From Elusimicrobia bacterium GWF2_62_30 (GTDB taxonomy: Bacteria; Elusimicrobiota; Elusimicrobia; Elusimicrobiales; UBA9959), in NCBI GenBank assembly GCA_001799995.1, contig MGUK01000022.1:202-52307 (forward strand): a stretch of 52,106 nucleotides of DNA, in the 5' to 3' direction. The notes beneath the pieces were generated by a model, which saw only the letters and a program-made list of their open reading frames with translations, was not told the origin of the DNA and ran no database searches. The position numbers and the translations under genes were made by a program. Below are positions 1 through 52,106 of the stretch, one piece after another; position 1 is the stretch's first letter; each line of letters begins with the position of its first letter.

Positions 1-1
1 G

Positions 2-283
2 AAGCTGAACGAAGCCTATGTCCGGATGGCTTCGGAGAACAACGGCGTGCTGGTGCCCGTCGGGCCGGCCTGGGAGTTGGTCCGCGCACGGGCGCCCTCC
101 ATCGAGCTGTACTCGGACCAGATCCATCCCAGCAAGGCGGGCACCTACCTGGCCGCCTGTGTCTTCTACGCCGTCCTCTTCGGCGACACCCCTGTCGGCC
201 TGCCCCACCCGCCGGAGCTTACCGACGCGGACGCGCTTATCCTCCAGCAGGCCGCCGCCGACGCCGTTGTCCCCCGAACGTAA
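2..283 (+). CDS. SGNH/GDSL-type hydrolase, C-terminal fragment (cut by window edge)
   Basis: The reading frame is open from base 2 and stops at 283, leaving about 93 residues of a protein whose start lies outside the window. The segment DQIHPSKAGTYLAA carries the Asp-x-x-His pair that supplies the last two members of the catalytic triad in SGNH/GDSL esterases, followed by the small-residue helix usual at the end of that fold. The oxyanion and Ser blocks are not in the window, so substrate and reaction cannot be given. A structured repeat follows 13 bases after the stop codon. Family assignment rests on one motif and its position near the C-terminus. Confidence 0.6.
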   Translation, partial: KLNEAYVRMASENNGVLVPVGPAWELVRARAPSIELYSDQIHPSKAGTYLAACVFYAVLFGDTPVGLPHPPELTDADALILQQAAADAVVPRT

Positions 284-296
284 CACGCGCCCGGCG

Positions 297-419
297 GCCG
301 CCGTGGGGACCGGGCCGACAAAACGCGCTCGGCACACCGTGCCTCGCTCACCCTCCGGCCTCGCCGCTATGCAAGGCTCGGCCTCCGGAAGGTTTTGCTG
401 GCCCGGTCCCCGCGTCGGC
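297..419 (-). repeat. Structured dispersed element, copy 1
   Basis: Core of the element family read on the minus strand, including the GGCACGGTGTGCC hairpin. The outer arm 302-316 pairs with 400-414 over 15 positions (one G-T), including a perfect 12-bp inverted repeat GGGGACCGGGCC; pairing continues to 297/419 after one mismatch. The inner box is GCAAAAC/GTTTTGT. It fills the gap between the hydrolase fragment and the hypA promoter. Confidence 0.85.
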
Positions 420-470
420 TGCTGGCTTGCTCAAAGTGGGCTGTCCTGAGCCTGCTAAATCCAAATTTTG

Positions 471-476
471 TATTAT
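471..476 (+). promoter_or_regulatory. -10 box of hypA, leaderless spacing
   Basis: TATTAT ends 6 nt before the hypA ATG at 483, with TTTTG directly upstream. No Shine-Dalgarno sequence precedes the ATG. With a normal 6-7 nt distance from -10 to +1, transcription would begin at or next to the start codon. Confidence 0.55.
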
Positions 477-482
477 TTACCT

Positions 483-887
483 ATGCATGAATGGGCATTG
501 GCTGAATCCGTAATAAAAACCGCCGTGGAACATTCCACGCTTAAGAAGTTCAAAAAGCTCAAAGAAGTAGGCGTGGTCTTCGGCGAACTCCAGGCCATAG
601 ACAAAGATATCTTCGTCTTCGCCCTCGACGGCCTCCGGGCGCAGTACCCCGGCGCTAAAGACTGCAAGTTCAAGGTCTCCGTCGAGCCCGCGGTCTTCCG
701 CTGCAAAGCCTGCTCTAAAGAATTCCCGCTCAAAGGCCTTAAAAAGACCAAGGACGAGGCGGAGTTCATCCATTTCGTCCCCGAGATGGCCCACACTTTC
801 CTCAAATGCCCCCGCTGCAAAAGCCCCGATTTCGAAATAGCCGAAGGCCGCGGCGTGGGCCTCAGCTATATAAAGGGCAGCAAATGA
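483..887 (+). CDS. hypA: Hydrogenase/urease nickel incorporation protein HypA
   Basis: HypA is the zinc-containing nickel chaperone that hands Ni(II) to the large subunit of [NiFe] hydrogenase. The 134-residue protein starts with Met-His-Glu, the N-terminal nickel-binding signature, which is why the ATG at 483 was chosen over the upstream TTG at 468. The zinc site is C74-x2-C77 and C109-x2-C112, giving the usual two CxxC pairs; 134 residues is slightly longer than bacterial HypA because of a charged insert between the pairs, as in archaeal homologues. The stop overlaps the start of the next gene (ATGA), so the two are translationally coupled. No hydrogenase structural gene lies in the window. 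Confidence 0.93.
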   Translation: MHEWALAESVIKTAVEHSTLKKFKKLKEVGVVFGELQAIDKDIFVFALDGLRAQYPGAKDCKFKVSVEPAVFRCKACSKEFPLKGLKKTKDEAEFIHFVPEMAHTFLKCPRCKSPDFEIAEGRGVGLSYIKGSK

Positions 888-1588
888 TAGACCCCCGCCC
901 GTCGGTGATCTCGGAGCGCCTCAGCGGCGTAAAGCGCGTGATAGCCGTCACCGGCTGGAAAGGCGGCATCGGCAAAAGCGTCACCGCCTCCACGCTGGCG
1001 CTGACGCTGGCGCGCAAGGGCTGCCGCACCGGCCTTTTCGACCTCGATTTCGCCGGCGCGTCCGACCACCTCATCCTCGGCGCCAAAGGCCTGTTCCCCA
1101 AAGAGGAAAAAGGCCTGGAGCCGCCGTTGCTCTGCGGCGTGAAGTTCATGTCCGTGGTTTTCTTCTCGGAGAACAAGGCCGTGCCGCTGCGCGGGGCCAA
1201 TGTCTCCGACGCGATCATAGAACTGCTGGCCATCACGCAGTGGGGCGAACTGGATTTCCTCGTGCTGGACATGCCGCCCGGAGTGAACGACGCCGCGCTG
1301 GACGTGATGCGCTTCATTCCCCGGGCCGAAGTGCTGGCCGTTACCACGCCGTCTATGATAGCCCGCGACGTGCTCGAGCGCTCCCTGGTCCTTTACCGCA
1401 AGCTGAAGGTGCCGGTGCTCGGCGTGCTGGAGAACATGTCGCCCGCGCGCTCGCCGCGCGCCGGCCGCATCAGGCTGGACCCGGCGCTGGAAAAAGCCCT
1501 GGGCCGCCCCGAGGCGCTCCTTAAAACCGCGTTCGCGCGCGACCTGGACAGATGCCTGCCCTTTGTATTTGGTAAAATGAAACTGTAA
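884..1588 (+). CDS. hypB: Mrp/MinD-family ATPase, ATPase-type HypB (HypA partner)
   Basis: A 234-residue SIMIBI-class P-loop ATPase with the deviant Walker A motif KGGIGKS (residues 26-32), switch I DLDFAGASDH near residue 52 and Walker B LVLDMPPG near residue 128. Classical HypB is a GTPase with a different P-loop. In Thermococcales the HypA partner is instead an Mrp/MinD-type ATPase (HypB-AT), with a LGxxx...PP...GVKFMS...PLRG pattern like the one seen here. The gene overlaps hypA by 4 nt (ATGA), which strongly suggests a joint role in nickel delivery. The start is set by that overlap. The alternative, a generic Mrp/NBP35 Fe-S carrier, is less likely because no C-terminal CxxC carrier motif is visible. 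Confidence 0.78.
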   Translation: MIDPRPSVISERLSGVKRVIAVTGWKGGIGKSVTASTLALTLARKGCRTGLFDLDFAGASDHLILGAKGLFPKEEKGLEPPLLCGVKFMSVVFFSENKAVPLRGANVSDAIIELLAITQWGELDFLVLDMPPGVNDAALDVMRFIPRAEVLAVTTPSMIARDVLERSLVLYRKLKVPVLGVLENMSPARSPRAGRIRLDPALEKALGRPEALLKTAFARDLDRCLPFVFGKMKL

Positions 1589-1589
1589 G

Positions 1590-1712
1590 TATGCAGCAGG
1601 AACGGGGTGCGAAGCCCCGGCTGCCCCGCAACGGTAATGCCCCGCAGGAGCAGGGATAAGCCCGGTCTACTGCAAACCTCGCCGCCCGGCGGAGAGGATT
1701 CCGAGGGGAAGG
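1590..1712 (+). promoter_or_regulatory. Cobalamin riboswitch
   Basis: The leader contains the cobalamin aptamer core: GGGGTGCGAAGCCCCGGCTG followed by CCCCGCAACGGTAA and, further on, a GAGCAGGGATAAGCCCG-type segment. It lies between hypB and btuF on the coding strand and is followed directly by an intrinsic terminator, as in transcription-attenuating B12 riboswitches. Expected action: adenosyl- or another cobalamin binds, the terminator forms, and btuF-btuCD is turned off. Edges are approximate. Confidence 0.93.
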
Positions 1713-1717
1713 AGTAT

Positions 1718-1746
1718 AGCCCATCCTTTTCGGTTGGGCTTTTTTT
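1718..1746 (+). terminator. Riboswitch expression-platform terminator abutting btuF
   Basis: AGCCCATCC-ttttc-GGTTGGGCT (one mismatch) followed by seven T residues. The T-run ends at 1746 and the btuF ATG is the next base, so the terminator stem occupies the position of the ribosome binding site. The nearest purine-rich sequence, GGGGAAGGAG, is about 35 nt upstream of the ATG, on the other side of the stem. Confidence 0.88.
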
Positions 1747-2556
1747 ATGAGAACAAAGAACCGCACGCTGTCCCTCCTCGCTTTAACGCTGCTGCTGTCC
1801 TGCCTTTCCGCCGCGCCGGCCGGCGCGCTGCGCGTGGTGTCCCTGATGCCCTCCTACACCGAGATCGTCTTCGCGCTGGGCGCGGGGGGGGAACTCGTAG
1901 GGGTCTCCAATTTCTGCAACTGGCCGCCCGAGGCCGAAAAAATAGAGAAGACCGGCGATTACCTGCGCCCCAACGTAGAAAAGATCTATTCCCTTAAGCC
2001 GGACCTGGTCTTCTCCGGCGACTGGGCCGGCTCGCAGGTGGAAAAGCAGCTCTCCTCGCTGCATATAAAGGTGGCGCGCATCCCCGAGGAAAAGAACGTG
2101 GCGGACATCTTTTCCACTATAAACCTTATAGCCGCTAAACTGGGCCGCAAGGCGGAAGCCGGAAAACTGGTGAAGGAGCTGCGCGCCGCGCTGCCCGCGG
2201 AAAAGAGCACCAGGCCCGTCACCGTCTATTTCGAGACCGACGCCGGCGGCTGGACCACCGGCGGGAAAGCGTTCATCTCCGACGTGATCTCGCTGGCCGG
2301 CGGCGCTAACGTCTTCGGCAGGGAAAAGAAAGGCTATTTCCAGGCCTCCTGGGAAGAGGTGCTGCTGCTCGACCCGCAGGCGGTGGTCCTGCTTTCCGGC
2401 TCGCGCGAGGAATTCCTCAAACGCCCCATGGCCTCCGGCCTGGCCGCGGTCAAGGCCGGCAGGGTTATCACCACGCTGGACCGCGACGTGTTTTCCAGGC
2501 CCGGCCCCAGGATCTTCGGTGAAATAAACAAACTTAAAGCGCTGCTGCAAAACTAA
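1747..2556 (+). CDS. btuF: Cobalamin ABC transporter substrate-binding protein BtuF-like
   Basis: Periplasmic binding protein of 269 residues with an N-terminal signal peptide (Arg/Lys start, hydrophobic core, Ala-x-Ala cleavage near residue 27). The mature N-terminus RVVSLMPSYTEIVFALGAG is typical of the BtuF/FecB family of class III binding proteins, two lobes joined by a long helix. Location behind a cobalamin riboswitch and 2 nt ahead of a permease-ATPase fusion supports corrinoid rather than iron-siderophore uptake. Start is the ATG directly after the terminator T-run; no other in-frame ATG preserves the signal peptide. Confidence 0.9.
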   Translation: MRTKNRTLSLLALTLLLSCLSAAPAGALRVVSLMPSYTEIVFALGAGGELVGVSNFCNWPPEAEKIEKTGDYLRPNVEKIYSLKPDLVFSGDWAGSQVEKQLSSLHIKVARIPEEKNVADIFSTINLIAAKLGRKAEAGKLVKELRAALPAEKSTRPVTVYFETDAGGWTTGGKAFISDVISLAGGANVFGREKKGYFQASWEEVLLLDPQAVVLLSGSREEFLKRPMASGLAAVKAGRVITTLDRDVFSRPGPRIFGEINKLKALLQN

Positions 2557-2558
2557 AC

Positions 2559-4325
2559 ATGAGAGCCCGCTCCCTCCTGCTGCTGCTCGCCGCGCTGACC
2601 GCGGCCGTGCTTTTCTCGCTGGGCGCCGGGCCGGCCGGCATCTCCGACTGGGCGCTGATAACCGGCCTGAGGCTGCCGCGTACGCTGGCGGCCCTTATCG
2701 TCGGGACGGGGCTGGGCCTGGCGGGCGCGCTTTTCCAGGGCGCCCTTAAAAACCCGTTGAGCGACCCTTACATCCTCGGCACTTCGGCCGGGGCTACGGC
2801 CGCCGCCGTGCTCTGCTTCATGTCCGGCATAGAGCGCGGTTCCCCGCTTTTCTACCTGCTCGTCTTTTGCGGCGCATTCGGCGCCACGTTCCTTTCCTAC
2901 TGGCTGGCGCGCCTGGCCGGCCGCCTTTCCGACGCGTCCCTGGTGCTGGCCGGCGTGGCGGTAAGCGCCTTCCTGTCCGCGGTGGTCATGCTGGCGCTGA
3001 GCGTCGCAAAAGAAAGATCGTTCTCCCTGTTCAGCTTCGTGCTGGGCGGGCTTTATCCCGCTTCCGGCACCGAGCTGGGCGTTTCCGCGGCCATAGTCGC
3101 GGCCTGCGCGGCGCTGGCTATGCTGCGCTGGCGGGCCCTGGACGCCATGGGCCTCGGCGAGGAAAAGGCCTACCACCTGGGCGCCGACCCCGCCCGCGAG
3201 CGCCTGATCTTCTTCGCGCTCGCCTGCGCCTCCACCTCCGCGGCGGTCTCCCTGGGCGGCACCATCGGTTTCGTGGGCCTGATGACGCCGCATATCATGC
3301 GCCTGTTCTGCGGCCCTTCGGCCCGCTGGCTTCTCCCGGCGGCCGCCGCCGGCGGCGCGGCGCTGCTTACCGCCGCCGACGCCGCCGGGCGCGTTCTTTT
3401 TTCTCCGTCCGAGATCCCCGCCGGGGTCATCATGGCCCTGGCCGGCGCGCCCTTCTTTATGTGGCTGCTGTGGCGGCGCCGCGGCGAAGGGGCCCCGGTA
3501 CTGCTGCCCTCGGCCGCGCGCGGTGAGGCTGCGGGACCCGCGGCTGCCGCCTGGGAAGCCGGAAGCGCCGGGACCGGGTCCGAAGGCCCGCTGCTCGCCG
3601 CGGACGGCCTGTGTTTCTCCTATGGCGCGGCCCCGCTCCTGAAAGACCTTTCCCTGAAGATCTCCGCCGGAGATTTCCTCTGCGTGCTCGGCCCCAACGG
3701 CTCCGGCAAATCCACCCTGCTGCGGCTGCTTACGGGCTTTATCCGCGCCGGCTCCGGCGAGGTGGTCCTGGGGGGGAAGCCGCTCCGGGACCTGCCGCTG
3801 CGCAGGCTGGCCGAGCTGGCCGCCTATGTGCCCAGCGAAACTTCCACCCCGTACGACTTCACGGTGAGGGAGACCGTCCTGCTGGGGCGCACCGCCCGCG
3901 CCGGCTTCTGGCGCGGCTACTCGGCCGACGACGAAAAAGAGGCGGACGCGGCGCTGGCGGAAACCGGTATTTCCGCCCTGGCCGGCCGTTCCATCAACGC
4001 GCTTTCGAGCGGGGAAAGGCAGCTGGTCTTCATCGCGCAGGCCCTGGCCCAGGGGGCCCGGCTGCTGCTGCTGGACGAGCCCACCTCCCACCTGGACCTG
4101 AAATACAAGGCGCAGATCATGTCCCTGCTCTCCGGCCTGGCCGGCAGGGGCTTTGCCGTAGCCGCGGTACTGCACGAGCCCGCCCTGGCCCGCCTGGGCT
4201 GCAGCAAGGTCCTGCTCCTCAACCCGGGGCGCCAGCCCCTTTACGGCCCCGCCGCGGCCATGCTTACCACCGAGATCCTGGCCCGCACCTATTCCCTTCC
4301 CCCGGATTCCCCCATATTAGGCTGA
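2559..4325 (+). CDS. btuCD: Fused cobalamin ABC permease and ATPase (BtuC-BtuD)
   Basis: A single 588-residue ORF joining two normally separate subunits. Residues 1 to about 310 form a FecCD-family permease with many membrane helices, the RLPRTLAALIVG and NPLSDPYILGTSAGA blocks and the coupling-helix region GFVGLMTPHIMRL. After a Gly/Ala/Pro-rich linker (about 311-345) comes a complete ABC ATPase: Walker A GPNGSGKST (378-386), signature LSSGERQ (about residue 481) and Walker B LLLLDEPTS (about residue 500). A dimer of the fusion would supply a whole type II importer. The frame is continuous with no stop or slip at the junction. It follows btuF by 2 nt and is controlled by the upstream cobalamin riboswitch. 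Confidence 0.9.
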   Translation: MRARSLLLLLAALTAAVLFSLGAGPAGISDWALITGLRLPRTLAALIVGTGLGLAGALFQGALKNPLSDPYILGTSAGATAAAVLCFMSGIERGSPLFYLLVFCGAFGATFLSYWLARLAGRLSDASLVLAGVAVSAFLSAVVMLALSVAKERSFSLFSFVLGGLYPASGTELGVSAAIVAACAALAMLRWRALDAMGLGEEKAYHLGADPARERLIFFALACASTSAAVSLGGTIGFVGLMTPHIMRLFCGPSARWLLPAAAAGGAALLTAADAAGRVLFSPSEIPAGVIMALAGAPFFMWLLWRRRGEGAPVLLPSAARGEAAGPAAAAWEAGSAGTGSEGPLLAADGLCFSYGAAPLLKDLSLKISAGDFLCVLGPNGSGKSTLLRLLTGFIRAGSGEVVLGGKPLRDLPLRRLAELAAYVPSETSTPYDFTVRETVLLGRTARAGFWRGYSADDEKEADAALAETGISALAGRSINALSSGERQLVFIAQALAQGARLLLLDEPTSHLDLKYKAQIMSLLSGLAGRGFAVAAVLHEPALARLGCSKVLLLNPGRQPLYGPAAAMLTTEILARTYSLPPDSPILG

Positions 4326-4369
4326 AAACGGCCCGGACCCCCTACTTCCCTGCCATAGGGGCGATTTGC

Positions 4370-4375
4370 TACAAT
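4370..4375 (+). promoter_or_regulatory. Putative extended -10 box ahead of the DUF4912/GH57 operon
   Basis: TTTGCTACAAT, ending at 4375, matches the TTTGC-TAyAAT pattern seen upstream of several genes in this window. It is 115 nt before the ATG at 4491, so this transcript would have a leader, and that gene has a good AAGGAGA Shine-Dalgarno. The -35 region is weak. The rest of the 165-bp gap holds nothing else I recognise. Confidence 0.35.
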
Positions 4376-4490
4376 GAAACAGGTGAAAGGGGGCGCAAGC
4401 CACTGCATTATATCAGGCCGTCCGCGTCCCAGACCCATCAATTTCAGGAGGGGGGCCTCCGTCATACGCTGTTTACTTAAGGAGAGATAA

Positions 4491-5351
4491 ATGACTTCGT
4501 CAGGGCAGATAAACAAGCATAACACCACGCCTGAAGCGGAACATAAGGCGTTGCCGGAAGGCTATGGCACCACCGAAGCGTCCCTGCTTCCCCGCGATCC
4601 CAACTGGATGTTCGTCTACTGGGAAATAACGGAAAATTCCAAAAAAGAAGCCCGTAAACAGCACGGCGAGGATATTTTCACCAAAGGCCGCCAGGTGATC
4701 CGCGTCTACGACGTCAGCGACAACGGCGGCTCCCGCTATTTCGACATCCAGGTGATGCACGACGCCAAGAGCTGGTACGTCAACGTCCAGGACAGCGGCA
4801 AGGCCTACTGCTGCGAGATCGGCCTGGTCCTGCCCGACGGCGCCTTCATCGGCCTGGTAAAGACCAATACCGTCAGCCTGCCCGCCGGCCGCGTCTCCGA
4901 CGTCACGGACGAGAAATGGATGGCCGTCTCCGCCGATTTCGACAAGCTGCTGCAGCTTTCGGGCGTGGAATACATCGGCAAGGGCTCCGGCGAGGTCGCC
5001 AAGTCCCTGGCCCAGCGCTGGGAGATGCTGCGCGCCGTGTTCTCCAGGGCCTCCTCGTGGGGCGTCAGCTCCATGTCTTCCCAGACCCTGCACCAGGCCA
5101 AGCCCGCCGAGAAGAAGTTCTGGCTGGTAGCCGACTGCGAACTGATCCTTTACGGGGCCACCGAACCCGACGCCTTCGTCACCGTGGCCGGCCGCAAAGT
5201 TACGCTCAACCCGGACGGCACCTTCTCCATGCGCTTCGCGCTGCCCGACGGCATAGTGGACCTGCCCGTAAAGGCCGTGTCCCAGGACGAGACCGATTCA
5301 CGGGAGATCGACATAAAGGTTACCAGGGCTACCACCACCGATGGCAAATAA
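4491..5351 (+). CDS. DUF4912 domain-containing protein
   Basis: Cytoplasmic protein of 286 residues without signal peptide. The N-terminal half carries the DUF4912 signature: DPNWMFVYWEIT followed by a beta-rich region (RVYDVSD, VNVQDSGKAYCCEIGL, FIGLVKTNTVSLP) that resembles a carbohydrate-binding or Ig-like fold. The C-terminal part (about 200-280) is a short beta-sandwich-like domain with GTFSMRFALPDG. DUF4912 genes are commonly found next to GH57 glucan-processing enzymes, and here the next gene, a GH57 branching enzyme, overlaps it by 11 nt. A role in glycogen or alpha-glucan handling is inferred from that neighbour. Start is supported by AAGGAGA 8 nt upstream. Confidence 0.82.
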   Translation: MTSSGQINKHNTTPEAEHKALPEGYGTTEASLLPRDPNWMFVYWEITENSKKEARKQHGEDIFTKGRQVIRVYDVSDNGGSRYFDIQVMHDAKSWYVNVQDSGKAYCCEIGLVLPDGAFIGLVKTNTVSLPAGRVSDVTDEKWMAVSADFDKLLQLSGVEYIGKGSGEVAKSLAQRWEMLRAVFSRASSWGVSSMSSQTLHQAKPAEKKFWLVADCELILYGATEPDAFVTVAGRKVTLNPDGTFSMRFALPDGIVDLPVKAVSQDETDSREIDIKVTRATTTDGK

Positions 5352-6960
5352 CGAAAAAGGCTACCTCGCTTTAGTCCTTCACGCGCATCTTCCGTTCATA
5401 CGCCACCCGGAGTATGAGGATTTCCTCGAAGAAGACTGGTTCTTCGAGGCCATGTGCGAAACCTATATCCCGCTCCTGGACGTCTACGAACGCCTGACCG
5501 CGGAGGGCACGGATTTCCGCGTTACCATGTCCATCACGCCGCCCTTGTGCAACATGATGGCCGACGACCTGCTGCGCGAGCGCTTCCGCCGCTACTACAG
5601 CCTGCGGCTGGAGCTGGCCGAAAAAGAAGTGGTGCGCACCCGCAATACCGCTTTTTACGAAGTGGCCAAGATGTACGAGACCAAGTTCCGCCGCATCCGC
5701 GAGCTGTACGAGGATTATTACCACGGCCGCATCCTGGACGGTTTTAAGAAGTTCCAGGACCTGGGCAAGCTCGAGATCATCACCTGCGGCGCCACCCACG
5801 GCTTCCTGCCGCTGGAGCTGCGCAAAGAGGCCGTCCACGCGCAGATCAAGCTGGCCGCCGACGATTACCGCAAGCATTTCGGGCGCGGCCCGCGCGGCAT
5901 CTGGCTGGCCGAATGCGCCTATAACCCCGGCGACGACGTCTTCCTGAAGGCGGAGGGCATCCGCTACTTCTTCCTGGAGACGCACGGCATCATCTACGGC
6001 AGCCCGCGCCCGCGCTACGGCGTATACGCGCCGGTGTACTGCCCTTCCGGCGTGGCCGCCTTCGGCCGCGACATGGAAAGCGCCCAGCAGGTGTGGAGCG
6101 CGGAGACCGGCTACCCCGGCGACCACCGCTACCGCGAGTTCTACCGCGACCTGGGCTACGACCTGGAATACGATTACATCAAGCCGTACCTGCACCAGGA
6201 CGGCGTGCGCCGCAACATCGGCATGAAGTACTGCAAGATCACCGGCAAGGTGCAGCTCAACGAGAAGGCCCCCTATAACCCGGCGGAAGCGCGCGAGATG
6301 GCGGCCAGCCACGCGGGAAACTTCATGTTCAACCGCGAACGCCAGATCGAGCACCTGGAGCATTTCCTCGGCAAAAAGCCGATAGTGATCTCCATGTACG
6401 ACGCCGAGCTTTACGGCCACTGGTGGTACGAGGGCGTGGATTTCCTGGAGTTCCTCTTCAAGAAGATCCACCACGACCAGCAGTCCATCAAGATGGTGAC
6501 GCCGAGCGAATACCTTACGATGCACCCCGACAACCAGGTGGTGCAGCCCTCCATGTCGACGTGGGGGGACAAGGGCTACAACGAAGTGTGGCTTAACGGC
6601 ACCAACGACTGGATGTACCGCCACCTGCACAAGCAGGTGGAGCGCATGGTGGAGATGGCCAACAAGTTCCCGTCCGCCGAGGGCACGCTGAGGCGCGCGC
6701 TCAACCAGTGCGCGCGCGAGGTGGTGCTCGGCATGTCGTCGGACTGGGCGTTCCTGATGACGGTGGGCACGGCCAAGAGCTACTCCACCAAGCGCTTCGT
6801 GGCCCACACGCACCGTTTCAACGGCCTGTATGAGCAGATCATGGGCAACCGCCTGGAAGAGGCCTGGCTCAAGGACATCGAGTGGCGCGACAACATCTTC
6901 CCGGAGATGAACTACCGCGTCTTCTCGACGGAAGAGACCCAGAAAGCCGCCAAGAGCTGA
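5341..6960 (+). CDS. GH57 1,4-alpha-glucan branching enzyme (DUF1957 type)
   Basis: Cytoplasmic enzyme of 539 residues of glycoside hydrolase family 57, expected to move alpha-1,4 glucan segments to alpha-1,6 positions during glycogen synthesis. The first conserved block is LVLHAHLPFIRHPE. The likely nucleophile is E191 in IWLAECAYNPG and the acid/base D354 in MYDAELYGHWWYEG, matching the positions in characterised GH57 branching enzymes (around 184 and 353). The helical C-terminal region with LNGTNDWMYRH is also family-typical. Length fits. It overlaps the DUF4912 gene out of frame by 11 nt and is closed by a strong terminator at 6974-7008. Confidence 0.92.
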   Translation: MANNEKGYLALVLHAHLPFIRHPEYEDFLEEDWFFEAMCETYIPLLDVYERLTAEGTDFRVTMSITPPLCNMMADDLLRERFRRYYSLRLELAEKEVVRTRNTAFYEVAKMYETKFRRIRELYEDYYHGRILDGFKKFQDLGKLEIITCGATHGFLPLELRKEAVHAQIKLAADDYRKHFGRGPRGIWLAECAYNPGDDVFLKAEGIRYFFLETHGIIYGSPRPRYGVYAPVYCPSGVAAFGRDMESAQQVWSAETGYPGDHRYREFYRDLGYDLEYDYIKPYLHQDGVRRNIGMKYCKITGKVQLNEKAPYNPAEAREMAASHAGNFMFNRERQIEHLEHFLGKKPIVISMYDAELYGHWWYEGVDFLEFLFKKIHHDQQSIKMVTPSEYLTMHPDNQVVQPSMSTWGDKGYNEVWLNGTNDWMYRHLHKQVERMVEMANKFPSAEGTLRRALNQCAREVVLGMSSDWAFLMTVGTAKSYSTKRFVAHTHRFNGLYEQIMGNRLEEAWLKDIEWRDNIFPEMNYRVFSTEETQKAAKS

Positions 6961-6973
6961 CCCTCCCCAAAAC

Positions 6974-7008
6974 AAAAGCCCCGCTGCTCAAAACAGCGGG
7001 GCTTTTTA
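6974..7008 (+). terminator. Intrinsic terminator after GH57 branching enzyme
   Basis: AAAGCCCCGCTG-ctcaaaa-CAGCGGGGCTTT with a 12-bp perfect stem and TTTTT tail, 13 bases after the stop codon. The A-run on the left arm means it could also work in the other direction for the facing gene. Confidence 0.93.
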
Positions 7009-7030
7009 TTGGGACTTCTAATTCTGCTAC

Positions 7031-7156
7031 GGGGTGCCGGGCGGGCCGGAACGCAAAACGCGCTCGGCACACCGTGCCTCGCTCTTCCTCCGGCCTCGGC
7101 GCTATGCAAGCCTCGGCCTACGGACGGTTTTGCTAACCCGGCCCGCCCGGCACCCC
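7031..7156 (-). repeat. Structured dispersed element, copy 2
   Basis: Minus-strand copy of the core, with the most perfect arms of the family: GGGGTGCCGGGCGGGCCGG (7031-7049) is matched exactly over 19 bp by 7138-7156. The inner box is GCAAAAC/GTTTTGC. It lies between the branching-enzyme terminator and copy 3, which points the other way; the two are only 30 bp apart. Confidence 0.92.
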
Positions 7157-7186
7157 TAAGCTGCACCGTTAATATTAAGAGGAGCT

Positions 7187-7320
7187 CGCGGGCGACGCGG
7201 GGACCGGGTTAGCAAAACCTTCCGACGACTGAGCCTTGCGTAAGCGGCGAAGGAGGAGGATGAGCGACGGGCACGGTGTGCCCTAGCGCGTTTTGCGTTC
7301 CGGTCCCCGCGGCGCACGCG
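7187..7320 (+). repeat. Structured dispersed element, copy 3
   Basis: Plus-strand copy, the most diverged of the five canonical ones in its first internal hairpin. Arms: CGCGGGGACCGG (7196-7207) pairs perfectly with 7300-7311; beyond single mismatches, 3 and then 4 further pairs extend to 7187/7320. The second hairpin is enlarged to GGGCACGGTGTGCCC, keeping its pairing. Inner box GCAAAAC/GTTTTGC. Confidence 0.88.
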
Positions 7321-7366
7321 CGGGTTGCTTGAGGTTCCGGGCGGGCCATCCCGAACCCTAAAGCGG

Positions 7367-9832
7367 TCAGTTGCCGGAGGGGACTTTGGCCATGGCGTCC
7401 AGTTTCAGGTGGAAGCGGTCGATAAGGATGTCCGACAGGGAATACAGTTCGCTCAGCGCCGGGACGCACTCCGCCGCGGGCGCCTCTTTCTGTACCGCAG
7501 TAAAAAGCTCCCACAGACCGTTCTGCAGATGGAAGAGCAGGTCCGCGGCGCCCAGCGCCCGCGCGGTCTTCAGCAGGTGCAGCAGCGGCAGAAGCGTCCG
7601 CGCCGAGGGCGCTTTTATCGCCCCGGCCGTCAGCTTCATCGCCAGCGCCGCCGCCGCCTCGGGCGCGGGCTCGAAACCCGCCTCCAGCCCGGCCGCCTTG
7701 AGCCGCGCCGCCAGCGCGGAGAGTTTCTCCAGGCTTTCCGGCGACAGCGTCAGGCAGGCCTCCTTGAAGGCCATCTCCGCCGCCTGGCGCGCGTAAGCGG
7801 CCGCCTGGGAGCGCAGCGGCGCCCAGGAAGCCAGCGTGCGCTCCGGCAGGCGCAGCAGCAGGTACAGGTAGTCGTCGAGTATCTTCAGGATGACGGCGGC
7901 ATGGCTGTGCCTGGCCGCGTCGGACAGGATCCAGGCGTAAAGGCTCTTCTCCTCCCAGGTGAAATCCTCGAAGCAGACCCGGGCCAGCCCGCTTTCCTTT
8001 TCAAGCGCCGCCGTCATAGCGGCCGGGTCCTCGCAGGCGAAGAGCTCCTGGACGCGCGGCATCTTCGAAGGCTCCGTGAAGAACATCAGCGGGAATTCCT
8101 CCTCGTGGCGCAGGTAGCAGAAGGCGAACTTCGCCCGGCCTTCCGCGCCGGGTACCACCACCGTGCCGCGCAGGCACAGCGTCCCCGCCCGGTTGGTCCG
8201 CTCCTCCACCTGCAGGCTGCCTTCACTGCTTTCTTCCGGCTCCCCGGCCAGCAGCGCGCCGGCTATCAGCAGCGCCGCCGATTTCTCGCGGGCCAGCGCG
8301 TTCTCGGCCGTTATCCGGCGGTAGATCTTAAGCCCGTTCTCCGCGTCCGGGTAATTGGAATGCGCCATCTCCAGCAGGGACAGGAAAGGCTTGTCGGCGG
8401 TCTCGTAGCCGAGGTCGTGCAGCTTTTCGGCCACCCGCGCCGCGTAGCGCAGGTTCTGCATCGTCTCTATGCGCGAGATGTCCGAGAAGAACCAGCCGCA
8501 GCTGGTGAACATGAACATGGCGTTCTTCTGCATCTCCAGCAGCTCCAGGGCGCGCTTCTTTTCGGACTTGGTCAGCTCCGTGCCCGCGTGCGCGCGGAAA
8601 AATTCGTCGCTCAGGCCGGCGTCGGGCCCCGGCAGATGCGCGGCAAAGTCGTTGCGCGCGCCCCACGGGTCCCGGAAGAACTTGGAGGCCTCCGCCGAGT
8701 AGACGGCCGCGGCGGCGTCGCGCAGCGTGTTGAGCGCGGCCCGCAGGGGCAGGCGCCAGTTCGGGCTGTCGGCGCCTTCGGTGCCGCAGGTGCAGCCGCC
8801 TTTCCAGCGGCGCACGCCGTGGGCGCAGCTCCAGGCCGTGCCCTCGCCGTCGGGGCCGGACTTTATCCGGGCCTCCCATTGGGGCGGGTTGTCCTCCAGG
8901 TAGCGCCCGAAATTCACCAGCTCTATGCCGCGCCGGGGCAGCTCGTGCAGGAAGGCGTGCGCCAGCGTCATCTCCGCGAACTTGTGGTGGTGCCCGAAGG
9001 TCTCGCCGTCCACCGCCATGCTCACCAGCTGCGGTCCGTCGGCGGCCGGCTTGAAGCAGGCCTCCACCCTGTCCGCGAAAGCGGTGGAGTTCTTCATCAG
9101 CCCCTCGAACGCGGCCGCCTTGGAGAGGGGGCCGTCGTAGAAGAACACCGCGATGCTGCGGCCCGGCACTTTGGCGCCGTGCGGCAGCGTATCGTGCCAG
9201 ACGTAGGGGCGCGAAGGGTCCATGTCCCCGCGCGAAACGTCCGTCCAGTCTTCCTCGCCCGGCCCGCGCACCTTCTCCGCCTGGTAGGGGGAAAGTATCA
9301 CGTATTTCATGCCCAGGTCTATCATCAGGCGCAGCGTGTCGTCGCAGGCGGCCGTCTCCGGCAGCCACATCGCCTCCGGCTTGAAACCGAAGCGCCGCTC
9401 GAAATCCTTTATGCCCCACAGGGCCTGGGTCAGCCGGTCCTGGAAAGAGGCCAGCGGCATGATCATGTGGTTATAGGCCTGCGCTATGGCGTTGGAATGG
9501 CCGCAACCCTCGCGCGACCGCCGGGCCGCCTCCACCACCCTGTTGTAGCAGGCCGGGTAGTTCCGCTCCAGCCAGCCGATCAGCGTCGGGCCGAAGTTGA
9601 AGTTGAGGCTCAGGTAATTGTTGGCGAATTCCAGCGTGCGCCCGGAGGAATCGTTGATCCTGGCGGCCGAATTGGGCAGGTAGCACTCGCGGGCTATGCG
9701 GGAGTTCCAGTCGTGGAAAGGCCAGGCCGAGGGCTGCGGCGGGATGGCCCCGGTCCAGGGGTTTTCGCGGGGGGGCTGGTAAAAATGCGCGTGCAGCGCG
9801 AAGTATCTGCCTGAAGTCTTGTTTTTTTCCAT
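7367..9832 (-). CDS. GH57 family glycoside hydrolase with DUF3536
   Basis: An 821-residue cytoplasmic GH57 protein. The N-terminal catalytic barrel begins YFALHAHFYQPPRENPW; E159 in MWLPETA is the likely nucleophile and D275 in SMAVDGETFGHHHKF the likely acid/base. The C-terminal half (about 400-800), a long helical region with CGWFFSDIS, matches the DUF3536 extension found in a large GH57 subgroup. Amylase- or glucanotransferase-like activity on alpha-glucans is expected but the substrate is unproven. The gene is the last of three on the minus strand and begins 9 nt after the preceding stop; AGGAA sits upstream of the ATG. It converges on the other GH57 gene, with two structured elements in the gap. 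Confidence 0.88.
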   Translation of the reverse strand: MEKNKTSGRYFALHAHFYQPPRENPWTGAIPPQPSAWPFHDWNSRIARECYLPNSAARINDSSGRTLEFANNYLSLNFNFGPTLIGWLERNYPACYNRVVEAARRSREGCGHSNAIAQAYNHMIMPLASFQDRLTQALWGIKDFERRFGFKPEAMWLPETAACDDTLRLMIDLGMKYVILSPYQAEKVRGPGEEDWTDVSRGDMDPSRPYVWHDTLPHGAKVPGRSIAVFFYDGPLSKAAAFEGLMKNSTAFADRVEACFKPAADGPQLVSMAVDGETFGHHHKFAEMTLAHAFLHELPRRGIELVNFGRYLEDNPPQWEARIKSGPDGEGTAWSCAHGVRRWKGGCTCGTEGADSPNWRLPLRAALNTLRDAAAAVYSAEASKFFRDPWGARNDFAAHLPGPDAGLSDEFFRAHAGTELTKSEKKRALELLEMQKNAMFMFTSCGWFFSDISRIETMQNLRYAARVAEKLHDLGYETADKPFLSLLEMAHSNYPDAENGLKIYRRITAENALAREKSAALLIAGALLAGEPEESSEGSLQVEERTNRAGTLCLRGTVVVPGAEGRAKFAFCYLRHEEEFPLMFFTEPSKMPRVQELFACEDPAAMTAALEKESGLARVCFEDFTWEEKSLYAWILSDAARHSHAAVILKILDDYLYLLLRLPERTLASWAPLRSQAAAYARQAAEMAFKEACLTLSPESLEKLSALAARLKAAGLEAGFEPAPEAAAALAMKLTAGAIKAPSARTLLPLLHLLKTARALGAADLLFHLQNGLWELFTAVQKEAPAAECVPALSELYSLSDILIDRFHLKLDAMAKVPSGN

Positions 9833-9841
9833 ATAAAGTTC

Positions 9842-10591
9842 CTAACGCCGGGGCGCCAGCAGCAGCAGCCTCGCCGTATCCGTCTCGCAGGCCTGTTCCG
9901 AGGAGAGTTTGAAGGGCGCGGCGGGCTTGCCCGCCAGGAAAGCCTCTAAGAAGGGGTTCTTCAGCGCGTTCAGGGCGGAGGCGGCCAGGATATCCAGCAG
10001 CTTGCGGAAGTTCAGGAAACTGGACTGTTCCCGCTCTTTTCCCAGCCCCGAATAATCCAGGTTCTCCTGCTCCAGCACCAGGCGCAGTTCGCCTTTCTCC
10101 GTTATCACTTCGGCCCGGAAGAAAGTTTCCCGCGTGGCCGGGAGCGTCTGGCGGCTTACAGGCATGCCGGCCAGCTTTTTAACGTTCTCCAGCAGGTCCT
10201 TGCGTATAGGCTCCAGCGTAACCGGCGGCAGCAGGGCGTCGAAGGCCCCCGCCGTGATGAGCGAGACCGACTCGTAGGGCACGAAAGTTCGGATGCCGGA
10301 CAGGTCGGCGTTGAAGCCGGTGCCCGCCGGGGCTATCTTGGAGGGCTTCCAGGCGCGCGGCAGCGCGGCCAGGTCGGCCTCCGCGGCCAGCACCGCCGGC
10401 AGCCCGGCGCTGGCGGCCTCTTCGGCAAGCGGCTTCGCGGCGTCCAGCGTGAGGTTCCGCCCGAGGAAACAGGGATTGGCGCGCAGGAATTTCTCGGCCT
10501 CCGCCGTGCCGCCCAGGCGCTTCGCCATAAAATCCAGCGGCGCCAGCGGCGGCAGCAGGGGGTCCTTGAGAAATACCGTGTAGCCCGTCAT
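9842..10591 (-). CDS. Protein of unknown function, coupled to CyuA-like gene
   Basis: I do not recognise a family. The 249-residue product starts MTGYTVFLKDPLLPPLAPLDF and has neither a clear signal peptide nor membrane helices. It contains an alpha/beta-looking N-terminal part, a motif FVPYESVSLITAGAFDALLPP near the middle and a helical tail. The start is fixed by a 4-nt ATGA overlap with the stop of the cyuA-like gene upstream; a longer frame extending into that gene has no support. It is followed after 9 nt by the GH57/DUF3536 gene, so the three are probably one transcript. Confidence 0.72.
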   Translation of the reverse strand: MTGYTVFLKDPLLPPLAPLDFMAKRLGGTAEAEKFLRANPCFLGRNLTLDAAKPLAEEAASAGLPAVLAAEADLAALPRAWKPSKIAPAGTGFNADLSGIRTFVPYESVSLITAGAFDALLPPVTLEPIRKDLLENVKKLAGMPVSRQTLPATRETFFRAEVITEKGELRLVLEQENLDYSGLGKEREQSSFLNFRKLLDILAASALNALKNPFLEAFLAGKPAAPFKLSSEQACETDTARLLLLAPRR

Positions 10592-11892
10592 AGGCAGCTT
10601 TTGGCTTTGGAACAGCAATTCCTTTTCGCGGACATGATGTCCAGGATTATCCGGTCCACTTCGGCCATGCCGGAGCTGGAGATGCGGGCGATGTTCTTGA
10701 TGGTCGCTTCCGCGGTGCAGCCTATGAAGCCTTCGGCCTCGGTAATGCCCTCGCCGTTGGAAGCCATCCAGGCGGCGCGTATGGCCGAGTCCGCCGAGGA
10801 AGCCACCTTCAGCGCGCAGCCGCTCTTGGCGCCGTCGCAGAGCATGCCGCCGATGTCGCTTATCACCGTGTTGACGGCCAGCGCGGCCTTCTTCGGGTCG
10901 GGCCCGCTGCGCTGCCACACCACGGCCACCGAGGCGCCCACGCCGGCGGCCACGGCGCAGCCGCAGATGGGGGCCAGCTCGCCGGTAAAAACTTTGATGT
11001 AGGAATTGACCAGGTGGGAAAGCGCGATGCTTTTCAGTATCCGCTTTTCAGGCACGCCGAAAGCTTTTCCGACCAGCCACGGCACCAGCACCGCCACCAC
11101 GCCCTGGTTGCCGGATTCCCCGCTGGACATCACCGGGATGGGCGAGCCGGCCATGCGCGCGTCGGTGGCGGCGGCGGCGGTCAGCTTGGCGTTGGACAGG
11201 ATGTCGCGCTTGAGATAGCCCTTCCGGATGAGGTCCTCTATATAGTAGCCGACCTTTTTCAGCTTAAGGCCTTCCCTGGCCGCGGCCAGGTTCATCACCA
11301 CGCCTTTCTTGATGTAGGCCAGCTGCGCCGGCGTTACCTTGGCGGCTTCCCGGAAAAGGTCGGCGAAGGTGGCCTTGCGCAGGGCGTCCTTGTAGGGCAG
11401 GCATTTCTTTTTGCCGCCTTTCGCTTTTATGATGGTCCGGCCGTTATGGCGCAGCAGGGCCACCTGCTTGTGGCTGCCCTCCAGCACGCACAAGGCCTTT
11501 TCGCGCCCGGCCGTAACTTCGGCCGAGATGTAAATGCCGCGCCTGGTGTGGTCTATAGCGATGCGGGCTTTCCCGGAGGCGACCAGCGCGGAGGCTTCTT
11601 TCAGGCTGGCGGCGGGCAGGCCTTTGAAAAGTTCAGCGCCCAATTCGGGTTTACGGGCCACGGCGCCTATCGCGGCGGCCAGCAGGTTGCCCTTTTCGCC
11701 CTTCGTGTTCGGGATGGCCACGGCCAGGCCGTTCTTATAGGTGCCGGGATCGGTGCTTACCAGCAGCCCGGTAACGCGCCCTTTAAGCAGCTTGCCCGCC
11801 GTCGCGGCCGCGAAGGCCACCGCCACCGGTTCCGTGCAACCCATGGCGGGATAAACTTCGTGCTTAAGTACTTCTTCCAGAATGTTTTTCAT
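10588..11892 (-). CDS. cyuA: L-cysteine desulfidase / UPF0597-type serine dehydratase-like protein
   Basis: A 434-residue member of the CyuA (YhaM, UPF0597) family, which splits L-cysteine to pyruvate, ammonia and sulfide using an oxygen-sensitive Fe-S cluster and no PLP. Family features: HEVYPAMGCTEPVAVA at the N-terminus (Cys19), the MSSGESGNQG loop, the ELAPICGCAVAAGVGA cysteine pair and the GMLCDGAKSGCALK segment, which give the conserved cysteines for the cluster. The protein ends in a Cys-rich tail (NCCSKAKSC), which is unusual. A TATAAT box on the minus strand (11970-11975) overlaps the feoAB stop codon. The leader carries a small CGCCC/GGGCG hairpin (11912-11927). Confidence 0.87.
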   Translation of the reverse strand: MKNILEEVLKHEVYPAMGCTEPVAVAFAAATAGKLLKGRVTGLLVSTDPGTYKNGLAVAIPNTKGEKGNLLAAAIGAVARKPELGAELFKGLPAASLKEASALVASGKARIAIDHTRRGIYISAEVTAGREKALCVLEGSHKQVALLRHNGRTIIKAKGGKKKCLPYKDALRKATFADLFREAAKVTPAQLAYIKKGVVMNLAAAREGLKLKKVGYYIEDLIRKGYLKRDILSNAKLTAAAATDARMAGSPIPVMSSGESGNQGVVAVLVPWLVGKAFGVPEKRILKSIALSHLVNSYIKVFTGELAPICGCAVAAGVGASVAVVWQRSGPDPKKAALAVNTVISDIGGMLCDGAKSGCALKVASSADSAIRAAWMASNGEGITEAEGFIGCTAEATIKNIARISSSGMAEVDRIILDIMSAKRNCCSKAKSCL

Positions 11893-11969
11893 TAGTGGAG
11901 ATCCGGTTGAACGCCCTGCACCGGGCGGCCTTACTCAAGTCTATTAAAGTAATGACTGTTACAGTAAAG

Positions 11970-11975
11970 ATTATA
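11970..11975 (-). promoter_or_regulatory. -10 box for the cyuA operon
   Basis: TATAAT on the minus strand, preceded by TTCC, 77 nt upstream of the cyuA ATG and overlapping the stop codon of the feoAB gene. No good -35 is visible at 17 bp. Confidence 0.45.
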
Positions 11976-13938
11976 GGAATCTTGACGCGAAGTGTAAAAG
12001 GGAAGCGAAGGCCAGCGCGAAAGAAAAATTCAGCGCGACCACTTTCGCCGTGTCCCGGGCCCCGAGCTCGCGCAGGGTCACCATAAAGCTGCCCAGGCAG
12101 GGCAGGTAGAGGCTGAGAAAGACCGACGCCACCACCAGGGAGGCCGGCGGCAGCGCGAAAGGGACCAGCATCGCGATGGAAACGTCCTTGCGCAGGAAGC
12201 CCAGCGTCATGAGGGAAACCGTCTCCGGCGGCAGGCCCAGCACCCGGGTAATGGCCGGGCCCAGCAGCCCGGTCAGCCCCGAGAGCACGCCGCTCATGTC
12301 CAGCAGGTTGATGAGCAGCACGCCTACAGTTATCATCGGCGCGGCTTCCAGCAGGAAATCCTTCAGCCGGAAATACAGTTTTTTCGCCAGTATCCCGCAG
12401 CAGGGCGCCTGGTAGGGGGGGATCTCCACGAACAGCTCCGGCGTCTCGCCCTTCAGCAGGCGGGCCAGCAGCAGGGAGCCGGCCAGGCCGGCCAGGGCCA
12501 CCGCGCCGAATACGGCCAGCATGTATTTGGCCGGGTAAGGCGAAAGCAGGCTGAAGATCATGGCCGTCTGCGGCATGCACGGGGCCAGCGTCAGCGTCAG
12601 GGAGGTCGCTATCACGCGCTCCCTGCGCGTCTCCAGCACGCGCGTCGCCATGATGGCGGGCACCTTGCAGCCCAGCCCCAGCATCAGCGGGATGGTGCCG
12701 TAGCCGTGCAGCCCCAGCCGGTGCATAAAGCTGTCCAGGAGCACCGCCAGGCGCGGCAGGTAGCCGATGTCCTCCAGCAGGCCCAGCGCGGCGTAAAAGG
12801 CGGCGATGTAGGGCAGCACGGTAACCAGCGGGATGTACAGGCCCGTGGTCAGCAGCCCGAAGGACTGCATGGGCTCCGGTGTGACGCCCAGGAGCAGCGT
12901 TTTGGCGAAGCCGCCGTCGGCCAGGCCGCCCAGCGCGGCCCTGACCAGCGGCATCCACGCCCCGTTGAACAGCGGGTCCAGCACGTAATTTATCAGGCCC
13001 TCGCCGGTAAAGCGGATGGCCGCGAACATCAGCAGCAGCACCGCGGCGGCGAACGGCAGCCCGGTGGAGGGGCGCGCGGTTATGTCCTGCAGCCTTTCCA
13101 GGAAAGTGGCGTGCTTGTGCGTCAGCTTCTGGCAGCCGGCCGAGATGCGGCCTATCAGCTTCCATTTCTCGTCGGCGTCCGCCGGCGGGGCCGGGGGGGG
13201 CGGGAGCCCGCCGCGCAGGAACTCCTCCATCGCTTTCTTGAAGGCGGCCAGGCCCTCGCCCGTCGTGGCCACGAAAGGTATCACCCTGGCGCCCAGGCTG
13301 CGCTCCAGGGCGGCCGCGTCGATGGTCACGCCGCGGTGCGCCGCTATGTCCCATTTGTTGAGCAGGAGCACCAGCGGCACGCCCTGGGCCGCCAGCTCCA
13401 GGGTGTAATAAAGATTGCGTTCCAGGTTGGTGGCGTCCACCACGTTGAGGATAAGCGCCTTATCCTCTTCGGCCAGGAGTTTCGCCGCGGCCTCCTCGGC
13501 CTTATTGGTGCCGGCCGAACTGTAGGCCCCGGGCACGTCCACCAGCGTGAACCTCTCGCCGGCGATTATCGTCTGGCCCGACGTGTATTCCACGGTGGTG
13601 CCCGGGTAGTTGGCGGAGATCACTTCCAGCCCCGTCAGCCGCGAGAACACCACGCTCTTGCCCACGTTGGGGTTGCCAGCCAGCAGGATGCGGCGGGTCT
13701 TTACCCTTATTTTTACTCTCGCGGCTATACCCGCGCCCAGGGCCAGCCTGGTGCCCATCACCTCCACTACCGCCGGGCCGCCGTCGCCCGGGCGCGATCT
13801 TTTGATTATATGCCGCCCGTGGTAAAGCCCCATGGCCTTGAGCTTGGCTTCGAACCCGGCCCCGCCTTCCACTTGCATGATATAGCCGGTCTCGTTCTCC
13901 CGCATTTCCTGCAGCGTTATGATGGGAAGGGGTTTCAT
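11971..13938 (-). CDS. feoB: Ferrous iron transporter, FeoA-FeoB fusion
   Basis: A 655-residue inner-membrane Fe(II) transporter. Residues 1-75 form a FeoA-type SH3-like domain (PIITLQEMREN...MGLYHGRHI). The FeoB G-domain follows: G1 GNPNVGKS (88-95), G3 DVPG (134-137), G4 NKWD (194-197). The rest, from about residue 265, is the polytopic gate/core domain with duplicated membrane segments, including PCMPQTAMIFSL. It is shorter than most FeoB (about 700-770) and the spacer is compact. The start overlaps the stop of the DtxR-type regulator gene by 4 nt, so the two are coupled and likely share its operator. Confidence 0.94.
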   Translation of the reverse strand: MKPLPIITLQEMRENETGYIMQVEGGAGFEAKLKAMGLYHGRHIIKRSRPGDGGPAVVEVMGTRLALGAGIAARVKIRVKTRRILLAGNPNVGKSVVFSRLTGLEVISANYPGTTVEYTSGQTIIAGERFTLVDVPGAYSSAGTNKAEEAAAKLLAEEDKALILNVVDATNLERNLYYTLELAAQGVPLVLLLNKWDIAAHRGVTIDAAALERSLGARVIPFVATTGEGLAAFKKAMEEFLRGGLPPPPAPPADADEKWKLIGRISAGCQKLTHKHATFLERLQDITARPSTGLPFAAAVLLLMFAAIRFTGEGLINYVLDPLFNGAWMPLVRAALGGLADGGFAKTLLLGVTPEPMQSFGLLTTGLYIPLVTVLPYIAAFYAALGLLEDIGYLPRLAVLLDSFMHRLGLHGYGTIPLMLGLGCKVPAIMATRVLETRRERVIATSLTLTLAPCMPQTAMIFSLLSPYPAKYMLAVFGAVALAGLAGSLLLARLLKGETPELFVEIPPYQAPCCGILAKKLYFRLKDFLLEAAPMITVGVLLINLLDMSGVLSGLTGLLGPAITRVLGLPPETVSLMTLGFLRKDVSIAMLVPFALPPASLVVASVFLSLYLPCLGSFMVTLRELGARDTAKVVALNFSFALAFASLLHFASRFL

Positions 13939-14357
13939 TTCACGGCCTCCCCGGAGGCCGCCAGCAGCCGTTTGCGGGCCGGGCTTTTCAGGAACCGCGC
14001 CAGCGCGCCCATGCGCCGCAGGGCTTCGCGGCCCAGGGCGTGCTCGGCCCTGCAGGCGTCTTTTTCGGCTTCGGCGGGGGACAGGCGCAGTATCGACGTG
14101 AAGAAATCTTTCAGCAGGCTGTGGCGCCCGGCTATCTCCGCGCCGGCCTTCAGCCCGCGGGGGGTAAGGCAGACGCTGCCGTAGCGTTCCTGCTTGATGA
14201 GGCCGCGCGCGGCCAGGGCCTTCATGGCCGAATTCACCGAGGGTTTGGAGACGCGCAGCCTGCGGCCGATGTCGCAGGCCCGGGCGCAGCCCGCCTCGCG
14301 GCCCAGCAGCCAGGCCGCTTCCAGGTAATCTTCGAGGCTGTCGGAAAGTTCGCTCAT
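13935..14357 (-). CDS. DtxR/MntR-family metal-dependent repressor
   Basis: A 140-residue iron- or manganese-dependent regulator. The N-terminal winged helix (DSLEDYLEAAWLL, then CDIGRRLRVSKPSVNSAMKALAARGLI) is the DtxR/MntR recognition domain; the C-terminal helical domain has LSPAEAEKDACRAEHALG, with the Cys/Glu/His ligand pattern of the metal site. There is no SH3 domain, so it is of the short MntR-like form. It lies directly upstream of feoAB, with a 4-nt overlap, and a palindrome sits just before its own start, consistent with autoregulation and Fe(II)-responsive control. GGGAG precedes the ATG. Confidence 0.9.
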   Translation of the reverse strand: MSELSDSLEDYLEAAWLLGREAGCARACDIGRRLRVSKPSVNSAMKALAARGLIKQERYGSVCLTPRGLKAGAEIAGRHSLLKDFFTSILRLSPAEAEKDACRAEHALGREALRRMGALARFLKSPARKRLLAASGEAVK

Positions 14358-14371
14358 GCAGGCTCCCGGTG

Positions 14372-14393
14372 AAAGTTAGTCTCGTCTAACTTT
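14372..14393. promoter_or_regulatory. DtxR-type operator palindrome
   Basis: AAAGTTAG-TCTCGT-CTAACTTT: a perfect 8-bp inverted repeat with 6-bp spacer, 15 bp upstream of the repressor ATG. The TTAG...CTAA half-sites resemble known DtxR/IdeR/MntR boxes. No other good palindrome exists in the 73-bp gap. Confidence 0.75.
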
Positions 14394-14430
14394 AACAAAA
14401 TAAGGAGGGCCGGTCAATAGCGGGGGGAGG

Positions 14431-14625
14431 TTATCTGTCGGGGATGAAAGCCGGCTTGTTGCAGCTGCCGGGCAGGCAGGGCAGGCCGCGCAGCTGGTAG
14501 ATCCTGTAAACGCCGAAGGCCATCACGCCGAGCGTGACGATGAGCACCAGCAAGCGCAGCACCTTGTGGCGCTTGAGAAAAAGCGCGGAGGGATACACTA
14601 TTTCCGCAATTAATCTGCCCAGCAT
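14431..14625 (-). CDS. Small single-pass membrane protein, unknown function
   Basis: A 64-residue protein with one hydrophobic helix (LRLLVLIVTLGVMAFGVY, about residues 23-40), basic residues on its N-terminal side and two Cys in the C-terminal tail. The gene has a strong GGAGGAG ribosome binding site 7 nt from the ATG, which argues that it is real. It lies downstream of the dehydrogenase gene on the same strand with a 21-nt gap, so it is probably cotranscribed. No family recognised. Confidence 0.68.
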   Translation of the reverse strand: MLGRLIAEIVYPSALFLKRHKVLRLLVLIVTLGVMAFGVYRIYQLRGLPCLPGSCNKPAFIPDR

Positions 14626-14646
14626 CGTATTCTCCTCCGCCCGGCC

Positions 14647-15525
14647 CTACTTTTCAGTGAGGGAGCGCAGGACCACGCTCAGGTCCTTGTCTCCGTAGCC
14701 GTTATTATAGGATTTAGCCAGCAGCTTTTCCACCGCGGCCGTCACGGGCAGCTCCAGCCCGGCGCGCGCGGCTTCGGCCAGCATCAGCCTGGCGTCCTTG
14801 AGCATGTGCTTTAGCTGGAAGGCGGGGGGAAAGTCCCTGTTGATGATATTGTCTTTCTTCATCCTGAAATAACCGCAGTTCAGCGCCGGGCTTTCTTCCA
14901 GCGCGCTGAAGAGCAGCTGCGGGTCCAGCCCCTGCGCCGCGGCCAGGGCCGCCGATTCCGCCAGCGCCGTGGTCATTTGTGCCACCAGCAGGTTCATGCA
15001 GAGCTTCAGGGCGGTGCCCGCCGGCGCCTGGCCCGCGTAGACAATGGCCCGGCCCATGGCTTTCAGCACGGGGGAGAGTTTTTCCACGGTCTCTTTTTTC
15101 CCGCCGGCCAGGATCACCAACTGCGCTTTTTCCGCCAGCGGCTTGGAGCCCGCCACGGGGCAGTCCAGAAATTCCACGCCGGAGATAAAGCACTTCTTGG
15201 CCAGCGCGGCGGTATATTCCGGCGACAGGGTGCTCATGTTTATCAGGGTGCTGCCCCCCGTGAAGGCCGGCAGGACGCCTTCGGGCCCTTCCAGGACGGC
15301 GTCCATGGCGGCCATGTCGGAGACCATGGTTATGATCGTGTCGGAATTCCTGGCCAGGGCTTTGGGCGTGGCCGCCACCGTGCAGCCCAGGTCGGCGAAC
15401 TCCGTGGTATCGGCGCGGGTGCGGTTATACACCGCGACCCGGAACCCCGCGTTATGCAGGTTCATGGCCATGGCCCGGCCCATCAGCCCCAGCCCGATAA
15501 ACCCTATCCTGTGCGGCATAGTCAT
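14647..15525 (-). CDS. 3-hydroxyisobutyrate dehydrogenase-family oxidoreductase
   Basis: A 292-residue NAD(P)-dependent beta-hydroxyacid dehydrogenase. The Rossmann motif GFIGLGLMGRAMAMNLHNAG is at the N-terminus, the substrate-binding DCPVAGSKPLAEKAQL block near residue 120, and the catalytic Lys lies in GTALKLCMNLL near residue 173, followed by the all-helical dimerisation domain. Members reduce or oxidise 3-hydroxyisobutyrate, tartronate semialdehyde, glyoxylate or succinic semialdehyde. The motifs look closest to the glyoxylate/succinic-semialdehyde reductase group, but the substrate is not settled from sequence alone. An internal ATG at codon 3 is a possible alternative start. Confidence 0.88.
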   Translation of the reverse strand: MTMPHRIGFIGLGLMGRAMAMNLHNAGFRVAVYNRTRADTTEFADLGCTVAATPKALARNSDTIITMVSDMAAMDAVLEGPEGVLPAFTGGSTLINMSTLSPEYTAALAKKCFISGVEFLDCPVAGSKPLAEKAQLVILAGGKKETVEKLSPVLKAMGRAIVYAGQAPAGTALKLCMNLLVAQMTTALAESAALAAAQGLDPQLLFSALEESPALNCGYFRMKKDNIINRDFPPAFQLKHMLKDARLMLAEAARAGLELPVTAAVEKLLAKSYNNGYGDKDLSVVLRSLTEK

Positions 15526-15534
15526 ATTTTTTCC

Positions 15535-16095
15535 TTAGACCGTAAGCTTCTTTATTTCCGCGGGGGTGAGTTCGCGCCACTGGCCGGGGGGCAGGCCCTC
15601 GAAGGTGAGGGGGCCTATGGCGCGTCGCAGCAGGCGCAGCACCGGGAAGCCCACGCGGGCCAGCATGCGGCGCACCTGCCGGTTGCGGCCTTCCTTAAGC
15701 ACGAGCTCCGCCCAGGAGGTGGGCACCGTCTTGCGCGCGCGGATGGGCGGCACCCGCGGGGGCAGCCCCGGGTCCGGCAGCGCCCGGGCGCCGCACGGCA
15801 GCGTGGGCCCGTCGCTCAGCGTCACGCCGGCGCGCAGGGCGGCCAGCGCGTCGTCCGTCACCTCGCGCTCCACCTGCGCCCAGTAGGTCTTGGGCGTCTT
15901 GTGCCGGGGGTCGGCCACGCGGGCCTGCAGGGCCCCGTCCGACGTGAGCAGCAGCAGCCCTTCGCTGTCCGCGTCCAGGCGGCCTGCGGGGTAAACGCCC
16001 TTGGGCAGGCCGAAGCCGTCCAGCGAGGCGTGCCCGTGCTCCGGCGTGAACTGGGAAAGCACCCCGTAGGGCTTGTTGAAGATAATGGTCGGCAT
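15535..16095 (-). CDS. rluE: RluE/RsuA-family rRNA pseudouridine synthase
   Basis: A 186-residue pseudouridine synthase without an S4 domain, as in RluE, which modifies U2457 of 23S rRNA. The catalytic Asp is in GRLDADSEGLLLLT (about residue 42). Other family blocks are the opening IIFNKPYGVLSQF, HKTPKTYWAQVE and EGRNRQVRRMLARVGFPVLRL. AGGA lies 5 nt before the ATG. The gene is transcribed divergently from rnd, and a TATAAT at 16111-16116 on the minus strand overlaps the -10 of rnd. The dehydrogenase gene follows after 9 nt. Confidence 0.9.
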   Translation of the reverse strand: MPTIIFNKPYGVLSQFTPEHGHASLDGFGLPKGVYPAGRLDADSEGLLLLTSDGALQARVADPRHKTPKTYWAQVEREVTDDALAALRAGVTLSDGPTLPCGARALPDPGLPPRVPPIRARKTVPTSWAELVLKEGRNRQVRRMLARVGFPVLRLLRRAIGPLTFEGLPPGQWRELTPAEIKKLTV

Positions 16096-16109
16096 ACGGT
16101 CCTAAATGA

Positions 16110-16118
16110 TATTATATT
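16110..16118. promoter_or_regulatory. Overlapping divergent -10 boxes for rluE and rnd
   Basis: TATTATATT reads TATAAT on the minus strand (16116-16111), 15 nt upstream of the rluE ATG. On the plus strand TATATT (16113-16118) ends 5 nt before the rnd ATG at 16124. The two gene starts are only 28 bp apart, so both promoters must share this AT-rich patch. Confidence 0.55.
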
Positions 16119-16123
16119 CAAGA

Positions 16124-17260
16124 ATGAACTACGTTTTCATCGATAAGCAGAAAGAATTCAACGAGCTCTGCGCCAAACTCGCCACCCATAAGTACCTTTC
16201 CATAGACACGGAGTCCAACAGCCTCTATGTCTACCGCGAGAAACTCTGCGTGCTGCAGATCACCAGCGAGCATATCAACGCCGTCGTCGACACCCTGGCC
16301 GTGGACATCAAGCCGCTCTTCCCCGTCCTGGCCGACCCCGAAATAGAAAAGATCTTCCACTCCGCCGATTCGGATATCCGCGTGCTCAAGGCCTCCGTCG
16401 GCGGCGTCTTCCATAATATCTTCGACGTCATGGTGGCCGCCAAGTACCTGGGCATCATCAAGTGCGGCCTCGACAACATGGTAAAGCAGTACCTGGGCCA
16501 CGAGATGAACAAGAAGTTCCAGAAGGCCGACTGGGGCCGCCGCCCGCTCAACAAGGAGATGCTGGACTACGCCATCTCCGACACTATCCACCTTAAGAAA
16601 CTGCGCGACCTGCTGGCCTGCGAGCTGGAAAAGAAAGGCAACATAGACGAGGCCCGCACCCAGTTCGCGCAGATCACGCTGGTGGAGCCGCAGCAGATGC
16701 GCTTCGACGAGAACGGCTTCATGTCCCTGCGCGGCGCCCGGCAGCTCAACGGCCGCGGCCTGGCCGTGCTGCGCGAGCTCTACCTGGCGCGCGAAGTGGC
16801 CGCCATAAAGCGCAATAGCCCGCCGTTCAAGGTCATCAGCGAAGACCTGATGCTGCGCCTTTCGGTGGCGCCCCGCGAAGGGCTCAACAATCTTTCCATC
16901 TTCAAGGGCGTCAGCTCCTACGTGCTGGCCAACCACGGGCCGTGGATCCGCGAAGCCCTGCAGAAGGGGCTGAAAGCGCCCGAGTATCACGTGCCCCGGC
17001 GCGAAGTGTCGCACGAGAAGCGCCTGTACTTCGACGCCATCCGCAACCGCTTCAAGGCGCTGAAGATGTGGCGCAAGGACGCCGCCGCCCGGCGCAATAT
17101 GCTGCCGGAAGCCATCATGACCAACGACGTTATGGAAAGGCTGGCCTTCTCCCAGCCGCGCAGCCTGGAAGACATGAAGGCCATCAAAGGCCTGGGCCTG
17201 GAGAAGTTCGCCCTATACGGCGCGGAGCTGCTGGAATTCTTTAAAACGCACAAGGTTTGA
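16124..17260 (+). CDS. rnd: Ribonuclease D
   Basis: A 378-residue 3'-to-5' exoribonuclease for tRNA and stable-RNA end trimming. The DEDDy nuclease domain has LSIDTESNS (D28, E30), FHSADSDIRVL (about residue 85) and YAISDTIHLKKL (about residue 148, with the Tyr and Asp of motif III). Two helical HRDC-like modules follow (about 205-280 and 300-375), the last with LEDMKAIKGLGLEKFA. ATG at 16124 is chosen because an earlier in-frame start adds only a few residues and would lie upstream of the apparent -10. No Shine-Dalgarno; probably leaderless. Confidence 0.92.
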   Translation: MNYVFIDKQKEFNELCAKLATHKYLSIDTESNSLYVYREKLCVLQITSEHINAVVDTLAVDIKPLFPVLADPEIEKIFHSADSDIRVLKASVGGVFHNIFDVMVAAKYLGIIKCGLDNMVKQYLGHEMNKKFQKADWGRRPLNKEMLDYAISDTIHLKKLRDLLACELEKKGNIDEARTQFAQITLVEPQQMRFDENGFMSLRGARQLNGRGLAVLRELYLAREVAAIKRNSPPFKVISEDLMLRLSVAPREGLNNLSIFKGVSSYVLANHGPWIREALQKGLKAPEYHVPRREVSHEKRLYFDAIRNRFKALKMWRKDAAARRNMLPEAIMTNDVMERLAFSQPRSLEDMKAIKGLGLEKFALYGAELLEFFKTHKV

Positions 17261-17279
17261 GCAAGGCCGCCAACGGCGG

Positions 17280-18779
17280 TCAGGAAGCCCGGCGCCCGTC
17301 GCCGGGCTTTTTCTTTGGCGCCGGCAGCCTGCCGAACCAGACCTGGTCCGCCAGGTAGTTCCACTCCAGCCCGGGGATGGCCGGCCGCACGGCGGAGCCG
17401 GCCAGCACCAGGCGGTCCTCCGGCTTCATTTTGGCCGTCCACGGCGCGTACGCCGCCGCCGCGCCCTTCAAGGCCAGGATCTCATTGAAGACCGCCAGGT
17501 CCCCGGCGGGCATCAGGGCCGGCTCGGCGCCCAGCACGTATTTCCACTCAGCGCGGGGCTGGTGGAAGAACATGCAGTAAAAGATGCCCGAATCGGAGCT
17601 GTAGACCACGCCGCCTTTGCCCGGCAGCCAGCCGGCGTCCTGTTCCGCCACTTCCGCCATCCAGGTGTAGGGGCCTATGGAGGACCAGCGCCCGTAGGAA
17701 TCGTTGACCGCGGCCAGGTACAGCGCCGGCAGCAGCGCCGCGGCGAACACCAGGCGCTTGAGCGACAGCAGGCTCCCGGCGGCTTCCAGTATTTCCTCCA
17801 GCTGCCCGCAGGTCCACACCAGCCAGGCGGTTATCCCCAGGTCCAGCCAGAGCCGCGCCGAAACAAAACCGCCGACCCAGCCCAGCGCCAGCAGGAGAAA
17901 GACCGGGTCGGCCGCCGCTGCCGCGCCGCGGTCCTTCTTCAGGGCGCGCCACATCAGGAAGAAGACCACGATCAGCAGCAGCCTGTAATCGCCGGTGGCG
18001 GGCTGGAATTCGCCAACGCGCGCGGCCTGCGGCAGGTACAGCTTCAGGGTGAGGAAAAGGCGCTCCGGCGCCTGCGCGAGAAAGCTCAGCGGGCGGCCCG
18101 TAAGGACGGCGCCCAGCAGCGTGCCGGCCAGCGCGGTGGCCGACAGCGCGGCCCCGGCGCGCCATTCCCGCGCCAGGAACAGGGCCAGGCAGAAAAGGGC
18201 GGCGGGCAGGAACAGGGCGGTATTCGTCCAGGCGGCCAGCGCGGCCAAAAGCGTCAGCGCGCCAAGTAACCCGTACGCCGCCGGCTTTTCCCTGAGCCTG
18301 CGCCAGGTCAGGGCGGCCGCCGCCACGTAGAGCGTCGTGAAAAGAAAAGGCCTGCCCGTCAGCAGCCTGCCGAAAATGTCGAAGTTGGCCACCACCAGCA
18401 GCAGCAGCGCCAGCAGCCACGCCTCCGGCCGCTTCACCAGCAATAGCGGCACGCAGGCGAACAGCACGAACAGGGCGGCGACGGAAAACCTGACCAGCCC
18501 CTTCTGGTCCCGGCCGGTCAGCTTGCGGACGGCGCCCAGCAGGCTGTTCCAGCCCTGCTCCGGGTCCAGCTCGGCGCCGCCGCGCAGCACCAGTATCTCG
18601 CCCCAGCTCTTTTCCGACACGGCCTTGGCGGCGTGCCGCGTAGCGTCGTCGGGCGGCAGGTACCCGGTACCCAGCACCTTGTACGGGATGCAGGCCAGCA
18701 GGAGAACGGCCAGGCCCCTGAGCAGCAGGGGCACGGCGCGGTGCTCCAGGTTTTTTATTTTTTCTATGAAAGCTTTCAT
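17280..18779 (-). CDS. Polytopic membrane protein, unknown function
   Basis: A 499-residue integral membrane protein with about nine to ten hydrophobic helices starting near residue 18 and a soluble C-terminal domain (about 390-499). After the first helix there is a periplasmic segment with PPDDATRHAAKAVSEKSW and ELDPEQGWN; the paired Asp after helix 1 recalls GT-C type lipid-linked glycosyltransferases, but this is only a resemblance. The start was placed at the Met preceding the first charged/hydrophobic segment; a longer frame running into ygiQ is not plausible. It lies 29 nt downstream of ygiQ. Its last codons also encode the rnd terminator on the other strand. Confidence 0.75.
   Translation of the reverse strand: MKAFIEKIKNLEHRAVPLLLRGLAVLLLACIPYKVLGTGYLPPDDATRHAAKAVSEKSWGEILVLRGGAELDPEQGWNSLLGAVRKLTGRDQKGLVRFSVAALFVLFACVPLLLVKRPEAWLLALLLLVVANFDIFGRLLTGRPFLFTTLYVAAAALTWRRLREKPAAYGLLGALTLLAALAAWTNTALFLPAALFCLALFLAREWRAGAALSATALAGTLLGAVLTGRPLSFLAQAPERLFLTLKLYLPQAARVGEFQPATGDYRLLLIVVFFLMWRALKKDRGAAAAADPVFLLLALGWVGGFVSARLWLDLGITAWLVWTCGQLEEILEAAGSLLSLKRLVFAAALLPALYLAAVNDSYGRWSSIGPYTWMAEVAEQDAGWLPGKGGVVYSSDSGIFYCMFFHQPRAEWKYVLGAEPALMPAGDLAVFNEILALKGAAAAYAPWTAKMKPEDRLVLAGSAVRPAIPGLEWNYLADQVWFGRLPAPKKKPGDGRRAS
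17285..17312 (+). terminator. Intrinsic terminator for rnd, inside the opposing gene
   Basis: AAGCCCGGCG-cccgt-CGCCGGGCTT with a T-run, 24 nt after the rnd stop. It lies within the last codons of the minus-strand membrane-protein gene. Confidence 0.85.
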
Positions 18780-18808
18780 TGCCTGTCTGCCGCGGGCCGC
18801 GGCGGGGC

Positions 18809-20587
18809 TCATCTCAGCAGCTTCGCCAGCAGGTCCGGGCGGCGTATTTCTTTGAGGGCCCTGATCACCAGCGGCCTGTTCTCCGGCTTGTAATACTGCA
18901 GCAGCGCGCGCTGCAGGCGCCGCTCCGTTTCTTTCTTCGGTACGTACACCGGCTGCAGCGTGAACGGGTCCAGGCCCGTGAAATAGATCGACGTGGCCAG
19001 CTCCATCGGCGCCGGCAGGAAATCGTTCACCTGCTGCGGGCGGATGTTGCGTTCCTTCAGGAAGACGGCCAGCTCCGCCATGTCGGCCAGCGTCGAGCCC
19101 GGGTGCGCGGAGATGAAGTACGGCACCAGGTACTGCTCCTTGCCGGCCTTTTTCGACTCGCCCAGGAACTTCCAGGTGAATTTTTCGTAAACCTCGGCGA
19201 AAGGCTTCTTCATCACCGAAAGCACGCCCGGCATGATATGCTCCGGCGCCACCTTCAGCTGCCCGCCGGTGTGGAACCGCGCTATCTCGGAAATATATTC
19301 GCCGCACTGCAGCGCCAGGTCCATCCTGATGCCGCTGGCCACAAAAGCCTTCCTGAGCCCTTTGAGCTCCCGCACGGCGCGCATAAGCTCCAGCAGCGCC
19401 GTATGGTCCGTGTTGAGGTTGCTGCAGATGGCCGGGTGCAGGCAGGAGATCTTCCGGCAGGCCCGGCAGACGTCCATGTTCCGGCCGCGCATCCCGTACA
19501 TGTTCGCCGACGGCGCGCCCAGGTCCGAGATATTGCCCGGGTGGCGCGGGGTCTTTAGCAGGCGCTCGGCTTCGCCCTTTACGGAGGCGGCGCTGCGCTC
19601 CTGGATGAAGCGGCCCTGGTGCAGCGTCAGCGAGCAGAAGGCGCAGCCGCCGAAGCAGCCGCGGTGTATCACTATCGAATCCTTGATCATCTCCAGCGCC
19701 GGGATGGGCTCCCGGTAGGAAGGGTGCGCGCGCTTGGTGAAGGGCAGGCCGTAGACGAAGTCCATCTCCTCCGTCGTCAGCGGCAGCGCGGGGGGATTCT
19801 GCACCACGGCGCGGCCTTCGCTCTTCTGTACCAGCGGCCTGGCGTTATGCGGGTTGGATTCTTCGTAGATGGCGCGGGTGGCCGTCGAGAACTTCACCCT
19901 GTCGCCGGCAACCTCGCCGGCCGAAGGCAGCTCCACGGCGCCGGGGAGGCTGAAAACGGCGGTCTCGGTGGCGCCCAGCGGGTAGCAGGTGCCGCGGATG
20001 TCGCGCAGCGCGCCCACGCTCTCTCCGGCGTTAAGGCGCGCGGATATCTCGCGGACCGGGCGCTCGCCCATGCCGTAAACCAGCAGGTCCGCCTTGGAGT
20101 CCAGCAGCACGCTCTTGCGCACCTTGTCCGACCAGTAGTCGTAATGCGCGAAGCGGCGCATGGAAGCCTCTATGCCGCCGACTACCACCGGCACGCCGGG
20201 GTACGCCTCGCGCGCCCGCTGCGCGTAGATCACGGTGGCCCGGTCCGGGCGCAGGCCGGGCCGCGCGCCGGGGGAAAAATCGTCGGTGGAACGGATGCGG
20301 CGGTTGTGCGTGTACTTGTTGATCATCGAGTCCATGTTCCCGGCGGACACGCCGAAGAACAGGCGCGGCCTGCCGAACTTGCGGAAGTCCGCGCAGTTCT
20401 CCCAGCCCGGCTGGGCCAGGATGGCCACGCGCAGGCCCTCGGCCTCCAGCACGCGGCCCACCAGCGCCATGGCGAACGAGGGATGGTCCACGTAGGCGTC
20501 GCCGGTAACCAGCACGACGTCCACCGCGTCCCAGCCCAGCGCCCGGACCTCTTCGGGGCTCATCGGCAGAAAAGGGGAACCGCTCAT
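18809..20587 (-). CDS. ygiQ: YgiQ family radical SAM protein
   Basis: A 592-residue radical SAM protein of the YgiQ family. The N-terminal YgiQ domain begins PMSPEEVRALGWDAVDVVLVTGDAYVDHPSF. The Fe-S cluster motif is C311-x3-C315-x2-C318 in HRGCFGGCAFCSL. A second Cys-rich stretch (CRACRKISCLHPAICSNLNTD) lies near residue 380, and the C-terminal extension matches the family. Function in the cell is not established. Length agrees with the family (550-700). A TACAAT box ends 6 nt before the ATG and there is no Shine-Dalgarno, so the message is probably leaderless. Confidence 0.95.
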   Translation of the reverse strand: MSGSPFLPMSPEEVRALGWDAVDVVLVTGDAYVDHPSFAMALVGRVLEAEGLRVAILAQPGWENCADFRKFGRPRLFFGVSAGNMDSMINKYTHNRRIRSTDDFSPGARPGLRPDRATVIYAQRAREAYPGVPVVVGGIEASMRRFAHYDYWSDKVRKSVLLDSKADLLVYGMGERPVREISARLNAGESVGALRDIRGTCYPLGATETAVFSLPGAVELPSAGEVAGDRVKFSTATRAIYEESNPHNARPLVQKSEGRAVVQNPPALPLTTEEMDFVYGLPFTKRAHPSYREPIPALEMIKDSIVIHRGCFGGCAFCSLTLHQGRFIQERSAASVKGEAERLLKTPRHPGNISDLGAPSANMYGMRGRNMDVCRACRKISCLHPAICSNLNTDHTALLELMRAVRELKGLRKAFVASGIRMDLALQCGEYISEIARFHTGGQLKVAPEHIMPGVLSVMKKPFAEVYEKFTWKFLGESKKAGKEQYLVPYFISAHPGSTLADMAELAVFLKERNIRPQQVNDFLPAPMELATSIYFTGLDPFTLQPVYVPKKETERRLQRALLQYYKPENRPLVIRALKEIRRPDLLAKLLR

Positions 20588-20593
20588 AGTATG

Positions 20594-20599
20594 ATTGTA
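20594..20599 (-). promoter_or_regulatory. -10 box of ygiQ, leaderless spacing
   Basis: Minus strand reads TTTTTGTTACAAT-catact-ATG: TACAAT with exactly 6 nt to the start codon. Confidence 0.55.
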
Positions 20600-20649
20600 A
20601 CAAAAACGGGCATCGGCGCCGCAAAGCGCCGGCGTGCCGCGCGGAACGT

Positions 20650-21021
20650 TTAGTCTTGTTTCGTCAGGGCGGTCTTGACCGCTTCCATGAACTCTTCGTT
20701 GCTGAAGGGTTTGGAGAAGAACGCGGCCACCTGCGGTTTGGTCTCGAACATGGCGCGCGAAGTGGTCAGCGCGGACATGATGATGAGCGGTATCTTGCAG
20801 AGGTCGGGATCTTCGCCTATGTGGTTGGTCAGGGAATAGCCGTCTATGCCGGGCAGCATCACGTCCATTATCAGGAGGTCGGGCAGGTAGGAATGCATCG
20901 CGGCCAGCACTTCTTCGCCGCCGTCGCAGATCTTTACCGCGTAACCCTGCGCCGTCAGCTCGTCCTGCAGCAGGCTGGTAATATCCGGATCATCGTCAAC
21001 AAGCAGTATCTTCTCCCCCAT
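20650..21021 (-). CDS. Single-domain response regulator (CheY-like receiver)
   Basis: A stand-alone receiver domain of 123 residues. From the chosen start MGEKILLVDDDPD, the acidic pair D10/D11 and the phosphoacceptor Asp in LLIMDVMLPGIDGYSL (about residue 53), the Thr/Ser in MSALTTS and the Lys in FFSKPFSNEEF are all present. There is no output domain, so it must act through protein contact. No histidine kinase lies nearby. A longer frame exists upstream of 21021, but Met-Gly-Glu before the first strand is the usual start. It follows the beta-barrel gene by 61 nt. Confidence 0.92.
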   Translation of the reverse strand: MGEKILLVDDDPDITSLLQDELTAQGYAVKICDGGEEVLAAMHSYLPDLLIMDVMLPGIDGYSLTNHIGEDPDLCKIPLIIMSALTTSRAMFETKPQVAAFFSKPFSNEEFMEAVKTALTKQD

Positions 21022-21082
21022 AAGGGGAATTAAATATAACTTCCGCCCTGTCGTCAAGCGGAAAAAAAGGAGGGGGAAGAGT

Positions 21083-21808
21083 TCAGAAGGTGTAGGCTAA
21101 GCCGCCGGTCAGGCCGGCGCCCGTGAACTCGGGCGTGCCCTTGGCCCTGAAGGAGCGGTAGCCTTCCGCCAGGAAATGGGCCCGCCAGCGGGACTCGGAG
21201 ATCTGCCATTCATAGCCGATGGCCGCGTTCCAGGCGTGATGCCAGCCCAGCACGGAGGTTTCGAAAGAGGCTTTCTGCTCTTTGGCGCCGAAACGGTGCT
21301 CGGAAACGCCGAAGCGCAGCAGCGCGTAGCGGGTATGCGGCGTGCCCAGCGGGATCAGCGCCAGCTCGATGCCCACGGGGAACTCGAAATGTTCCAGGCG
21401 CGCGCTGGTGCCGTCCAGTTTGTCCTGGCGCAGGTGGTTGTATTTCAGCCCGGCGTAATAGCGTATCCACGAAAAAAGATGCCCGCCCGCCATCAGCTGC
21501 GGGCCGAAACTTACGGGACAGGTGTTCCTTTTGCCGGTGCCCGACACCGTTATCAGCGAATCGGAGAAGAGGTCGAGGGTGAGATAACGCGCTTTGCGGG
21601 AAGCGCCGCCGCCCTTTTCGGCCGCCACGGCTTTCACCTGGCCGGTCACGGACGTGGGCTGGTCGGATTTCAGGTACTTCAGGAACTCCTGTTTGTCCTT
21701 TTCCTTCCAGGCGGACTGGTTCTTCAGGTCCGGCAGGGTCTGGGCCGCGGCCGGCGCGCGCTGCGCCAGGACCAGCAGGAGAAACAAGAAGGGGACGGCT
21801 CTTTTCAT
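21083..21808 (-). CDS. Outer-membrane beta-barrel-like protein
   Basis: A 241-residue protein with a signal peptide (MKRAVPFLFLLLVLA, cleavage near AAAQ, residue 23). After a charged stretch (about 30-75) come alternating hydrophobic/polar strands with many aromatic residues (LFSWIRYYAGLKYNHL, FEFPVGIELALI, WHHAWNAAIGYEW), and the protein ends in Tyr-Thr-Phe, the terminal aromatic expected by the BAM complex. No enzyme motif is visible. A TTGCCG-18-TATTAT promoter lies upstream. Family not identified. Confidence 0.75.
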   Translation of the reverse strand: MKRAVPFLFLLLVLAQRAPAAAQTLPDLKNQSAWKEKDKQEFLKYLKSDQPTSVTGQVKAVAAEKGGGASRKARYLTLDLFSDSLITVSGTGKRNTCPVSFGPQLMAGGHLFSWIRYYAGLKYNHLRQDKLDGTSARLEHFEFPVGIELALIPLGTPHTRYALLRFGVSEHRFGAKEQKASFETSVLGWHHAWNAAIGYEWQISESRWRAHFLAEGYRSFRAKGTPEFTGAGLTGGLAYTF

Positions 21809-21818
21809 AACGGTAACA

Positions 21819-21848
21819 ATAATACACTATTCCGTTTAAACGCGGCAA
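21819..21848 (-). promoter_or_regulatory. Promoter of the beta-barrel gene
   Basis: Minus strand: TTGCCG (21848-21843), 18-bp spacer, TATTAT (21824-21819), then 10 nt to the ATG. This is one of the better matches to a sigma-70 promoter in the window. Confidence 0.5.
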
Positions 21849-21873
21849 GAAATATGCTACAAATATACCTCAT

Positions 21874-22341
21874 ATGCGGCGTACAACGGCCCTTTTAACC
21901 GGCTTTCTTGCCCTCACCTTCCTCCTACTCCCCGCGGCGCAGGCCAAGACCATAGCCGACGCCCGGGCTGAAGTAGTCCGCACCACTATGCGCTACCTCA
22001 ACGTGCCGTACCTCTGGGGGGGCATGCACCCGGGCACCGGCATGGACTGTTCCGCCTTCGTCAAGCTGGTGTATGAAAGCGCCGACCTGCACCTGCCGCG
22101 CGTGGCGCGCGAGCAGTACTCGTCCAGCCTTTACCTCAAGCCCGCGGGCGTCCTGCCCGGCGACCTGCTCTTTTTTTCCATGAAGAAGCCCGGCGGCGCC
22201 ACTCCGGACCACGTGGGCATCTACGTGGGCAAGGGCTATTTCGTGCACGCCGGGGTAAGCACCGGCGTCCATATCGACGCCGTCTCCAATCCCTATTTCT
22301 ATTCCCGCCTCATCAGCGCGCGCAAATACCGCGGCTTTTAA
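21874..22341 (+). CDS. NlpC/P60 family cell-wall peptidase
   Basis: A 155-residue exported cysteine peptidase predicted to cut peptidoglycan stem peptides. A signal peptide (MRRTTALLTGFLALTFLLLP, Ala-x-Ala near residue 24) precedes a single NlpC/P60 domain with the catalytic Cys59 in GTGMDCSAFV, His113 in DHVGIYVG and a third polar residue His125 in YFVHAG. There is no extra SH3 or LysM domain. The start overlaps no other gene; a TACAAA/TATACC patch just upstream (21858-21869) and the absence of a Shine-Dalgarno suggest a very short leader. It is divergent from the beta-barrel gene and 10 nt ahead of the next gene. Confidence 0.92.
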   Translation: MRRTTALLTGFLALTFLLLPAAQAKTIADARAEVVRTTMRYLNVPYLWGGMHPGTGMDCSAFVKLVYESADLHLPRVAREQYSSSLYLKPAGVLPGDLLFFSMKKPGGATPDHVGIYVGKGYFVHAGVSTGVHIDAVSNPYFYSRLISARKYRGF

Positions 22342-22351
22342 CGGAGATATC

Positions 22352-23029
22352 ATGCAATATAAATACATCATCAAGTTCGAAGGCGGGGACGAAAAAGTCA
22401 TCGACATCCAGCTCGACGCCGACACGCTCACCCTCCAGAGCCCCAACAGCCCTAACCCGCCGGAGTGGGCGCTGCTCGACCAGGGCAAATGCGCCCTCTG
22501 CCCCCTCGACTCCGCCGGGCATAAGTACTGCCCTATCGCGCTCAGCCTTTCCAATATCATCCGCGACTTCTCCGACAAGGCCTCCACCATGCTGGTGGAC
22601 GCCCGCGTCATCACCCGCGAACGCGAATATTCCAAGCGCACCAGCCTGCAGTCCGTGCTCAGCTCCATCATAGGCATCCACATGGTCACCAGCGGCTGCC
22701 CCGTCATGAACATCCTCAAGCCCATGGCCGCCTACCACCTGCCTTTCGCCTCGCTCAGCGAAACGGTCTACCGTTCCGTTTCCAGCTACCTGCTGCAGCA
22801 GTACCTCCGCAAGAAGAAAGGCCTGGACCCGGATTGGGAGCTGAACAAGCTCACCAAAGCCTATGAGGATATAGAAAAGCTCAACCAGGGCATAGTGGAC
22901 CGGGTGCGCAAAGGCTCCTCCCTGGACGCCAACTACAATGCCGTCATCATCCTGGACGTCTTCGCCAAAATGGTGCCCCGCACCATAGACCAGAGCCTGC
23001 CCTCCAAAGGGTTCCAGCTCCCGGACTAG
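22352..23029 (+). CDS. Conserved protein of unknown function (DUF6901-like)
   Basis: A 225-residue cytoplasmic protein. It opens with a beta-hairpin-like segment (MQYKYIIKFEGGDEKVIDIQLDADTLTL split over residues 1-28), then a cysteine cluster, CALCP and YCPIALSLSNII (about residues 47-65), that could bind metal. The remainder is helical, including KRTSLQSVLSSIIGIHMVTSGCPVM. It is reminiscent of the DUF6901 family, though I cannot confirm membership. GGAGAT precedes the ATG by about 6 nt; the gene follows the NlpC/P60 gene by 10 nt and ends at a strong terminator. Confidence 0.75.
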   Translation: MQYKYIIKFEGGDEKVIDIQLDADTLTLQSPNSPNPPEWALLDQGKCALCPLDSAGHKYCPIALSLSNIIRDFSDKASTMLVDARVITREREYSKRTSLQSVLSSIIGIHMVTSGCPVMNILKPMAAYHLPFASLSETVYRSVSSYLLQQYLRKKKGLDPDWELNKLTKAYEDIEKLNQGIVDRVRKGSSLDANYNAVIILDVFAKMVPRTIDQSLPSKGFQLPD

Positions 23030-23052
23030 CTCCCGCCGGACCTCCCGGCCAA

Positions 23053-23090
23053 GCCCCCGCCGCGCCCCGGGCCGGCGGGGGTTTTATTTT
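23053..23090 (+). terminator. Intrinsic terminator
   Basis: CCCCCGCCG-cgccccggg-CCGGCGGGGG followed by TTTTATTTT, closing the NlpC/P60-DUF6901-like pair. Confidence 0.88.
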
Positions 23091-23142
23091 CGCGTTTATT
23101 ATGAGATAATATAGCGATACTCGGGACTTCAAGGAGAAAAAA

Positions 23143-23913
23143 ATGAAAAAGATCCTTAGACCTGTTCTTTTAGCGGTGTTAGCGGCCGGCGTTTTCGCCG
23201 TTTCCGCCAAAGCGGACCCGTTCGCCGACTTCAATACCTATGTAGGCGCCTCCAAGGTCCAGGCCGAAGCGCGCCTCGCGCCCTTCGTCGAAGACCTCGG
23301 CGGCGTTATCGGCGGCAACGACTTCAACTCGGGCCGCAACATCGGCTTCCCCGGGTTCGACGTGGGCATAGCCGCCACGGTGCAGGCCAAGCCCAACGAC
23401 AATAACAGCATCCTCAACGACTCCGACGTGAACGCTTTCGGCGTCCCTCTGGTGAGGGCTTCCGTAGCCCTGCCCGTCATCGACGCGGACCTCACGCTGC
23501 GCGGCCTCACCCTCTCCGGCTTCTCCATCATCGGCGCCGGCGTCAGCTACAACGTCCTGAAGAGCGGCACGGTCACCAAGTTCATCCCCGACGTCTCCGT
23601 CTCGGCCTTCTACGACGTGATCAACTACGATTACTTCAAGGGCTCCCACATGTCCCTCAACGCCGTGGCGTCCTTCGACATCCCGGTGATAAAGCCCTTC
23701 ATCGGCGTAGGCCTTGACCGCACCACCCTCAAGGTGCAGGATGTCCCCGGCGCGGTCGGCACCCTCGTCAACGGCGCCGAGGCCACCATCTCCAAGCCCC
23801 GCTACACGCTGGGCGTGCGCTTCTCGCCGCTGCCGCTGCTCTATGTGTACGGGGCCTACAGCTCCCTGCACGGCCAGCCCGGCTATAACGGCGGTTTAGG
23901 CGTTAAGTTTTAA
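23143..23913 (+). CDS. Outer-membrane beta-barrel-like protein
   Basis: A 256-residue exported protein. Signal peptide MKKILRPVLLAVLAAGVFA with cleavage near AKA-DP (residue 25). The mature part is a run of amphipathic strands with Gly/aromatic turns (FPGFDVGIAATVQAK, GAGVSYNVLKSG, PFIGVGLDRTTL, YVYGAYSSLH) ending in Val-Lys-Phe, a typical barrel C-terminus. It resembles the DUF6588-type or opacity-like barrels but no specific family is claimed. AAGGAG lies 8 nt upstream of the ATG. Confidence 0.78.
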   Translation: MKKILRPVLLAVLAAGVFAVSAKADPFADFNTYVGASKVQAEARLAPFVEDLGGVIGGNDFNSGRNIGFPGFDVGIAATVQAKPNDNNSILNDSDVNAFGVPLVRASVALPVIDADLTLRGLTLSGFSIIGAGVSYNVLKSGTVTKFIPDVSVSAFYDVINYDYFKGSHMSLNAVASFDIPVIKPFIGVGLDRTTLKVQDVPGAVGTLVNGAEATISKPRYTLGVRFSPLPLLYVYGAYSSLHGQPGYNGGLGVKF

Positions 23914-23938
23914 GTACAGAGCTGAGGCGTCAGTCCGG

Positions 23939-23985
23939 AACGAAGGCGGTCTCCCGCGGGTATCCCGCGCAGGCCGCTCTTCGTT
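23939..23985 (+). other. Long hairpin in the leader of the aminotransferase gene
   Basis: AACGAAG-GCGG (23939-23949) pairs with CCGC-t-CTTCGTT (23974-23985, one bulged T). Inside it sits the compact CGCGGG-tat-CCCGCG (23955-23969). There is no clean T-run, so it may be a leader structure or a weak terminator of the barrel gene. Confidence 0.5.
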
Positions 23986-24021
23986 ATGTCGGTTTTCGCA
24001 GCTCTTTATGGAGGCAGTATA

Positions 24022-25236
<1,215 letters not shown>

Positions 25237-25246
25237 CGCGGAACCG

Positions 25247-25287
25247 GTACGGGGCGCCGCGGTCAGACCCGGCGCCCCGCGTACCGG
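25247..25287. other. Strong hairpin after rocD
   Basis: GGTACGGGGCGCCG-cggtcaga-CCCGGCGCCCCGCGTACC forms a stem of about 14 bp with one bulge, between the rocD stop and the murB promoter. It has no T-run, so it may act as a 3'-end stabiliser or Rho-related site. Confidence 0.55.
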
Positions 25288-25300
25288 GGCGGTAACGGAC

Positions 25301-25306
25301 TATAAA
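25301..25306 (+). promoter_or_regulatory. -10 box of murB, leaderless spacing
   Basis: TATAAA ends 5 nt before the murB ATG at 25312; no Shine-Dalgarno is visible between the hairpin and the ATG. Confidence 0.4.
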
Positions 25307-25311
25307 CAACA

Positions 25312-26211
25312 ATGCCAGACTACTCTGAACTTAAAAAGAAATTCGGCCAGTACTGCCTCTTCGACGAACCGGCCGGCAACTTCACCACCTACCGCGCGGG
25401 CGGCAAGGCGGAAGTGCTGGTAAAGCCGGGCTGCGTGGCCGACATAGTCTGGCTGGGCGCCTGGTGCCGCCGGCAAGCCCTGCCCATGCGCACGCTGGGC
25501 CGCGGCTCCAACGTGCTGGTAAGCGACAAAGGCCTGCCCGGCGTCACCGTCCTAACCGAAAGGCTCTACGCGCTGCTCTACAGCGGCAACAGCATCAAGG
25601 TGCAGGCCGGCGCCCTGTGGGATAATTTCGTTTACGCCTCCGCCCAGCAGGGGCTGGGGGGGCTGCAGAAGACCTCCGGCATCCCGGGCTCGGTGGGCGG
25701 CGCCCTGCGCATGAACGCCGGCGCCTACGGCCAGGAAGTTTTCGACCGCCTGGTCTCCGTGCAGGCGCTGGACGCTGCCTGCAAGGAAGTGGAGCTTAAG
25801 AAGAAAGATATCCCGCACGGCTACCGCCGCACGGAGGGCCTGCAGGACCTCATCCTTATTTCCGCCGTGTTCGAGCTGGACCCCGGCCCGCCGGACGTCA
25901 TGCTGCTGGACCGGCACAATATCCTGAGCCTGCGCGCCGAGAAGCAGCCCCTCGATTCCCCTTCCGCCGGCAGCGTCTTCAAGCGGCCCGCCGGCGATTA
26001 CGCCTCCCGGCTGATAGACGCCGCGGGGCTTAAAGGCCTGCGCGTGGGCGGCGCCCAGGTGTCGCCCAAGCACGCCGGCTTCATCGTCAACGCCGGCGGC
26101 GCCACGGCCGCGGACATTTACAGCCTTATCGGCAAGGTGCGCGCCGAGGTAAAGGCCAAGACCGGCATAAGCCTTGAGCTGGAGCAGATCCTGCTTGGGG
26201 AGTTCAATTAG
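25312..26211 (+). CDS. murB: UDP-N-acetylenolpyruvoylglucosamine reductase MurB
   Basis: A 299-residue FAD-dependent cytoplasmic enzyme of peptidoglycan synthesis that reduces UDP-GlcNAc-enolpyruvate to UDP-MurNAc. FAD-binding blocks are NFTTYRAGGKAEVLV, LGRGSNVLVSDKG and GIPGSVGGALRMNAGAYGQE. The catalytic Ser is in SAGSVFKRP and the C-terminal acid in LELEQILLGEF. The length and the lack of the extra loop region suggest a type II MurB. It ends 4 nt inside the stop of the opposing small-protein gene, so the two converge. No other mur gene lies in the window. Confidence 0.95.
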   Translation: MPDYSELKKKFGQYCLFDEPAGNFTTYRAGGKAEVLVKPGCVADIVWLGAWCRRQALPMRTLGRGSNVLVSDKGLPGVTVLTERLYALLYSGNSIKVQAGALWDNFVYASAQQGLGGLQKTSGIPGSVGGALRMNAGAYGQEVFDRLVSVQALDAACKEVELKKKDIPHGYRRTEGLQDLILISAVFELDPGPPDVMLLDRHNILSLRAEKQPLDSPSAGSVFKRPAGDYASRLIDAAGLKGLRVGGAQVSPKHAGFIVNAGGATAADIYSLIGKVRAEVKAKTGISLELEQILLGEFN

Positions 26212-26549
26212 AAGTTGCGGAAGACCCTGATATTCCCGGGCCCGGAAGCCATCAGTTTGAAGAACAGGTACAGGGCCGCGGCGCCGGCCAGCATCATGGG
26301 GATGCCTATGATGGCGCCTATCACGGTGTAGGTAAGCAGGGCCCCGACTATCAGGAGTCCCGCGCCGAACAAAGCCAGCATGCCCCCAACAAAAGCTTTC
26401 ATGCGCGTTAAGACCCCGCGGGCCTCCGGGGGAGGGGTGAAGGTCTGCCCGGGGTCTTCGTACCGGCCGTTGTCGCCGGGGCCGTTGCTGACCAGCTCCG
26501 CCTCTATGGCGGGTTCTTCGGCGGAAGGCTTTATTTCCCGGTTTTCCAT
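26208..26549 (-). CDS. Small membrane protein, unknown function
   Basis: A 113-residue protein: an acidic, Pro-rich N-terminal half (about 1-45, with PEDPGQTF-like and PPPEARG segments), then two hydrophobic helices (GGMLALFGAGLLIVGALL and IGAIIGIPMMLAGAAALYLFF) joined by a short turn, and a short basic tail. TATAAT lies exactly 6 nt upstream of the ATG with no clear Shine-Dalgarno, again indicating a leaderless start. Divergent from the gene at 26615; stop codon overlaps that of murB. No family recognised. Confidence 0.72.
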   Translation of the reverse strand: MENREIKPSAEEPAIEAELVSNGPGDNGRYEDPGQTFTPPPEARGVLTRMKAFVGGMLALFGAGLLIVGALLTYTVIGAIIGIPMMLAGAAALYLFFKLMASGPGNIRVFRNF

Positions 26550-26555
26550 ACCCTA

Positions 26556-26561
26556 ATTATA
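26556..26561 (-). promoter_or_regulatory. -10 box of small membrane protein gene, leaderless spacing
   Basis: Minus strand reads GTGCTATAAT-tagggt-ATG: a perfect -10 with 6 nt to the start codon. Confidence 0.6.
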
Positions 26562-26602
26562 GCACTACTACGCAACAAATCCGTAAAGACCGGAATGTAT
26601 AC

Positions 26603-26608
26603 TATACA
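26603..26608 (+). promoter_or_regulatory. -10 box of the 26615 gene, leaderless spacing
   Basis: TATACA ends 6 nt before the ATG at 26615; TATACT at 26598-26603 overlaps it. No Shine-Dalgarno is present. Confidence 0.45.
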
Positions 26609-26614
26609 ACGCAT

Positions 26615-27622
26615 ATGAGACAACTCTTGTCCGCATTCCTGAAGACCGCCCGGGCCTGTACGCCGGCCGCTTTCTGCCTTTTCCTGCTGGCCGCGCCCCT
26701 GGCCGCGGCCGAAGACCCCGTCAACGCGCTGCTCCTCATCCCCAATTCCCGCACGGCTTTCGACCCCAAGTTCCAGGACTACCTCAACAAGGGCGGGGCC
26801 AAGCTGCTGGATTCCTACCCGCCCAGCGTTTTTATCGGCTCTATTCCCGAGGCCATGGACAAAAAGCTCAAGGACACCTACGGCGCCACCGTCTACCGCG
26901 GGCGCGTGGACGACTGGAGCTCCTTCGCCCGCTACGGCGAAAAGGCCGTGCTGGCCGTGAACCTGTGGAACAAGCGCTTCCTGGATGACCCGCCGTCGGC
27001 GCCCCTCATCGTAAGTTCCAGGATAGAGCGCACCGGCAGGAAGGGGGAGGGCATCAACCTCACCTGGAACGAGATGATGAAGGCCGTTTCCTACCGCCTG
27101 CAGATCAGCCGCAACGAGGAGTTCTCGTTGCTGGAACTGGACACGGTCCTGAAGCAGAACAGCTACCGGCTGTTCCCCGCCTTTCTCAAGGACGGGGTTT
27201 ACTACTGGCATGTCTCCGGCCTGATGACGCTCAACAACGGCGACGTCAAAGAAACCGATTTCTCCAAGCCCGACTCGTTCGCCATCTCCAAGCCGGCGCG
27301 CCCCGCTCATTCCGCCAAGCCGGACACGCCCGCGCTGGCCCCGGAGGCCAAGTTCACCGGCAGCGCCATCCGGTGGCAGTCCACCGGGAAGTACTACCGC
27401 CTGCAGCTTTCCGATACCGGGGATTTTACCGCGCCGGTGGCCGACGTTTTTACGGACACCTGCACCTATAAGATCTCCGGCCTCCCCGTGAACCCGGGCA
27501 CGCAGTACTATATGCGCGTGCTGCCGTCGGACGGCTGGGCGGCGGGGGACTGGTCCGCCACGTCTTTGATAACGCTGGAGCCGGCCGTCCGCGCCGCCGG
27601 CAAGCGCCGGGGCGGGCGCTGA
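26615..27622 (+). CDS. Secreted protein with fibronectin-III-like modules
   Basis: A 335-residue exported protein. N-terminal signal segment (basic start, hydrophobic helix FCLFLLAAPLAAAAE-like, cleavage near residue 32). Residues 33-120 form a domain I cannot assign (VNALLLIPNSRTAFDPKFQDYL). Two Fn3-like beta-sandwich modules follow: about 130-225 (INLTWNEMMKAVSYRLQIS ... GVYYWHVSG) and about 240-325 (IRWQSTGKYYRLQLSDTGDF ... GTQYYMRVLPSDGW). The tail is basic. It sits 12 nt upstream of the secreted protease and near a PorV-like gene, so a joint surface or secretion role is plausible. Confidence 0.72.
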   Translation: MRQLLSAFLKTARACTPAAFCLFLLAAPLAAAEDPVNALLLIPNSRTAFDPKFQDYLNKGGAKLLDSYPPSVFIGSIPEAMDKKLKDTYGATVYRGRVDDWSSFARYGEKAVLAVNLWNKRFLDDPPSAPLIVSSRIERTGRKGEGINLTWNEMMKAVSYRLQISRNEEFSLLELDTVLKQNSYRLFPAFLKDGVYYWHVSGLMTLNNGDVKETDFSKPDSFAISKPARPAHSAKPDTPALAPEAKFTGSAIRWQSTGKYYRLQLSDTGDFTAPVADVFTDTCTYKISGLPVNPGTQYYMRVLPSDGWAAGDWSATSLITLEPAVRAAGKRRGGR

Positions 27623-27634
27623 CGCGTGAATTTT

Positions 27635-30600
27635 ATGAAGCAAAGAAAGCTCTCCAACTTCTGCTGCGCCGCGCTGCTGCTCGCCTGCGCGGGGCCGGCC
27701 CTGGCCGCCACCCCGGCGCGCGTGAACCCGGCTTTCCTCAACTACGCGGCCCCGGTCTCTTCCGCGCCTTTGCGCGTCCTGGGTACGGGCGCCCCCGGCG
27801 CTCCCGCCGCCGCGGCGCCGCGGCATGTTTTCGGTTTCCGCCCTTCGCCCGTGGACATGTCTTATATGGCGGGCAAGGATATTTCCGCCGCTATCTCCGG
27901 GAAACCCGGGGCTCCCTCTTCCGTCTCCCGGGTGGCCGGCTTTCGCGGCCCGCTGGCGCCGTCCTCCTACGACAACGCCTATGACCTGCGCGACTATAAC
28001 AAACTCACGGCGATAAGGGACCAGGGCGCCTGCGGCGACTGCTGGGCCTTCGCCACTTACGCCTCCATGGAGTCAAAACTGCTCCCCGGCGAGACCCGCG
28101 ATTTTTCCGAAGCCCACCTCGACGGCAACAGCAGCTTCGACTGGGCCTCCTGTGACGGCGGCGTTTCAATAATGTCGGCCGCCTACCTGGCGCGCTGGTC
28201 CGGCCCCGTGAACGAAGGCACCTCGAGCCCGGTGCAGAAACACGTGCAGGGCATGTACTGGCTGCCCATCCCCGCCACGCCCAACGAAACCGCCTTCAAG
28301 AACAACGTCAAAGCCGCCATTACTACCGACGGCGCCGTCTACTCCAGTATTTACTGGGACGATAACGCCACGCCAACGTCGAGCGACGCGCATTTCTATA
28401 ACAGCCGCTGCTCCGAGCCCTACGGCACGCAAGGCGCCTGCACCTGCAGCGGTACCGGCTGCGGCGGCCACGCCATAGCCCTGGTAGGGTGGAACGACAC
28501 CTACGCCAAGGAAAATTTCACCACGCCTACCATGGGCACGCCGGCCGGCAACGGCGCTTTCCTGGCGCGCAACAGCTGGGGCCTGGACACCGGGATAAGC
28601 AACAGCGGCTATTTCTACATCTCCTACTACGACACCTCCCTCGGCGGCGACACCGCCGTCTTCAACGACAACCAGGCCGTCACCAACTATACCACCCTCT
28701 ACCAGTACGACCCGCTCGGCTACACCTACCGCATCGGCAACGGCGACGTTCAGGGTGAGGCCGGCGACAGCACCACGGAATGGATGGCCAATATCTTCGA
28801 CGCCTCCGCGGGCCAGCTCAACGCGGTGGGCTTCTACACCACGGACGTGGACGTGGACTATGAACTGCGCGTTTACACGGGCGTTACGGCCGGCAGCCCC
28901 ACCAGCGGCACTCTGGCCCACACCGCCACCGGCAATTTCGCCGCTTCCGGCTACCACACCGTTCCCGTGGGCTCCGTCGTGATGCTGGTGGGGGGCACCA
29001 AATTTTCAGTAGTGGTCAAGCTCATCAACAGCGCCGACGTCTATCCCATAGCGGCGGAATTGAATATCCCCGGTTTCAGCTCCGGGGCCGGCGCTTCCGC
29101 CGGGCAGAGCTATATCAGCCCCAACGGAAGCGCGTGGACCGACCTTACCACCATCACCAACAGCTATTACGGCGACAACTTCAACAAGACCAACGTCTGC
29201 CTCAAGGCCTACGCCGACGCCGACACCACGCCGCCCACCGCCGTCGCCACGGTCTATGACGGCGCCGTGGCCGCCGCGGATATAGACGAGACCGGCTCCA
29301 CCTCCCAGCTTTCCGCCAACTGGACCTCCTCCGCGGACCCGGAGACCGGCGTCTACGGCTATTACTACGCCATCGGCACCGGCGTCGGCTCGGCCGACGT
29401 GGCGGGCTGGACCGCCAACGGCGGCTCCCAGTTCGTTACCCGCACGGGGCTTACCCTCGCCAGCGGCACCACCTATTATTTCGGCGTTAAAGCCGTCAAC
29501 GGCGTGGGCGCTTATTCCTCCGAGACCTGGTCCGACGGCCAGCTGGTGGACACCAGCCTGCCCGCGGAAGTGGCTTACGTCAGCGACGGGCTGAGCGCGG
29601 ACATAGATTTTGTTTCCTCCCTCAACAGGCTGTCGGCCAACTGGGGGGAGGTGGGCGGCACCGTGGAGTACCGCTACGCCATAGGCAGCACGCCCGGCAC
29701 CGCGGATGTCGTAGCCTGGACCACCGCCGGCACCGCGCGCTTCGTCACCAGGACCACCCCTGCGCTGACCGAAGGGTCCACCTACTATTTCGCCGTCATG
29801 GCGTACAACGGCCTGGGCGTTCCCTCCGTCACCGCGGTTTCCGACGGGCAGCGCGTGGACGTCACCAGCCCCACCGCCCGCGTCACCGTCACGTCGGGCC
29901 TGCCGGCCGTCAGCAGCGTAACGCTCACCGCGGCGCTGCACATCACGGAAGCCACCGGCCTGTATATTTCCTCGCCGGCCCTTACGTTCGATACCTTCGG
30001 CAGCGCGCAGACGGCGGAGCTTTCCCTCGCCTCGGTGGTCGGCACTACCTGGACCTTCACCGGCCACGTCGAAACCTGGTATTCCACCGGCACCGCCACG
30101 TTCAGCTTCTCGGCGCGCGACATGGCCGGCAACCTGGGCACCAGCATCATCGCCGGGGGCACCGGCAGTACGTTCGTCATCAACACCGCCATCAGCGGCG
30201 CCGCGGGCGGCTACGTGGCCAACAGCGATACCATGGCCGTCACCATCCCGCCCGGCGCGTATAGCGGCAGCCTGTTCGTGCGCATCGCCACGGTCACCGC
30301 CACCCGCACCAACGTCGCCGACGCCGTCGCTTTCACTTCGCTCAAGCCGCTCACCGTGGACCTTATCCGCGAATTCAGGGCCTACGACGCCAACGGCGTG
30401 CCCATAACCTCATTCGCCCTGCCGGTCACCCTCACCATGTCCTACCCGGACGCGGACGAGGACGGCCGCATCGACGGCGATTTCCTGGCGGAAGCCTACG
30501 CGCGCATGTACTACCTCGACGAAGCCCAGGGCAAATGGACCCCGGTGGTGGACAGCTTCGTCCGCGATACCGCCGCCAACACCATCTCGGCGAAGGTGAG

Positions 30601-30931
30601 CCATTTCTCCGTGTATGCCGTGCGCGTCCAGGCGGTGGAGCAGACCTCGCTCAGCCTCAAGGCTTATCCCAACCCCTGCGATTTCAGAAAGCAGCCCCTG
30701 GCGCTCACCGGCATCCCGCTGGACGCCACAAACGTCAGGGTGCACATCTACAACTCGGCGGCCGAGCTGGTGCGCACCCTTACCTCCGGCGACGGCGTCA
30801 ACGCTCTTAACGAAGTTACGTGGGACGGGCGCCTGCGGGGCGGCGCCAAGGCCGCCACCGGGCTGTATATCTACCTGGTAAAGACGGCCGCCCACGGCAA
30901 AGGTACGGGCAAGTTCTTCGGGAGCTGGTGA
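27635..30931 (+). CDS. Secreted papain-family (C1) protease with Fn3-like repeats and T9SS-like C-terminal domain
   Basis: A 1098-residue exported multidomain protein. After the signal peptide (MKQRKLSNFCCAALLLACAG) and a propeptide-like region, the C1A domain carries Cys136 in GACGDCWAFA, His279 in CGGHAIALVGW and Asn313 in RNSWG, so the triad is complete. A lectin-like beta domain (about 380-520) follows, as in the 'lectin-like domain' C1 peptidases. Two similar Fn3-type repeats (about 533-640 and 641-745, each ending SDGQ.VD) come next, then Ig-like segments. The last 90 residues (AYPNPCDF ... VHIYNSAAELVRTL ... TGLYIYLVK) resemble the type A T9SS sorting/FlgD-like fold. GTG at 27626 is an alternative start. 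PorV-like gene follows immediately. Confidence 0.88.
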   Translation: MKQRKLSNFCCAALLLACAGPALAATPARVNPAFLNYAAPVSSAPLRVLGTGAPGAPAAAAPRHVFGFRPSPVDMSYMAGKDISAAISGKPGAPSSVSRVAGFRGPLAPSSYDNAYDLRDYNKLTAIRDQGACGDCWAFATYASMESKLLPGETRDFSEAHLDGNSSFDWASCDGGVSIMSAAYLARWSGPVNEGTSSPVQKHVQGMYWLPIPATPNETAFKNNVKAAITTDGAVYSSIYWDDNATPTSSDAHFYNSRCSEPYGTQGACTCSGTGCGGHAIALVGWNDTYAKENFTTPTMGTPAGNGAFLARNSWGLDTGISNSGYFYISYYDTSLGGDTAVFNDNQAVTNYTTLYQYDPLGYTYRIGNGDVQGEAGDSTTEWMANIFDASAGQLNAVGFYTTDVDVDYELRVYTGVTAGSPTSGTLAHTATGNFAASGYHTVPVGSVVMLVGGTKFSVVVKLINSADVYPIAAELNIPGFSSGAGASAGQSYISPNGSAWTDLTTITNSYYGDNFNKTNVCLKAYADADTTPPTAVATVYDGAVAAADIDETGSTSQLSANWTSSADPETGVYGYYYAIGTGVGSADVAGWTANGGSQFVTRTGLTLASGTTYYFGVKAVNGVGAYSSETWSDGQLVDTSLPAEVAYVSDGLSADIDFVSSLNRLSANWGEVGGTVEYRYAIGSTPGTADVVAWTTAGTARFVTRTTPALTEGSTYYFAVMAYNGLGVPSVTAVSDGQRVDVTSPTARVTVTSGLPAVSSVTLTAALHITEATGLYISSPALTFDTFGSAQTAELSLASVVGTTWTFTGHVETWYSTGTATFSFSARDMAGNLGTSIIAGGTGSTFVINTAISGAAGGYVANSDTMAVTIPPGAYSGSLFVRIATVTATRTNVADAVAFTSLKPLTVDLIREFRAYDANGVPITSFALPVTLTMSYPDADEDGRIDGDFLAEAYARMYYLDEAQGKWTPVVDSFVRDTAANTISAKVSHFSVYAVRVQAVEQTSLSLKAYPNPCDFRKQPLALTGIPLDATNVRVHIYNSAAELVRTLTSGDGVNALNEVTWDGRLRGGAKAATGLYIYLVKTAAHGKGTGKFFGSW

Positions 30932-30932
30932 T

Positions 30933-31970
30933 ATGAAGCGATACTGCGCCGCGGCGCTGCTCCTTACCGTTTTCGGCCTGCCGGCTTTCGCCGCCAGGGC
31001 CGGCAGCGACGCCATGCCTTTTTTAAAGCTGGACTCCGGCGCCCGGGCCGCCGCGCTGGCCGGCGCCTACTGCGCCTCCGGCGACGACGCGCTCAGCGTG
31101 TTCTATAATCCCGCCGGCGCGGCCGTGGCGGCGCGCAAGGAATTCGTCTTCTCCCACACCGAATGGCTGCAGGGCATCCGCCACGAGAGCCTGGGCTACG
31201 TGCACCCGCTCTCGCGCAACTCCACGGTGTTCGGCAGCGCCAACATGCTGGTCAGCGGCGAGATGGTAAAGTTCAACGCCGCCGGCAGCAGCGTGGGCAG
31301 TTTCAGCGCCAACGACTACGCTTTCGGCGGCGGCTTCGCTTCCGCGCTGGGCCGCCGCTTCTACGGCGCCATAGGCATGAAGCTCTTCTACCAGAAGGCC
31401 GACGGCAACGGCGCCACGGGCTGGGGCGGCGACGCGGGCCTGCTTAAACTTTACGAGGATTTCCGCTTCGGCTTTTCCGCGTCCAATATCGGCGGCCGCC
31501 TGAAGATGGGCGCCACCACTTTCAACGTGCCGCTCATGCTCCGGACCGGCGGCGCCCTGCTTATAAACGAGCAGTACTGGGTGATGGCGGACGTGACCAA
31601 GCCCGGGGCCGGCGACGCCACCGTCGGGGCCGGGAGCGAGGCCGAATTCGAGATAAACAGGACCGACGCTTTCTTCGTGCGGGCCGGCTACCGCACGGGC
31701 CGCAGCACCAACGCCGGGTCGGGGCTTACGCTGGGCGCCGGGCTGCGCAACCGCGACCTCCGCTTCGATTACGCCTTCGCCCCGTACGGCGACCTGGGCG
31801 ACTCCCACCGCTTCACGCTCAGGTACGCTTTCGGCGCCAAACGCACGGCGTTCGAGCGCACCGGCAAGATCAGGGATTACGGCACCCTCGACAAGGATAT
31901 CCCTCTTTCGAAGCGTAAAAAGCAGGTGGAAATGGAGAAGAAAAAGACTTTAGGAGAGTTTAACTGGTAA
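30933..31970 (+). CDS. PorV/PorQ-family outer-membrane protein
   Basis: A 345-residue outer-membrane barrel of the PorV/PorQ (UPF0164) family, related to FadL-type barrels. Signal peptide MKRYCAAALLLTVFGLPAFA; then the family hallmark FLKLDSGARAAALAGAYCA and DDALSVFYNPAGAA, followed by strands such as VFSHTEWLQGIRHESLGYVHPL and a final barrel region DLRFDYAFAPYGDLGDSHRFTLRYAF. A charged C-terminal extension (about 315-345, KKQVEMEKKKTLGEF) is unusual for a barrel. The start lies 1 nt after the protease stop, so they are cotranscribed. In T9SS bacteria PorV shuttles cargo with C-terminal signals, which fits the neighbour. Confidence 0.86.
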   Translation: MKRYCAAALLLTVFGLPAFAARAGSDAMPFLKLDSGARAAALAGAYCASGDDALSVFYNPAGAAVAARKEFVFSHTEWLQGIRHESLGYVHPLSRNSTVFGSANMLVSGEMVKFNAAGSSVGSFSANDYAFGGGFASALGRRFYGAIGMKLFYQKADGNGATGWGGDAGLLKLYEDFRFGFSASNIGGRLKMGATTFNVPLMLRTGGALLINEQYWVMADVTKPGAGDATVGAGSEAEFEINRTDAFFVRAGYRTGRSTNAGSGLTLGAGLRNRDLRFDYAFAPYGDLGDSHRFTLRYAFGAKRTAFERTGKIRDYGTLDKDIPLSKRKKQVEMEKKKTLGEFNW

Positions 31971-33177
31971 GTCCGAGCGTCCTGCGCCACTCCGCGGCTT
32001 TCACCGCCGGCGCGAAATCCTCCGCCCTTTTCCGGGCGGCATTACCGAATAACTTCTGATCGGCCTCGCTGCGCAGCAGCGCGGCCAGCTTTTCCGTCCA
32101 CATGCGCTGTACGGCCGTCGTCTCCACCGGGGCTCCCGGGGGCAGCACCGGGAACGGCGGCAGCAGCCAGCCGCAGCCGGTGGCCTCCGGCGCGGCCGCT
32201 TCGCCGCGGAAATCCGTGGCCGGGGCCAGCAGTTCGCGCGGGCCGGAGCGGCAGTCGGACGCTATCACCGGCAGGCCGCAGGCCAGCGCTTCTATAACGG
32301 CGTTGGGCAGCCCTTCCCAGAGGGAGGGGAAAGCAAAAACCCTGGCCCTGGCCAGGTACTTGTACGGGTTGGGCACAAAGCCCGGGAAGAACACGTCCTC
32401 GCGGCCGGTCGGCGCGCCCCGCCCGGCGCGCCAGGTCTTCAGCCCCAGGGCCGCGCAGCTGCCCAAGAGCGCCTCGCGCAGTTCGCCGTCGCCCAGCAGC
32501 ACCAGCGCGGCGTCGGGCACGGCGGTCTTCACGCCGGCCAGGATCCCGGGCAAATGCCACTGCCCCTTGGCCGCCGTAAAGCGGCCGCTGGTAATTATCA
32601 CCGGCCTCTTGAACACCGGCGCCAGCCCGGCTTCCAGCGGCTCGGCCGCCAGCCTGCGTACCGCTTCGGTGTCGCAGGAATTATAGATCACCTGCACCTT
32701 GCCCGGAGCAAAACCGAAATTCTCTTCCAGGTCCAGCGCGTTGCCCTTTGAGTTGGAGATTACCAGCGCCGCCCGCGGGTAAAGCCTGCGTATCAGCGGT
32801 TTCATCAGCAGCCCGCGCGCCCCCGAGTATTCCCGCGAAGGCTGCGTCACCTCGCAGATCACCGCCCGGTGGCCGCTCTTGCGCGCCGCCAGCACGTTCA
32901 CGAAATTGGACCGCTGCATGAACGAAAGCACCGTATCGCCCGGCTTCACCGCCGCCGCCAGCCGCCCCGCGTAAAAAGACAACAGCGCCGTCTTGGCGGC
33001 GCCCGGCAGCACCGGGCACTTCTTCGCCAGCGCCGTATAAGCCGGCGTCCCCGCCCGCGCGGGGGAACCATCGTCTTCCAATAAAATGAAATCGGCCTGC
33101 AACACCCCGGCCAGCAGCGCGGCCTGCAGCTCCGCCCCGCCCCCGCCCGCCGAATTAACCAGTATTTTTAAGCACAT
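31960..33177 (-). CDS. Glycosyltransferase family 4 protein
   Basis: A 405-residue GT-B glycosyltransferase. The N-terminal domain starts LKILVNSAGGGGAELQAALLA (nucleotide-fold loop). The C-terminal domain has RPVIITSGRFTAAKGQW, ALVLLGDGELREAL and the EX7E donor site in SLWEGLPNAVIEALACGLPVIASD, followed by SGPRELL. A retaining transfer of a sugar onto a glycan or lipid acceptor is expected; donor and acceptor are unknown. The gene overlaps the 3' end of the PorV-like gene by 11 nt in convergent orientation. Its start codon stands 5 nt from a tandem GGGTCTGACCCC repeat, which takes the place of a normal ribosome binding site. Confidence 0.9.
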   Translation of the reverse strand: MCLKILVNSAGGGGAELQAALLAGVLQADFILLEDDGSPARAGTPAYTALAKKCPVLPGAAKTALLSFYAGRLAAAVKPGDTVLSFMQRSNFVNVLAARKSGHRAVICEVTQPSREYSGARGLLMKPLIRRLYPRAALVISNSKGNALDLEENFGFAPGKVQVIYNSCDTEAVRRLAAEPLEAGLAPVFKRPVIITSGRFTAAKGQWHLPGILAGVKTAVPDAALVLLGDGELREALLGSCAALGLKTWRAGRGAPTGREDVFFPGFVPNPYKYLARARVFAFPSLWEGLPNAVIEALACGLPVIASDCRSGPRELLAPATDFRGEAAAPEATGCGWLLPPFPVLPPGAPVETTAVQRMWTEKLAALLRSEADQKLFGNAARKRAEDFAPAVKAAEWRRTLGLTS

Positions 33178-33180
33178 TTC

Positions 33181-33237
33181 TTGGGGTCAGACCCTAGGGT
33201 CTGACCCCAGGGTCTGACCCCAGGGTCTGACCCCAAC
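33181..33237. repeat. Tandem palindromic GGGTCTGACCCC repeat
   Basis: Four units of a 12-14 bp near-palindrome (GGGGTCAGACCC, then three AGGGTCTGACCCC units) occupy the whole gap between the nupC stop and the glycosyltransferase start. The same unit occurs at 37041-37097. Confidence 0.9.
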
Positions 33238-33242
33238 CGGAA

Positions 33243-34484
33243 CTAGAACAGGATGCCGGCTATGGTGGCGGACAGGAAGCCGGCCAGGGAACTGGCCAGA
33301 ACAGCGTAAAGGCCCAGCTTGGCCAGGTCGTGGCGGCGCTCGGGCGCCATCGCCCCTATGCCGCCTATCTGGATGGCGATGGAAAGGAAGTTGGAGAAGC
33401 CGCACAGCGCGTACGAAGCTATGGTCAGCGCCTTCTCGCTCATCACGCCGGGGTTGGCTTTAAGGAAAGTGGCCATGTTGAGGTAAGCCACAAATTCGTT
33501 AAGCACGGTCTTCTGCCCCATCCAGCTGGCCACCTGCGGCACATCGGCCCGGGGCACGCCCATAACCCAGGCCAGCGGCGTAAAGAGCCAGCCAAAGATC
33601 CGCTCGAACGTAAGGCCCTGTATTCCGGCCCAGCCCGCGCCGAAGCCCAGCAGGTAATTGGCCGTGGCCAGGATGGCCATGAAAGCTATAAGGCAGGCCG
33701 CCACGTTTATAGCCAGCTGCATGCCCACGGTGGAACCGTTGGCCGCCGCGTCTATCACGTTGGCGTCGTTTATCTCCAGCTGCAGCTTAACTATGCCCTT
33801 GGTCTCGGGTTCCTCGGTTTCCGGCACTATGATCTTGGCCATCACCAGCCCGGCGGGCGCGGCCATGATGGACGCCGCCAGCAGATGCCCGGCTATCTTG
33901 GGCAGCGATTCCACCAGCAGCCCCACGTAGGCCGCCATGATGCCGCCGGAGATGGTGGCCATGCCGCCGGTCATGATGGCCATCAGCTCGGAATTGGTCA
34001 TGCGGGCCACGTACGGGCGCACCACCAGCGGCGCCTCGGTCTGGCCCACAAAGATATTGGCGCTGGCCGACAGGGATTCCGCGCCCGACGTGCCCATCAG
34101 CTTGGCCATAATTCTGGCGAAGAACAGCACCACTTTCTGCATTATGCCCAGGTAGTACAGCACGGACATGATGGACGAGACGAAGATGATGGTGGGCAGC
34201 ACGCGCACGGCAAAGATGAACCCCATCGACGGGTTGCTCACCAGCCCGCCGAACACGAACTCCGCGCCCTTGTCGGAGAAGGACAGGAGCTTTACTATCA
34301 CGTCGTTCATGAACTGGAAGAAGTGGCGGCCCCAGGGGGTCTTAAGCACCAGGATAGCGAAGGTTGTCTGGATGGCCAGGCCGGCGCCCACCGTCTTCCA
34401 GTTTATAGCCTTGCGGTTCTTGCTGAAGGCGTAAGCTATCCCCAGCATCACAAAGATCCCGATAAAGCCTATAAGTCTTTCCAT
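33243..34484 (-). CDS. nupC: NupC/CNT-family concentrative nucleoside transporter
   Basis: A 413-residue inner-membrane transporter of the CNT family, expected to import nucleosides with H+ or Na+. Family blocks: NRKAINWKTVGAGLAIQ at the N-terminus, VRVLPTIIFVSSIMSVLYYLGIMQ, the substrate-site motif ANIFVGQTEAPLVVRPY, MTGGMATISGGIMAAYV, and near the C-terminus GQKTVLNEFVAY and GFSNFLSIAIQIGGIGAMAP. About eight to ten helices plus re-entrant loops. AAGGAGAA lies 8 nt before the ATG; a palindrome sits further upstream. Confidence 0.95.
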   Translation of the reverse strand: MERLIGFIGIFVMLGIAYAFSKNRKAINWKTVGAGLAIQTTFAILVLKTPWGRHFFQFMNDVIVKLLSFSDKGAEFVFGGLVSNPSMGFIFAVRVLPTIIFVSSIMSVLYYLGIMQKVVLFFARIMAKLMGTSGAESLSASANIFVGQTEAPLVVRPYVARMTNSELMAIMTGGMATISGGIMAAYVGLLVESLPKIAGHLLAASIMAAPAGLVMAKIIVPETEEPETKGIVKLQLEINDANVIDAAANGSTVGMQLAINVAACLIAFMAILATANYLLGFGAGWAGIQGLTFERIFGWLFTPLAWVMGVPRADVPQVASWMGQKTVLNEFVAYLNMATFLKANPGVMSEKALTIASYALCGFSNFLSIAIQIGGIGAMAPERRHDLAKLGLYAVLASSLAGFLSATIAGILF

Positions 34485-34506
34485 GTTCCGATTCTCCTTG
34501 GGCCGC

Positions 34507-34524
34507 CTTAACGTTAAAGTTAAG
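34507..34524. promoter_or_regulatory. Palindrome upstream of nupC
   Basis: CTTAAC-gttaaa-GTTAAG, a 6-bp perfect inverted repeat with 6-bp spacer, 23 bp upstream of the nupC ATG. Position and symmetry fit an operator; the cognate regulator is unknown. Confidence 0.4.
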
Positions 34525-34576
34525 TAAGTTTAGATAATTTCACCTGGCAAGGGAAGTCCCGCCGCCGCTAATTTTA

Positions 34577-34582
34577 TATACT
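34577..34582 (+). promoter_or_regulatory. -10-like box of the zinc-ribbon gene
   Basis: TATACT within TTTTATATACTTT, ending 8 nt before the ATG at 34591; no Shine-Dalgarno. Confidence 0.4.
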
Positions 34583-34590
34583 TTCAACTA

Positions 34591-34929
34591 ATGGAACCCA
34601 CCGATCCCGGCACCCCCGCAACCTGCTGGAACTGCAAGCGCGCCATAGAGCGGCAGGATAAGTACTGCCGCCATTGCGGCAAAGGGCAGGGGAGCACCGT
34701 GTCGTGGTACTACACGCATCCCGGCATTATCGTGATGACCCTGTTCGGGCTGGGGCCGTTCAGCCTCGGCCTGGTGTGGAAATCACCGGTGATCTCGCGC
34801 GAGGCCAAGATAGCCTATACCGTCCTCATCCTGGGCTTTACCTGGTTCGTGGGCCTGTCAATTTACAAAGCCTACCAGGGCATCAACGCCCTGCTCACCG
34901 GCGGCCTCGGCGTCTACGGTCTTCAGTAG
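34591..34929 (+). CDS. Zinc-ribbon membrane protein, unknown function
   Basis: A 112-residue protein with an N-terminal zinc ribbon (C-WNC ... YCRHCGKGQG, four Cys between residues 12 and 29) followed by two hydrophobic helices (GIIVMTLFGLGPFSLGLVW and IAYTVLILGFTWFVGLSIY). This zinc_ribbon_2 plus membrane-helix layout is common in small bacterial proteins of unknown role. The stop is 8 nt from the stop of the facing signal peptidase gene. Confidence 0.78.
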   Translation: MEPTDPGTPATCWNCKRAIERQDKYCRHCGKGQGSTVSWYYTHPGIIVMTLFGLGPFSLGLVWKSPVISREAKIAYTVLILGFTWFVGLSIYKAYQGINALLTGGLGVYGLQ

Positions 34930-34937
34930 AACCCTCT

Positions 34938-35453
34938 TCAGTAGAAGCCGCGCACCTTCCCCGTAACTTCCGTTAAAGGCAGGAAATACAGCGGCTCGCC
35001 CGTGGCGGGGCTTTTCCAGCTGGCGGAATCGTTGGAATTGTCGCGGTTGTCGCCCAGCACGAACAGCCCGCCCTCCGGAACGGTCAGCGGGCCCACCGTA
35101 TCGCCCACCAGCCTTTCGCCGGGGCGCGCGTAATAAACGTAAATCTCATGCTGCAGCCCGCCGTTAAGGTACACGGCCTTCTCGCGCAGTTCAACGCTGT
35201 CCCCGGGCACGGCTATCACCCGCTTTACCGATTCATGCTCCTCGCCCACCGGCGAGCGGAAAGAAATTATCTCGCCGCGCTCCGGCGGCCGGCCCCTGAA
35301 GGTGACCTTGTCCAGCCACAGGTGATGCCCCTTGGTAAGCGTGGGCGCCATGGAATCGCTGGCTATGTAGATGGGCTCGCCCGCCCACTGGCGCAGGCCC
35401 AGCATGACCGCCACCGTAATAACGATAATAAGAGTTGTGCGTATCGGGTTCAT
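34938..35453 (-). CDS. lepB: Signal peptidase I
   Basis: A 171-residue type I signal peptidase with one N-terminal membrane anchor (TTLIIVITVAVMLGL). Catalytic Ser34 is in IASDSMAPTL and the general-base Lys77 in ESVKRVIAVPGD; box E is GGLFVLGDNRDNSNDSASW. The protein is compact, as in Gram-positive-like SipS forms, lacking the second helix of E. coli LepB. The start at 35453 overlaps the stop of the GH3 gene (ATGA); a longer frame through that gene is not real. Confidence 0.93.
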   Translation of the reverse strand: MNPIRTTLIIVITVAVMLGLRQWAGEPIYIASDSMAPTLTKGHHLWLDKVTFRGRPPERGEIISFRSPVGEEHESVKRVIAVPGDSVELREKAVYLNGGLQHEIYVYYARPGERLVGDTVGPLTVPEGGLFVLGDNRDNSNDSASWKSPATGEPLYFLPLTEVTGKVRGFY

Positions 35454-37030
35454 TTCATGCTCACCGGCAGTTTGCCCCGCGGCTGCAGCTCGCCGGACAG
35501 CACGCGCGCCGCGGCCTCCAGCGACGGGGCCGTCATGCCGTACAGCGCCAGGGCGCAGGGCGCCTCGGGGTAGCCGGCCAGGTCGTAAGGGTTCATGAGG
35601 CTCAGCAGCACGGCGGGCTTGCCCGCGCCCAGCAGCCGCCGGATGGCCTCGCGCTGCGTGCGGTTCTGGGAAGCCGCCCATTGGAAACTGCCTATCACCA
35701 GCACGTCCGCGCCCGCCGCGGCCTTCATGATCTTGGGCAGCTCGCCTTGCTTTACCGCAATCTCGAAGAAGAACTGGCTGGCGTCGTAGCCGGCCTTGAG
35801 CAGCTGGCGGTAAATATCCAGCGCGTTCTGCGCAAAGCGCTGCGGCGCGAAAATTATCACCGCCACCTTTTTGTCTTTGGGCAGCGGCAGCAGGCCGCCG
35901 CCGCGCACCAGGGTAATGGCCTTGGCCGACAGCTCCTTGGTAATGTCCAGGTAAGCCTTGTCGAAAGACGAATGCTCCGGCGGGGGGGAATAAAGCCCGG
36001 CCGCGCGCTTGGCGGCCAGCACCTTGTTGTAGGCGTCGTCCAGCCGGGCCTGCGGGATGCGCCCCGCGCGCACCTGCGCCGCTATCTCGCGCACCGCCGC
36101 GTCAAAATCGCCCTTGCCTATCAGCAGCACGTCCGAGCCCGCCCTGAGCGAAGCCGCCGCCGCCTTGTGGATGGACATGCGCCGCGTGATGGCGCCCATG
36201 TCCAGGCTGTCGGTTATCACCAGCCCGTTGTAGCCCAGGTCCCGCTTGAGCAGCCCCGTAAGCACGGCGGAAGAAAGCGTGGCCGGGTTCTTTTTATCCA
36301 GCGCCGGAAAAAGGATATGCACCGTCATGATGGCCGGCACGCCCAGCTCTATGGCCTTGCGGAACGGCACCAGGTGCGTGGCGGAAAGCTCCGCCGTGGA
36401 AAGCCGGATCTCCGGCAGGGTCTTGTGCGAATCTTCCGAAGCGGCGCCGTGGCCGGGGAAATGTTTGGCCACCGAGATAACCCCGCCGGCCTTGAGCCCG
36501 TTGAGGATGGCGGCGCCCAGGCGCGCGGCGTCGGCCGGGTCCGAGCCCAGCGAGCGTATGCCGATGATAGGGTTGCGCGGGTTGGTGTTGATATCCAGCA
36601 CCGGCCCGAAAGCCATGTTGATGCCGGCGCGCTTCAGCTCGCGGCCGGCCAGGTAGAAAAGGGTGGCCGTGTTGTTCTCGTCGTCGGCCGCACCCAGCAT
36701 CATGTTGGTGGGCAGCTCCAGCAGGCCCAGCGTGGTGGGCACGTACACGCTGCCGCCCTCGTAGTCCACCGCTATGAACAGCGGGGGGGTACCGGCCGCG
36801 GCCGCTTCTTCCTGCAGTTTCGCCGTCAGCTTCTGTGTGTCCTCAAGCGAGTAAGATCCCCACTGCAGCTGCACCCCGCCCAGCCCGGCCCGCGCCGCCG
36901 CCGTAGCCTTGGAAATATCCGCCGCGTCCGCCGACACCACCAGCAGCTGCGCCGCCTTGGCCTCAATAGAAACCTCCTGCCCCCGGGCCACCCCCGGCGT
37001 CAGCAAAAGGATAAATAAAAATAGGTACAT
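35450..37030 (-). CDS. Exported GH3 family hydrolase (beta-N-acetylhexosaminidase-like)
   Basis: A 526-residue enzyme with a signal peptide (MYLFLFILLLTPGVARG). The GH3 barrel has FIAVDYEGGSV, the NagZ-type loop KHFPGHGAASEDSHKTLP with the His/Asp acid-base dyad, and the nucleophile Asp in LVITDSLDMGAI. A C-terminal alpha/beta domain (about 370-526) follows, so it belongs to the two-domain, NagZ-like group that removes beta-linked GlcNAc, here probably from peptidoglycan in the periplasm. The ATG at 37030 is used because the longer frame would translate through a non-coding repeat. The message overlaps lepB. Confidence 0.88.
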   Translation of the reverse strand: MYLFLFILLLTPGVARGQEVSIEAKAAQLLVVSADAADISKATAAARAGLGGVQLQWGSYSLEDTQKLTAKLQEEAAAAGTPPLFIAVDYEGGSVYVPTTLGLLELPTNMMLGAADDENNTATLFYLAGRELKRAGINMAFGPVLDINTNPRNPIIGIRSLGSDPADAARLGAAILNGLKAGGVISVAKHFPGHGAASEDSHKTLPEIRLSTAELSATHLVPFRKAIELGVPAIMTVHILFPALDKKNPATLSSAVLTGLLKRDLGYNGLVITDSLDMGAITRRMSIHKAAAASLRAGSDVLLIGKGDFDAAVREIAAQVRAGRIPQARLDDAYNKVLAAKRAAGLYSPPPEHSSFDKAYLDITKELSAKAITLVRGGGLLPLPKDKKVAVIIFAPQRFAQNALDIYRQLLKAGYDASQFFFEIAVKQGELPKIMKAAAGADVLVIGSFQWAASQNRTQREAIRRLLGAGKPAVLLSLMNPYDLAGYPEAPCALALYGMTAPSLEAAARVLSGELQPRGKLPVSMK

Positions 37031-37040
37031 AGTAAATGAA

Positions 37041-37097
37041 GGGGGTCTGATTAAATGAAGGGGGTCTGACCCCAAATTCCCCCGGGGTCAGACCCCA
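37041..37097. repeat. GGGGTCTGACCCC repeat cluster, second locus
   Basis: AAATGAAGGGGGTCTGA occurs twice in direct repeat (37036-37070), the second running into GGGGTCTGACCCC, followed by an inverted GGGGTCAGACCCC (37084-37096). It fills the gap between the GH3 start and the upstream gene's stop at 37115. Confidence 0.88.
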
Positions 37098-37114
37098 TCC
37101 CTTCCCATCCCCTC

Positions 37115-38707
37115 TTACTTCGTAAACTTATACCCTCTCTTGGTCGCCTGCTTCCTTATAGTATCTATCACAGCCCTGTCCAGGGTGCCGGCCTTGGCGC
37201 CCGCGGCGCGCTTCTTCTCTTCGGCCGCCAGGTAAACTTTGCGCTGCGCCTGCAGCGCGTTTATCTCGTCCTTTATCTTCTTGCGGTCGGCCAGCTGCTT
37301 GTCCAGGAAAGCGTTGCGCTCTTTATCGCTCATCTTCTGCAGGTTCGCGGGCAGCTGGTCCTTCTTGAGCTCCTCGCGCTTAACCGTGCCGCTCTCCAGC
37401 GCCGACACCGCGTCCCACTCGGCCTCTTCGGCCGCCAGCGCCGACGGCGCCGCCGCCTTGTACGCCGCGCGGTCGGCCATGGCCGCCGTGCCGCCGGCTC
37501 CCGCGCCCGCGTAATTGGCCGCCATGCTGCCCCGCGCCGCAAATTTGGCTTCGGCATGCCTGCCGTAACCCACCGAAGTCCCGTCCAGCCTGGCGCTGAG
37601 CTCGCTTATCTTGTTGTCCTGCGGCGCCGCCGCCGTATACACCGCCGCCTCCTGGTCTATGTTCGTATAATCCCCGTCGGCCGCCTGCGCGCCGGCCAGC
37701 CACTGCTCGGCCATGCCCTGCTGGCGCGAGCCGCAGAAAATGGTGTTGACAAAAATGCCCTTAACCTTGGCCGCGGCCGCCGCCTGGTGGAAATCCACCG
37801 GGCCCTGCGTGAACGGCTCGTTGCCGGCTATAAAGATAGCCTTGTATACGTCTTCCTTGGGGCTCCATTTAAGACCGGCCACCGCGTCCTTTATCACCCA
37901 GCCGGAGTATTCGTCCCCGCCGTTGGTCTTCAGCGCAAACAGCTCCTGCGAAACTTTGTCCAGGTCGCGCGTGAACGGCAGCACCTGCCGGATATAGCCC
38001 CCCTGGCTGCCCAGCGCGGAATTGCCGTACTCGTAAACCGCCACCTCTATGGCCGGCGCGGAGCCGCTCTTCTCGGCGGTAACCAGCTCGTTCACTATCT
38101 TCCAGATCTGCATGCGCGCCTGGTTGATAAGCCCGTCCATGGAATTTGAAGTGTCCAGCAGCACGGCCACCTGCACCAGCGGCTTGTTGCCGAAGTCCTT
38201 GGGCGGATCTTTAGGGTCAGGCACCGTGGTAACTACCGCCGCGTCCTTCCAGGTCTTCTCCAGCTGCACCGCGGCGGCGGAAAGTATCTTGCCGGTCTCG
38301 GTCTCCACAATGCGCGCGTTTATCTCGCTCTTCTTTTCCTTAATATCATTAAGCGTGCCGGTCACCACCGCGTCCGCGCCCAAAAGCTTGCCCAGCTGCT
38401 TGGCGGTAGTATCGTCGATAGCGCCCGAAGCCTGCAGGTTCAGCTCGCCCATCACCTTCTTAAGCTGCCCGCGTTCAATAAGCGTAACCCCTTTAATTTT
38501 GGACAGCGCCGTAATAAGCCGCTCCTGCACCACCATAGGCCCCTCCGACGCCCTGCCCCCGACGTAGGGGAATTCCAGCACCGCCAATTTTATCGCTCCC
38601 CTATCCTTAATTCCGTTCGCCAGCTGATCCGCCAACTTATCCACCGGCTGCGCCCCCCAAGCCATCCCAGCCATCAGCATACACCCAATAAAATTCAATA
38701 CGCGCAT
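37115..38707 (-). CDS. CsgG/FlgO-like lipoprotein-type domain fused to von Willebrand A domain
   Basis: A 530-residue exported protein (signal MRVLNFIGCMLMAGMAWG). Residues about 25-150 match the CsgG/FlgO/curli-assembly-like fold: IKLAVLEFPYV, VVQERLITALSKIKGVTLIERGQL, LGKLLGADAVVTGTL. Residues about 180-370 form a VWA domain with a MIDAS motif LLDTSNSM and a downstream TNGGDEYSG. The C-terminal 150 residues are Ala/Lys/Glu-rich and helical (KKDQLPANLQKMSDKERNAF). I know of no function for this combination. GGAGG precedes the ATG at 38707; an earlier ATG in frame adds five residues only. Confidence 0.78.
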   Translation of the reverse strand: MRVLNFIGCMLMAGMAWGAQPVDKLADQLANGIKDRGAIKLAVLEFPYVGGRASEGPMVVQERLITALSKIKGVTLIERGQLKKVMGELNLQASGAIDDTTAKQLGKLLGADAVVTGTLNDIKEKKSEINARIVETETGKILSAAAVQLEKTWKDAAVVTTVPDPKDPPKDFGNKPLVQVAVLLDTSNSMDGLINQARMQIWKIVNELVTAEKSGSAPAIEVAVYEYGNSALGSQGGYIRQVLPFTRDLDKVSQELFALKTNGGDEYSGWVIKDAVAGLKWSPKEDVYKAIFIAGNEPFTQGPVDFHQAAAAAKVKGIFVNTIFCGSRQQGMAEQWLAGAQAADGDYTNIDQEAAVYTAAAPQDNKISELSARLDGTSVGYGRHAEAKFAARGSMAANYAGAGAGGTAAMADRAAYKAAAPSALAAEEAEWDAVSALESGTVKREELKKDQLPANLQKMSDKERNAFLDKQLADRKKIKDEINALQAQRKVYLAAEEKKRAAGAKAGTLDRAVIDTIRKQATKRGYKFTK

Positions 38708-38816
38708 ATAACCTCCACCCAATCAGTTAAACAACAATACCAAAAAAATAAGCTCCCCAATTCCTTATTCTACACCACCCCAACCAAGCGGCCGGGGGGA
38801 CTTGCTCGTGCATCTC

Positions 38817-38950
38817 CAGGGGCTTGACGCAGGAACCGGGTAAGCAAACCCTTCCGTAGGCCGAGGCTTGCATAGCGCCGAGGCCGGAGGATGAGCGAGG
38901 CACGGTGTGCCGAGCGCGGTTTGCGTCCCGGTCCCTGCGGCAATCCCCTG
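38817..38950 (+). repeat. Structured dispersed element, copy 4
   Basis: Plus-strand copy. The arm 38817-38840 pairs with 38927-38950 at 21 of 24 positions: CAGGGG/CCCCTG, TTG/CAA, CGCAGG/CCTGCG and ACCGGG/CCCGGT separated by single mismatches. The inner box is GCAAACC/GGTTTGC, unlike the A-T version in copies 1-3. It begins 5 nt after the stop of the minus-strand gene that ends at 38956. Confidence 0.9.
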
Positions 38951-38955
38951 CCAAA

Positions 38956-40026
38956 CTAAAACAGTAAAAACCTCCGCCGCTTCTCCAGCACCAGCACTTT
39001 ATACGGCATCATCCACCAATGCCCCTTATATTCCTTCAGCGCCAGCCTCACATCCCTGTGCTCCTCGAACAAAGGCCGCCACCCGTCCAAAACCTCCGGC
39101 TTCACCAGCACCGGCCTCTCCGTCGGGTTCGTCATAATAAGGAACCGCCGCCCGCCGCCCTTAACTATCCCCGCCGCCAGCTTAGCGTCCAAACCCTCCG
39201 GCGCCGGCAACCGCTCCCCGCCGTCCAGCGCCGGCAGCAAATGGTTCAGCTCCCAGGCCGTCTTCTCGTAAAAAGCCCAGCGCTCCGGCTGGTCGTAAAG
39301 CAGCTCGCCTTTAGTATTGCGCAGCGTAAAATAAAAAATCCCGCCGGCCCCGCGCAGCACCGAGATGTACGTCATGAACCGCACCTCGTCGCGCGTGGGG
39401 AAACGCCCCGCCGGAGGGTTCCGGAGCTGCGGGTATTCCATCCAGTCAAAGGCCTGCAGCACCGCCCATACCGGCTTATCCGGACGCTTTATGTCCAATT
39501 TCTTCGCCGCCTCTTTCACCAGGTTCACCTGGTAACCCACCGATTCCAGCCTGAAATGCAGCACCGGGTACCAGTCCACCATCAGCGCGTCGGCCACCGC
39601 CCCGTAGGTGAAAGCGGGCAGGCCCGAAGACAGCACAAAAGTGGTAGGCTGCGCCGGGTCCCAGTCCTTAACGCGCTTATCAAGCTGTTCCATATACGCC
39701 AGGGTCTTCTTGTGCACTTCAGGCTCGTCATAAAGGTACCAGGCCAGCATGGGCCAGCCCTTTGCCGCCGCGGCATAAGTGGAACCTATCACCTGGTCGG
39801 GGGAGGCCACCATCTTCATCCCCTGCTTCTCCGCCTCGGCCGCCAGCGCCGCCAGCAGCGCCGGGTCGCCCGCGTAGGTCTGAAAACAGTTGAACCCGCC
39901 CCGCTTCAGCGGGGCCAGCTCTTCCGGCGCCCCTACCCCGTACATGCAAACCGGGAAACCAAAGCCCCCGGCAGCGGCCGGCGCCGCCAGGCCCAAAAGC
40001 AGACAAAGGGAAGGTAATAATTTCAT
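38956..40026 (-). CDS. Exported TIM-barrel protein, possibly glycoside hydrolase-like
   Basis: A 356-residue exported protein with signal peptide MKLLPSLCLLLGLAAPAAAG. The mature part looks like a (beta/alpha)8 barrel: FPVCMYGVGAPEELAPLKRGGFN, LAWYLYDEPEVHKKTLAYM, ALMVDWYPVLHF, PVWAVLQAFDWMEYPQ, and GAGGIFYFTLRN. The DEP motif after a barrel strand is where acid/base residues lie in GH-A clan enzymes. A C-terminal beta domain (about 265-356) follows. No sure family; catalysis is inferred from fold only. A TAAAAT box lies 7 nt upstream of the ATG. Confidence 0.72.
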   Translation of the reverse strand: MKLLPSLCLLLGLAAPAAAGGFGFPVCMYGVGAPEELAPLKRGGFNCFQTYAGDPALLAALAAEAEKQGMKMVASPDQVIGSTYAAAAKGWPMLAWYLYDEPEVHKKTLAYMEQLDKRVKDWDPAQPTTFVLSSGLPAFTYGAVADALMVDWYPVLHFRLESVGYQVNLVKEAAKKLDIKRPDKPVWAVLQAFDWMEYPQLRNPPAGRFPTRDEVRFMTYISVLRGAGGIFYFTLRNTKGELLYDQPERWAFYEKTAWELNHLLPALDGGERLPAPEGLDAKLAAGIVKGGGRRFLIMTNPTERPVLVKPEVLDGWRPLFEEHRDVRLALKEYKGHWWMMPYKVLVLEKRRRFLLF

Positions 40027-40033
40027 ATTCGGA

Positions 40034-40039
40034 ATTTTA
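40034..40039 (-). promoter_or_regulatory. -10 box of the TIM-barrel gene, leaderless spacing
   Basis: Minus strand reads TTTTTTTGCTAAAAT-tccgaat-ATG: TAAAAT with 7 nt to the start codon and the TTTGC extension seen elsewhere. Confidence 0.5.
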
Positions 40040-40052
40040 GCAAAAAAAGTAC

Positions 40053-40058
40053 TTGACA
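40053..40058 (+). promoter_or_regulatory. Consensus -35 box upstream of the 40152 gene
   Basis: A perfect TTGACA. The -10 is less clear (TTATCA at 40076-40081 after 17 bp). The resulting leader contains a hairpin AAGTTCCC (40095-40102) / GGGAACTT (40114-40121) before the AAGGAGAG ribosome binding site. Confidence 0.5.
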
Positions 40059-40151
40059 TAATTTGGCCATATTATTTATCATTAGACCGTGGGAAAGTTC
40101 CCGCAGCAACGGGGGGAACTTCAAACGCTGTATTTTAGAAGGAGAGCATAG

Positions 40152-40820
40152 ATGAAATATTTAGCCGCAGTTATGTCAGTTTTATTGCTTGCCGGTATGG
40201 CAATGGCGCAGGATAAAGCGCCCAAGGCCGCCGGACTCAAGATCACCAAGATCACCGGCACCGTCAACCTGATGAAGGACGGCATGGTTGTAATGACCCT
40301 TAAGCCGGGCGACGCCCTTCCTTCCCTTGTGGACCCCAGCATGACCTTTGCCGTAGTGGAAGGCAGCATAGAAGTGGAGGCCGCCGGCCAGAAGATAACC
40401 GCCGCTACCGGCGCCAACTTCACCGTAACCTCCGATAACGGCCAGATGAACGTGGCCCTTACCGCCGGCACCCCGGTGGAGATCAAGAACACCGCCGGCA
40501 ATACCGTGGTGCTTACCGAGAATTCAGAAGTTAAGATGATCATGACCAACGGCAATGTAGAGGTTACCGTAGTAACCGGCAATGCCATGGTTTCCAGCTC
40601 TTCCGGCGGCGCGTCCACAAACGTGCAGGCCGGCGAGAAAATAGACATGGTCGTCCCCGTGGTGGCCCCTCCGGCCGGCACGCCCCCCGTGGTAACGCCC
40701 CCGGTAGACGACGGTATCGAGCCCCCTACGCCTCCGTTCGAAATGCCCGTCATCCCGGTCATGCCCGTGGAACCGCCGTCGGTAATTCCCTCGCAGGAGC
40801 TTAGCACCTCGGCAGGCTGA
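40152..40820 (+). CDS. Secreted beta-rich protein (FecR-like), shared C-terminal tail
   Basis: A 222-residue exported protein: signal MKYLAAVMSVLLLAGMAMA, then a beta-rich domain (about 28-165) with ITKITGTVNLMKDG and repeated short strands resembling the FecR/LPS-A-OstA style fold, then a Pro/Val-rich segment (about 170-222) ending EPPSVIPSQELSTSAG. The last 14 residues are nearly identical to those of the FecR-domain protein at 42836-43696. It sits 40 nt ahead of an outer-membrane barrel in the polysaccharide region; AAGGAGAG supports the start. Function unknown. Confidence 0.75.
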   Translation: MKYLAAVMSVLLLAGMAMAQDKAPKAAGLKITKITGTVNLMKDGMVVMTLKPGDALPSLVDPSMTFAVVEGSIEVEAAGQKITAATGANFTVTSDNGQMNVALTAGTPVEIKNTAGNTVVLTENSEVKMIMTNGNVEVTVVTGNAMVSSSSGGASTNVQAGEKIDMVVPVVAPPAGTPPVVTPPVDDGIEPPTPPFEMPVIPVMPVEPPSVIPSQELSTSAG

Positions 40821-40860
40821 AGCACGTTGTATCAATTTAGCTTAAATACAGGAGAATTAA

Positions 40861-42042
40861 ATGAAGAACGCAATAATAATAGCGCTAGTAGCCACCTTCG
40901 CCAACTCGGCCTGGGCCGTGGGCAATATAAAGCTCGGCACCGTGGAGATCAACCCCACCGCCAGCATTAAGCAGAGCTACGACAGCAACATCTACCTTAA
41001 GGCCACCGACCTTAAGTCGTCGCTCATCAACCGTTCCGCCATCGGCGTGAACCTGCTCAACAAGTTCGGCCCCAAGCTGGAACTCTCCGGCGGTTATATG
41101 CTGGAACAGCTCAGCTACAGCCGCTCCGCCGGCATCAACGACGCCACGCACCACACCGCCAACCTCGGCCTTAAAGCCAAGCTGCCGCGCGACGCCTCCC
41201 TGTCCATAGACGACAACTTCATGGACACTACCGACCAGGCCACCAGCGAACTGACCGAGCGCGCCCAGCGCGTGCAGAACACCGCCACGCTCAAGATGGA
41301 AGCCCCTCTGCGCGGCAAGTTCGGCTACGGCATAGACGTGCAGCATAACTACAACGACTACAAGCTTCTCTCAAACGACGCCCTTGACCGCGCCGAAACC
41401 CTGGCCGGCTTCAACGTTAGCTACCAGCTGCAGCCCAAGACCAAAGTGTTCCTGGGCTACACCTACGGCGACCTGAAGTACGACAACAGCACCTACGAAA
41501 CCGGCGACGCCACCTACAACAACATCGACGTAGGCGTAATGGGCAACCTGGCCCCCAAGCTGGTCGGCATAGTTAAAGCCGGTACCCAGATGCGCAACTA
41601 TAAGAACTCCCTTGTCTCCGGCGGCATCACCGCCGACGACAACTCCTCCCTGGCCACCTACAGCGCCCAGCTGCAGTGGAAGGCCCTTGAGAAGACCGAG
41701 ATAGTGGGCTTTGCCAAGCGCGCCAACGTGGAAACCAGCGGTTCCGTAAGCCGCTACTACACCAGCACCCTTAGCGACCTGAGCGCTTCCCGCGAAGTGC
41801 GCAAGATAAAGCTCACCGTGGGCGGCAGCTTTGAGACCGTAGAATATCCCGAAGCCCTCTCCACCACCAGCGACAAAAAGCGCTTCGACCACAACACCAA
41901 CCTGCGCTTTACCGCCGAATACAACATGCAGACCTGGCTCAAAGCCGGCCTGGGCTACCAGTACAAGAACCGCACCTCCAACGTTGAGACCAATGACTAT
42001 AAAGACAATGTCATCGGCCTGGAACTGAAAGGCATGTTCTAA
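40861..42042 (+). CDS. Outer-membrane beta-barrel protein
   Basis: A 393-residue exported barrel. Signal peptide MKNAIIIALVATFANSAWA, then a mature start VGNIKLGTVEINPTASIKQSYDSNIYL that is typical of the BBP2/outer-membrane barrels found in exopolysaccharide loci. At least 16 amphipathic strands follow, with a C-terminus ...LKGMF ending in Phe. By position it might be the outer-membrane channel of a polysaccharide export route, parallel to PelB/AlgE/BcsC-like barrels, but that is inference. It has AGGAG before the ATG and a terminator at 42062-42088. Confidence 0.82.
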   Translation: MKNAIIIALVATFANSAWAVGNIKLGTVEINPTASIKQSYDSNIYLKATDLKSSLINRSAIGVNLLNKFGPKLELSGGYMLEQLSYSRSAGINDATHHTANLGLKAKLPRDASLSIDDNFMDTTDQATSELTERAQRVQNTATLKMEAPLRGKFGYGIDVQHNYNDYKLLSNDALDRAETLAGFNVSYQLQPKTKVFLGYTYGDLKYDNSTYETGDATYNNIDVGVMGNLAPKLVGIVKAGTQMRNYKNSLVSGGITADDNSSLATYSAQLQWKALEKTEIVGFAKRANVETSGSVSRYYTSTLSDLSASREVRKIKLTVGGSFETVEYPEALSTTSDKKRFDHNTNLRFTAEYNMQTWLKAGLGYQYKNRTSNVETNDYKDNVIGLELKGMF

Positions 42043-42061
42043 TCCTTAGCAAGTAAAATAG

Positions 42062-42088
42062 AAAAGCCGCCTAACGGCGGCTTTTTTA
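42062..42088 (+). terminator. Intrinsic terminator after beta-barrel gene
   Basis: AAAAGCCGCC-taac-GGCGGCTTTTTT: a 10-bp perfect stem with tetraloop-like turn and T-run, 19 nt after the stop. Confidence 0.93.
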
Positions 42089-42111
42089 TTTATATCCCTT
42101 ATATAAGGGGA

Positions 42112-42552
42112 TCACTTGCCAAGCTTCCCGGCCAACTGCTTAACACAAGCCTGCACCACCCCCAGTATCCGCTCAAAAACCTTATCATCCTTCCCCATAG
42201 GATCCTCCAGCTCAGCGCCCTCTTCGCCCGTACAATACTCCAAAAACAAATGCATCTTCCGCCCGCTCTGCGGGAACCGCTCCTCCACAGCCTCAAAATG
42301 CCCATTGTCCATCACCAGTATAAGGTCCGCCCAATCCACATCCGCCTCCGCAATAAACGACCCTCTGTTCCCCGTCTCCTTAACCCCAGCCCTAATAAGG
42401 AATTCTCTAACCGGCCGCGGCATAACCCCATAAGGCTGCGCCGCCACCCCGCGCGACCTCACCTCCACCCCGGGAACGTTCTCAAGCGCTAATAACTTCT
42501 CCGCCGCCGCGCTCCTGCACAAATTCCCCGTACAAACAAAAAGCACTTTCAT
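42112..42552 (-). CDS. Low-molecular-weight protein tyrosine phosphatase (Wzb-like)
   Basis: A 146-residue phosphatase. The P-loop C7-x5-R13 is in VCTGNLCRS, and the general-acid Asp is in DPMGKDD near residue 118. Such enzymes dephosphorylate Wzc-type BY-kinases, and a Wzc homologue is encoded at 47502. The Ser that usually follows Arg is retained, while the canonical Ile after Asn is Leu. It stands alone on the minus strand between the barrel and the FecR gene. TAAAAT lies 9 nt upstream of the ATG with no clear Shine-Dalgarno. Confidence 0.92.
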   Translation of the reverse strand: MKVLFVCTGNLCRSAAAEKLLALENVPGVEVRSRGVAAQPYGVMPRPVREFLIRAGVKETGNRGSFIAEADVDWADLILVMDNGHFEAVEERFPQSGRKMHLFLEYCTGEEGAELEDPMGKDDKVFERILGVVQACVKQLAGKLGK

Positions 42553-42595
42553 AGTTTCCCAATTTTACCAAATAATCCCACCTTGGACACGTGGA

Positions 42596-42723
42596 GGGGG
42601 CGATGTGAGGGCCGGGTTAGCAAACCCTTCCGTAGGCCGAGGCTTGCATAGCGCCGAGGCCGGAGGATGAGCGAGGCACGGTGTGCCGAGCGCGGTTTGC
42701 GTTCCGGCCCTCACAGCGCCCCC
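42596..42723 (+). repeat. Structured dispersed element, copy 5
   Basis: Plus-strand copy. TGTGAGGGCCGG (42604-42615) pairs perfectly with 42704-42715; after one mismatch, GGGGGCG (42596-42602) pairs with CGCCCCC (42717-42723), so 19 of 20 positions pair. Inner box GCAAACC/GGTTTGC as in copy 4; the core is almost identical to copy 4. It lies between two divergent genes. Confidence 0.92.
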
Positions 42724-42795
42724 GGAACCCGGGTTTGTCGAGGACACAGGTCGGGCATTCCCGGACCCCCTTGCCAAACCAACACAAATTTATAG

Positions 42796-42801
42796 TACAA
42801 T
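42796..42801 (+). promoter_or_regulatory. -10 box of the FecR-domain gene
   Basis: TACAAT, with TTGCCA at 42771-42776 (19-bp spacer), placed between structured element copy 5 and the gene, giving a leader of about 28 nt containing GGAGGGG. Confidence 0.45.
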
Positions 42802-42835
42802 TAAACAAATAGCCATAACTCGGAGGGGAAAAACC

Positions 42836-43696
42836 ATGAAACACCTATTAGCACTCTGCCTGGCCGCCATCATCATCGCCCCGGCCCACGCGCAGGAAGA
42901 AATGTTCACCGGCAAGATCTTCACCGCCCAAGGCGTAGTAGAAGTACAAAAAGCCGGCGCCACTGAGTGGACCGCCATAAAAGCCCCCATCAACATAGAA
43001 GTTAACGACAAAGTCCGCACCGGCCCCGGCTCCACCGCCGAGATCTACGTAAAGAACGGCGCCAAAGTCCGCCTCACCTCCGGCACCACCTTTGTGCTCA
43101 CCGCCAACACCGCCGAAGGCAGCACCATGGAAGTAATGGTCGGCAAAATGCAGGCCTGGTTCCGCAAAACCGGCCGCCGCTTCAACGTACGCACCCCCAG
43201 CGCCGTCTGCGCCATCCGCGGCACCGTGCTTGAAGTAGAAGTAGCCTCCGGCGGCGAAACCGTCTGGAACCTCTTCAGCGGCAGCATCCAGGTCTCCAAC
43301 CCCGATAACACCGTAACCCGCGACGTGCAGCCCAACCAGCGCGTAGTAGTAACCGCCGCCGCCGTCATCAGCGAACCCGAAGTGCTCCCCATCGAGGTGA
43401 AAGCCCCCGAAGAGCCCAAGAAGATAAAAGAAGAAAAAGCCGAAATAAAGGCTGAAGAAAAAGCGGCCAAAGAAGCCAAAAAAGCCGAAGATAAAGCCGC
43501 CAAAGAAGCGGCCAAAGAAGCCGACGCCAAAGCCAAGGCAGAAGCGGAAGCCAAAGCCAAAGCCGAAGCCGACGCCGCCGCCGGGGAAGTAACCCCCGAA
43601 GCCCCGCCCGTAGATGATACGGTCGTAATACCCCCGGCCCCCGTCGAGCCCCCGTCCGTTATCCCGTCCCAGGAGCTTAGCACCTCCGGCGGCTGA
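42836..43696 (+). CDS. FecR-domain secreted protein with Ala/Lys/Glu-rich tail
   Basis: A 286-residue exported protein. Signal peptide MKHLLALCLAAIIIAPAHA. The FecR domain (about 25-160) has VEVQKAGATEWTAIK, DKVRTGPGSTAEIYV, GAKVRLTSGTTFVL and the hallmark FNVRTPSAVCAIRGTVLEVEV. A low-complexity helical stretch rich in Lys/Glu/Ala (about 195-258) follows, then a Pro-rich end EPPSVIPSQELSTSGG shared with the 40152 protein. The first 51 codons of a longer frame run through repeat copy 5 and are rejected; the GGAGGGG site fits the ATG at 42836. Located in the polysaccharide export region. Confidence 0.85.
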   Translation: MKHLLALCLAAIIIAPAHAQEEMFTGKIFTAQGVVEVQKAGATEWTAIKAPINIEVNDKVRTGPGSTAEIYVKNGAKVRLTSGTTFVLTANTAEGSTMEVMVGKMQAWFRKTGRRFNVRTPSAVCAIRGTVLEVEVASGGETVWNLFSGSIQVSNPDNTVTRDVQPNQRVVVTAAAVISEPEVLPIEVKAPEEPKKIKEEKAEIKAEEKAAKEAKKAEDKAAKEAAKEADAKAKAEAEAKAKAEADAAAGEVTPEAPPVDDTVVIPPAPVEPPSVIPSQELSTSGG

Positions 43697-43712
43697 TAGC
43701 ACTCACAAGCTC

Positions 43713-43749
43713 AAAAAAAGCAGGCTGCCCTCGCAGCCTGCTTTTTTTA
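43713..43749. terminator. Bidirectional intrinsic terminator
   Basis: AAAAAAAGCAGGCTG-ccctcg-CAGCCTGCTTTTTTT: perfect 15-bp stem including A/T runs on both sides. Confidence 0.95.
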
Positions 43750-43789
43750 TTACCCAGCTAAGAAGGCGGGGTGATAAAATACTCTACCA

Positions 43790-43920
43790 GGGATGCACAG
43801 CGGGGAGCTTCGGCAAACCCATTGCAGAAGGGGGGCCCCGCCATAATTTCCGAAAGGCGGGGGGGAACCACGTAAGGGTTCCCTCTTCCGGGTTTGCAGA
43901 AGCTCCCCGCTGCGCAGCCC
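43790..43920. repeat. Divergent relative of the structured element (copy 6)
   Basis: Closing box GCAAACCC (43813-43820) pairs with GGGTTTGC (43890-43897), as in copies 4-5. Outside it, after one mismatch, 14 consecutive pairs (43798-43811 with 43899-43912) and two further 3-bp blocks give about 28 pairs in all. The interior differs from the canonical core but again holds two hairpins: GCCCCGCC/GGCGGGG (43835-43862) and GGAACC/GGTTCC (43864-43882). Confidence 0.7.
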
Positions 43921-43942
43921 CTTGGCCACTTGCGGTATTTCA

Positions 43943-43948
43943 TATAAT
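43943..43948 (+). promoter_or_regulatory. -10 box of the O-antigen-ligase-like gene
   Basis: TATAAT ends 8 nt before the ATG at 43957; no Shine-Dalgarno (the intervening bases are ataccttc). Confidence 0.5.
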
Positions 43949-43956
43949 ATACCTTC

Positions 43957-45627
43957 ATGCTCACCCTGTTTTTCATCACCCTCGCCTTCGCGCCCCTCGC
44001 CTTTGCCAGCGTCGAGCCCTGGGCCTACGGCCTGCTGCAGCTCTCGCTTTTTACTATTGCCGCCCGTATCTTTATAACAGGCCGCGCCACCCAGCCCAAC
44101 CCCCTTTACAAAAACCTCATCCCCGCCGTGCTTGTAATAGCCGCCCTCGGCCTGCTCCAGGCCATAAACCAGAACCCCGTAAACGCCCCGTCCGCCCTCT
44201 TCTTCACCGCCTGGCGCCCCGCCACCCTTAACGCCATAACCATCTGGCTCTTCTACGCCGCGGCCCTCTTTATAACCCCGCAGCTTATAAACACGCCGGA
44301 GCGTTTTAAAAAGCTGATGTGGATGCTCTTCTCCATGGGCGTGGTTATCGCCATCCTTGGCCTCTTCCAGAAAAGCGAAGAAAGCACCTTGATCTACGGC
44401 CTGCGCCGGGTGCAGGGGGACGCCTTCGGCCCCTTCATAAACCGGGACCACGGCGCCCATTTCCTGCTGATGACCGCCCTGGTCGGGCTGGGCCTGTTCT
44501 TCTCGGGCTTTCGCCAACTGGCTTCCCACCAAAGCCGCACCCGCCTGTTCGACCTGCTTGCCGTGCAGCTGCTTAACCTGGTAATGGTAGCCGGCCTTGT
44601 CTACGGCATTTACCACACCGGCTCGCGCGGCGGCCTGCATTCTTTCGCTATAGTAGCCGCCCTAATGGGTTTTACGTCGGCCTGCTTTTTAAAAACAAAA
44701 AAGTTCCGTTTCGCCGCCTGGGGGGGAATGGCCCTGCTTACCGCCGCCTACTGCGTGTTCCTCTACAACAACCGCCTGCTCCTGGGCTACCAGGAGGGCG
44801 AACTGGTCCGCTCCGTTACCATACGTTTTTCCATGTATAAAAGCGCGCTGGAAATGTTCAAAGACTTCCCGCTGGCCGGCATTGGCCTTGGCGCCGTGGA
44901 GCATGCCTTCCCTTTCTACCAGCTGCCCGACATGCCAAATAATTATTACGTTAGCCACGTACACAGCGACTGGATAGAACTCTTCCTGCAGACCGGCCTG
45001 CTGGGGGGACTAACCTATTTGGCCGGGCTTTTCCTGGCCCTGTTCTACGCCTTTAAAACCTGGACGGGCTGCCAGTCCTTCCGCCTTAAGGCTCTTTACG
45101 GCGGGGCCCTGGCCGCCGTGCTGGCCGCCCTGTCCCACAACTTTGTGGAGTTCGGTTCCCAGATGCCTGCCAACGCCCTGTTCTTTTACACCCTGCTGGG
45201 CGCGCTGGCCGCCCGGCCGCCCACCCTGCCGCGCCACGCCTACCTGGAAGAAGACGAAGCCGAACCCGCGCCGCCCCGCAGGCCCCTGGCCGCTGCCGCC
45301 GCCGCGGCCGCCCTGCTGCTTTGCCTGGCCGCCATGCCGGGCGCCCTGGCCTGGTGGTACAACTACCAGGCCAAAGATGCCCCGTACCAGCTAAAAGTTA
45401 AGTATGAAACCCAGGCCCTTAACTGGCGCCGTGACCCTAAATACGCTTTCCTCCTGGGCGCGGCTTATTACAATGAGGCTATAAAGCAAAAACCGCCGGA
45501 CCAGCCCCTGCTGGCCTCCGCCCGCCAGGCCATAGCCCCGTATCTCACCCAAACCCCGCTCAACGCCGACCTCAACCGCCTCAACGCCCTTATCCTCTCC
45601 CTGCAAGCCAGGGGGGGTAAGCGCTGA
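43957..45627 (+). CDS. O-antigen ligase / polymerase-like membrane protein
   Basis: A 556-residue inner-membrane protein with about 11-12 helices. The Wzy_C/O-antigen-ligase region contains NRDHGAHFLLMTALVGLGLFF, YHTGSRGGLHSF and the large periplasmic loop with IRFSMYKSALEMFKDFPLAGIGLGAVEHAFP, SHVHSDWIELFLQTGLLGG and SHNFVEFGSQMPAN, which hold the conserved Arg and His. The C-terminal 100 residues (from about 460) are a soluble, TPR-like tail after a last helix. It probably polymerises or ligates the glycan exported by the Wza/Wzc pair downstream. Start at 43957. Confidence 0.86.
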   Translation: MLTLFFITLAFAPLAFASVEPWAYGLLQLSLFTIAARIFITGRATQPNPLYKNLIPAVLVIAALGLLQAINQNPVNAPSALFFTAWRPATLNAITIWLFYAAALFITPQLINTPERFKKLMWMLFSMGVVIAILGLFQKSEESTLIYGLRRVQGDAFGPFINRDHGAHFLLMTALVGLGLFFSGFRQLASHQSRTRLFDLLAVQLLNLVMVAGLVYGIYHTGSRGGLHSFAIVAALMGFTSACFLKTKKFRFAAWGGMALLTAAYCVFLYNNRLLLGYQEGELVRSVTIRFSMYKSALEMFKDFPLAGIGLGAVEHAFPFYQLPDMPNNYYVSHVHSDWIELFLQTGLLGGLTYLAGLFLALFYAFKTWTGCQSFRLKALYGGALAAVLAALSHNFVEFGSQMPANALFFYTLLGALAARPPTLPRHAYLEEDEAEPAPPRRPLAAAAAAAALLLCLAAMPGALAWWYNYQAKDAPYQLKVKYETQALNWRRDPKYAFLLGAAYYNEAIKQKPPDQPLLASARQAIAPYLTQTPLNADLNRLNALILSLQARGGKR

Positions 45628-45651
45628 GTCCGGGTTCCAGCGCCAGATCGG

Positions 45652-45680
45652 TTGTGCAAAAATGTGTTTTATGTTACACT
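45652..45680 (+). promoter_or_regulatory. Promoter of the MNT/HEPN operon
   Basis: TTGTGC (45652-45657), 17-bp spacer, TACACT (45675-45680), giving a start point near 45687, 17 nt upstream of the ATG. Confidence 0.55.
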
Positions 45681-45701
45681 TATAGGTGTAAGATAACACA
45701 C
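45664..45701. promoter_or_regulatory. Operator palindrome over the MNT/HEPN promoter
   Basis: Arms 45664-45679 and 45686-45701 are 16 bp each and complementary at 14 of 16 positions (GTGTTTTATGTTACAC / GTGTAAGATAACACAC), with a 6-bp spacer. It covers the -10 box and start point, as expected for an autorepressor site. Confidence 0.75.
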
Positions 45702-45703
45702 TT

Positions 45704-46252
45704 ATGGCCATTTTCAAATCAGCAATATCACAAAAGGTTCTGGGTTATTTCTTCCTTAACCCACAGGAACAGCTTTATGTCAACGAAATAGCCAAGGTAC
45801 TTAGGCTTGATAAACGCAACCTGGTGAAGAAACTCAAAGAACTGGAAAACGACGGCTTGTTGCGCAAAACTGTGCGTGGCAATATGAAGCTTTATTCGGT
45901 TAACGAAAAATTCCCGCTGTACCAGGAATACCGTAAGATCATTCTGACCACCGTGGGGGTAGAAAGCAGCCTGAGGCAGATACTGGCAGCCATGCCGGGC
46001 GTAACCGAAGCGTACCTGTACGGCTCCTACGCCCAGGACAAGATGGACGCCGCCAGCGACATAGACCTGCTGGTGGTGGGTGAACACAAGGCACTGGCCC
46101 TGCAGCGCTGCCTGAGCGAACTGCAGAAGACCATTGGCCGCGAGATCAACGCCGTCAACATGGACATAAACGAATTCAAGGCAAAAAAAACGTCCGCCGA
46201 CCCTTTTATCTCCGGTGTGCTTAAAGGCGCCAAGGTCAGGGTGTTCCCGTGA
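45704..46252 (+). CDS. MNT-type nucleotidyltransferase antitoxin with N-terminal winged helix
   Basis: A 182-residue protein. Residues 8-65 form a winged-helix domain (LYVNEIAKVLRLDKRNLVKK, then a wing with RGNMKLYSV). Residues about 98-182 form a minimal nucleotidyltransferase with G107-S108-x10-D119-x-D121 in GSYAQDKMDAASDIDLLV. In MNT/HEPN systems the MNT protein modifies (AMPylates) and silences the HEPN RNase. The HEPN partner follows with a 4-nt overlap (GTGA). The winged helix plus the palindrome at the promoter suggest that this antitoxin also represses its own operon. Confidence 0.88.
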   Translation: MAIFKSAISQKVLGYFFLNPQEQLYVNEIAKVLRLDKRNLVKKLKELENDGLLRKTVRGNMKLYSVNEKFPLYQEYRKIILTTVGVESSLRQILAAMPGVTEAYLYGSYAQDKMDAASDIDLLVVGEHKALALQRCLSELQKTIGREINAVNMDINEFKAKKTSADPFISGVLKGAKVRVFP

Positions 46253-46650
46253 CGGACAAGTTCTTAACGGAATTCTCCTTTACGCCGGCGCAGGTACGGA
46301 AAAATCTGCAGAATGCCCTGCGCGACCTGGCGATAGCTGAGAAGGATGAGATACTGGATGTTAAATTCGCCTACGCGTATACGGCTTTGCTGAAAGCCGG
46401 CATAGCGCTGCTGAGCAGCCGGAACAAGAAAGTGCGCAGTGTTCCGGGTCATCACGTTAAGATCATCGAATACCTGGCCGGGGCGCTACAGGATACTGCA
46501 ATTGAGGACCTGGGCAACGCTATGAGGCAGAAGCGCAATATAGACCTGTACGCCGGCGGTACGGATATTACCGCCAAAGAGTGCGCCGAGTACCTGGAGT
46601 TTGTGGTAAGCGTAGTGGGAAAGGTTCATTCAATAGTGGGGGGAACATAA
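46249..46650 (+). CDS. HEPN-domain protein, putative RNase toxin
   Basis: A 133-residue all-helical HEPN protein. The family RX4-6H motif is R63-SVPG-H68 (then H69), which in HEPN toxins forms the RNase active site at the dimer interface. Helices typical of the fold flank it (FAYAYTALLKAGIALLSSRNKK and AKECAEYLEFVVSVVGKV). The GTG start overlaps the MNT stop, so the proteins are made together. The pair sits between the O-antigen-ligase-like gene and wza, an insertion-like position within the polysaccharide genes. Confidence 0.86.
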   Translation: MTDKFLTEFSFTPAQVRKNLQNALRDLAIAEKDEILDVKFAYAYTALLKAGIALLSSRNKKVRSVPGHHVKIIEYLAGALQDTAIEDLGNAMRQKRNIDLYAGGTDITAKECAEYLEFVVSVVGKVHSIVGGT

Positions 46651-46721
46651 AAAGCCAGGCCCGCGAAGACGCTCTGAGCAAAGTGGTGTCTCGCCTGCCC
46701 TTGCCCATCCCCATCTTTTGC

Positions 46722-46727
46722 TATAAT
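46722..46727 (+). promoter_or_regulatory. -10 box of wza, leaderless spacing
   Basis: TTTTGCTATAAT ends at 46727, exactly 6 nt before the ATG at 46734; TTGCCC at 46701-46706 may serve as -35 with a short spacer. No Shine-Dalgarno. Confidence 0.65.
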
Positions 46728-46733
46728 ATTTTA

Positions 46734-47429
46734 ATGCGCCGTTCCCTATTAATATCATTCCTGTGCCTGTCCGCCTGCGCCCTGCCGGCTAAGAACGGCA
46801 ACAACACCGCCGCCCCGGCCCGGCCGCAAGCCGCCGCAACCGCCGCAAGCAACACCACCACCAAAGAACAGGAACTGGCCGAACAGCGCCTTATCCAGGA
46901 CGCCCTGGACTACAAGAACAAAAGCCAGGTAAACTACAAGATCCAGCCCGGCGACCTGCTTGAAATAACCGTCTTCAAAGAAACCGACATGAACCGCACC
47001 GTCCGCGTAAGCGGCAACGGCACCCTCACCTTCCCCCTGGCCGGCAACATAAAGCTGGCCGAGCTAACCGTGCCCGAAGCCGAAGCCCTGCTGGCCGCCA
47101 AGCTTTCCGAATTCCTGGTAAACCCGCAGGTAACCGCCTTCATAAAAGAATACGGCAACAAGCAGATCTACGTGCTGGGCGAAGTAAAAAAGCCGGGCGC
47201 CATAACCCTGCCCGCCGAGCGCCGCCTTACCGTGCTGGAAGCCATCACCCTGGCCGGCGGCTTTACCGAACTGGCCGCGCCCGACCGCACCAAGGTGCTG
47301 CGCAACGCCAACGGCCAGAACCAGAACCTCCAGGTGGAGATATCGCGCATTACAAAGCAGGGGGACAAAAGCGCCGACATCTTCCTTGAACCCAACGACA
47401 CCGTCTTCGTCCCCCAAAGTTTCTTCTGA
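46734..47429 (+). CDS. wza: Polysaccharide export lipoprotein Wza-like
   Basis: A 231-residue outer-membrane polysaccharide export protein. The lipoprotein signal is MRRSLLISFLCLSAC, lipidated Cys at residue 15. The Poly_export domain has YKIQPGDLLEITVFKETDMNRTV-type segments and VSGNGTLTFPLAGNIKLAELT; one SLBB domain follows (IYVLGEVKKPGAITLP ... AITLAGGFTELA). It is shorter than E. coli Wza (about 379), lacking the C-terminal membrane helix region, as in many non-enterobacterial homologues. The start at 46734 gives the lipobox; 51 upstream codons in frame are rejected. Confidence 0.92.
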   Translation: MRRSLLISFLCLSACALPAKNGNNTAAPARPQAAATAASNTTTKEQELAEQRLIQDALDYKNKSQVNYKIQPGDLLEITVFKETDMNRTVRVSGNGTLTFPLAGNIKLAELTVPEAEALLAAKLSEFLVNPQVTAFIKEYGNKQIYVLGEVKKPGAITLPAERRLTVLEAITLAGGFTELAAPDRTKVLRNANGQNQNLQVEISRITKQGDKSADIFLEPNDTVFVPQSFF

Positions 47430-47436
47430 TCATATT

Positions 47437-47493
47437 GACTCCCGACCCCAGACCCCCGACCCCAGACCCCCGACCCCCGACTCTCGACTCTCT
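47437..47493. repeat. CCCGAC-type short tandem repeat before wzc
   Basis: A pyrimidine-rich run of units CCCGACCCCAGAC, CCCCGAC and CGACTCTCGACTC fills the 72-bp gap between wza and wzc. A similar run precedes the zeta-like kinase gene. Confidence 0.8.
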
Positions 47494-47501
47494 GGATATT
47501 T

Positions 47502-49325
47502 ATGAACGATAACAATACCCACGACGAAGAACTTGAATTCGACCTAAGCCACTATATCGAAATGTTCATGCGCCGCCGCTGGGTGGTGCTCAGCGTGTGG
47601 GTTACCGTCCTTATCGTCACCGCCATAGTCACCTTCAACACCCGCCCCGTCTTCCAGGCCCAGTCCCTGCTGGTTATAGAAAAAGAGCGCGGCAACAACG
47701 TTATCTACCAGGGCGGCCCCACCGTAGAGCGCGGCAACGACGACTATTACCAGACCCAGTACAAACTGCTTAAGAGCGAAGCCCTGCTTAAGACCGTGCA
47801 CAAGCGCCTTAACCTGGACCGCTATCCCGAATTTGCCGGCGTGTACGGCTACATGAAACTTAATAAGCCGGTCGTCATAGCCCCGGTGCCCCGCAGCCGC
47901 CTGGTTTACGTTAAAGTGGATTCTTTTGATCCGCTCCTCTCCGCCAATATCGCCAATGCCATAGCCAATGTTTTCATAGAGCAGAACCTCAGTAATCAGC
48001 TCTTTATTTCCAAAGACGTGCTTTCCGCCCTGCAGGGGGAAAAGACGGGCGGTGGCAATTCCCGCGCAATGTACGAAAGCCTCCCCGCCGTGGTAAACAA
48101 CGTGCTGGTGCAGCAGCTTAAGCAGGACGCCGCCCGCCTGCAGGCCCAGGTGGCAGAAGCCACCGGCCGCTACACCCCCAAGCACCCGCAGGTGGTGGCC
48201 ATGACGGCCAATTTGGCCGCCATCCAAGGCCAGATAAAGACCGAGACCGACAAGATCATACAAAGCCTTAAAATAGACCTTAGCGGTCAGTTGATGGGCA
48301 ACAACATACGGCTTATCGACGCCGCCATGCCGCCGCTAAGCCCCATAAAGCCGCGCAAAAAATTCAACATGTTGCTGGCCTTCATAGGCGGCCTGGTGCT
48401 GGGTATGTTTGCCGCCGTAATAGTGGAATTTATAGACCAGACCGTGCGCACCCAGGAAGACGTGGAGAACAAGCTGGGCCTGCCTTTCCTGGGCGTGGTG
48501 CCCATGACGCCTTTTAATAAAAAGCAGACCGCCTATAACCATCTGCTGCTGCAGGAGCATTCTTTGATAGCGGAGTCCGTGCGCAATCTGCGCACCATGG
48601 TGGACTTTGCCGAAGTAAGCCAGAAGAGCAAATCCCTTATTGTCACCAGCTCAGTGCAGGGCGAAGGCAAAAGCTATGTGTGCGGCAATTTAGCCGTGGC
48701 CGTGGCTCAGGCAGGGGAAAAGGTGTTGTTGGTAGACGGCGACCTGCGCCGCAGCAACATGCACAAGGTTTTTAAAGTCTCCAACGCCAAAGGCCTTAGC
48801 GACTTCCTCGCCGGCGGCAAAAATGTGGAGGACATCCCTCCGCTTATCCAGGCTACCGACATCCCCAATCTGTCCATTTTAACCTGCGGCCCGCGCCCGC
48901 CCAACCCGGCCGAACTGCTTAACACCCCGCGCCTCAGCGCCTTCCTTAGCTGGGCCCAGCAGACCTACGACCGCGTAATCATAGACTGCCCGCCCATGTT
49001 CCCCATCAGCGATGCCCTTCTCTGGGGCAAGTACATCCCCAGCGCCATGTATGTAATTAATTTCGGTAAAACCCGCGTGCCGCTTATAAAGAACGCCGTA
49101 AAGCGCCTTACCAGCTCGAATATAAAGATCCTTGGCGCCGTGGTCAACATGTCCAAGTTCGGCGGCCTGTCTTATTCTTATTACGGCTACTACCAGTACA
49201 AGTACAACTACAATTACAACTACGCCTACGCCCCCGACGAACCCGCCGAAGGCGAGTCCCCCGTCGACAAAGACAAACAAAAAGACCACCACTCAAAAAA
49301 GTCTTCCAAAAAGGAATTAGTCTAG
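47502..49325 (+). CDS. wzc: Wzc-like polysaccharide co-polymerase and tyrosine autokinase
   Basis: A 607-residue inner-membrane chain-length regulator with BY-kinase domain. The N-terminal Wzz domain starts after a first helix (RRWVVLSVWVTVLIVTAIV, about 26-44); a long periplasmic coiled region is followed by the second helix (about 285-310) with PLSPIKPRKKFNM before it. The kinase has Walker A GEGKS (387-391), Walker A' VLLVDGDLRR and Walker B RVIIDCPP. The C-terminal tail is a Tyr cluster (SYYGYYQYKYNYNYNYAYA) for autophosphorylation. It likely pairs with the Wza-like exporter and the tyrosine phosphatase at 42112. Confidence 0.95.
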   Translation: MNDNNTHDEELEFDLSHYIEMFMRRRWVVLSVWVTVLIVTAIVTFNTRPVFQAQSLLVIEKERGNNVIYQGGPTVERGNDDYYQTQYKLLKSEALLKTVHKRLNLDRYPEFAGVYGYMKLNKPVVIAPVPRSRLVYVKVDSFDPLLSANIANAIANVFIEQNLSNQLFISKDVLSALQGEKTGGGNSRAMYESLPAVVNNVLVQQLKQDAARLQAQVAEATGRYTPKHPQVVAMTANLAAIQGQIKTETDKIIQSLKIDLSGQLMGNNIRLIDAAMPPLSPIKPRKKFNMLLAFIGGLVLGMFAAVIVEFIDQTVRTQEDVENKLGLPFLGVVPMTPFNKKQTAYNHLLLQEHSLIAESVRNLRTMVDFAEVSQKSKSLIVTSSVQGEGKSYVCGNLAVAVAQAGEKVLLVDGDLRRSNMHKVFKVSNAKGLSDFLAGGKNVEDIPPLIQATDIPNLSILTCGPRPPNPAELLNTPRLSAFLSWAQQTYDRVIIDCPPMFPISDALLWGKYIPSAMYVINFGKTRVPLIKNAVKRLTSSNIKILGAVVNMSKFGGLSYSYYGYYQYKYNYNYNYAYAPDEPAEGESPVDKDKQKDHHSKKSSKKELV

Positions 49326-49367
49326 CTCTTTTTGACTTGTCGGTAATCTATCTCCGGCTGCCCTTAA

Positions 49368-49413
49368 TCCCGGTCCCGGATTCCCGACTCTCGACTCCCG
49401 ACTCCCGACTCTT
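49368..49413. repeat. CCCGACTC short tandem repeat before zeta-like gene
   Basis: Units of CCCGACTC and TCGACTC repeated about five times directly upstream of the zeta-like kinase ATG. No ribosome binding site is visible in this stretch. Confidence 0.8.
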
Positions 49414-49420
49414 CCCAACC

Positions 49421-49999
49421 ATGCCCAAATCCAACGTTTACGTAGTGGCAGGCCCCAACGGCTCCGGCAAAACCACCTTCGCGCGGGAATTCCTGCCCAA
49501 CTTCGCCAAGTGCCCCAACTTCGTTAACACGGACTATATCGCCCACGGACTGGCGCCCTTCGCCCCCAGCACCGCCGCCATCAGGGCCGGCAAGCTGGTG
49601 GTAAGCCGCATACGCGAATTCTCCCGGGACGGCACGGATTTTGGTTTTGAAACCACCCTTTCCGGCCGCACGCACCTTAGCATGTTCCGCAAATTAAAGG
49701 CGCTGGACTACCGCGTGCATCTGTTCTTTTTGTGGGTACCCGGGGTGGACCTGTCCCTGTTGCGCATTAAGAACCGCGTACTGGAGGGGGGGCACGACGT
49801 AATATCCACCGACGTGCGGCGCCGCTTTACCCGCTCCATAGATAATTTCTTTAATACCTACATGCCCTTTGCCGATACGTGGATGCTGTTCGACAACAGC
49901 GGCGGCAAGCCCGTGCTGGCCGCCAGCCGCGCCGGCGGCAGCCCGGTAATTGAAAACGCCGATCTTTACCAACGCATTACGCAATCAGTCACCTTATGA
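49421..49999 (+). CDS. Zeta toxin-like P-loop kinase
   Basis: A 192-residue P-loop protein with Walker A GPNGSGKTTF (11-20), FVNTDYIAHGL (the Asp/Asn-rich loop after strand 2) and a conserved FGFETTLSGR segment. This is the small zeta-like kinase family; true zeta toxins phosphorylate UDP-GlcNAc, but the substrate of this subgroup is not established. The upstream frame through the CCCGACTC repeats was rejected; the ATG at 49421 gives the usual MPKxxVYVVAGPNGSGK start. A 49-codon ORF overlaps the stop by 4 nt. Confidence 0.86.
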   Translation: MPKSNVYVVAGPNGSGKTTFAREFLPNFAKCPNFVNTDYIAHGLAPFAPSTAAIRAGKLVVSRIREFSRDGTDFGFETTLSGRTHLSMFRKLKALDYRVHLFFLWVPGVDLSLLRIKNRVLEGGHDVISTDVRRRFTRSIDNFFNTYMPFADTWMLFDNSGGKPVLAASRAGGSPVIENADLYQRITQSVTL

Positions 50000-50145
50000 A
50001 AAAAAAGCTTTCCATGCAGGACAAGGCCGAACAGGCCATGAAAACCGCCGTCCGCAAAGTGGTGGCCGAGCACAAAAAGAGCGGCCGCCCCATGGCCATC
50101 TGGAAGAACGGCAAAGCCGTAAACGTCCCCGCCGACAGCGTCTAA
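49996..50145 (+). CDS. Small protein coupled to zeta-like kinase, putative antitoxin
   Basis: A 49-codon ORF whose ATG overlaps the stop of the kinase gene (ATGA). The product begins MKKKLSMQDKAEQAMKTAV, has a basic amphipathic helix (KTAVRKVVAEHKKSGR) and ends in a short strand-like segment PMAIWKNGKAVNVPADSV. From memory, similar small proteins with an (A/V)(V/I)W(R/K)(D/N)GK motif stand next to zeta-like kinases in other genomes. The overlap, start codon, uninterrupted frame and codon use all support a real gene. A role as antitoxin or partner is inferred. Confidence 0.75.
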   Translation: MKKKLSMQDKAEQAMKTAVRKVVAEHKKSGRPMAIWKNGKAVNVPADSV

Positions 50146-50179
50146 CCCGCCTCCCCGCCTCAACCTCCCCGTCCCCAAA

Positions 50180-50199
50180 CCCGACACGCCTCTGTCGGG
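50180..50199 (+). terminator. Hairpin after the zeta-like kinase pair
   Basis: CCCGACA-cgcctc-TGTCGGG followed by TTCCTCT, 34 nt after the small ORF. The T-run is weak, so it may be only a weak terminator. Confidence 0.5.
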
Positions 50200-50245
50200 T
50201 TCCTCTGCTATGCTATTTATGCCTATACGGGCATAAGGAGGTAAT

Positions 50246-51619
50246 ATGCACGTCAAAGAACTTGAAAAACTAATTTCCATTGGTGAATCCGCCCATGTGG
50301 AATTTAAAGAATCATTCGGCGAGGCCGTGATAGAAACTTTAGTTGCCATGGCCAATGCAGGCGGGGGGAAAGTACTTGTCGGGCTCAGGGATAACGGCAC
50401 AGTCTGCGGCGTGGGGGGCGGCAAGCCAAATATTGCCTCCTGGATAAACGACATCAAAATGAAAACATCCCCCGCGCTATTCCCGGATATTGACCTTGCC
50501 TCTATTCAGCACGCCAGTATAGCTGTGTTTTCAATAAAAGACGTCCCGGTAAAGCCGGTCGCCACCAAAGGCAAGTGTTTCATCCGGCGCGGCAGCAGCA
50601 ACCACCTAATGGGCATCCAGGAAATTGCCGACATGTACCTTAAAACCTATAACCTTTCCTGGGACAGCCTTATTGACGATGACAAAAGCCCCAAAGATCT
50701 TAGTTCTAAAAAGATTGAACACTTCAGGCAATTGCTTGAAAAACAGGCAGCTGTTTCCGTGCACGAAGACTCCTTTACGCTTCTTAAAAAATTCTCCCTG
50801 CTTAAAGAAGACCGGAAACTGACTTATGCCGCGTCCCTGCTCTTTTGCACAAAGCCACCCGCCAGCGCTGCAATACACGCAGTGCGCTTTAAAGGCGTTG
50901 ATAAAAATGAATCTGTAGAAGATTATTACATCCAGGAAGACCTTGTGGCCGAAACAGATTCGCTCATGGCTTTCATTCTTAGGAGCATTAAAAAAGGCGT
51001 GCGAAAGGTTTCCGCGTTGAAGCAGTTAACCCATGAGCCGGTTTGGGAATATCCGCCGGACGCCCTGCGCGAACTTGTGGTAAACCTTGTTATTCACCGG
51101 GATTACCGCGGCGCAGCCCCTGCGTGCGTGTTTGTTTTTGACGACCGTATAGAAATGTGGAATGCTGGCGAGATGCCCAAAGGCTTGTCCCTGGATAAAC
51201 TCCAGTCCGGCGATTACGAGCCCAGCGCTAGAAATCCGTTGCTCACCCGCGTTTTTAAAGAAATAGGGCTTATAGAAAACCTGGGCAGCGGCCTGCAAAA
51301 AGTCTGCCGCCTTTTAAAAAGTGCCGATCTTCCTTTGCCTTTTATAGAACCCCTCGCTTCCGGCACAAGGATCGTTATCTGTTCAGCAGCGAGGCATCTT
51401 GAAACTACGGAGAAAATGTCGGAGAAAATGTCGGAGAAAATGTCGGAGAAAATACTTGCGTTTATCAAGGCAGACCAGTTTATTAGTGCTGCTGGATTAG
51501 CACGCAGAATGGGGGTAACCTCAAGAACTATTGAGCGAGCGTTGGCTGAATTAAGGACGTGTGGTAAAATTAAGCGCATAGGCCCCGACAAAGGCGGCCA
51601 CTGGGAGGTAATCGTGTGA
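50246..51619 (+). CDS. AlbA_2/HATPase_c_4 transcriptional regulator-like protein
   Basis: A 457-residue protein. Residues about 1-130 form a Schlafen AlbA_2-type domain (ESAHVEFKESFGEAVIETLVAMANA ... GGKVLVGLRDNG). About 255-380 is the HATPase_c_4 region with ALRELVVNLVIHRDYRG and IENLGSGLQKV. Residues 388-403 are EKMS repeats, then a helix-turn-helix (SAAGLARRMGVTSRTIERAL) and a C-terminal wing. Such proteins are often misnamed RecG-like helicases; the ATP-binding site is of the GHKL type. The gene is clearly richer in A+T than the neighbours, suggesting transfer. AGGAGG precedes the ATG; a small ATGCC/GGCAT hairpin lies just upstream. Confidence 0.86.
   Translation: MHVKELEKLISIGESAHVEFKESFGEAVIETLVAMANAGGGKVLVGLRDNGTVCGVGGGKPNIASWINDIKMKTSPALFPDIDLASIQHASIAVFSIKDVPVKPVATKGKCFIRRGSSNHLMGIQEIADMYLKTYNLSWDSLIDDDKSPKDLSSKKIEHFRQLLEKQAAVSVHEDSFTLLKKFSLLKEDRKLTYAASLLFCTKPPASAAIHAVRFKGVDKNESVEDYYIQEDLVAETDSLMAFILRSIKKGVRKVSALKQLTHEPVWEYPPDALRELVVNLVIHRDYRGAAPACVFVFDDRIEMWNAGEMPKGLSLDKLQSGDYEPSARNPLLTRVFKEIGLIENLGSGLQKVCRLLKSADLPLPFIEPLASGTRIVICSAARHLETTEKMSEKMSEKMSEKILAFIKADQFISAAGLARRMGVTSRTIERALAELRTCGKIKRIGPDKGGHWEVIV
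51410..51453 (+). repeat. 12-bp in-frame tandem repeat in the AlbA_2 gene
   Basis: GAGAAAATGTCG repeated three times (51410-51445) plus a partial fourth, encoding EKMS units in the linker before the helix-turn-helix. Copy-number change would keep the frame. Confidence 0.9.
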
Positions 51620-51963
51620 AAATAGAACGTTTCGAAGACATTCAAATCTGGCAGAAAGCGCGGCAACTCGTAAAAAACATATACCAGGCCACTACAGAAA
51701 ACCAGGGGTTCAAAGGAGACTTTGCCCTAAAAGACCAGATCCGCCGCGCAGCCATTTCGGTAATGAGCAATATCGCTGAAGGCTATGCCCGTCGCAGCGA
51801 CAAAGCTTTCTCTAACTTTCTCCATATAGCTCATGGTTCCGCAACCGAAGTTCAAAGCCAGCTTTACATAGCCCTGGACCTGAACTATATATCCAAGGAA
51901 AACTTTACCAAGGCCTATACCCTCTCCGAGGCGATAAACAGGCAAACCCAAACTTTAACCTGA
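51616..51963 (+). CDS. S23-type four-helix-bundle protein
   Basis: A 115-residue protein of the 23S-rRNA-intervening-sequence/four-helix-bundle family: starts MKIERFEDIQIWQKARQLVK, with LKDQIRRAAISVMSNIAEGY and FLHIAHGSATEVQSQLYIALDL, the conserved signature of the family. These proteins occur as pentameric helical bundles, are found in rRNA introns and as Avd accessory proteins of diversity-generating retroelements, and otherwise have no known role. The GTG start overlaps the stop of the previous gene (GTGA). No reverse transcriptase or rRNA lies in the window. Confidence 0.9.
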   Translation: MKIERFEDIQIWQKARQLVKNIYQATTENQGFKGDFALKDQIRRAAISVMSNIAEGYARRSDKAFSNFLHIAHGSATEVQSQLYIALDLNYISKENFTKAYTLSEAINRQTQTLT

Positions 51964-52104
51964 ATCCAGCAGGATTCCCCGCGAAGCGGGCGGAGGGCCA
52001 AGCGCTATGCGCGACAGGCCCGACGAGGTGTATTCCTCCCGAAGGGCGCCCGCTATGCGGGCGGAAAGTTGCAACAGCAACTTTCAGGTTAATAAAATAC
52101 CTGA
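51962..52104. repeat. Run of compact hairpins 3' of the S23-type gene
   Basis: Consecutive short inverted repeats: GAATCC-agca-GGATTC (51962-51977), CCCGC-gaa-GCGGG (51978-51990), GCGC-tat-GCGC, CGCCCGC-tat-GCGGGCG (52047-52063), GAAAGTTGC-aaca-GCAACTTTC (52064-52085) and TTCAGGT-taataaaat-ACCTGAA (52083-52105). Almost every base takes part in a hairpin. The stretch continues past the window edge. Confidence 0.65.
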
Positions 52105-52106
52105 AC

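What the first reader, a model, noticed from the sequence alone, without database searches (positions are those of the whole stretch)
297..42723. A dispersed structured element family: conserved core, copy-specific complementary arms
Five intergenic copies (297-419, 7031-7156, 7187-7320, 38817-38950, 42596-42723) share an internal core of about 80 bp with the GGCACGGTGTGCC hairpin and a GCAAA.C closing box. Each copy has a different flanking sequence, yet the two flanks of each copy pair over about 19-21 positions: 19/19 in copy 2, 19/20 in copy 5, 21/24 in copy 4. Such loss of primary sequence with kept complementarity points either to selection on an RNA stem (a new structured RNA class or processing signal) or to a small mobile element that inserts into pre-existing hairpins. 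I recognise no known REP, MITE or riboswitch in it.
Basis: seen in the sequence. Interest (0 to 1): 0.87.

Follow-up and report, generated by a model that had tools for sequence, protein, structure and literature searches.

The report
Elusimicrobial branched hairpin mobile repeat
A roughly 125-base folded DNA repeat is scattered dozens of times through the genomes of one family of Elusimicrobia, with a shared middle and two flanks that differ from copy to copy but match each other, which points to a mobile element whose two arms change together.

Summary
The five window copies belong to a family with 99 covariance-model matches in this 2.9-Mb Elusimicrobiota genome. All 32 genus genomes searched carry it (5-99 matches), as do 5 of 11 sampled genomes from other genera of the family; 0 of 180 sampled genomes elsewhere in the phylum do. 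The unit is a long closing stem (the arms) plus two side hairpins with tandem-GA motifs. Core and arms covary strongly. Own arms pair better than 95% of swapped arms in 159 of 172 copies. Copies lie mostly between genes, without strand preference, often as divergent pairs. Presence and core subtype differ between related genomes, so the family is mobile and copies exchange core sequence. At matched loci both arms often change at once, mostly by transversion. This fits joint replacement (for example template switching between inverted-repeat arms) better than stepwise RNA compensation, though the sample is small and hand-picked. A pre-existing hairpin with the same arms was not seen in empty sites. 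Rfam has no match in what was searched, and the paper searches list no description. Best reading: a new, branched variant of the ERIC/YPAL-like small mobile repeats. Mobilising enzyme and any RNA function are unknown.

The parts
294..418 (-). copy 1 of family A (branched hairpin)
   Evidence: CM R1 120.2 bits; sequence
7030..7153 (-). copy 2 of family A, left half of a divergent pair with copy 3
   Evidence: CM R1 135.7 bits; sequence
7192..7319 (+). copy 3 of family A (other core subtype, longer P3), right half of the divergent pair
   Evidence: CM R1 138.3 bits
38824..38947 (+). copy 4 of family A
   Evidence: CM R1 136.9 bits; the related genome G004 lacks the element at the matching spot
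42600..42723 (+). copy 5 of family A; G004 has an element at the matching spot with very different but self-complementary arms
   Evidence: CM R1 141.9 bits; L094 64-221
42600..42616 (+). copy 5, 5' arm (P1)
   Evidence: model positions 1-17
42703..42719 (+). copy 5, 3' arm (P1)
   Evidence: paired partner of the 5' arm
42630..42667 (+). copy 5, side hairpin P2 with CGAG/CGAG tandem-GA
   Evidence: structure; ends placed by hand
42669..42693 (+). copy 5, side hairpin P3 (GGCACGGTGTGCC) with CGAG/CGAG tandem-GA
   Evidence: structure; ends placed by hand
43790..43920 (+). family B element: same GCAAACCC/GGGTTTGC box and paired arms, different inside; 12 copies in the genome

Best explanation
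This is a high-copy, presumably non-coding and non-autonomous mobile repeat of about 125 nt. One strand can fold into a long closing stem (the two arms) and two side hairpins that hold tandem-GA motifs. Shown: it is dispersed, found in one bacterial family among the genomes searched, mostly intergenic, polymorphic between relatives, present singly or as divergent pairs (in two genomes inside a composite of about 290-360 bp, most with shared outer ends), and its core is exchanged between copies. Inferred: it spreads by transposition with arms that serve as terminal inverted repeats. After insertion the arms drift, but both sides change together, most likely because template switching between the inverted-repeat arms during DNA replication copies one arm onto the other. 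Core conversion between copies keeps the middle alike. The result is a common core with copy-specific, mutually complementary arms. The mobilising enzyme is unknown.
For: Structure: 95.1% of cells paired, 32 of 39 pairs with two-sided change, covariation 0.445 against shuffled 0.126 +/- 0.006 and at most 0.070 for slid partners. Mobility: a G043 insert absent from G018 and G021, and another absent from G018, G006 and G041. Composite units. Core exchange with arms kept: G018 C26:313524 = G043 C8:42876 and G018 C26:345451 = G043 C8:72392. Arms in 72 G000 copies run from identical to one by-eye canonical arm down to 0.23 identity, with a median of 0.54 against 0.38 for shuffled arms. Joint change: 5 G018/G043 loci give 9 kept double changes (7 transversions) against 12 single changes (9 transitions); double changes expected by independence 3.6, observed 13. 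One locus (L183/L233, right unit) has 5 kept doubles and no single. Template switching is reported to homogenise inverted-repeat arms and invert spacers (PMC8604942 abstract) and to give multibase compensatory changes (PMC8794818 abstract).
Against: Selection on pairing could add to the same pattern. G-U exceeds A-C mismatches in the inner arm (pairs 7-12: 42 against 25, p 0.05), as RNA-level selection would predict. Single changes (27) are not rare beside 43 kept doubles, and in the far pairs the singles too are mostly transversions (10 of 15), so only the 5 close loci show the contrast between the two kinds of change. The loci were picked by hand, and some far pairs may be independent insertions at one hot spot. 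No inversion of a core between conserved arms was seen; the one orientation flip (Omega1) also has different arms. The founder-arm idea is weak at the tips: GGAGG at the outer 5' arm in 8 of 72 copies against 7 shuffled, CCGA after the 3' arm in 15 against 8. No transposase was tied to the element, no target-site duplication was shown, and no clean empty site fixes the insertion boundary.
Confidence: 0.52

Rival explanations
1. A new structured RNA class (for example an mRNA 3'-end stabiliser, processing or termination signal) in which selection on the transcript keeps the long stem paired while its sequence drifts.
For: Two-sided changes in 6 of 7 helices; tandem-GA positions mostly conserved on one strand; a recurrent A-G mismatch in the arm (103 A-G against 3 C-U in pairs 13-18) and a G-U excess in the inner arm; few copies between divergent genes (8 of 106 intergenic).
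Against: No strand preference between same-direction genes (22 sense, 23 antisense unpaired copies; 34 and 36 with pairs); no G-U excess in the outer arm (6 against 11); kept double changes mostly transversions (33 of 43); presence/absence between relatives; no transcript data available.
Confidence: 0.24
2. A mobile core that inserts into pre-existing hairpins, so that the arms belong to the target.
For: A composite insertion in G043 lies directly after the dyad AACATTAAAAGATTTTAATGTT (G021 form; G018 has one base different) of the empty sites, and another lies inside a weaker dyad of the G018 empty site. YPAL repeats insert in or next to dyad symmetry (PMC2229807 passages). Core subtypes change while arms stay.
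Against: None of the empty sites aligned holds a palindrome with the arms of the filled site. The G046 spot lacks the 24-bp arms of G044. Some copies share arm sequence well beyond the core. The fold of the empty sites is only modestly better than shuffles (fractions 0.02-0.09).
Confidence: 0.1
3. A REP/REPIN-type element moved by a RAYT (Y1) transposase.
For: Y1 matches in 27 of 32 genus genomes; divergent pairs recall BIMEs; a RAYT gene sits at the spot in G014 and G042 that matches an element locus of G018.
Against: 0 of 30 Y1 loci examined (of 86 matches) hold a copy within the fetched stretch of up to 1.5 kb each side. Five genomes without any Y1 match carry 20-45 copies. The two RAYT genes inspected have other hairpins at their ends.
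Confidence: 0.06

Closest known systems
YPAL / Yersinia palindromic sequence (RU-2)
   Same: Small intergenic mobile repeat (about 168 bp) with inverted repeats; filled and empty sites between relatives; target sites in or beside dyad symmetry (PMC2229807 passages)
   Different: Target-site duplications of 3-26 bp are reported for YPAL and none was shown here; copy-specific complementary arms and a branched core with tandem-GA motifs are not mentioned in the passages read
ERIC / RU-1
   Same: About 127 bp, intergenic, dispersed, stable stem-loop transcript (PMC2229807 passages)
   Different: Different host; ERIC has short TIRs and TSD in the table read, while here the arm sequence varies from copy to copy. 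Sequence and fold were not compared directly
BIME / REP / REPIN
   Same: Units in alternating (divergent) orientation, between genes, many copies (PMC2817692 abstract start in search listing, PMC3116915 abstract)
   Different: REPs are 20-40 bp palindromes (PMC3733652 abstract start in search listing) linked to RAYTs (PMC3116915 abstract); here the unit is about 125 nt, branched, and not beside the RAYT genes examined
Template-switch maintained inverted repeats
   Same: Joint multibase change of both arms (PMC8794818, PMC8604942 abstracts)
   Different: Described for RNA genes and yeast coding genes in what was read; here across a dispersed bacterial repeat family

Membership tests
Small bacterial MITE-like repeats (ERIC, YPAL, RUP, Correia) | Size about 100-200 bp, many intergenic copies | tested here: met
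   about 125 nt; 99 matches; 106 of 110 copies intergenic
Small bacterial MITE-like repeats (ERIC, YPAL, RUP, Correia) | Presence/absence at matching sites | tested here: met
Small bacterial MITE-like repeats (ERIC, YPAL, RUP, Correia) | Conserved terminal inverted repeats | tested here: inconclusive
   arms alike in a minority of G000 copies and decaying in the rest, tip motifs little above shuffles; composite left end in 5 of 7 and right end in 6 of 7 units
Small bacterial MITE-like repeats (ERIC, YPAL, RUP, Correia) | Target-site duplication | tested here: inconclusive
   none seen by eye in the aligned filled/empty pairs, but no exact empty site
Small bacterial MITE-like repeats (ERIC, YPAL, RUP, Correia) | Related autonomous transposon | tested here: inconclusive
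   only Y1 transposases were searched; DDE transposases not tested
REP/BIME/REPIN with RAYT | 20-40 bp palindromic unit | tested here: not met
   126-position model, full-length matches
REP/BIME/REPIN with RAYT | Copies beside RAYT genes | tested here: not met
   0 of 30 loci examined, of 86 Y1 matches
REP/BIME/REPIN with RAYT | Alternating orientation in clusters | tested here: met
Known Rfam RNA families | Match at or above gathering score | tested here: not met
   whole window: only a cobalamin riboswitch elsewhere; 5 loci with copies: 0; in 341 bases at a lax threshold only sub-threshold hits, the best MIR839 at 81.4 bits of 200 needed
Structured cis-acting RNA | Fixed orientation to the neighbouring gene | tested here: not met
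   22 sense against 23 antisense among unpaired copies between same-direction genes
Structured cis-acting RNA | Transcribed | not testable with these tools
   no RNA data

The most novel reading that the evidence does not exclude
The core is a cassette that moves hairpin-to-hairpin: it enters a resident hairpin by a symmetric exchange across the stem, replaces the old core and inner stem, and leaves the resident outer arms in place. Evidence that does not exclude this: core subtypes swapped under unchanged arms, and an inner stem (pairs 3-5 and 7) changed on both sides at once, with one further two-sided change at pair 15 and the other pairs of the 20 compared unchanged (L183/L233). That would be a stem-directed homing element; the paper searches made here list nothing of the kind.
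Probability: 0.12. Interest if true: 0.85.

Novelty: new variant of a known kind. Interest (0 to 1): 0.6.

Why it matters
Covariation is usually read as strong evidence of a selected RNA. Here is a family with over a thousand matches in one genus in which strong covariation goes together with mobility, no strand preference and two-sided transversions. It offers a natural test of how far replication-coupled arm copying can imitate RNA selection, and many loci in related genomes on which to measure it. It also describes an abundant repeat family of an uncultured bacterial group.

Tried and rejected
RAYT-driven REPIN: tested through Y1 genes and their surroundings, rejected as the main reading. 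Known RNA: Rfam at gathering and at a lax threshold, nothing convincing. Phage origin: exact pattern in viral contigs, 0. Inverted duplication of target sequence at insertion: looked possible at two sites (window copy 4 against G004; G018 C26:304869 against G043), where the outer 3' arm resembles the empty site, but not at G044 against G046, and G021 has an unrelated spacer at the second spot; left open. A first count of G-U against A-C used a score that favours G-U; it was replaced by a symmetric score. A first ortholog comparison had the arms out of register; it was replaced. Identity of arms beyond their first difference is at the level of column composition, so it does not separate old drift from block replacement. 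The correlation of 0.85 between 5' and 3' arm identities follows from complementarity alone and is no extra evidence. The first orientation count mixed in divergent pairs, which balance themselves; one search repeats it without them.
Full report
OBSERVATION. A covariance model built from 47 copies of several genomes (A2, R1) finds them at 120-142 bits. They share a core of about 85 nt and two flanks that pair. The core folds as an inner stem GCAAAAC/GTTTTGC and two side hairpins, P2 and P3. Both carry a symmetric tandem-GA motif (CGAG/CGAG in the common form): in A2 both GA sites of P2 and the first of P3 are invariant, while the second P3 site reads TA in a G000 subtype. In A2, 19 of 39 predicted pairs have two-sided changes, including pairs inside the core (GC 32, CG 15 in P2; CG 33, UA 10, GC 2 in P3). 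In A4 (83 matches, 81 distinct, from 60 stretches of G000 and G018 fetched later, aligned to the same model) 95.1% of cells pair, 32 of 39 pairs change on both sides, and the covariation score is 0.445 against 0.126 shuffled and at most 0.070 for slid partners. An alignment fitted to a model leans toward that model.

EXTENT. A 22-base pattern with up to one mismatch finds 75 places in G000 (the window's assembly: 2.91 Mb, 99 contigs, 84% complete); the reversed control finds 0. R1 finds 99 at E <= 1e-4. Each of the 32 genus genomes searched has between 5 and 99 matches. In 198 genomes drawn from the phylum 12 match: 7 of this genus (the own genome included) and 5 of other genera of its family. 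Six more family members and the 180 genomes outside the family have none (stricter filters, which lose weak matches). Low-scoring subtypes exist (long P2 insert, extended P3, alternative inner stem), so counts depend on the cut-off.

SECOND FAMILY AND PAIRS. Family B (window 43790-43920) has the same GCAAACCC/GGGTTTGC box and another inside; 12 copies in G000. By eye most of these share one arm sequence, and the window copy deviates. Six of the 12 B matches lie within about 50 bp of an A match. Among the matches listed for G018 and G043 (a capped list), I counted by hand 23 pairs within 250 bp (16 and 7), all minus-then-plus. Of seven pairs aligned (288-362 bp between model ends), five share the outer end GGGCGGCCTACCGTG at one side and six share CCCCGACT..TCTCGCGG at the other; the L183 pair has neither. 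Window copies 2 and 3 form a divergent pair without these ends.

PLACE. With a simple codon-usage gene caller of my own, of 129 matches 10 lay near stretch ends and 1 was a duplicate, and 8 more had no gene call on one side. Of the other 110, 106 are intergenic: 66 between same-direction, 32 between convergent and 8 between divergent genes; 4 overlap a called gene. The 43 gene junctions of the window are 31, 6 and 6. Toward same-direction neighbours the copies are 34 sense and 36 antisense; among unpaired copies alone 22 and 23. Copies at matching loci of several genomes were not merged.

MOBILITY AND CORE EXCHANGE. G043 contig 8 and G018 contig 26 are collinear in blocks of 81-93% identity. 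A composite at G043 C8:120669 is absent from G018 and G021. A pair at C8:129287 is absent from G018, G006 and G041, while G021 and G046 hold related inserts at that spot. G018 C26:304869 is absent from G043 and G021. Where both genomes hold a copy, the arms are alike but the core may be of another subtype: C26:313524 = C8:42876 (P2 tip replaced) and C26:345451 = C8:72392 (P2 and neighbours replaced, and one kept two-sided arm change). At one locus shared by eight genomes, six have family A with different arms (G043 in the opposite orientation), and G006 and G046 have other hairpins: an insertion hot spot or repeated replacement. A RAYT gene occupies, in G014 and G042, the spot that holds an element in G018.

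ARMS. 212 matches gave 172 usable arm pairs. The own-arm score exceeds 95% of 2000 swapped pairs in 159, and in 120 of 172 when the innermost part of the arms is removed. Mean Watson-Crick pairs: 19.7 own, 11.4 swapped. Mismatch types under symmetric scoring: G-U against A-C 115/4 in pairs 1-6 (a conserved G-U sits there), 42/25 in 7-12, 32/20 in 13-18, 6/11 beyond 18. A-G against C-U is 103/3 in pairs 13-18, largely a recurrent A-G mismatch. So the inner arm shows strand preference and the outer arm does not. In 72 G000 copies the 5' arm ranges from identical to a canonical arm (read by eye) down to 0.23 identity; the median is 0.54 against 0.38 for shuffled arms; tip motifs are little above shuffles (8 against 7, 15 against 8). 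Thirteen locus pairs, chosen by hand (window copy 5 against G004 added), give: close (G018/G043, 5 loci, 100 positions) 75 same, 9 kept doubles (7 transversions, 2 transitions), 4 other doubles, 12 singles (9 transitions, 3 transversions); far (8 loci, 160 positions) 106 same, 34 kept doubles (26 transversions), 5 other doubles, 15 singles (10 transversions). Both-sides changes expected by independence are 3.6 and 13.5; observed 13 and 39. Stepwise compensation through G-U predicts transitions among kept doubles; the excess of transversions fits joint change or replacement. Template switching between inverted-repeat arms is reported to homogenise arms and invert spacers (PMC8604942, abstract) and to produce multibase compensatory changes (PMC8794818, abstract and start of introduction). 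Replacement of a whole element by a new insertion, or conversion by another copy, would leave the same mark and is not excluded, above all for the far pairs.

WHAT MOVES IT. Not found. Y1 (RAYT) matches occur in 27 of 32 genomes, but none of 30 loci examined (of 86 matches) has a copy within the fetched stretch of up to 1.5 kb each side, and five genomes without a Y1 match have 20-45 copies. DDE transposases were not tested.

KNOWN KINDS. It works like the small mobile repeats of bacteria (ERIC, YPAL, RUP, Correia; PMC2229807, passages) and, in its divergent pairs, like BIMEs (PMC2817692, abstract start in a search listing). It fails two defining features of REP/REPIN (unit size, RAYT proximity). 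Searches of the paper library for Elusimicrobia with repeats, palindromes, RNA motifs or MITE terms list nothing that describes it (titles and abstract starts of the 15, 4, 12 and 12 rows shown, out of 55, 4, 141 and 1,531 papers). I file it as a new variant of a known kind.

Noticed in passing
window 1553-1679 (+): Cobalamin riboswitch, 36.5 bits, the only Rfam hit of the window at gathering score.
   Followed up: no
window 33181-33238: Tandem copies of a GGGGTCTGACCCCA palindrome in 13-base steps; resembles RAYT-associated REPs by memory.
   Followed up: no
window 43434-43558: Repeat with 12-base units inside the reading frame 42683-43696.
   Followed up: no
window 43790-43920: Family B element, a separate structured repeat with the same stem box; 12 copies in G000, most with one common arm sequence by eye.
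   Followed up: partly
L243 and L251 against L042: A RAYT gene with TAGGGACAGCGCCCTA hairpin ends occupies, in two other species, the intergenic spot that holds an element in G018.
   Followed up: partly
L207 7190-7410, L206 7590-7800: At the eight-genome locus, G006 and G046 hold other hairpins that look unrelated to families A and B.
   Followed up: no
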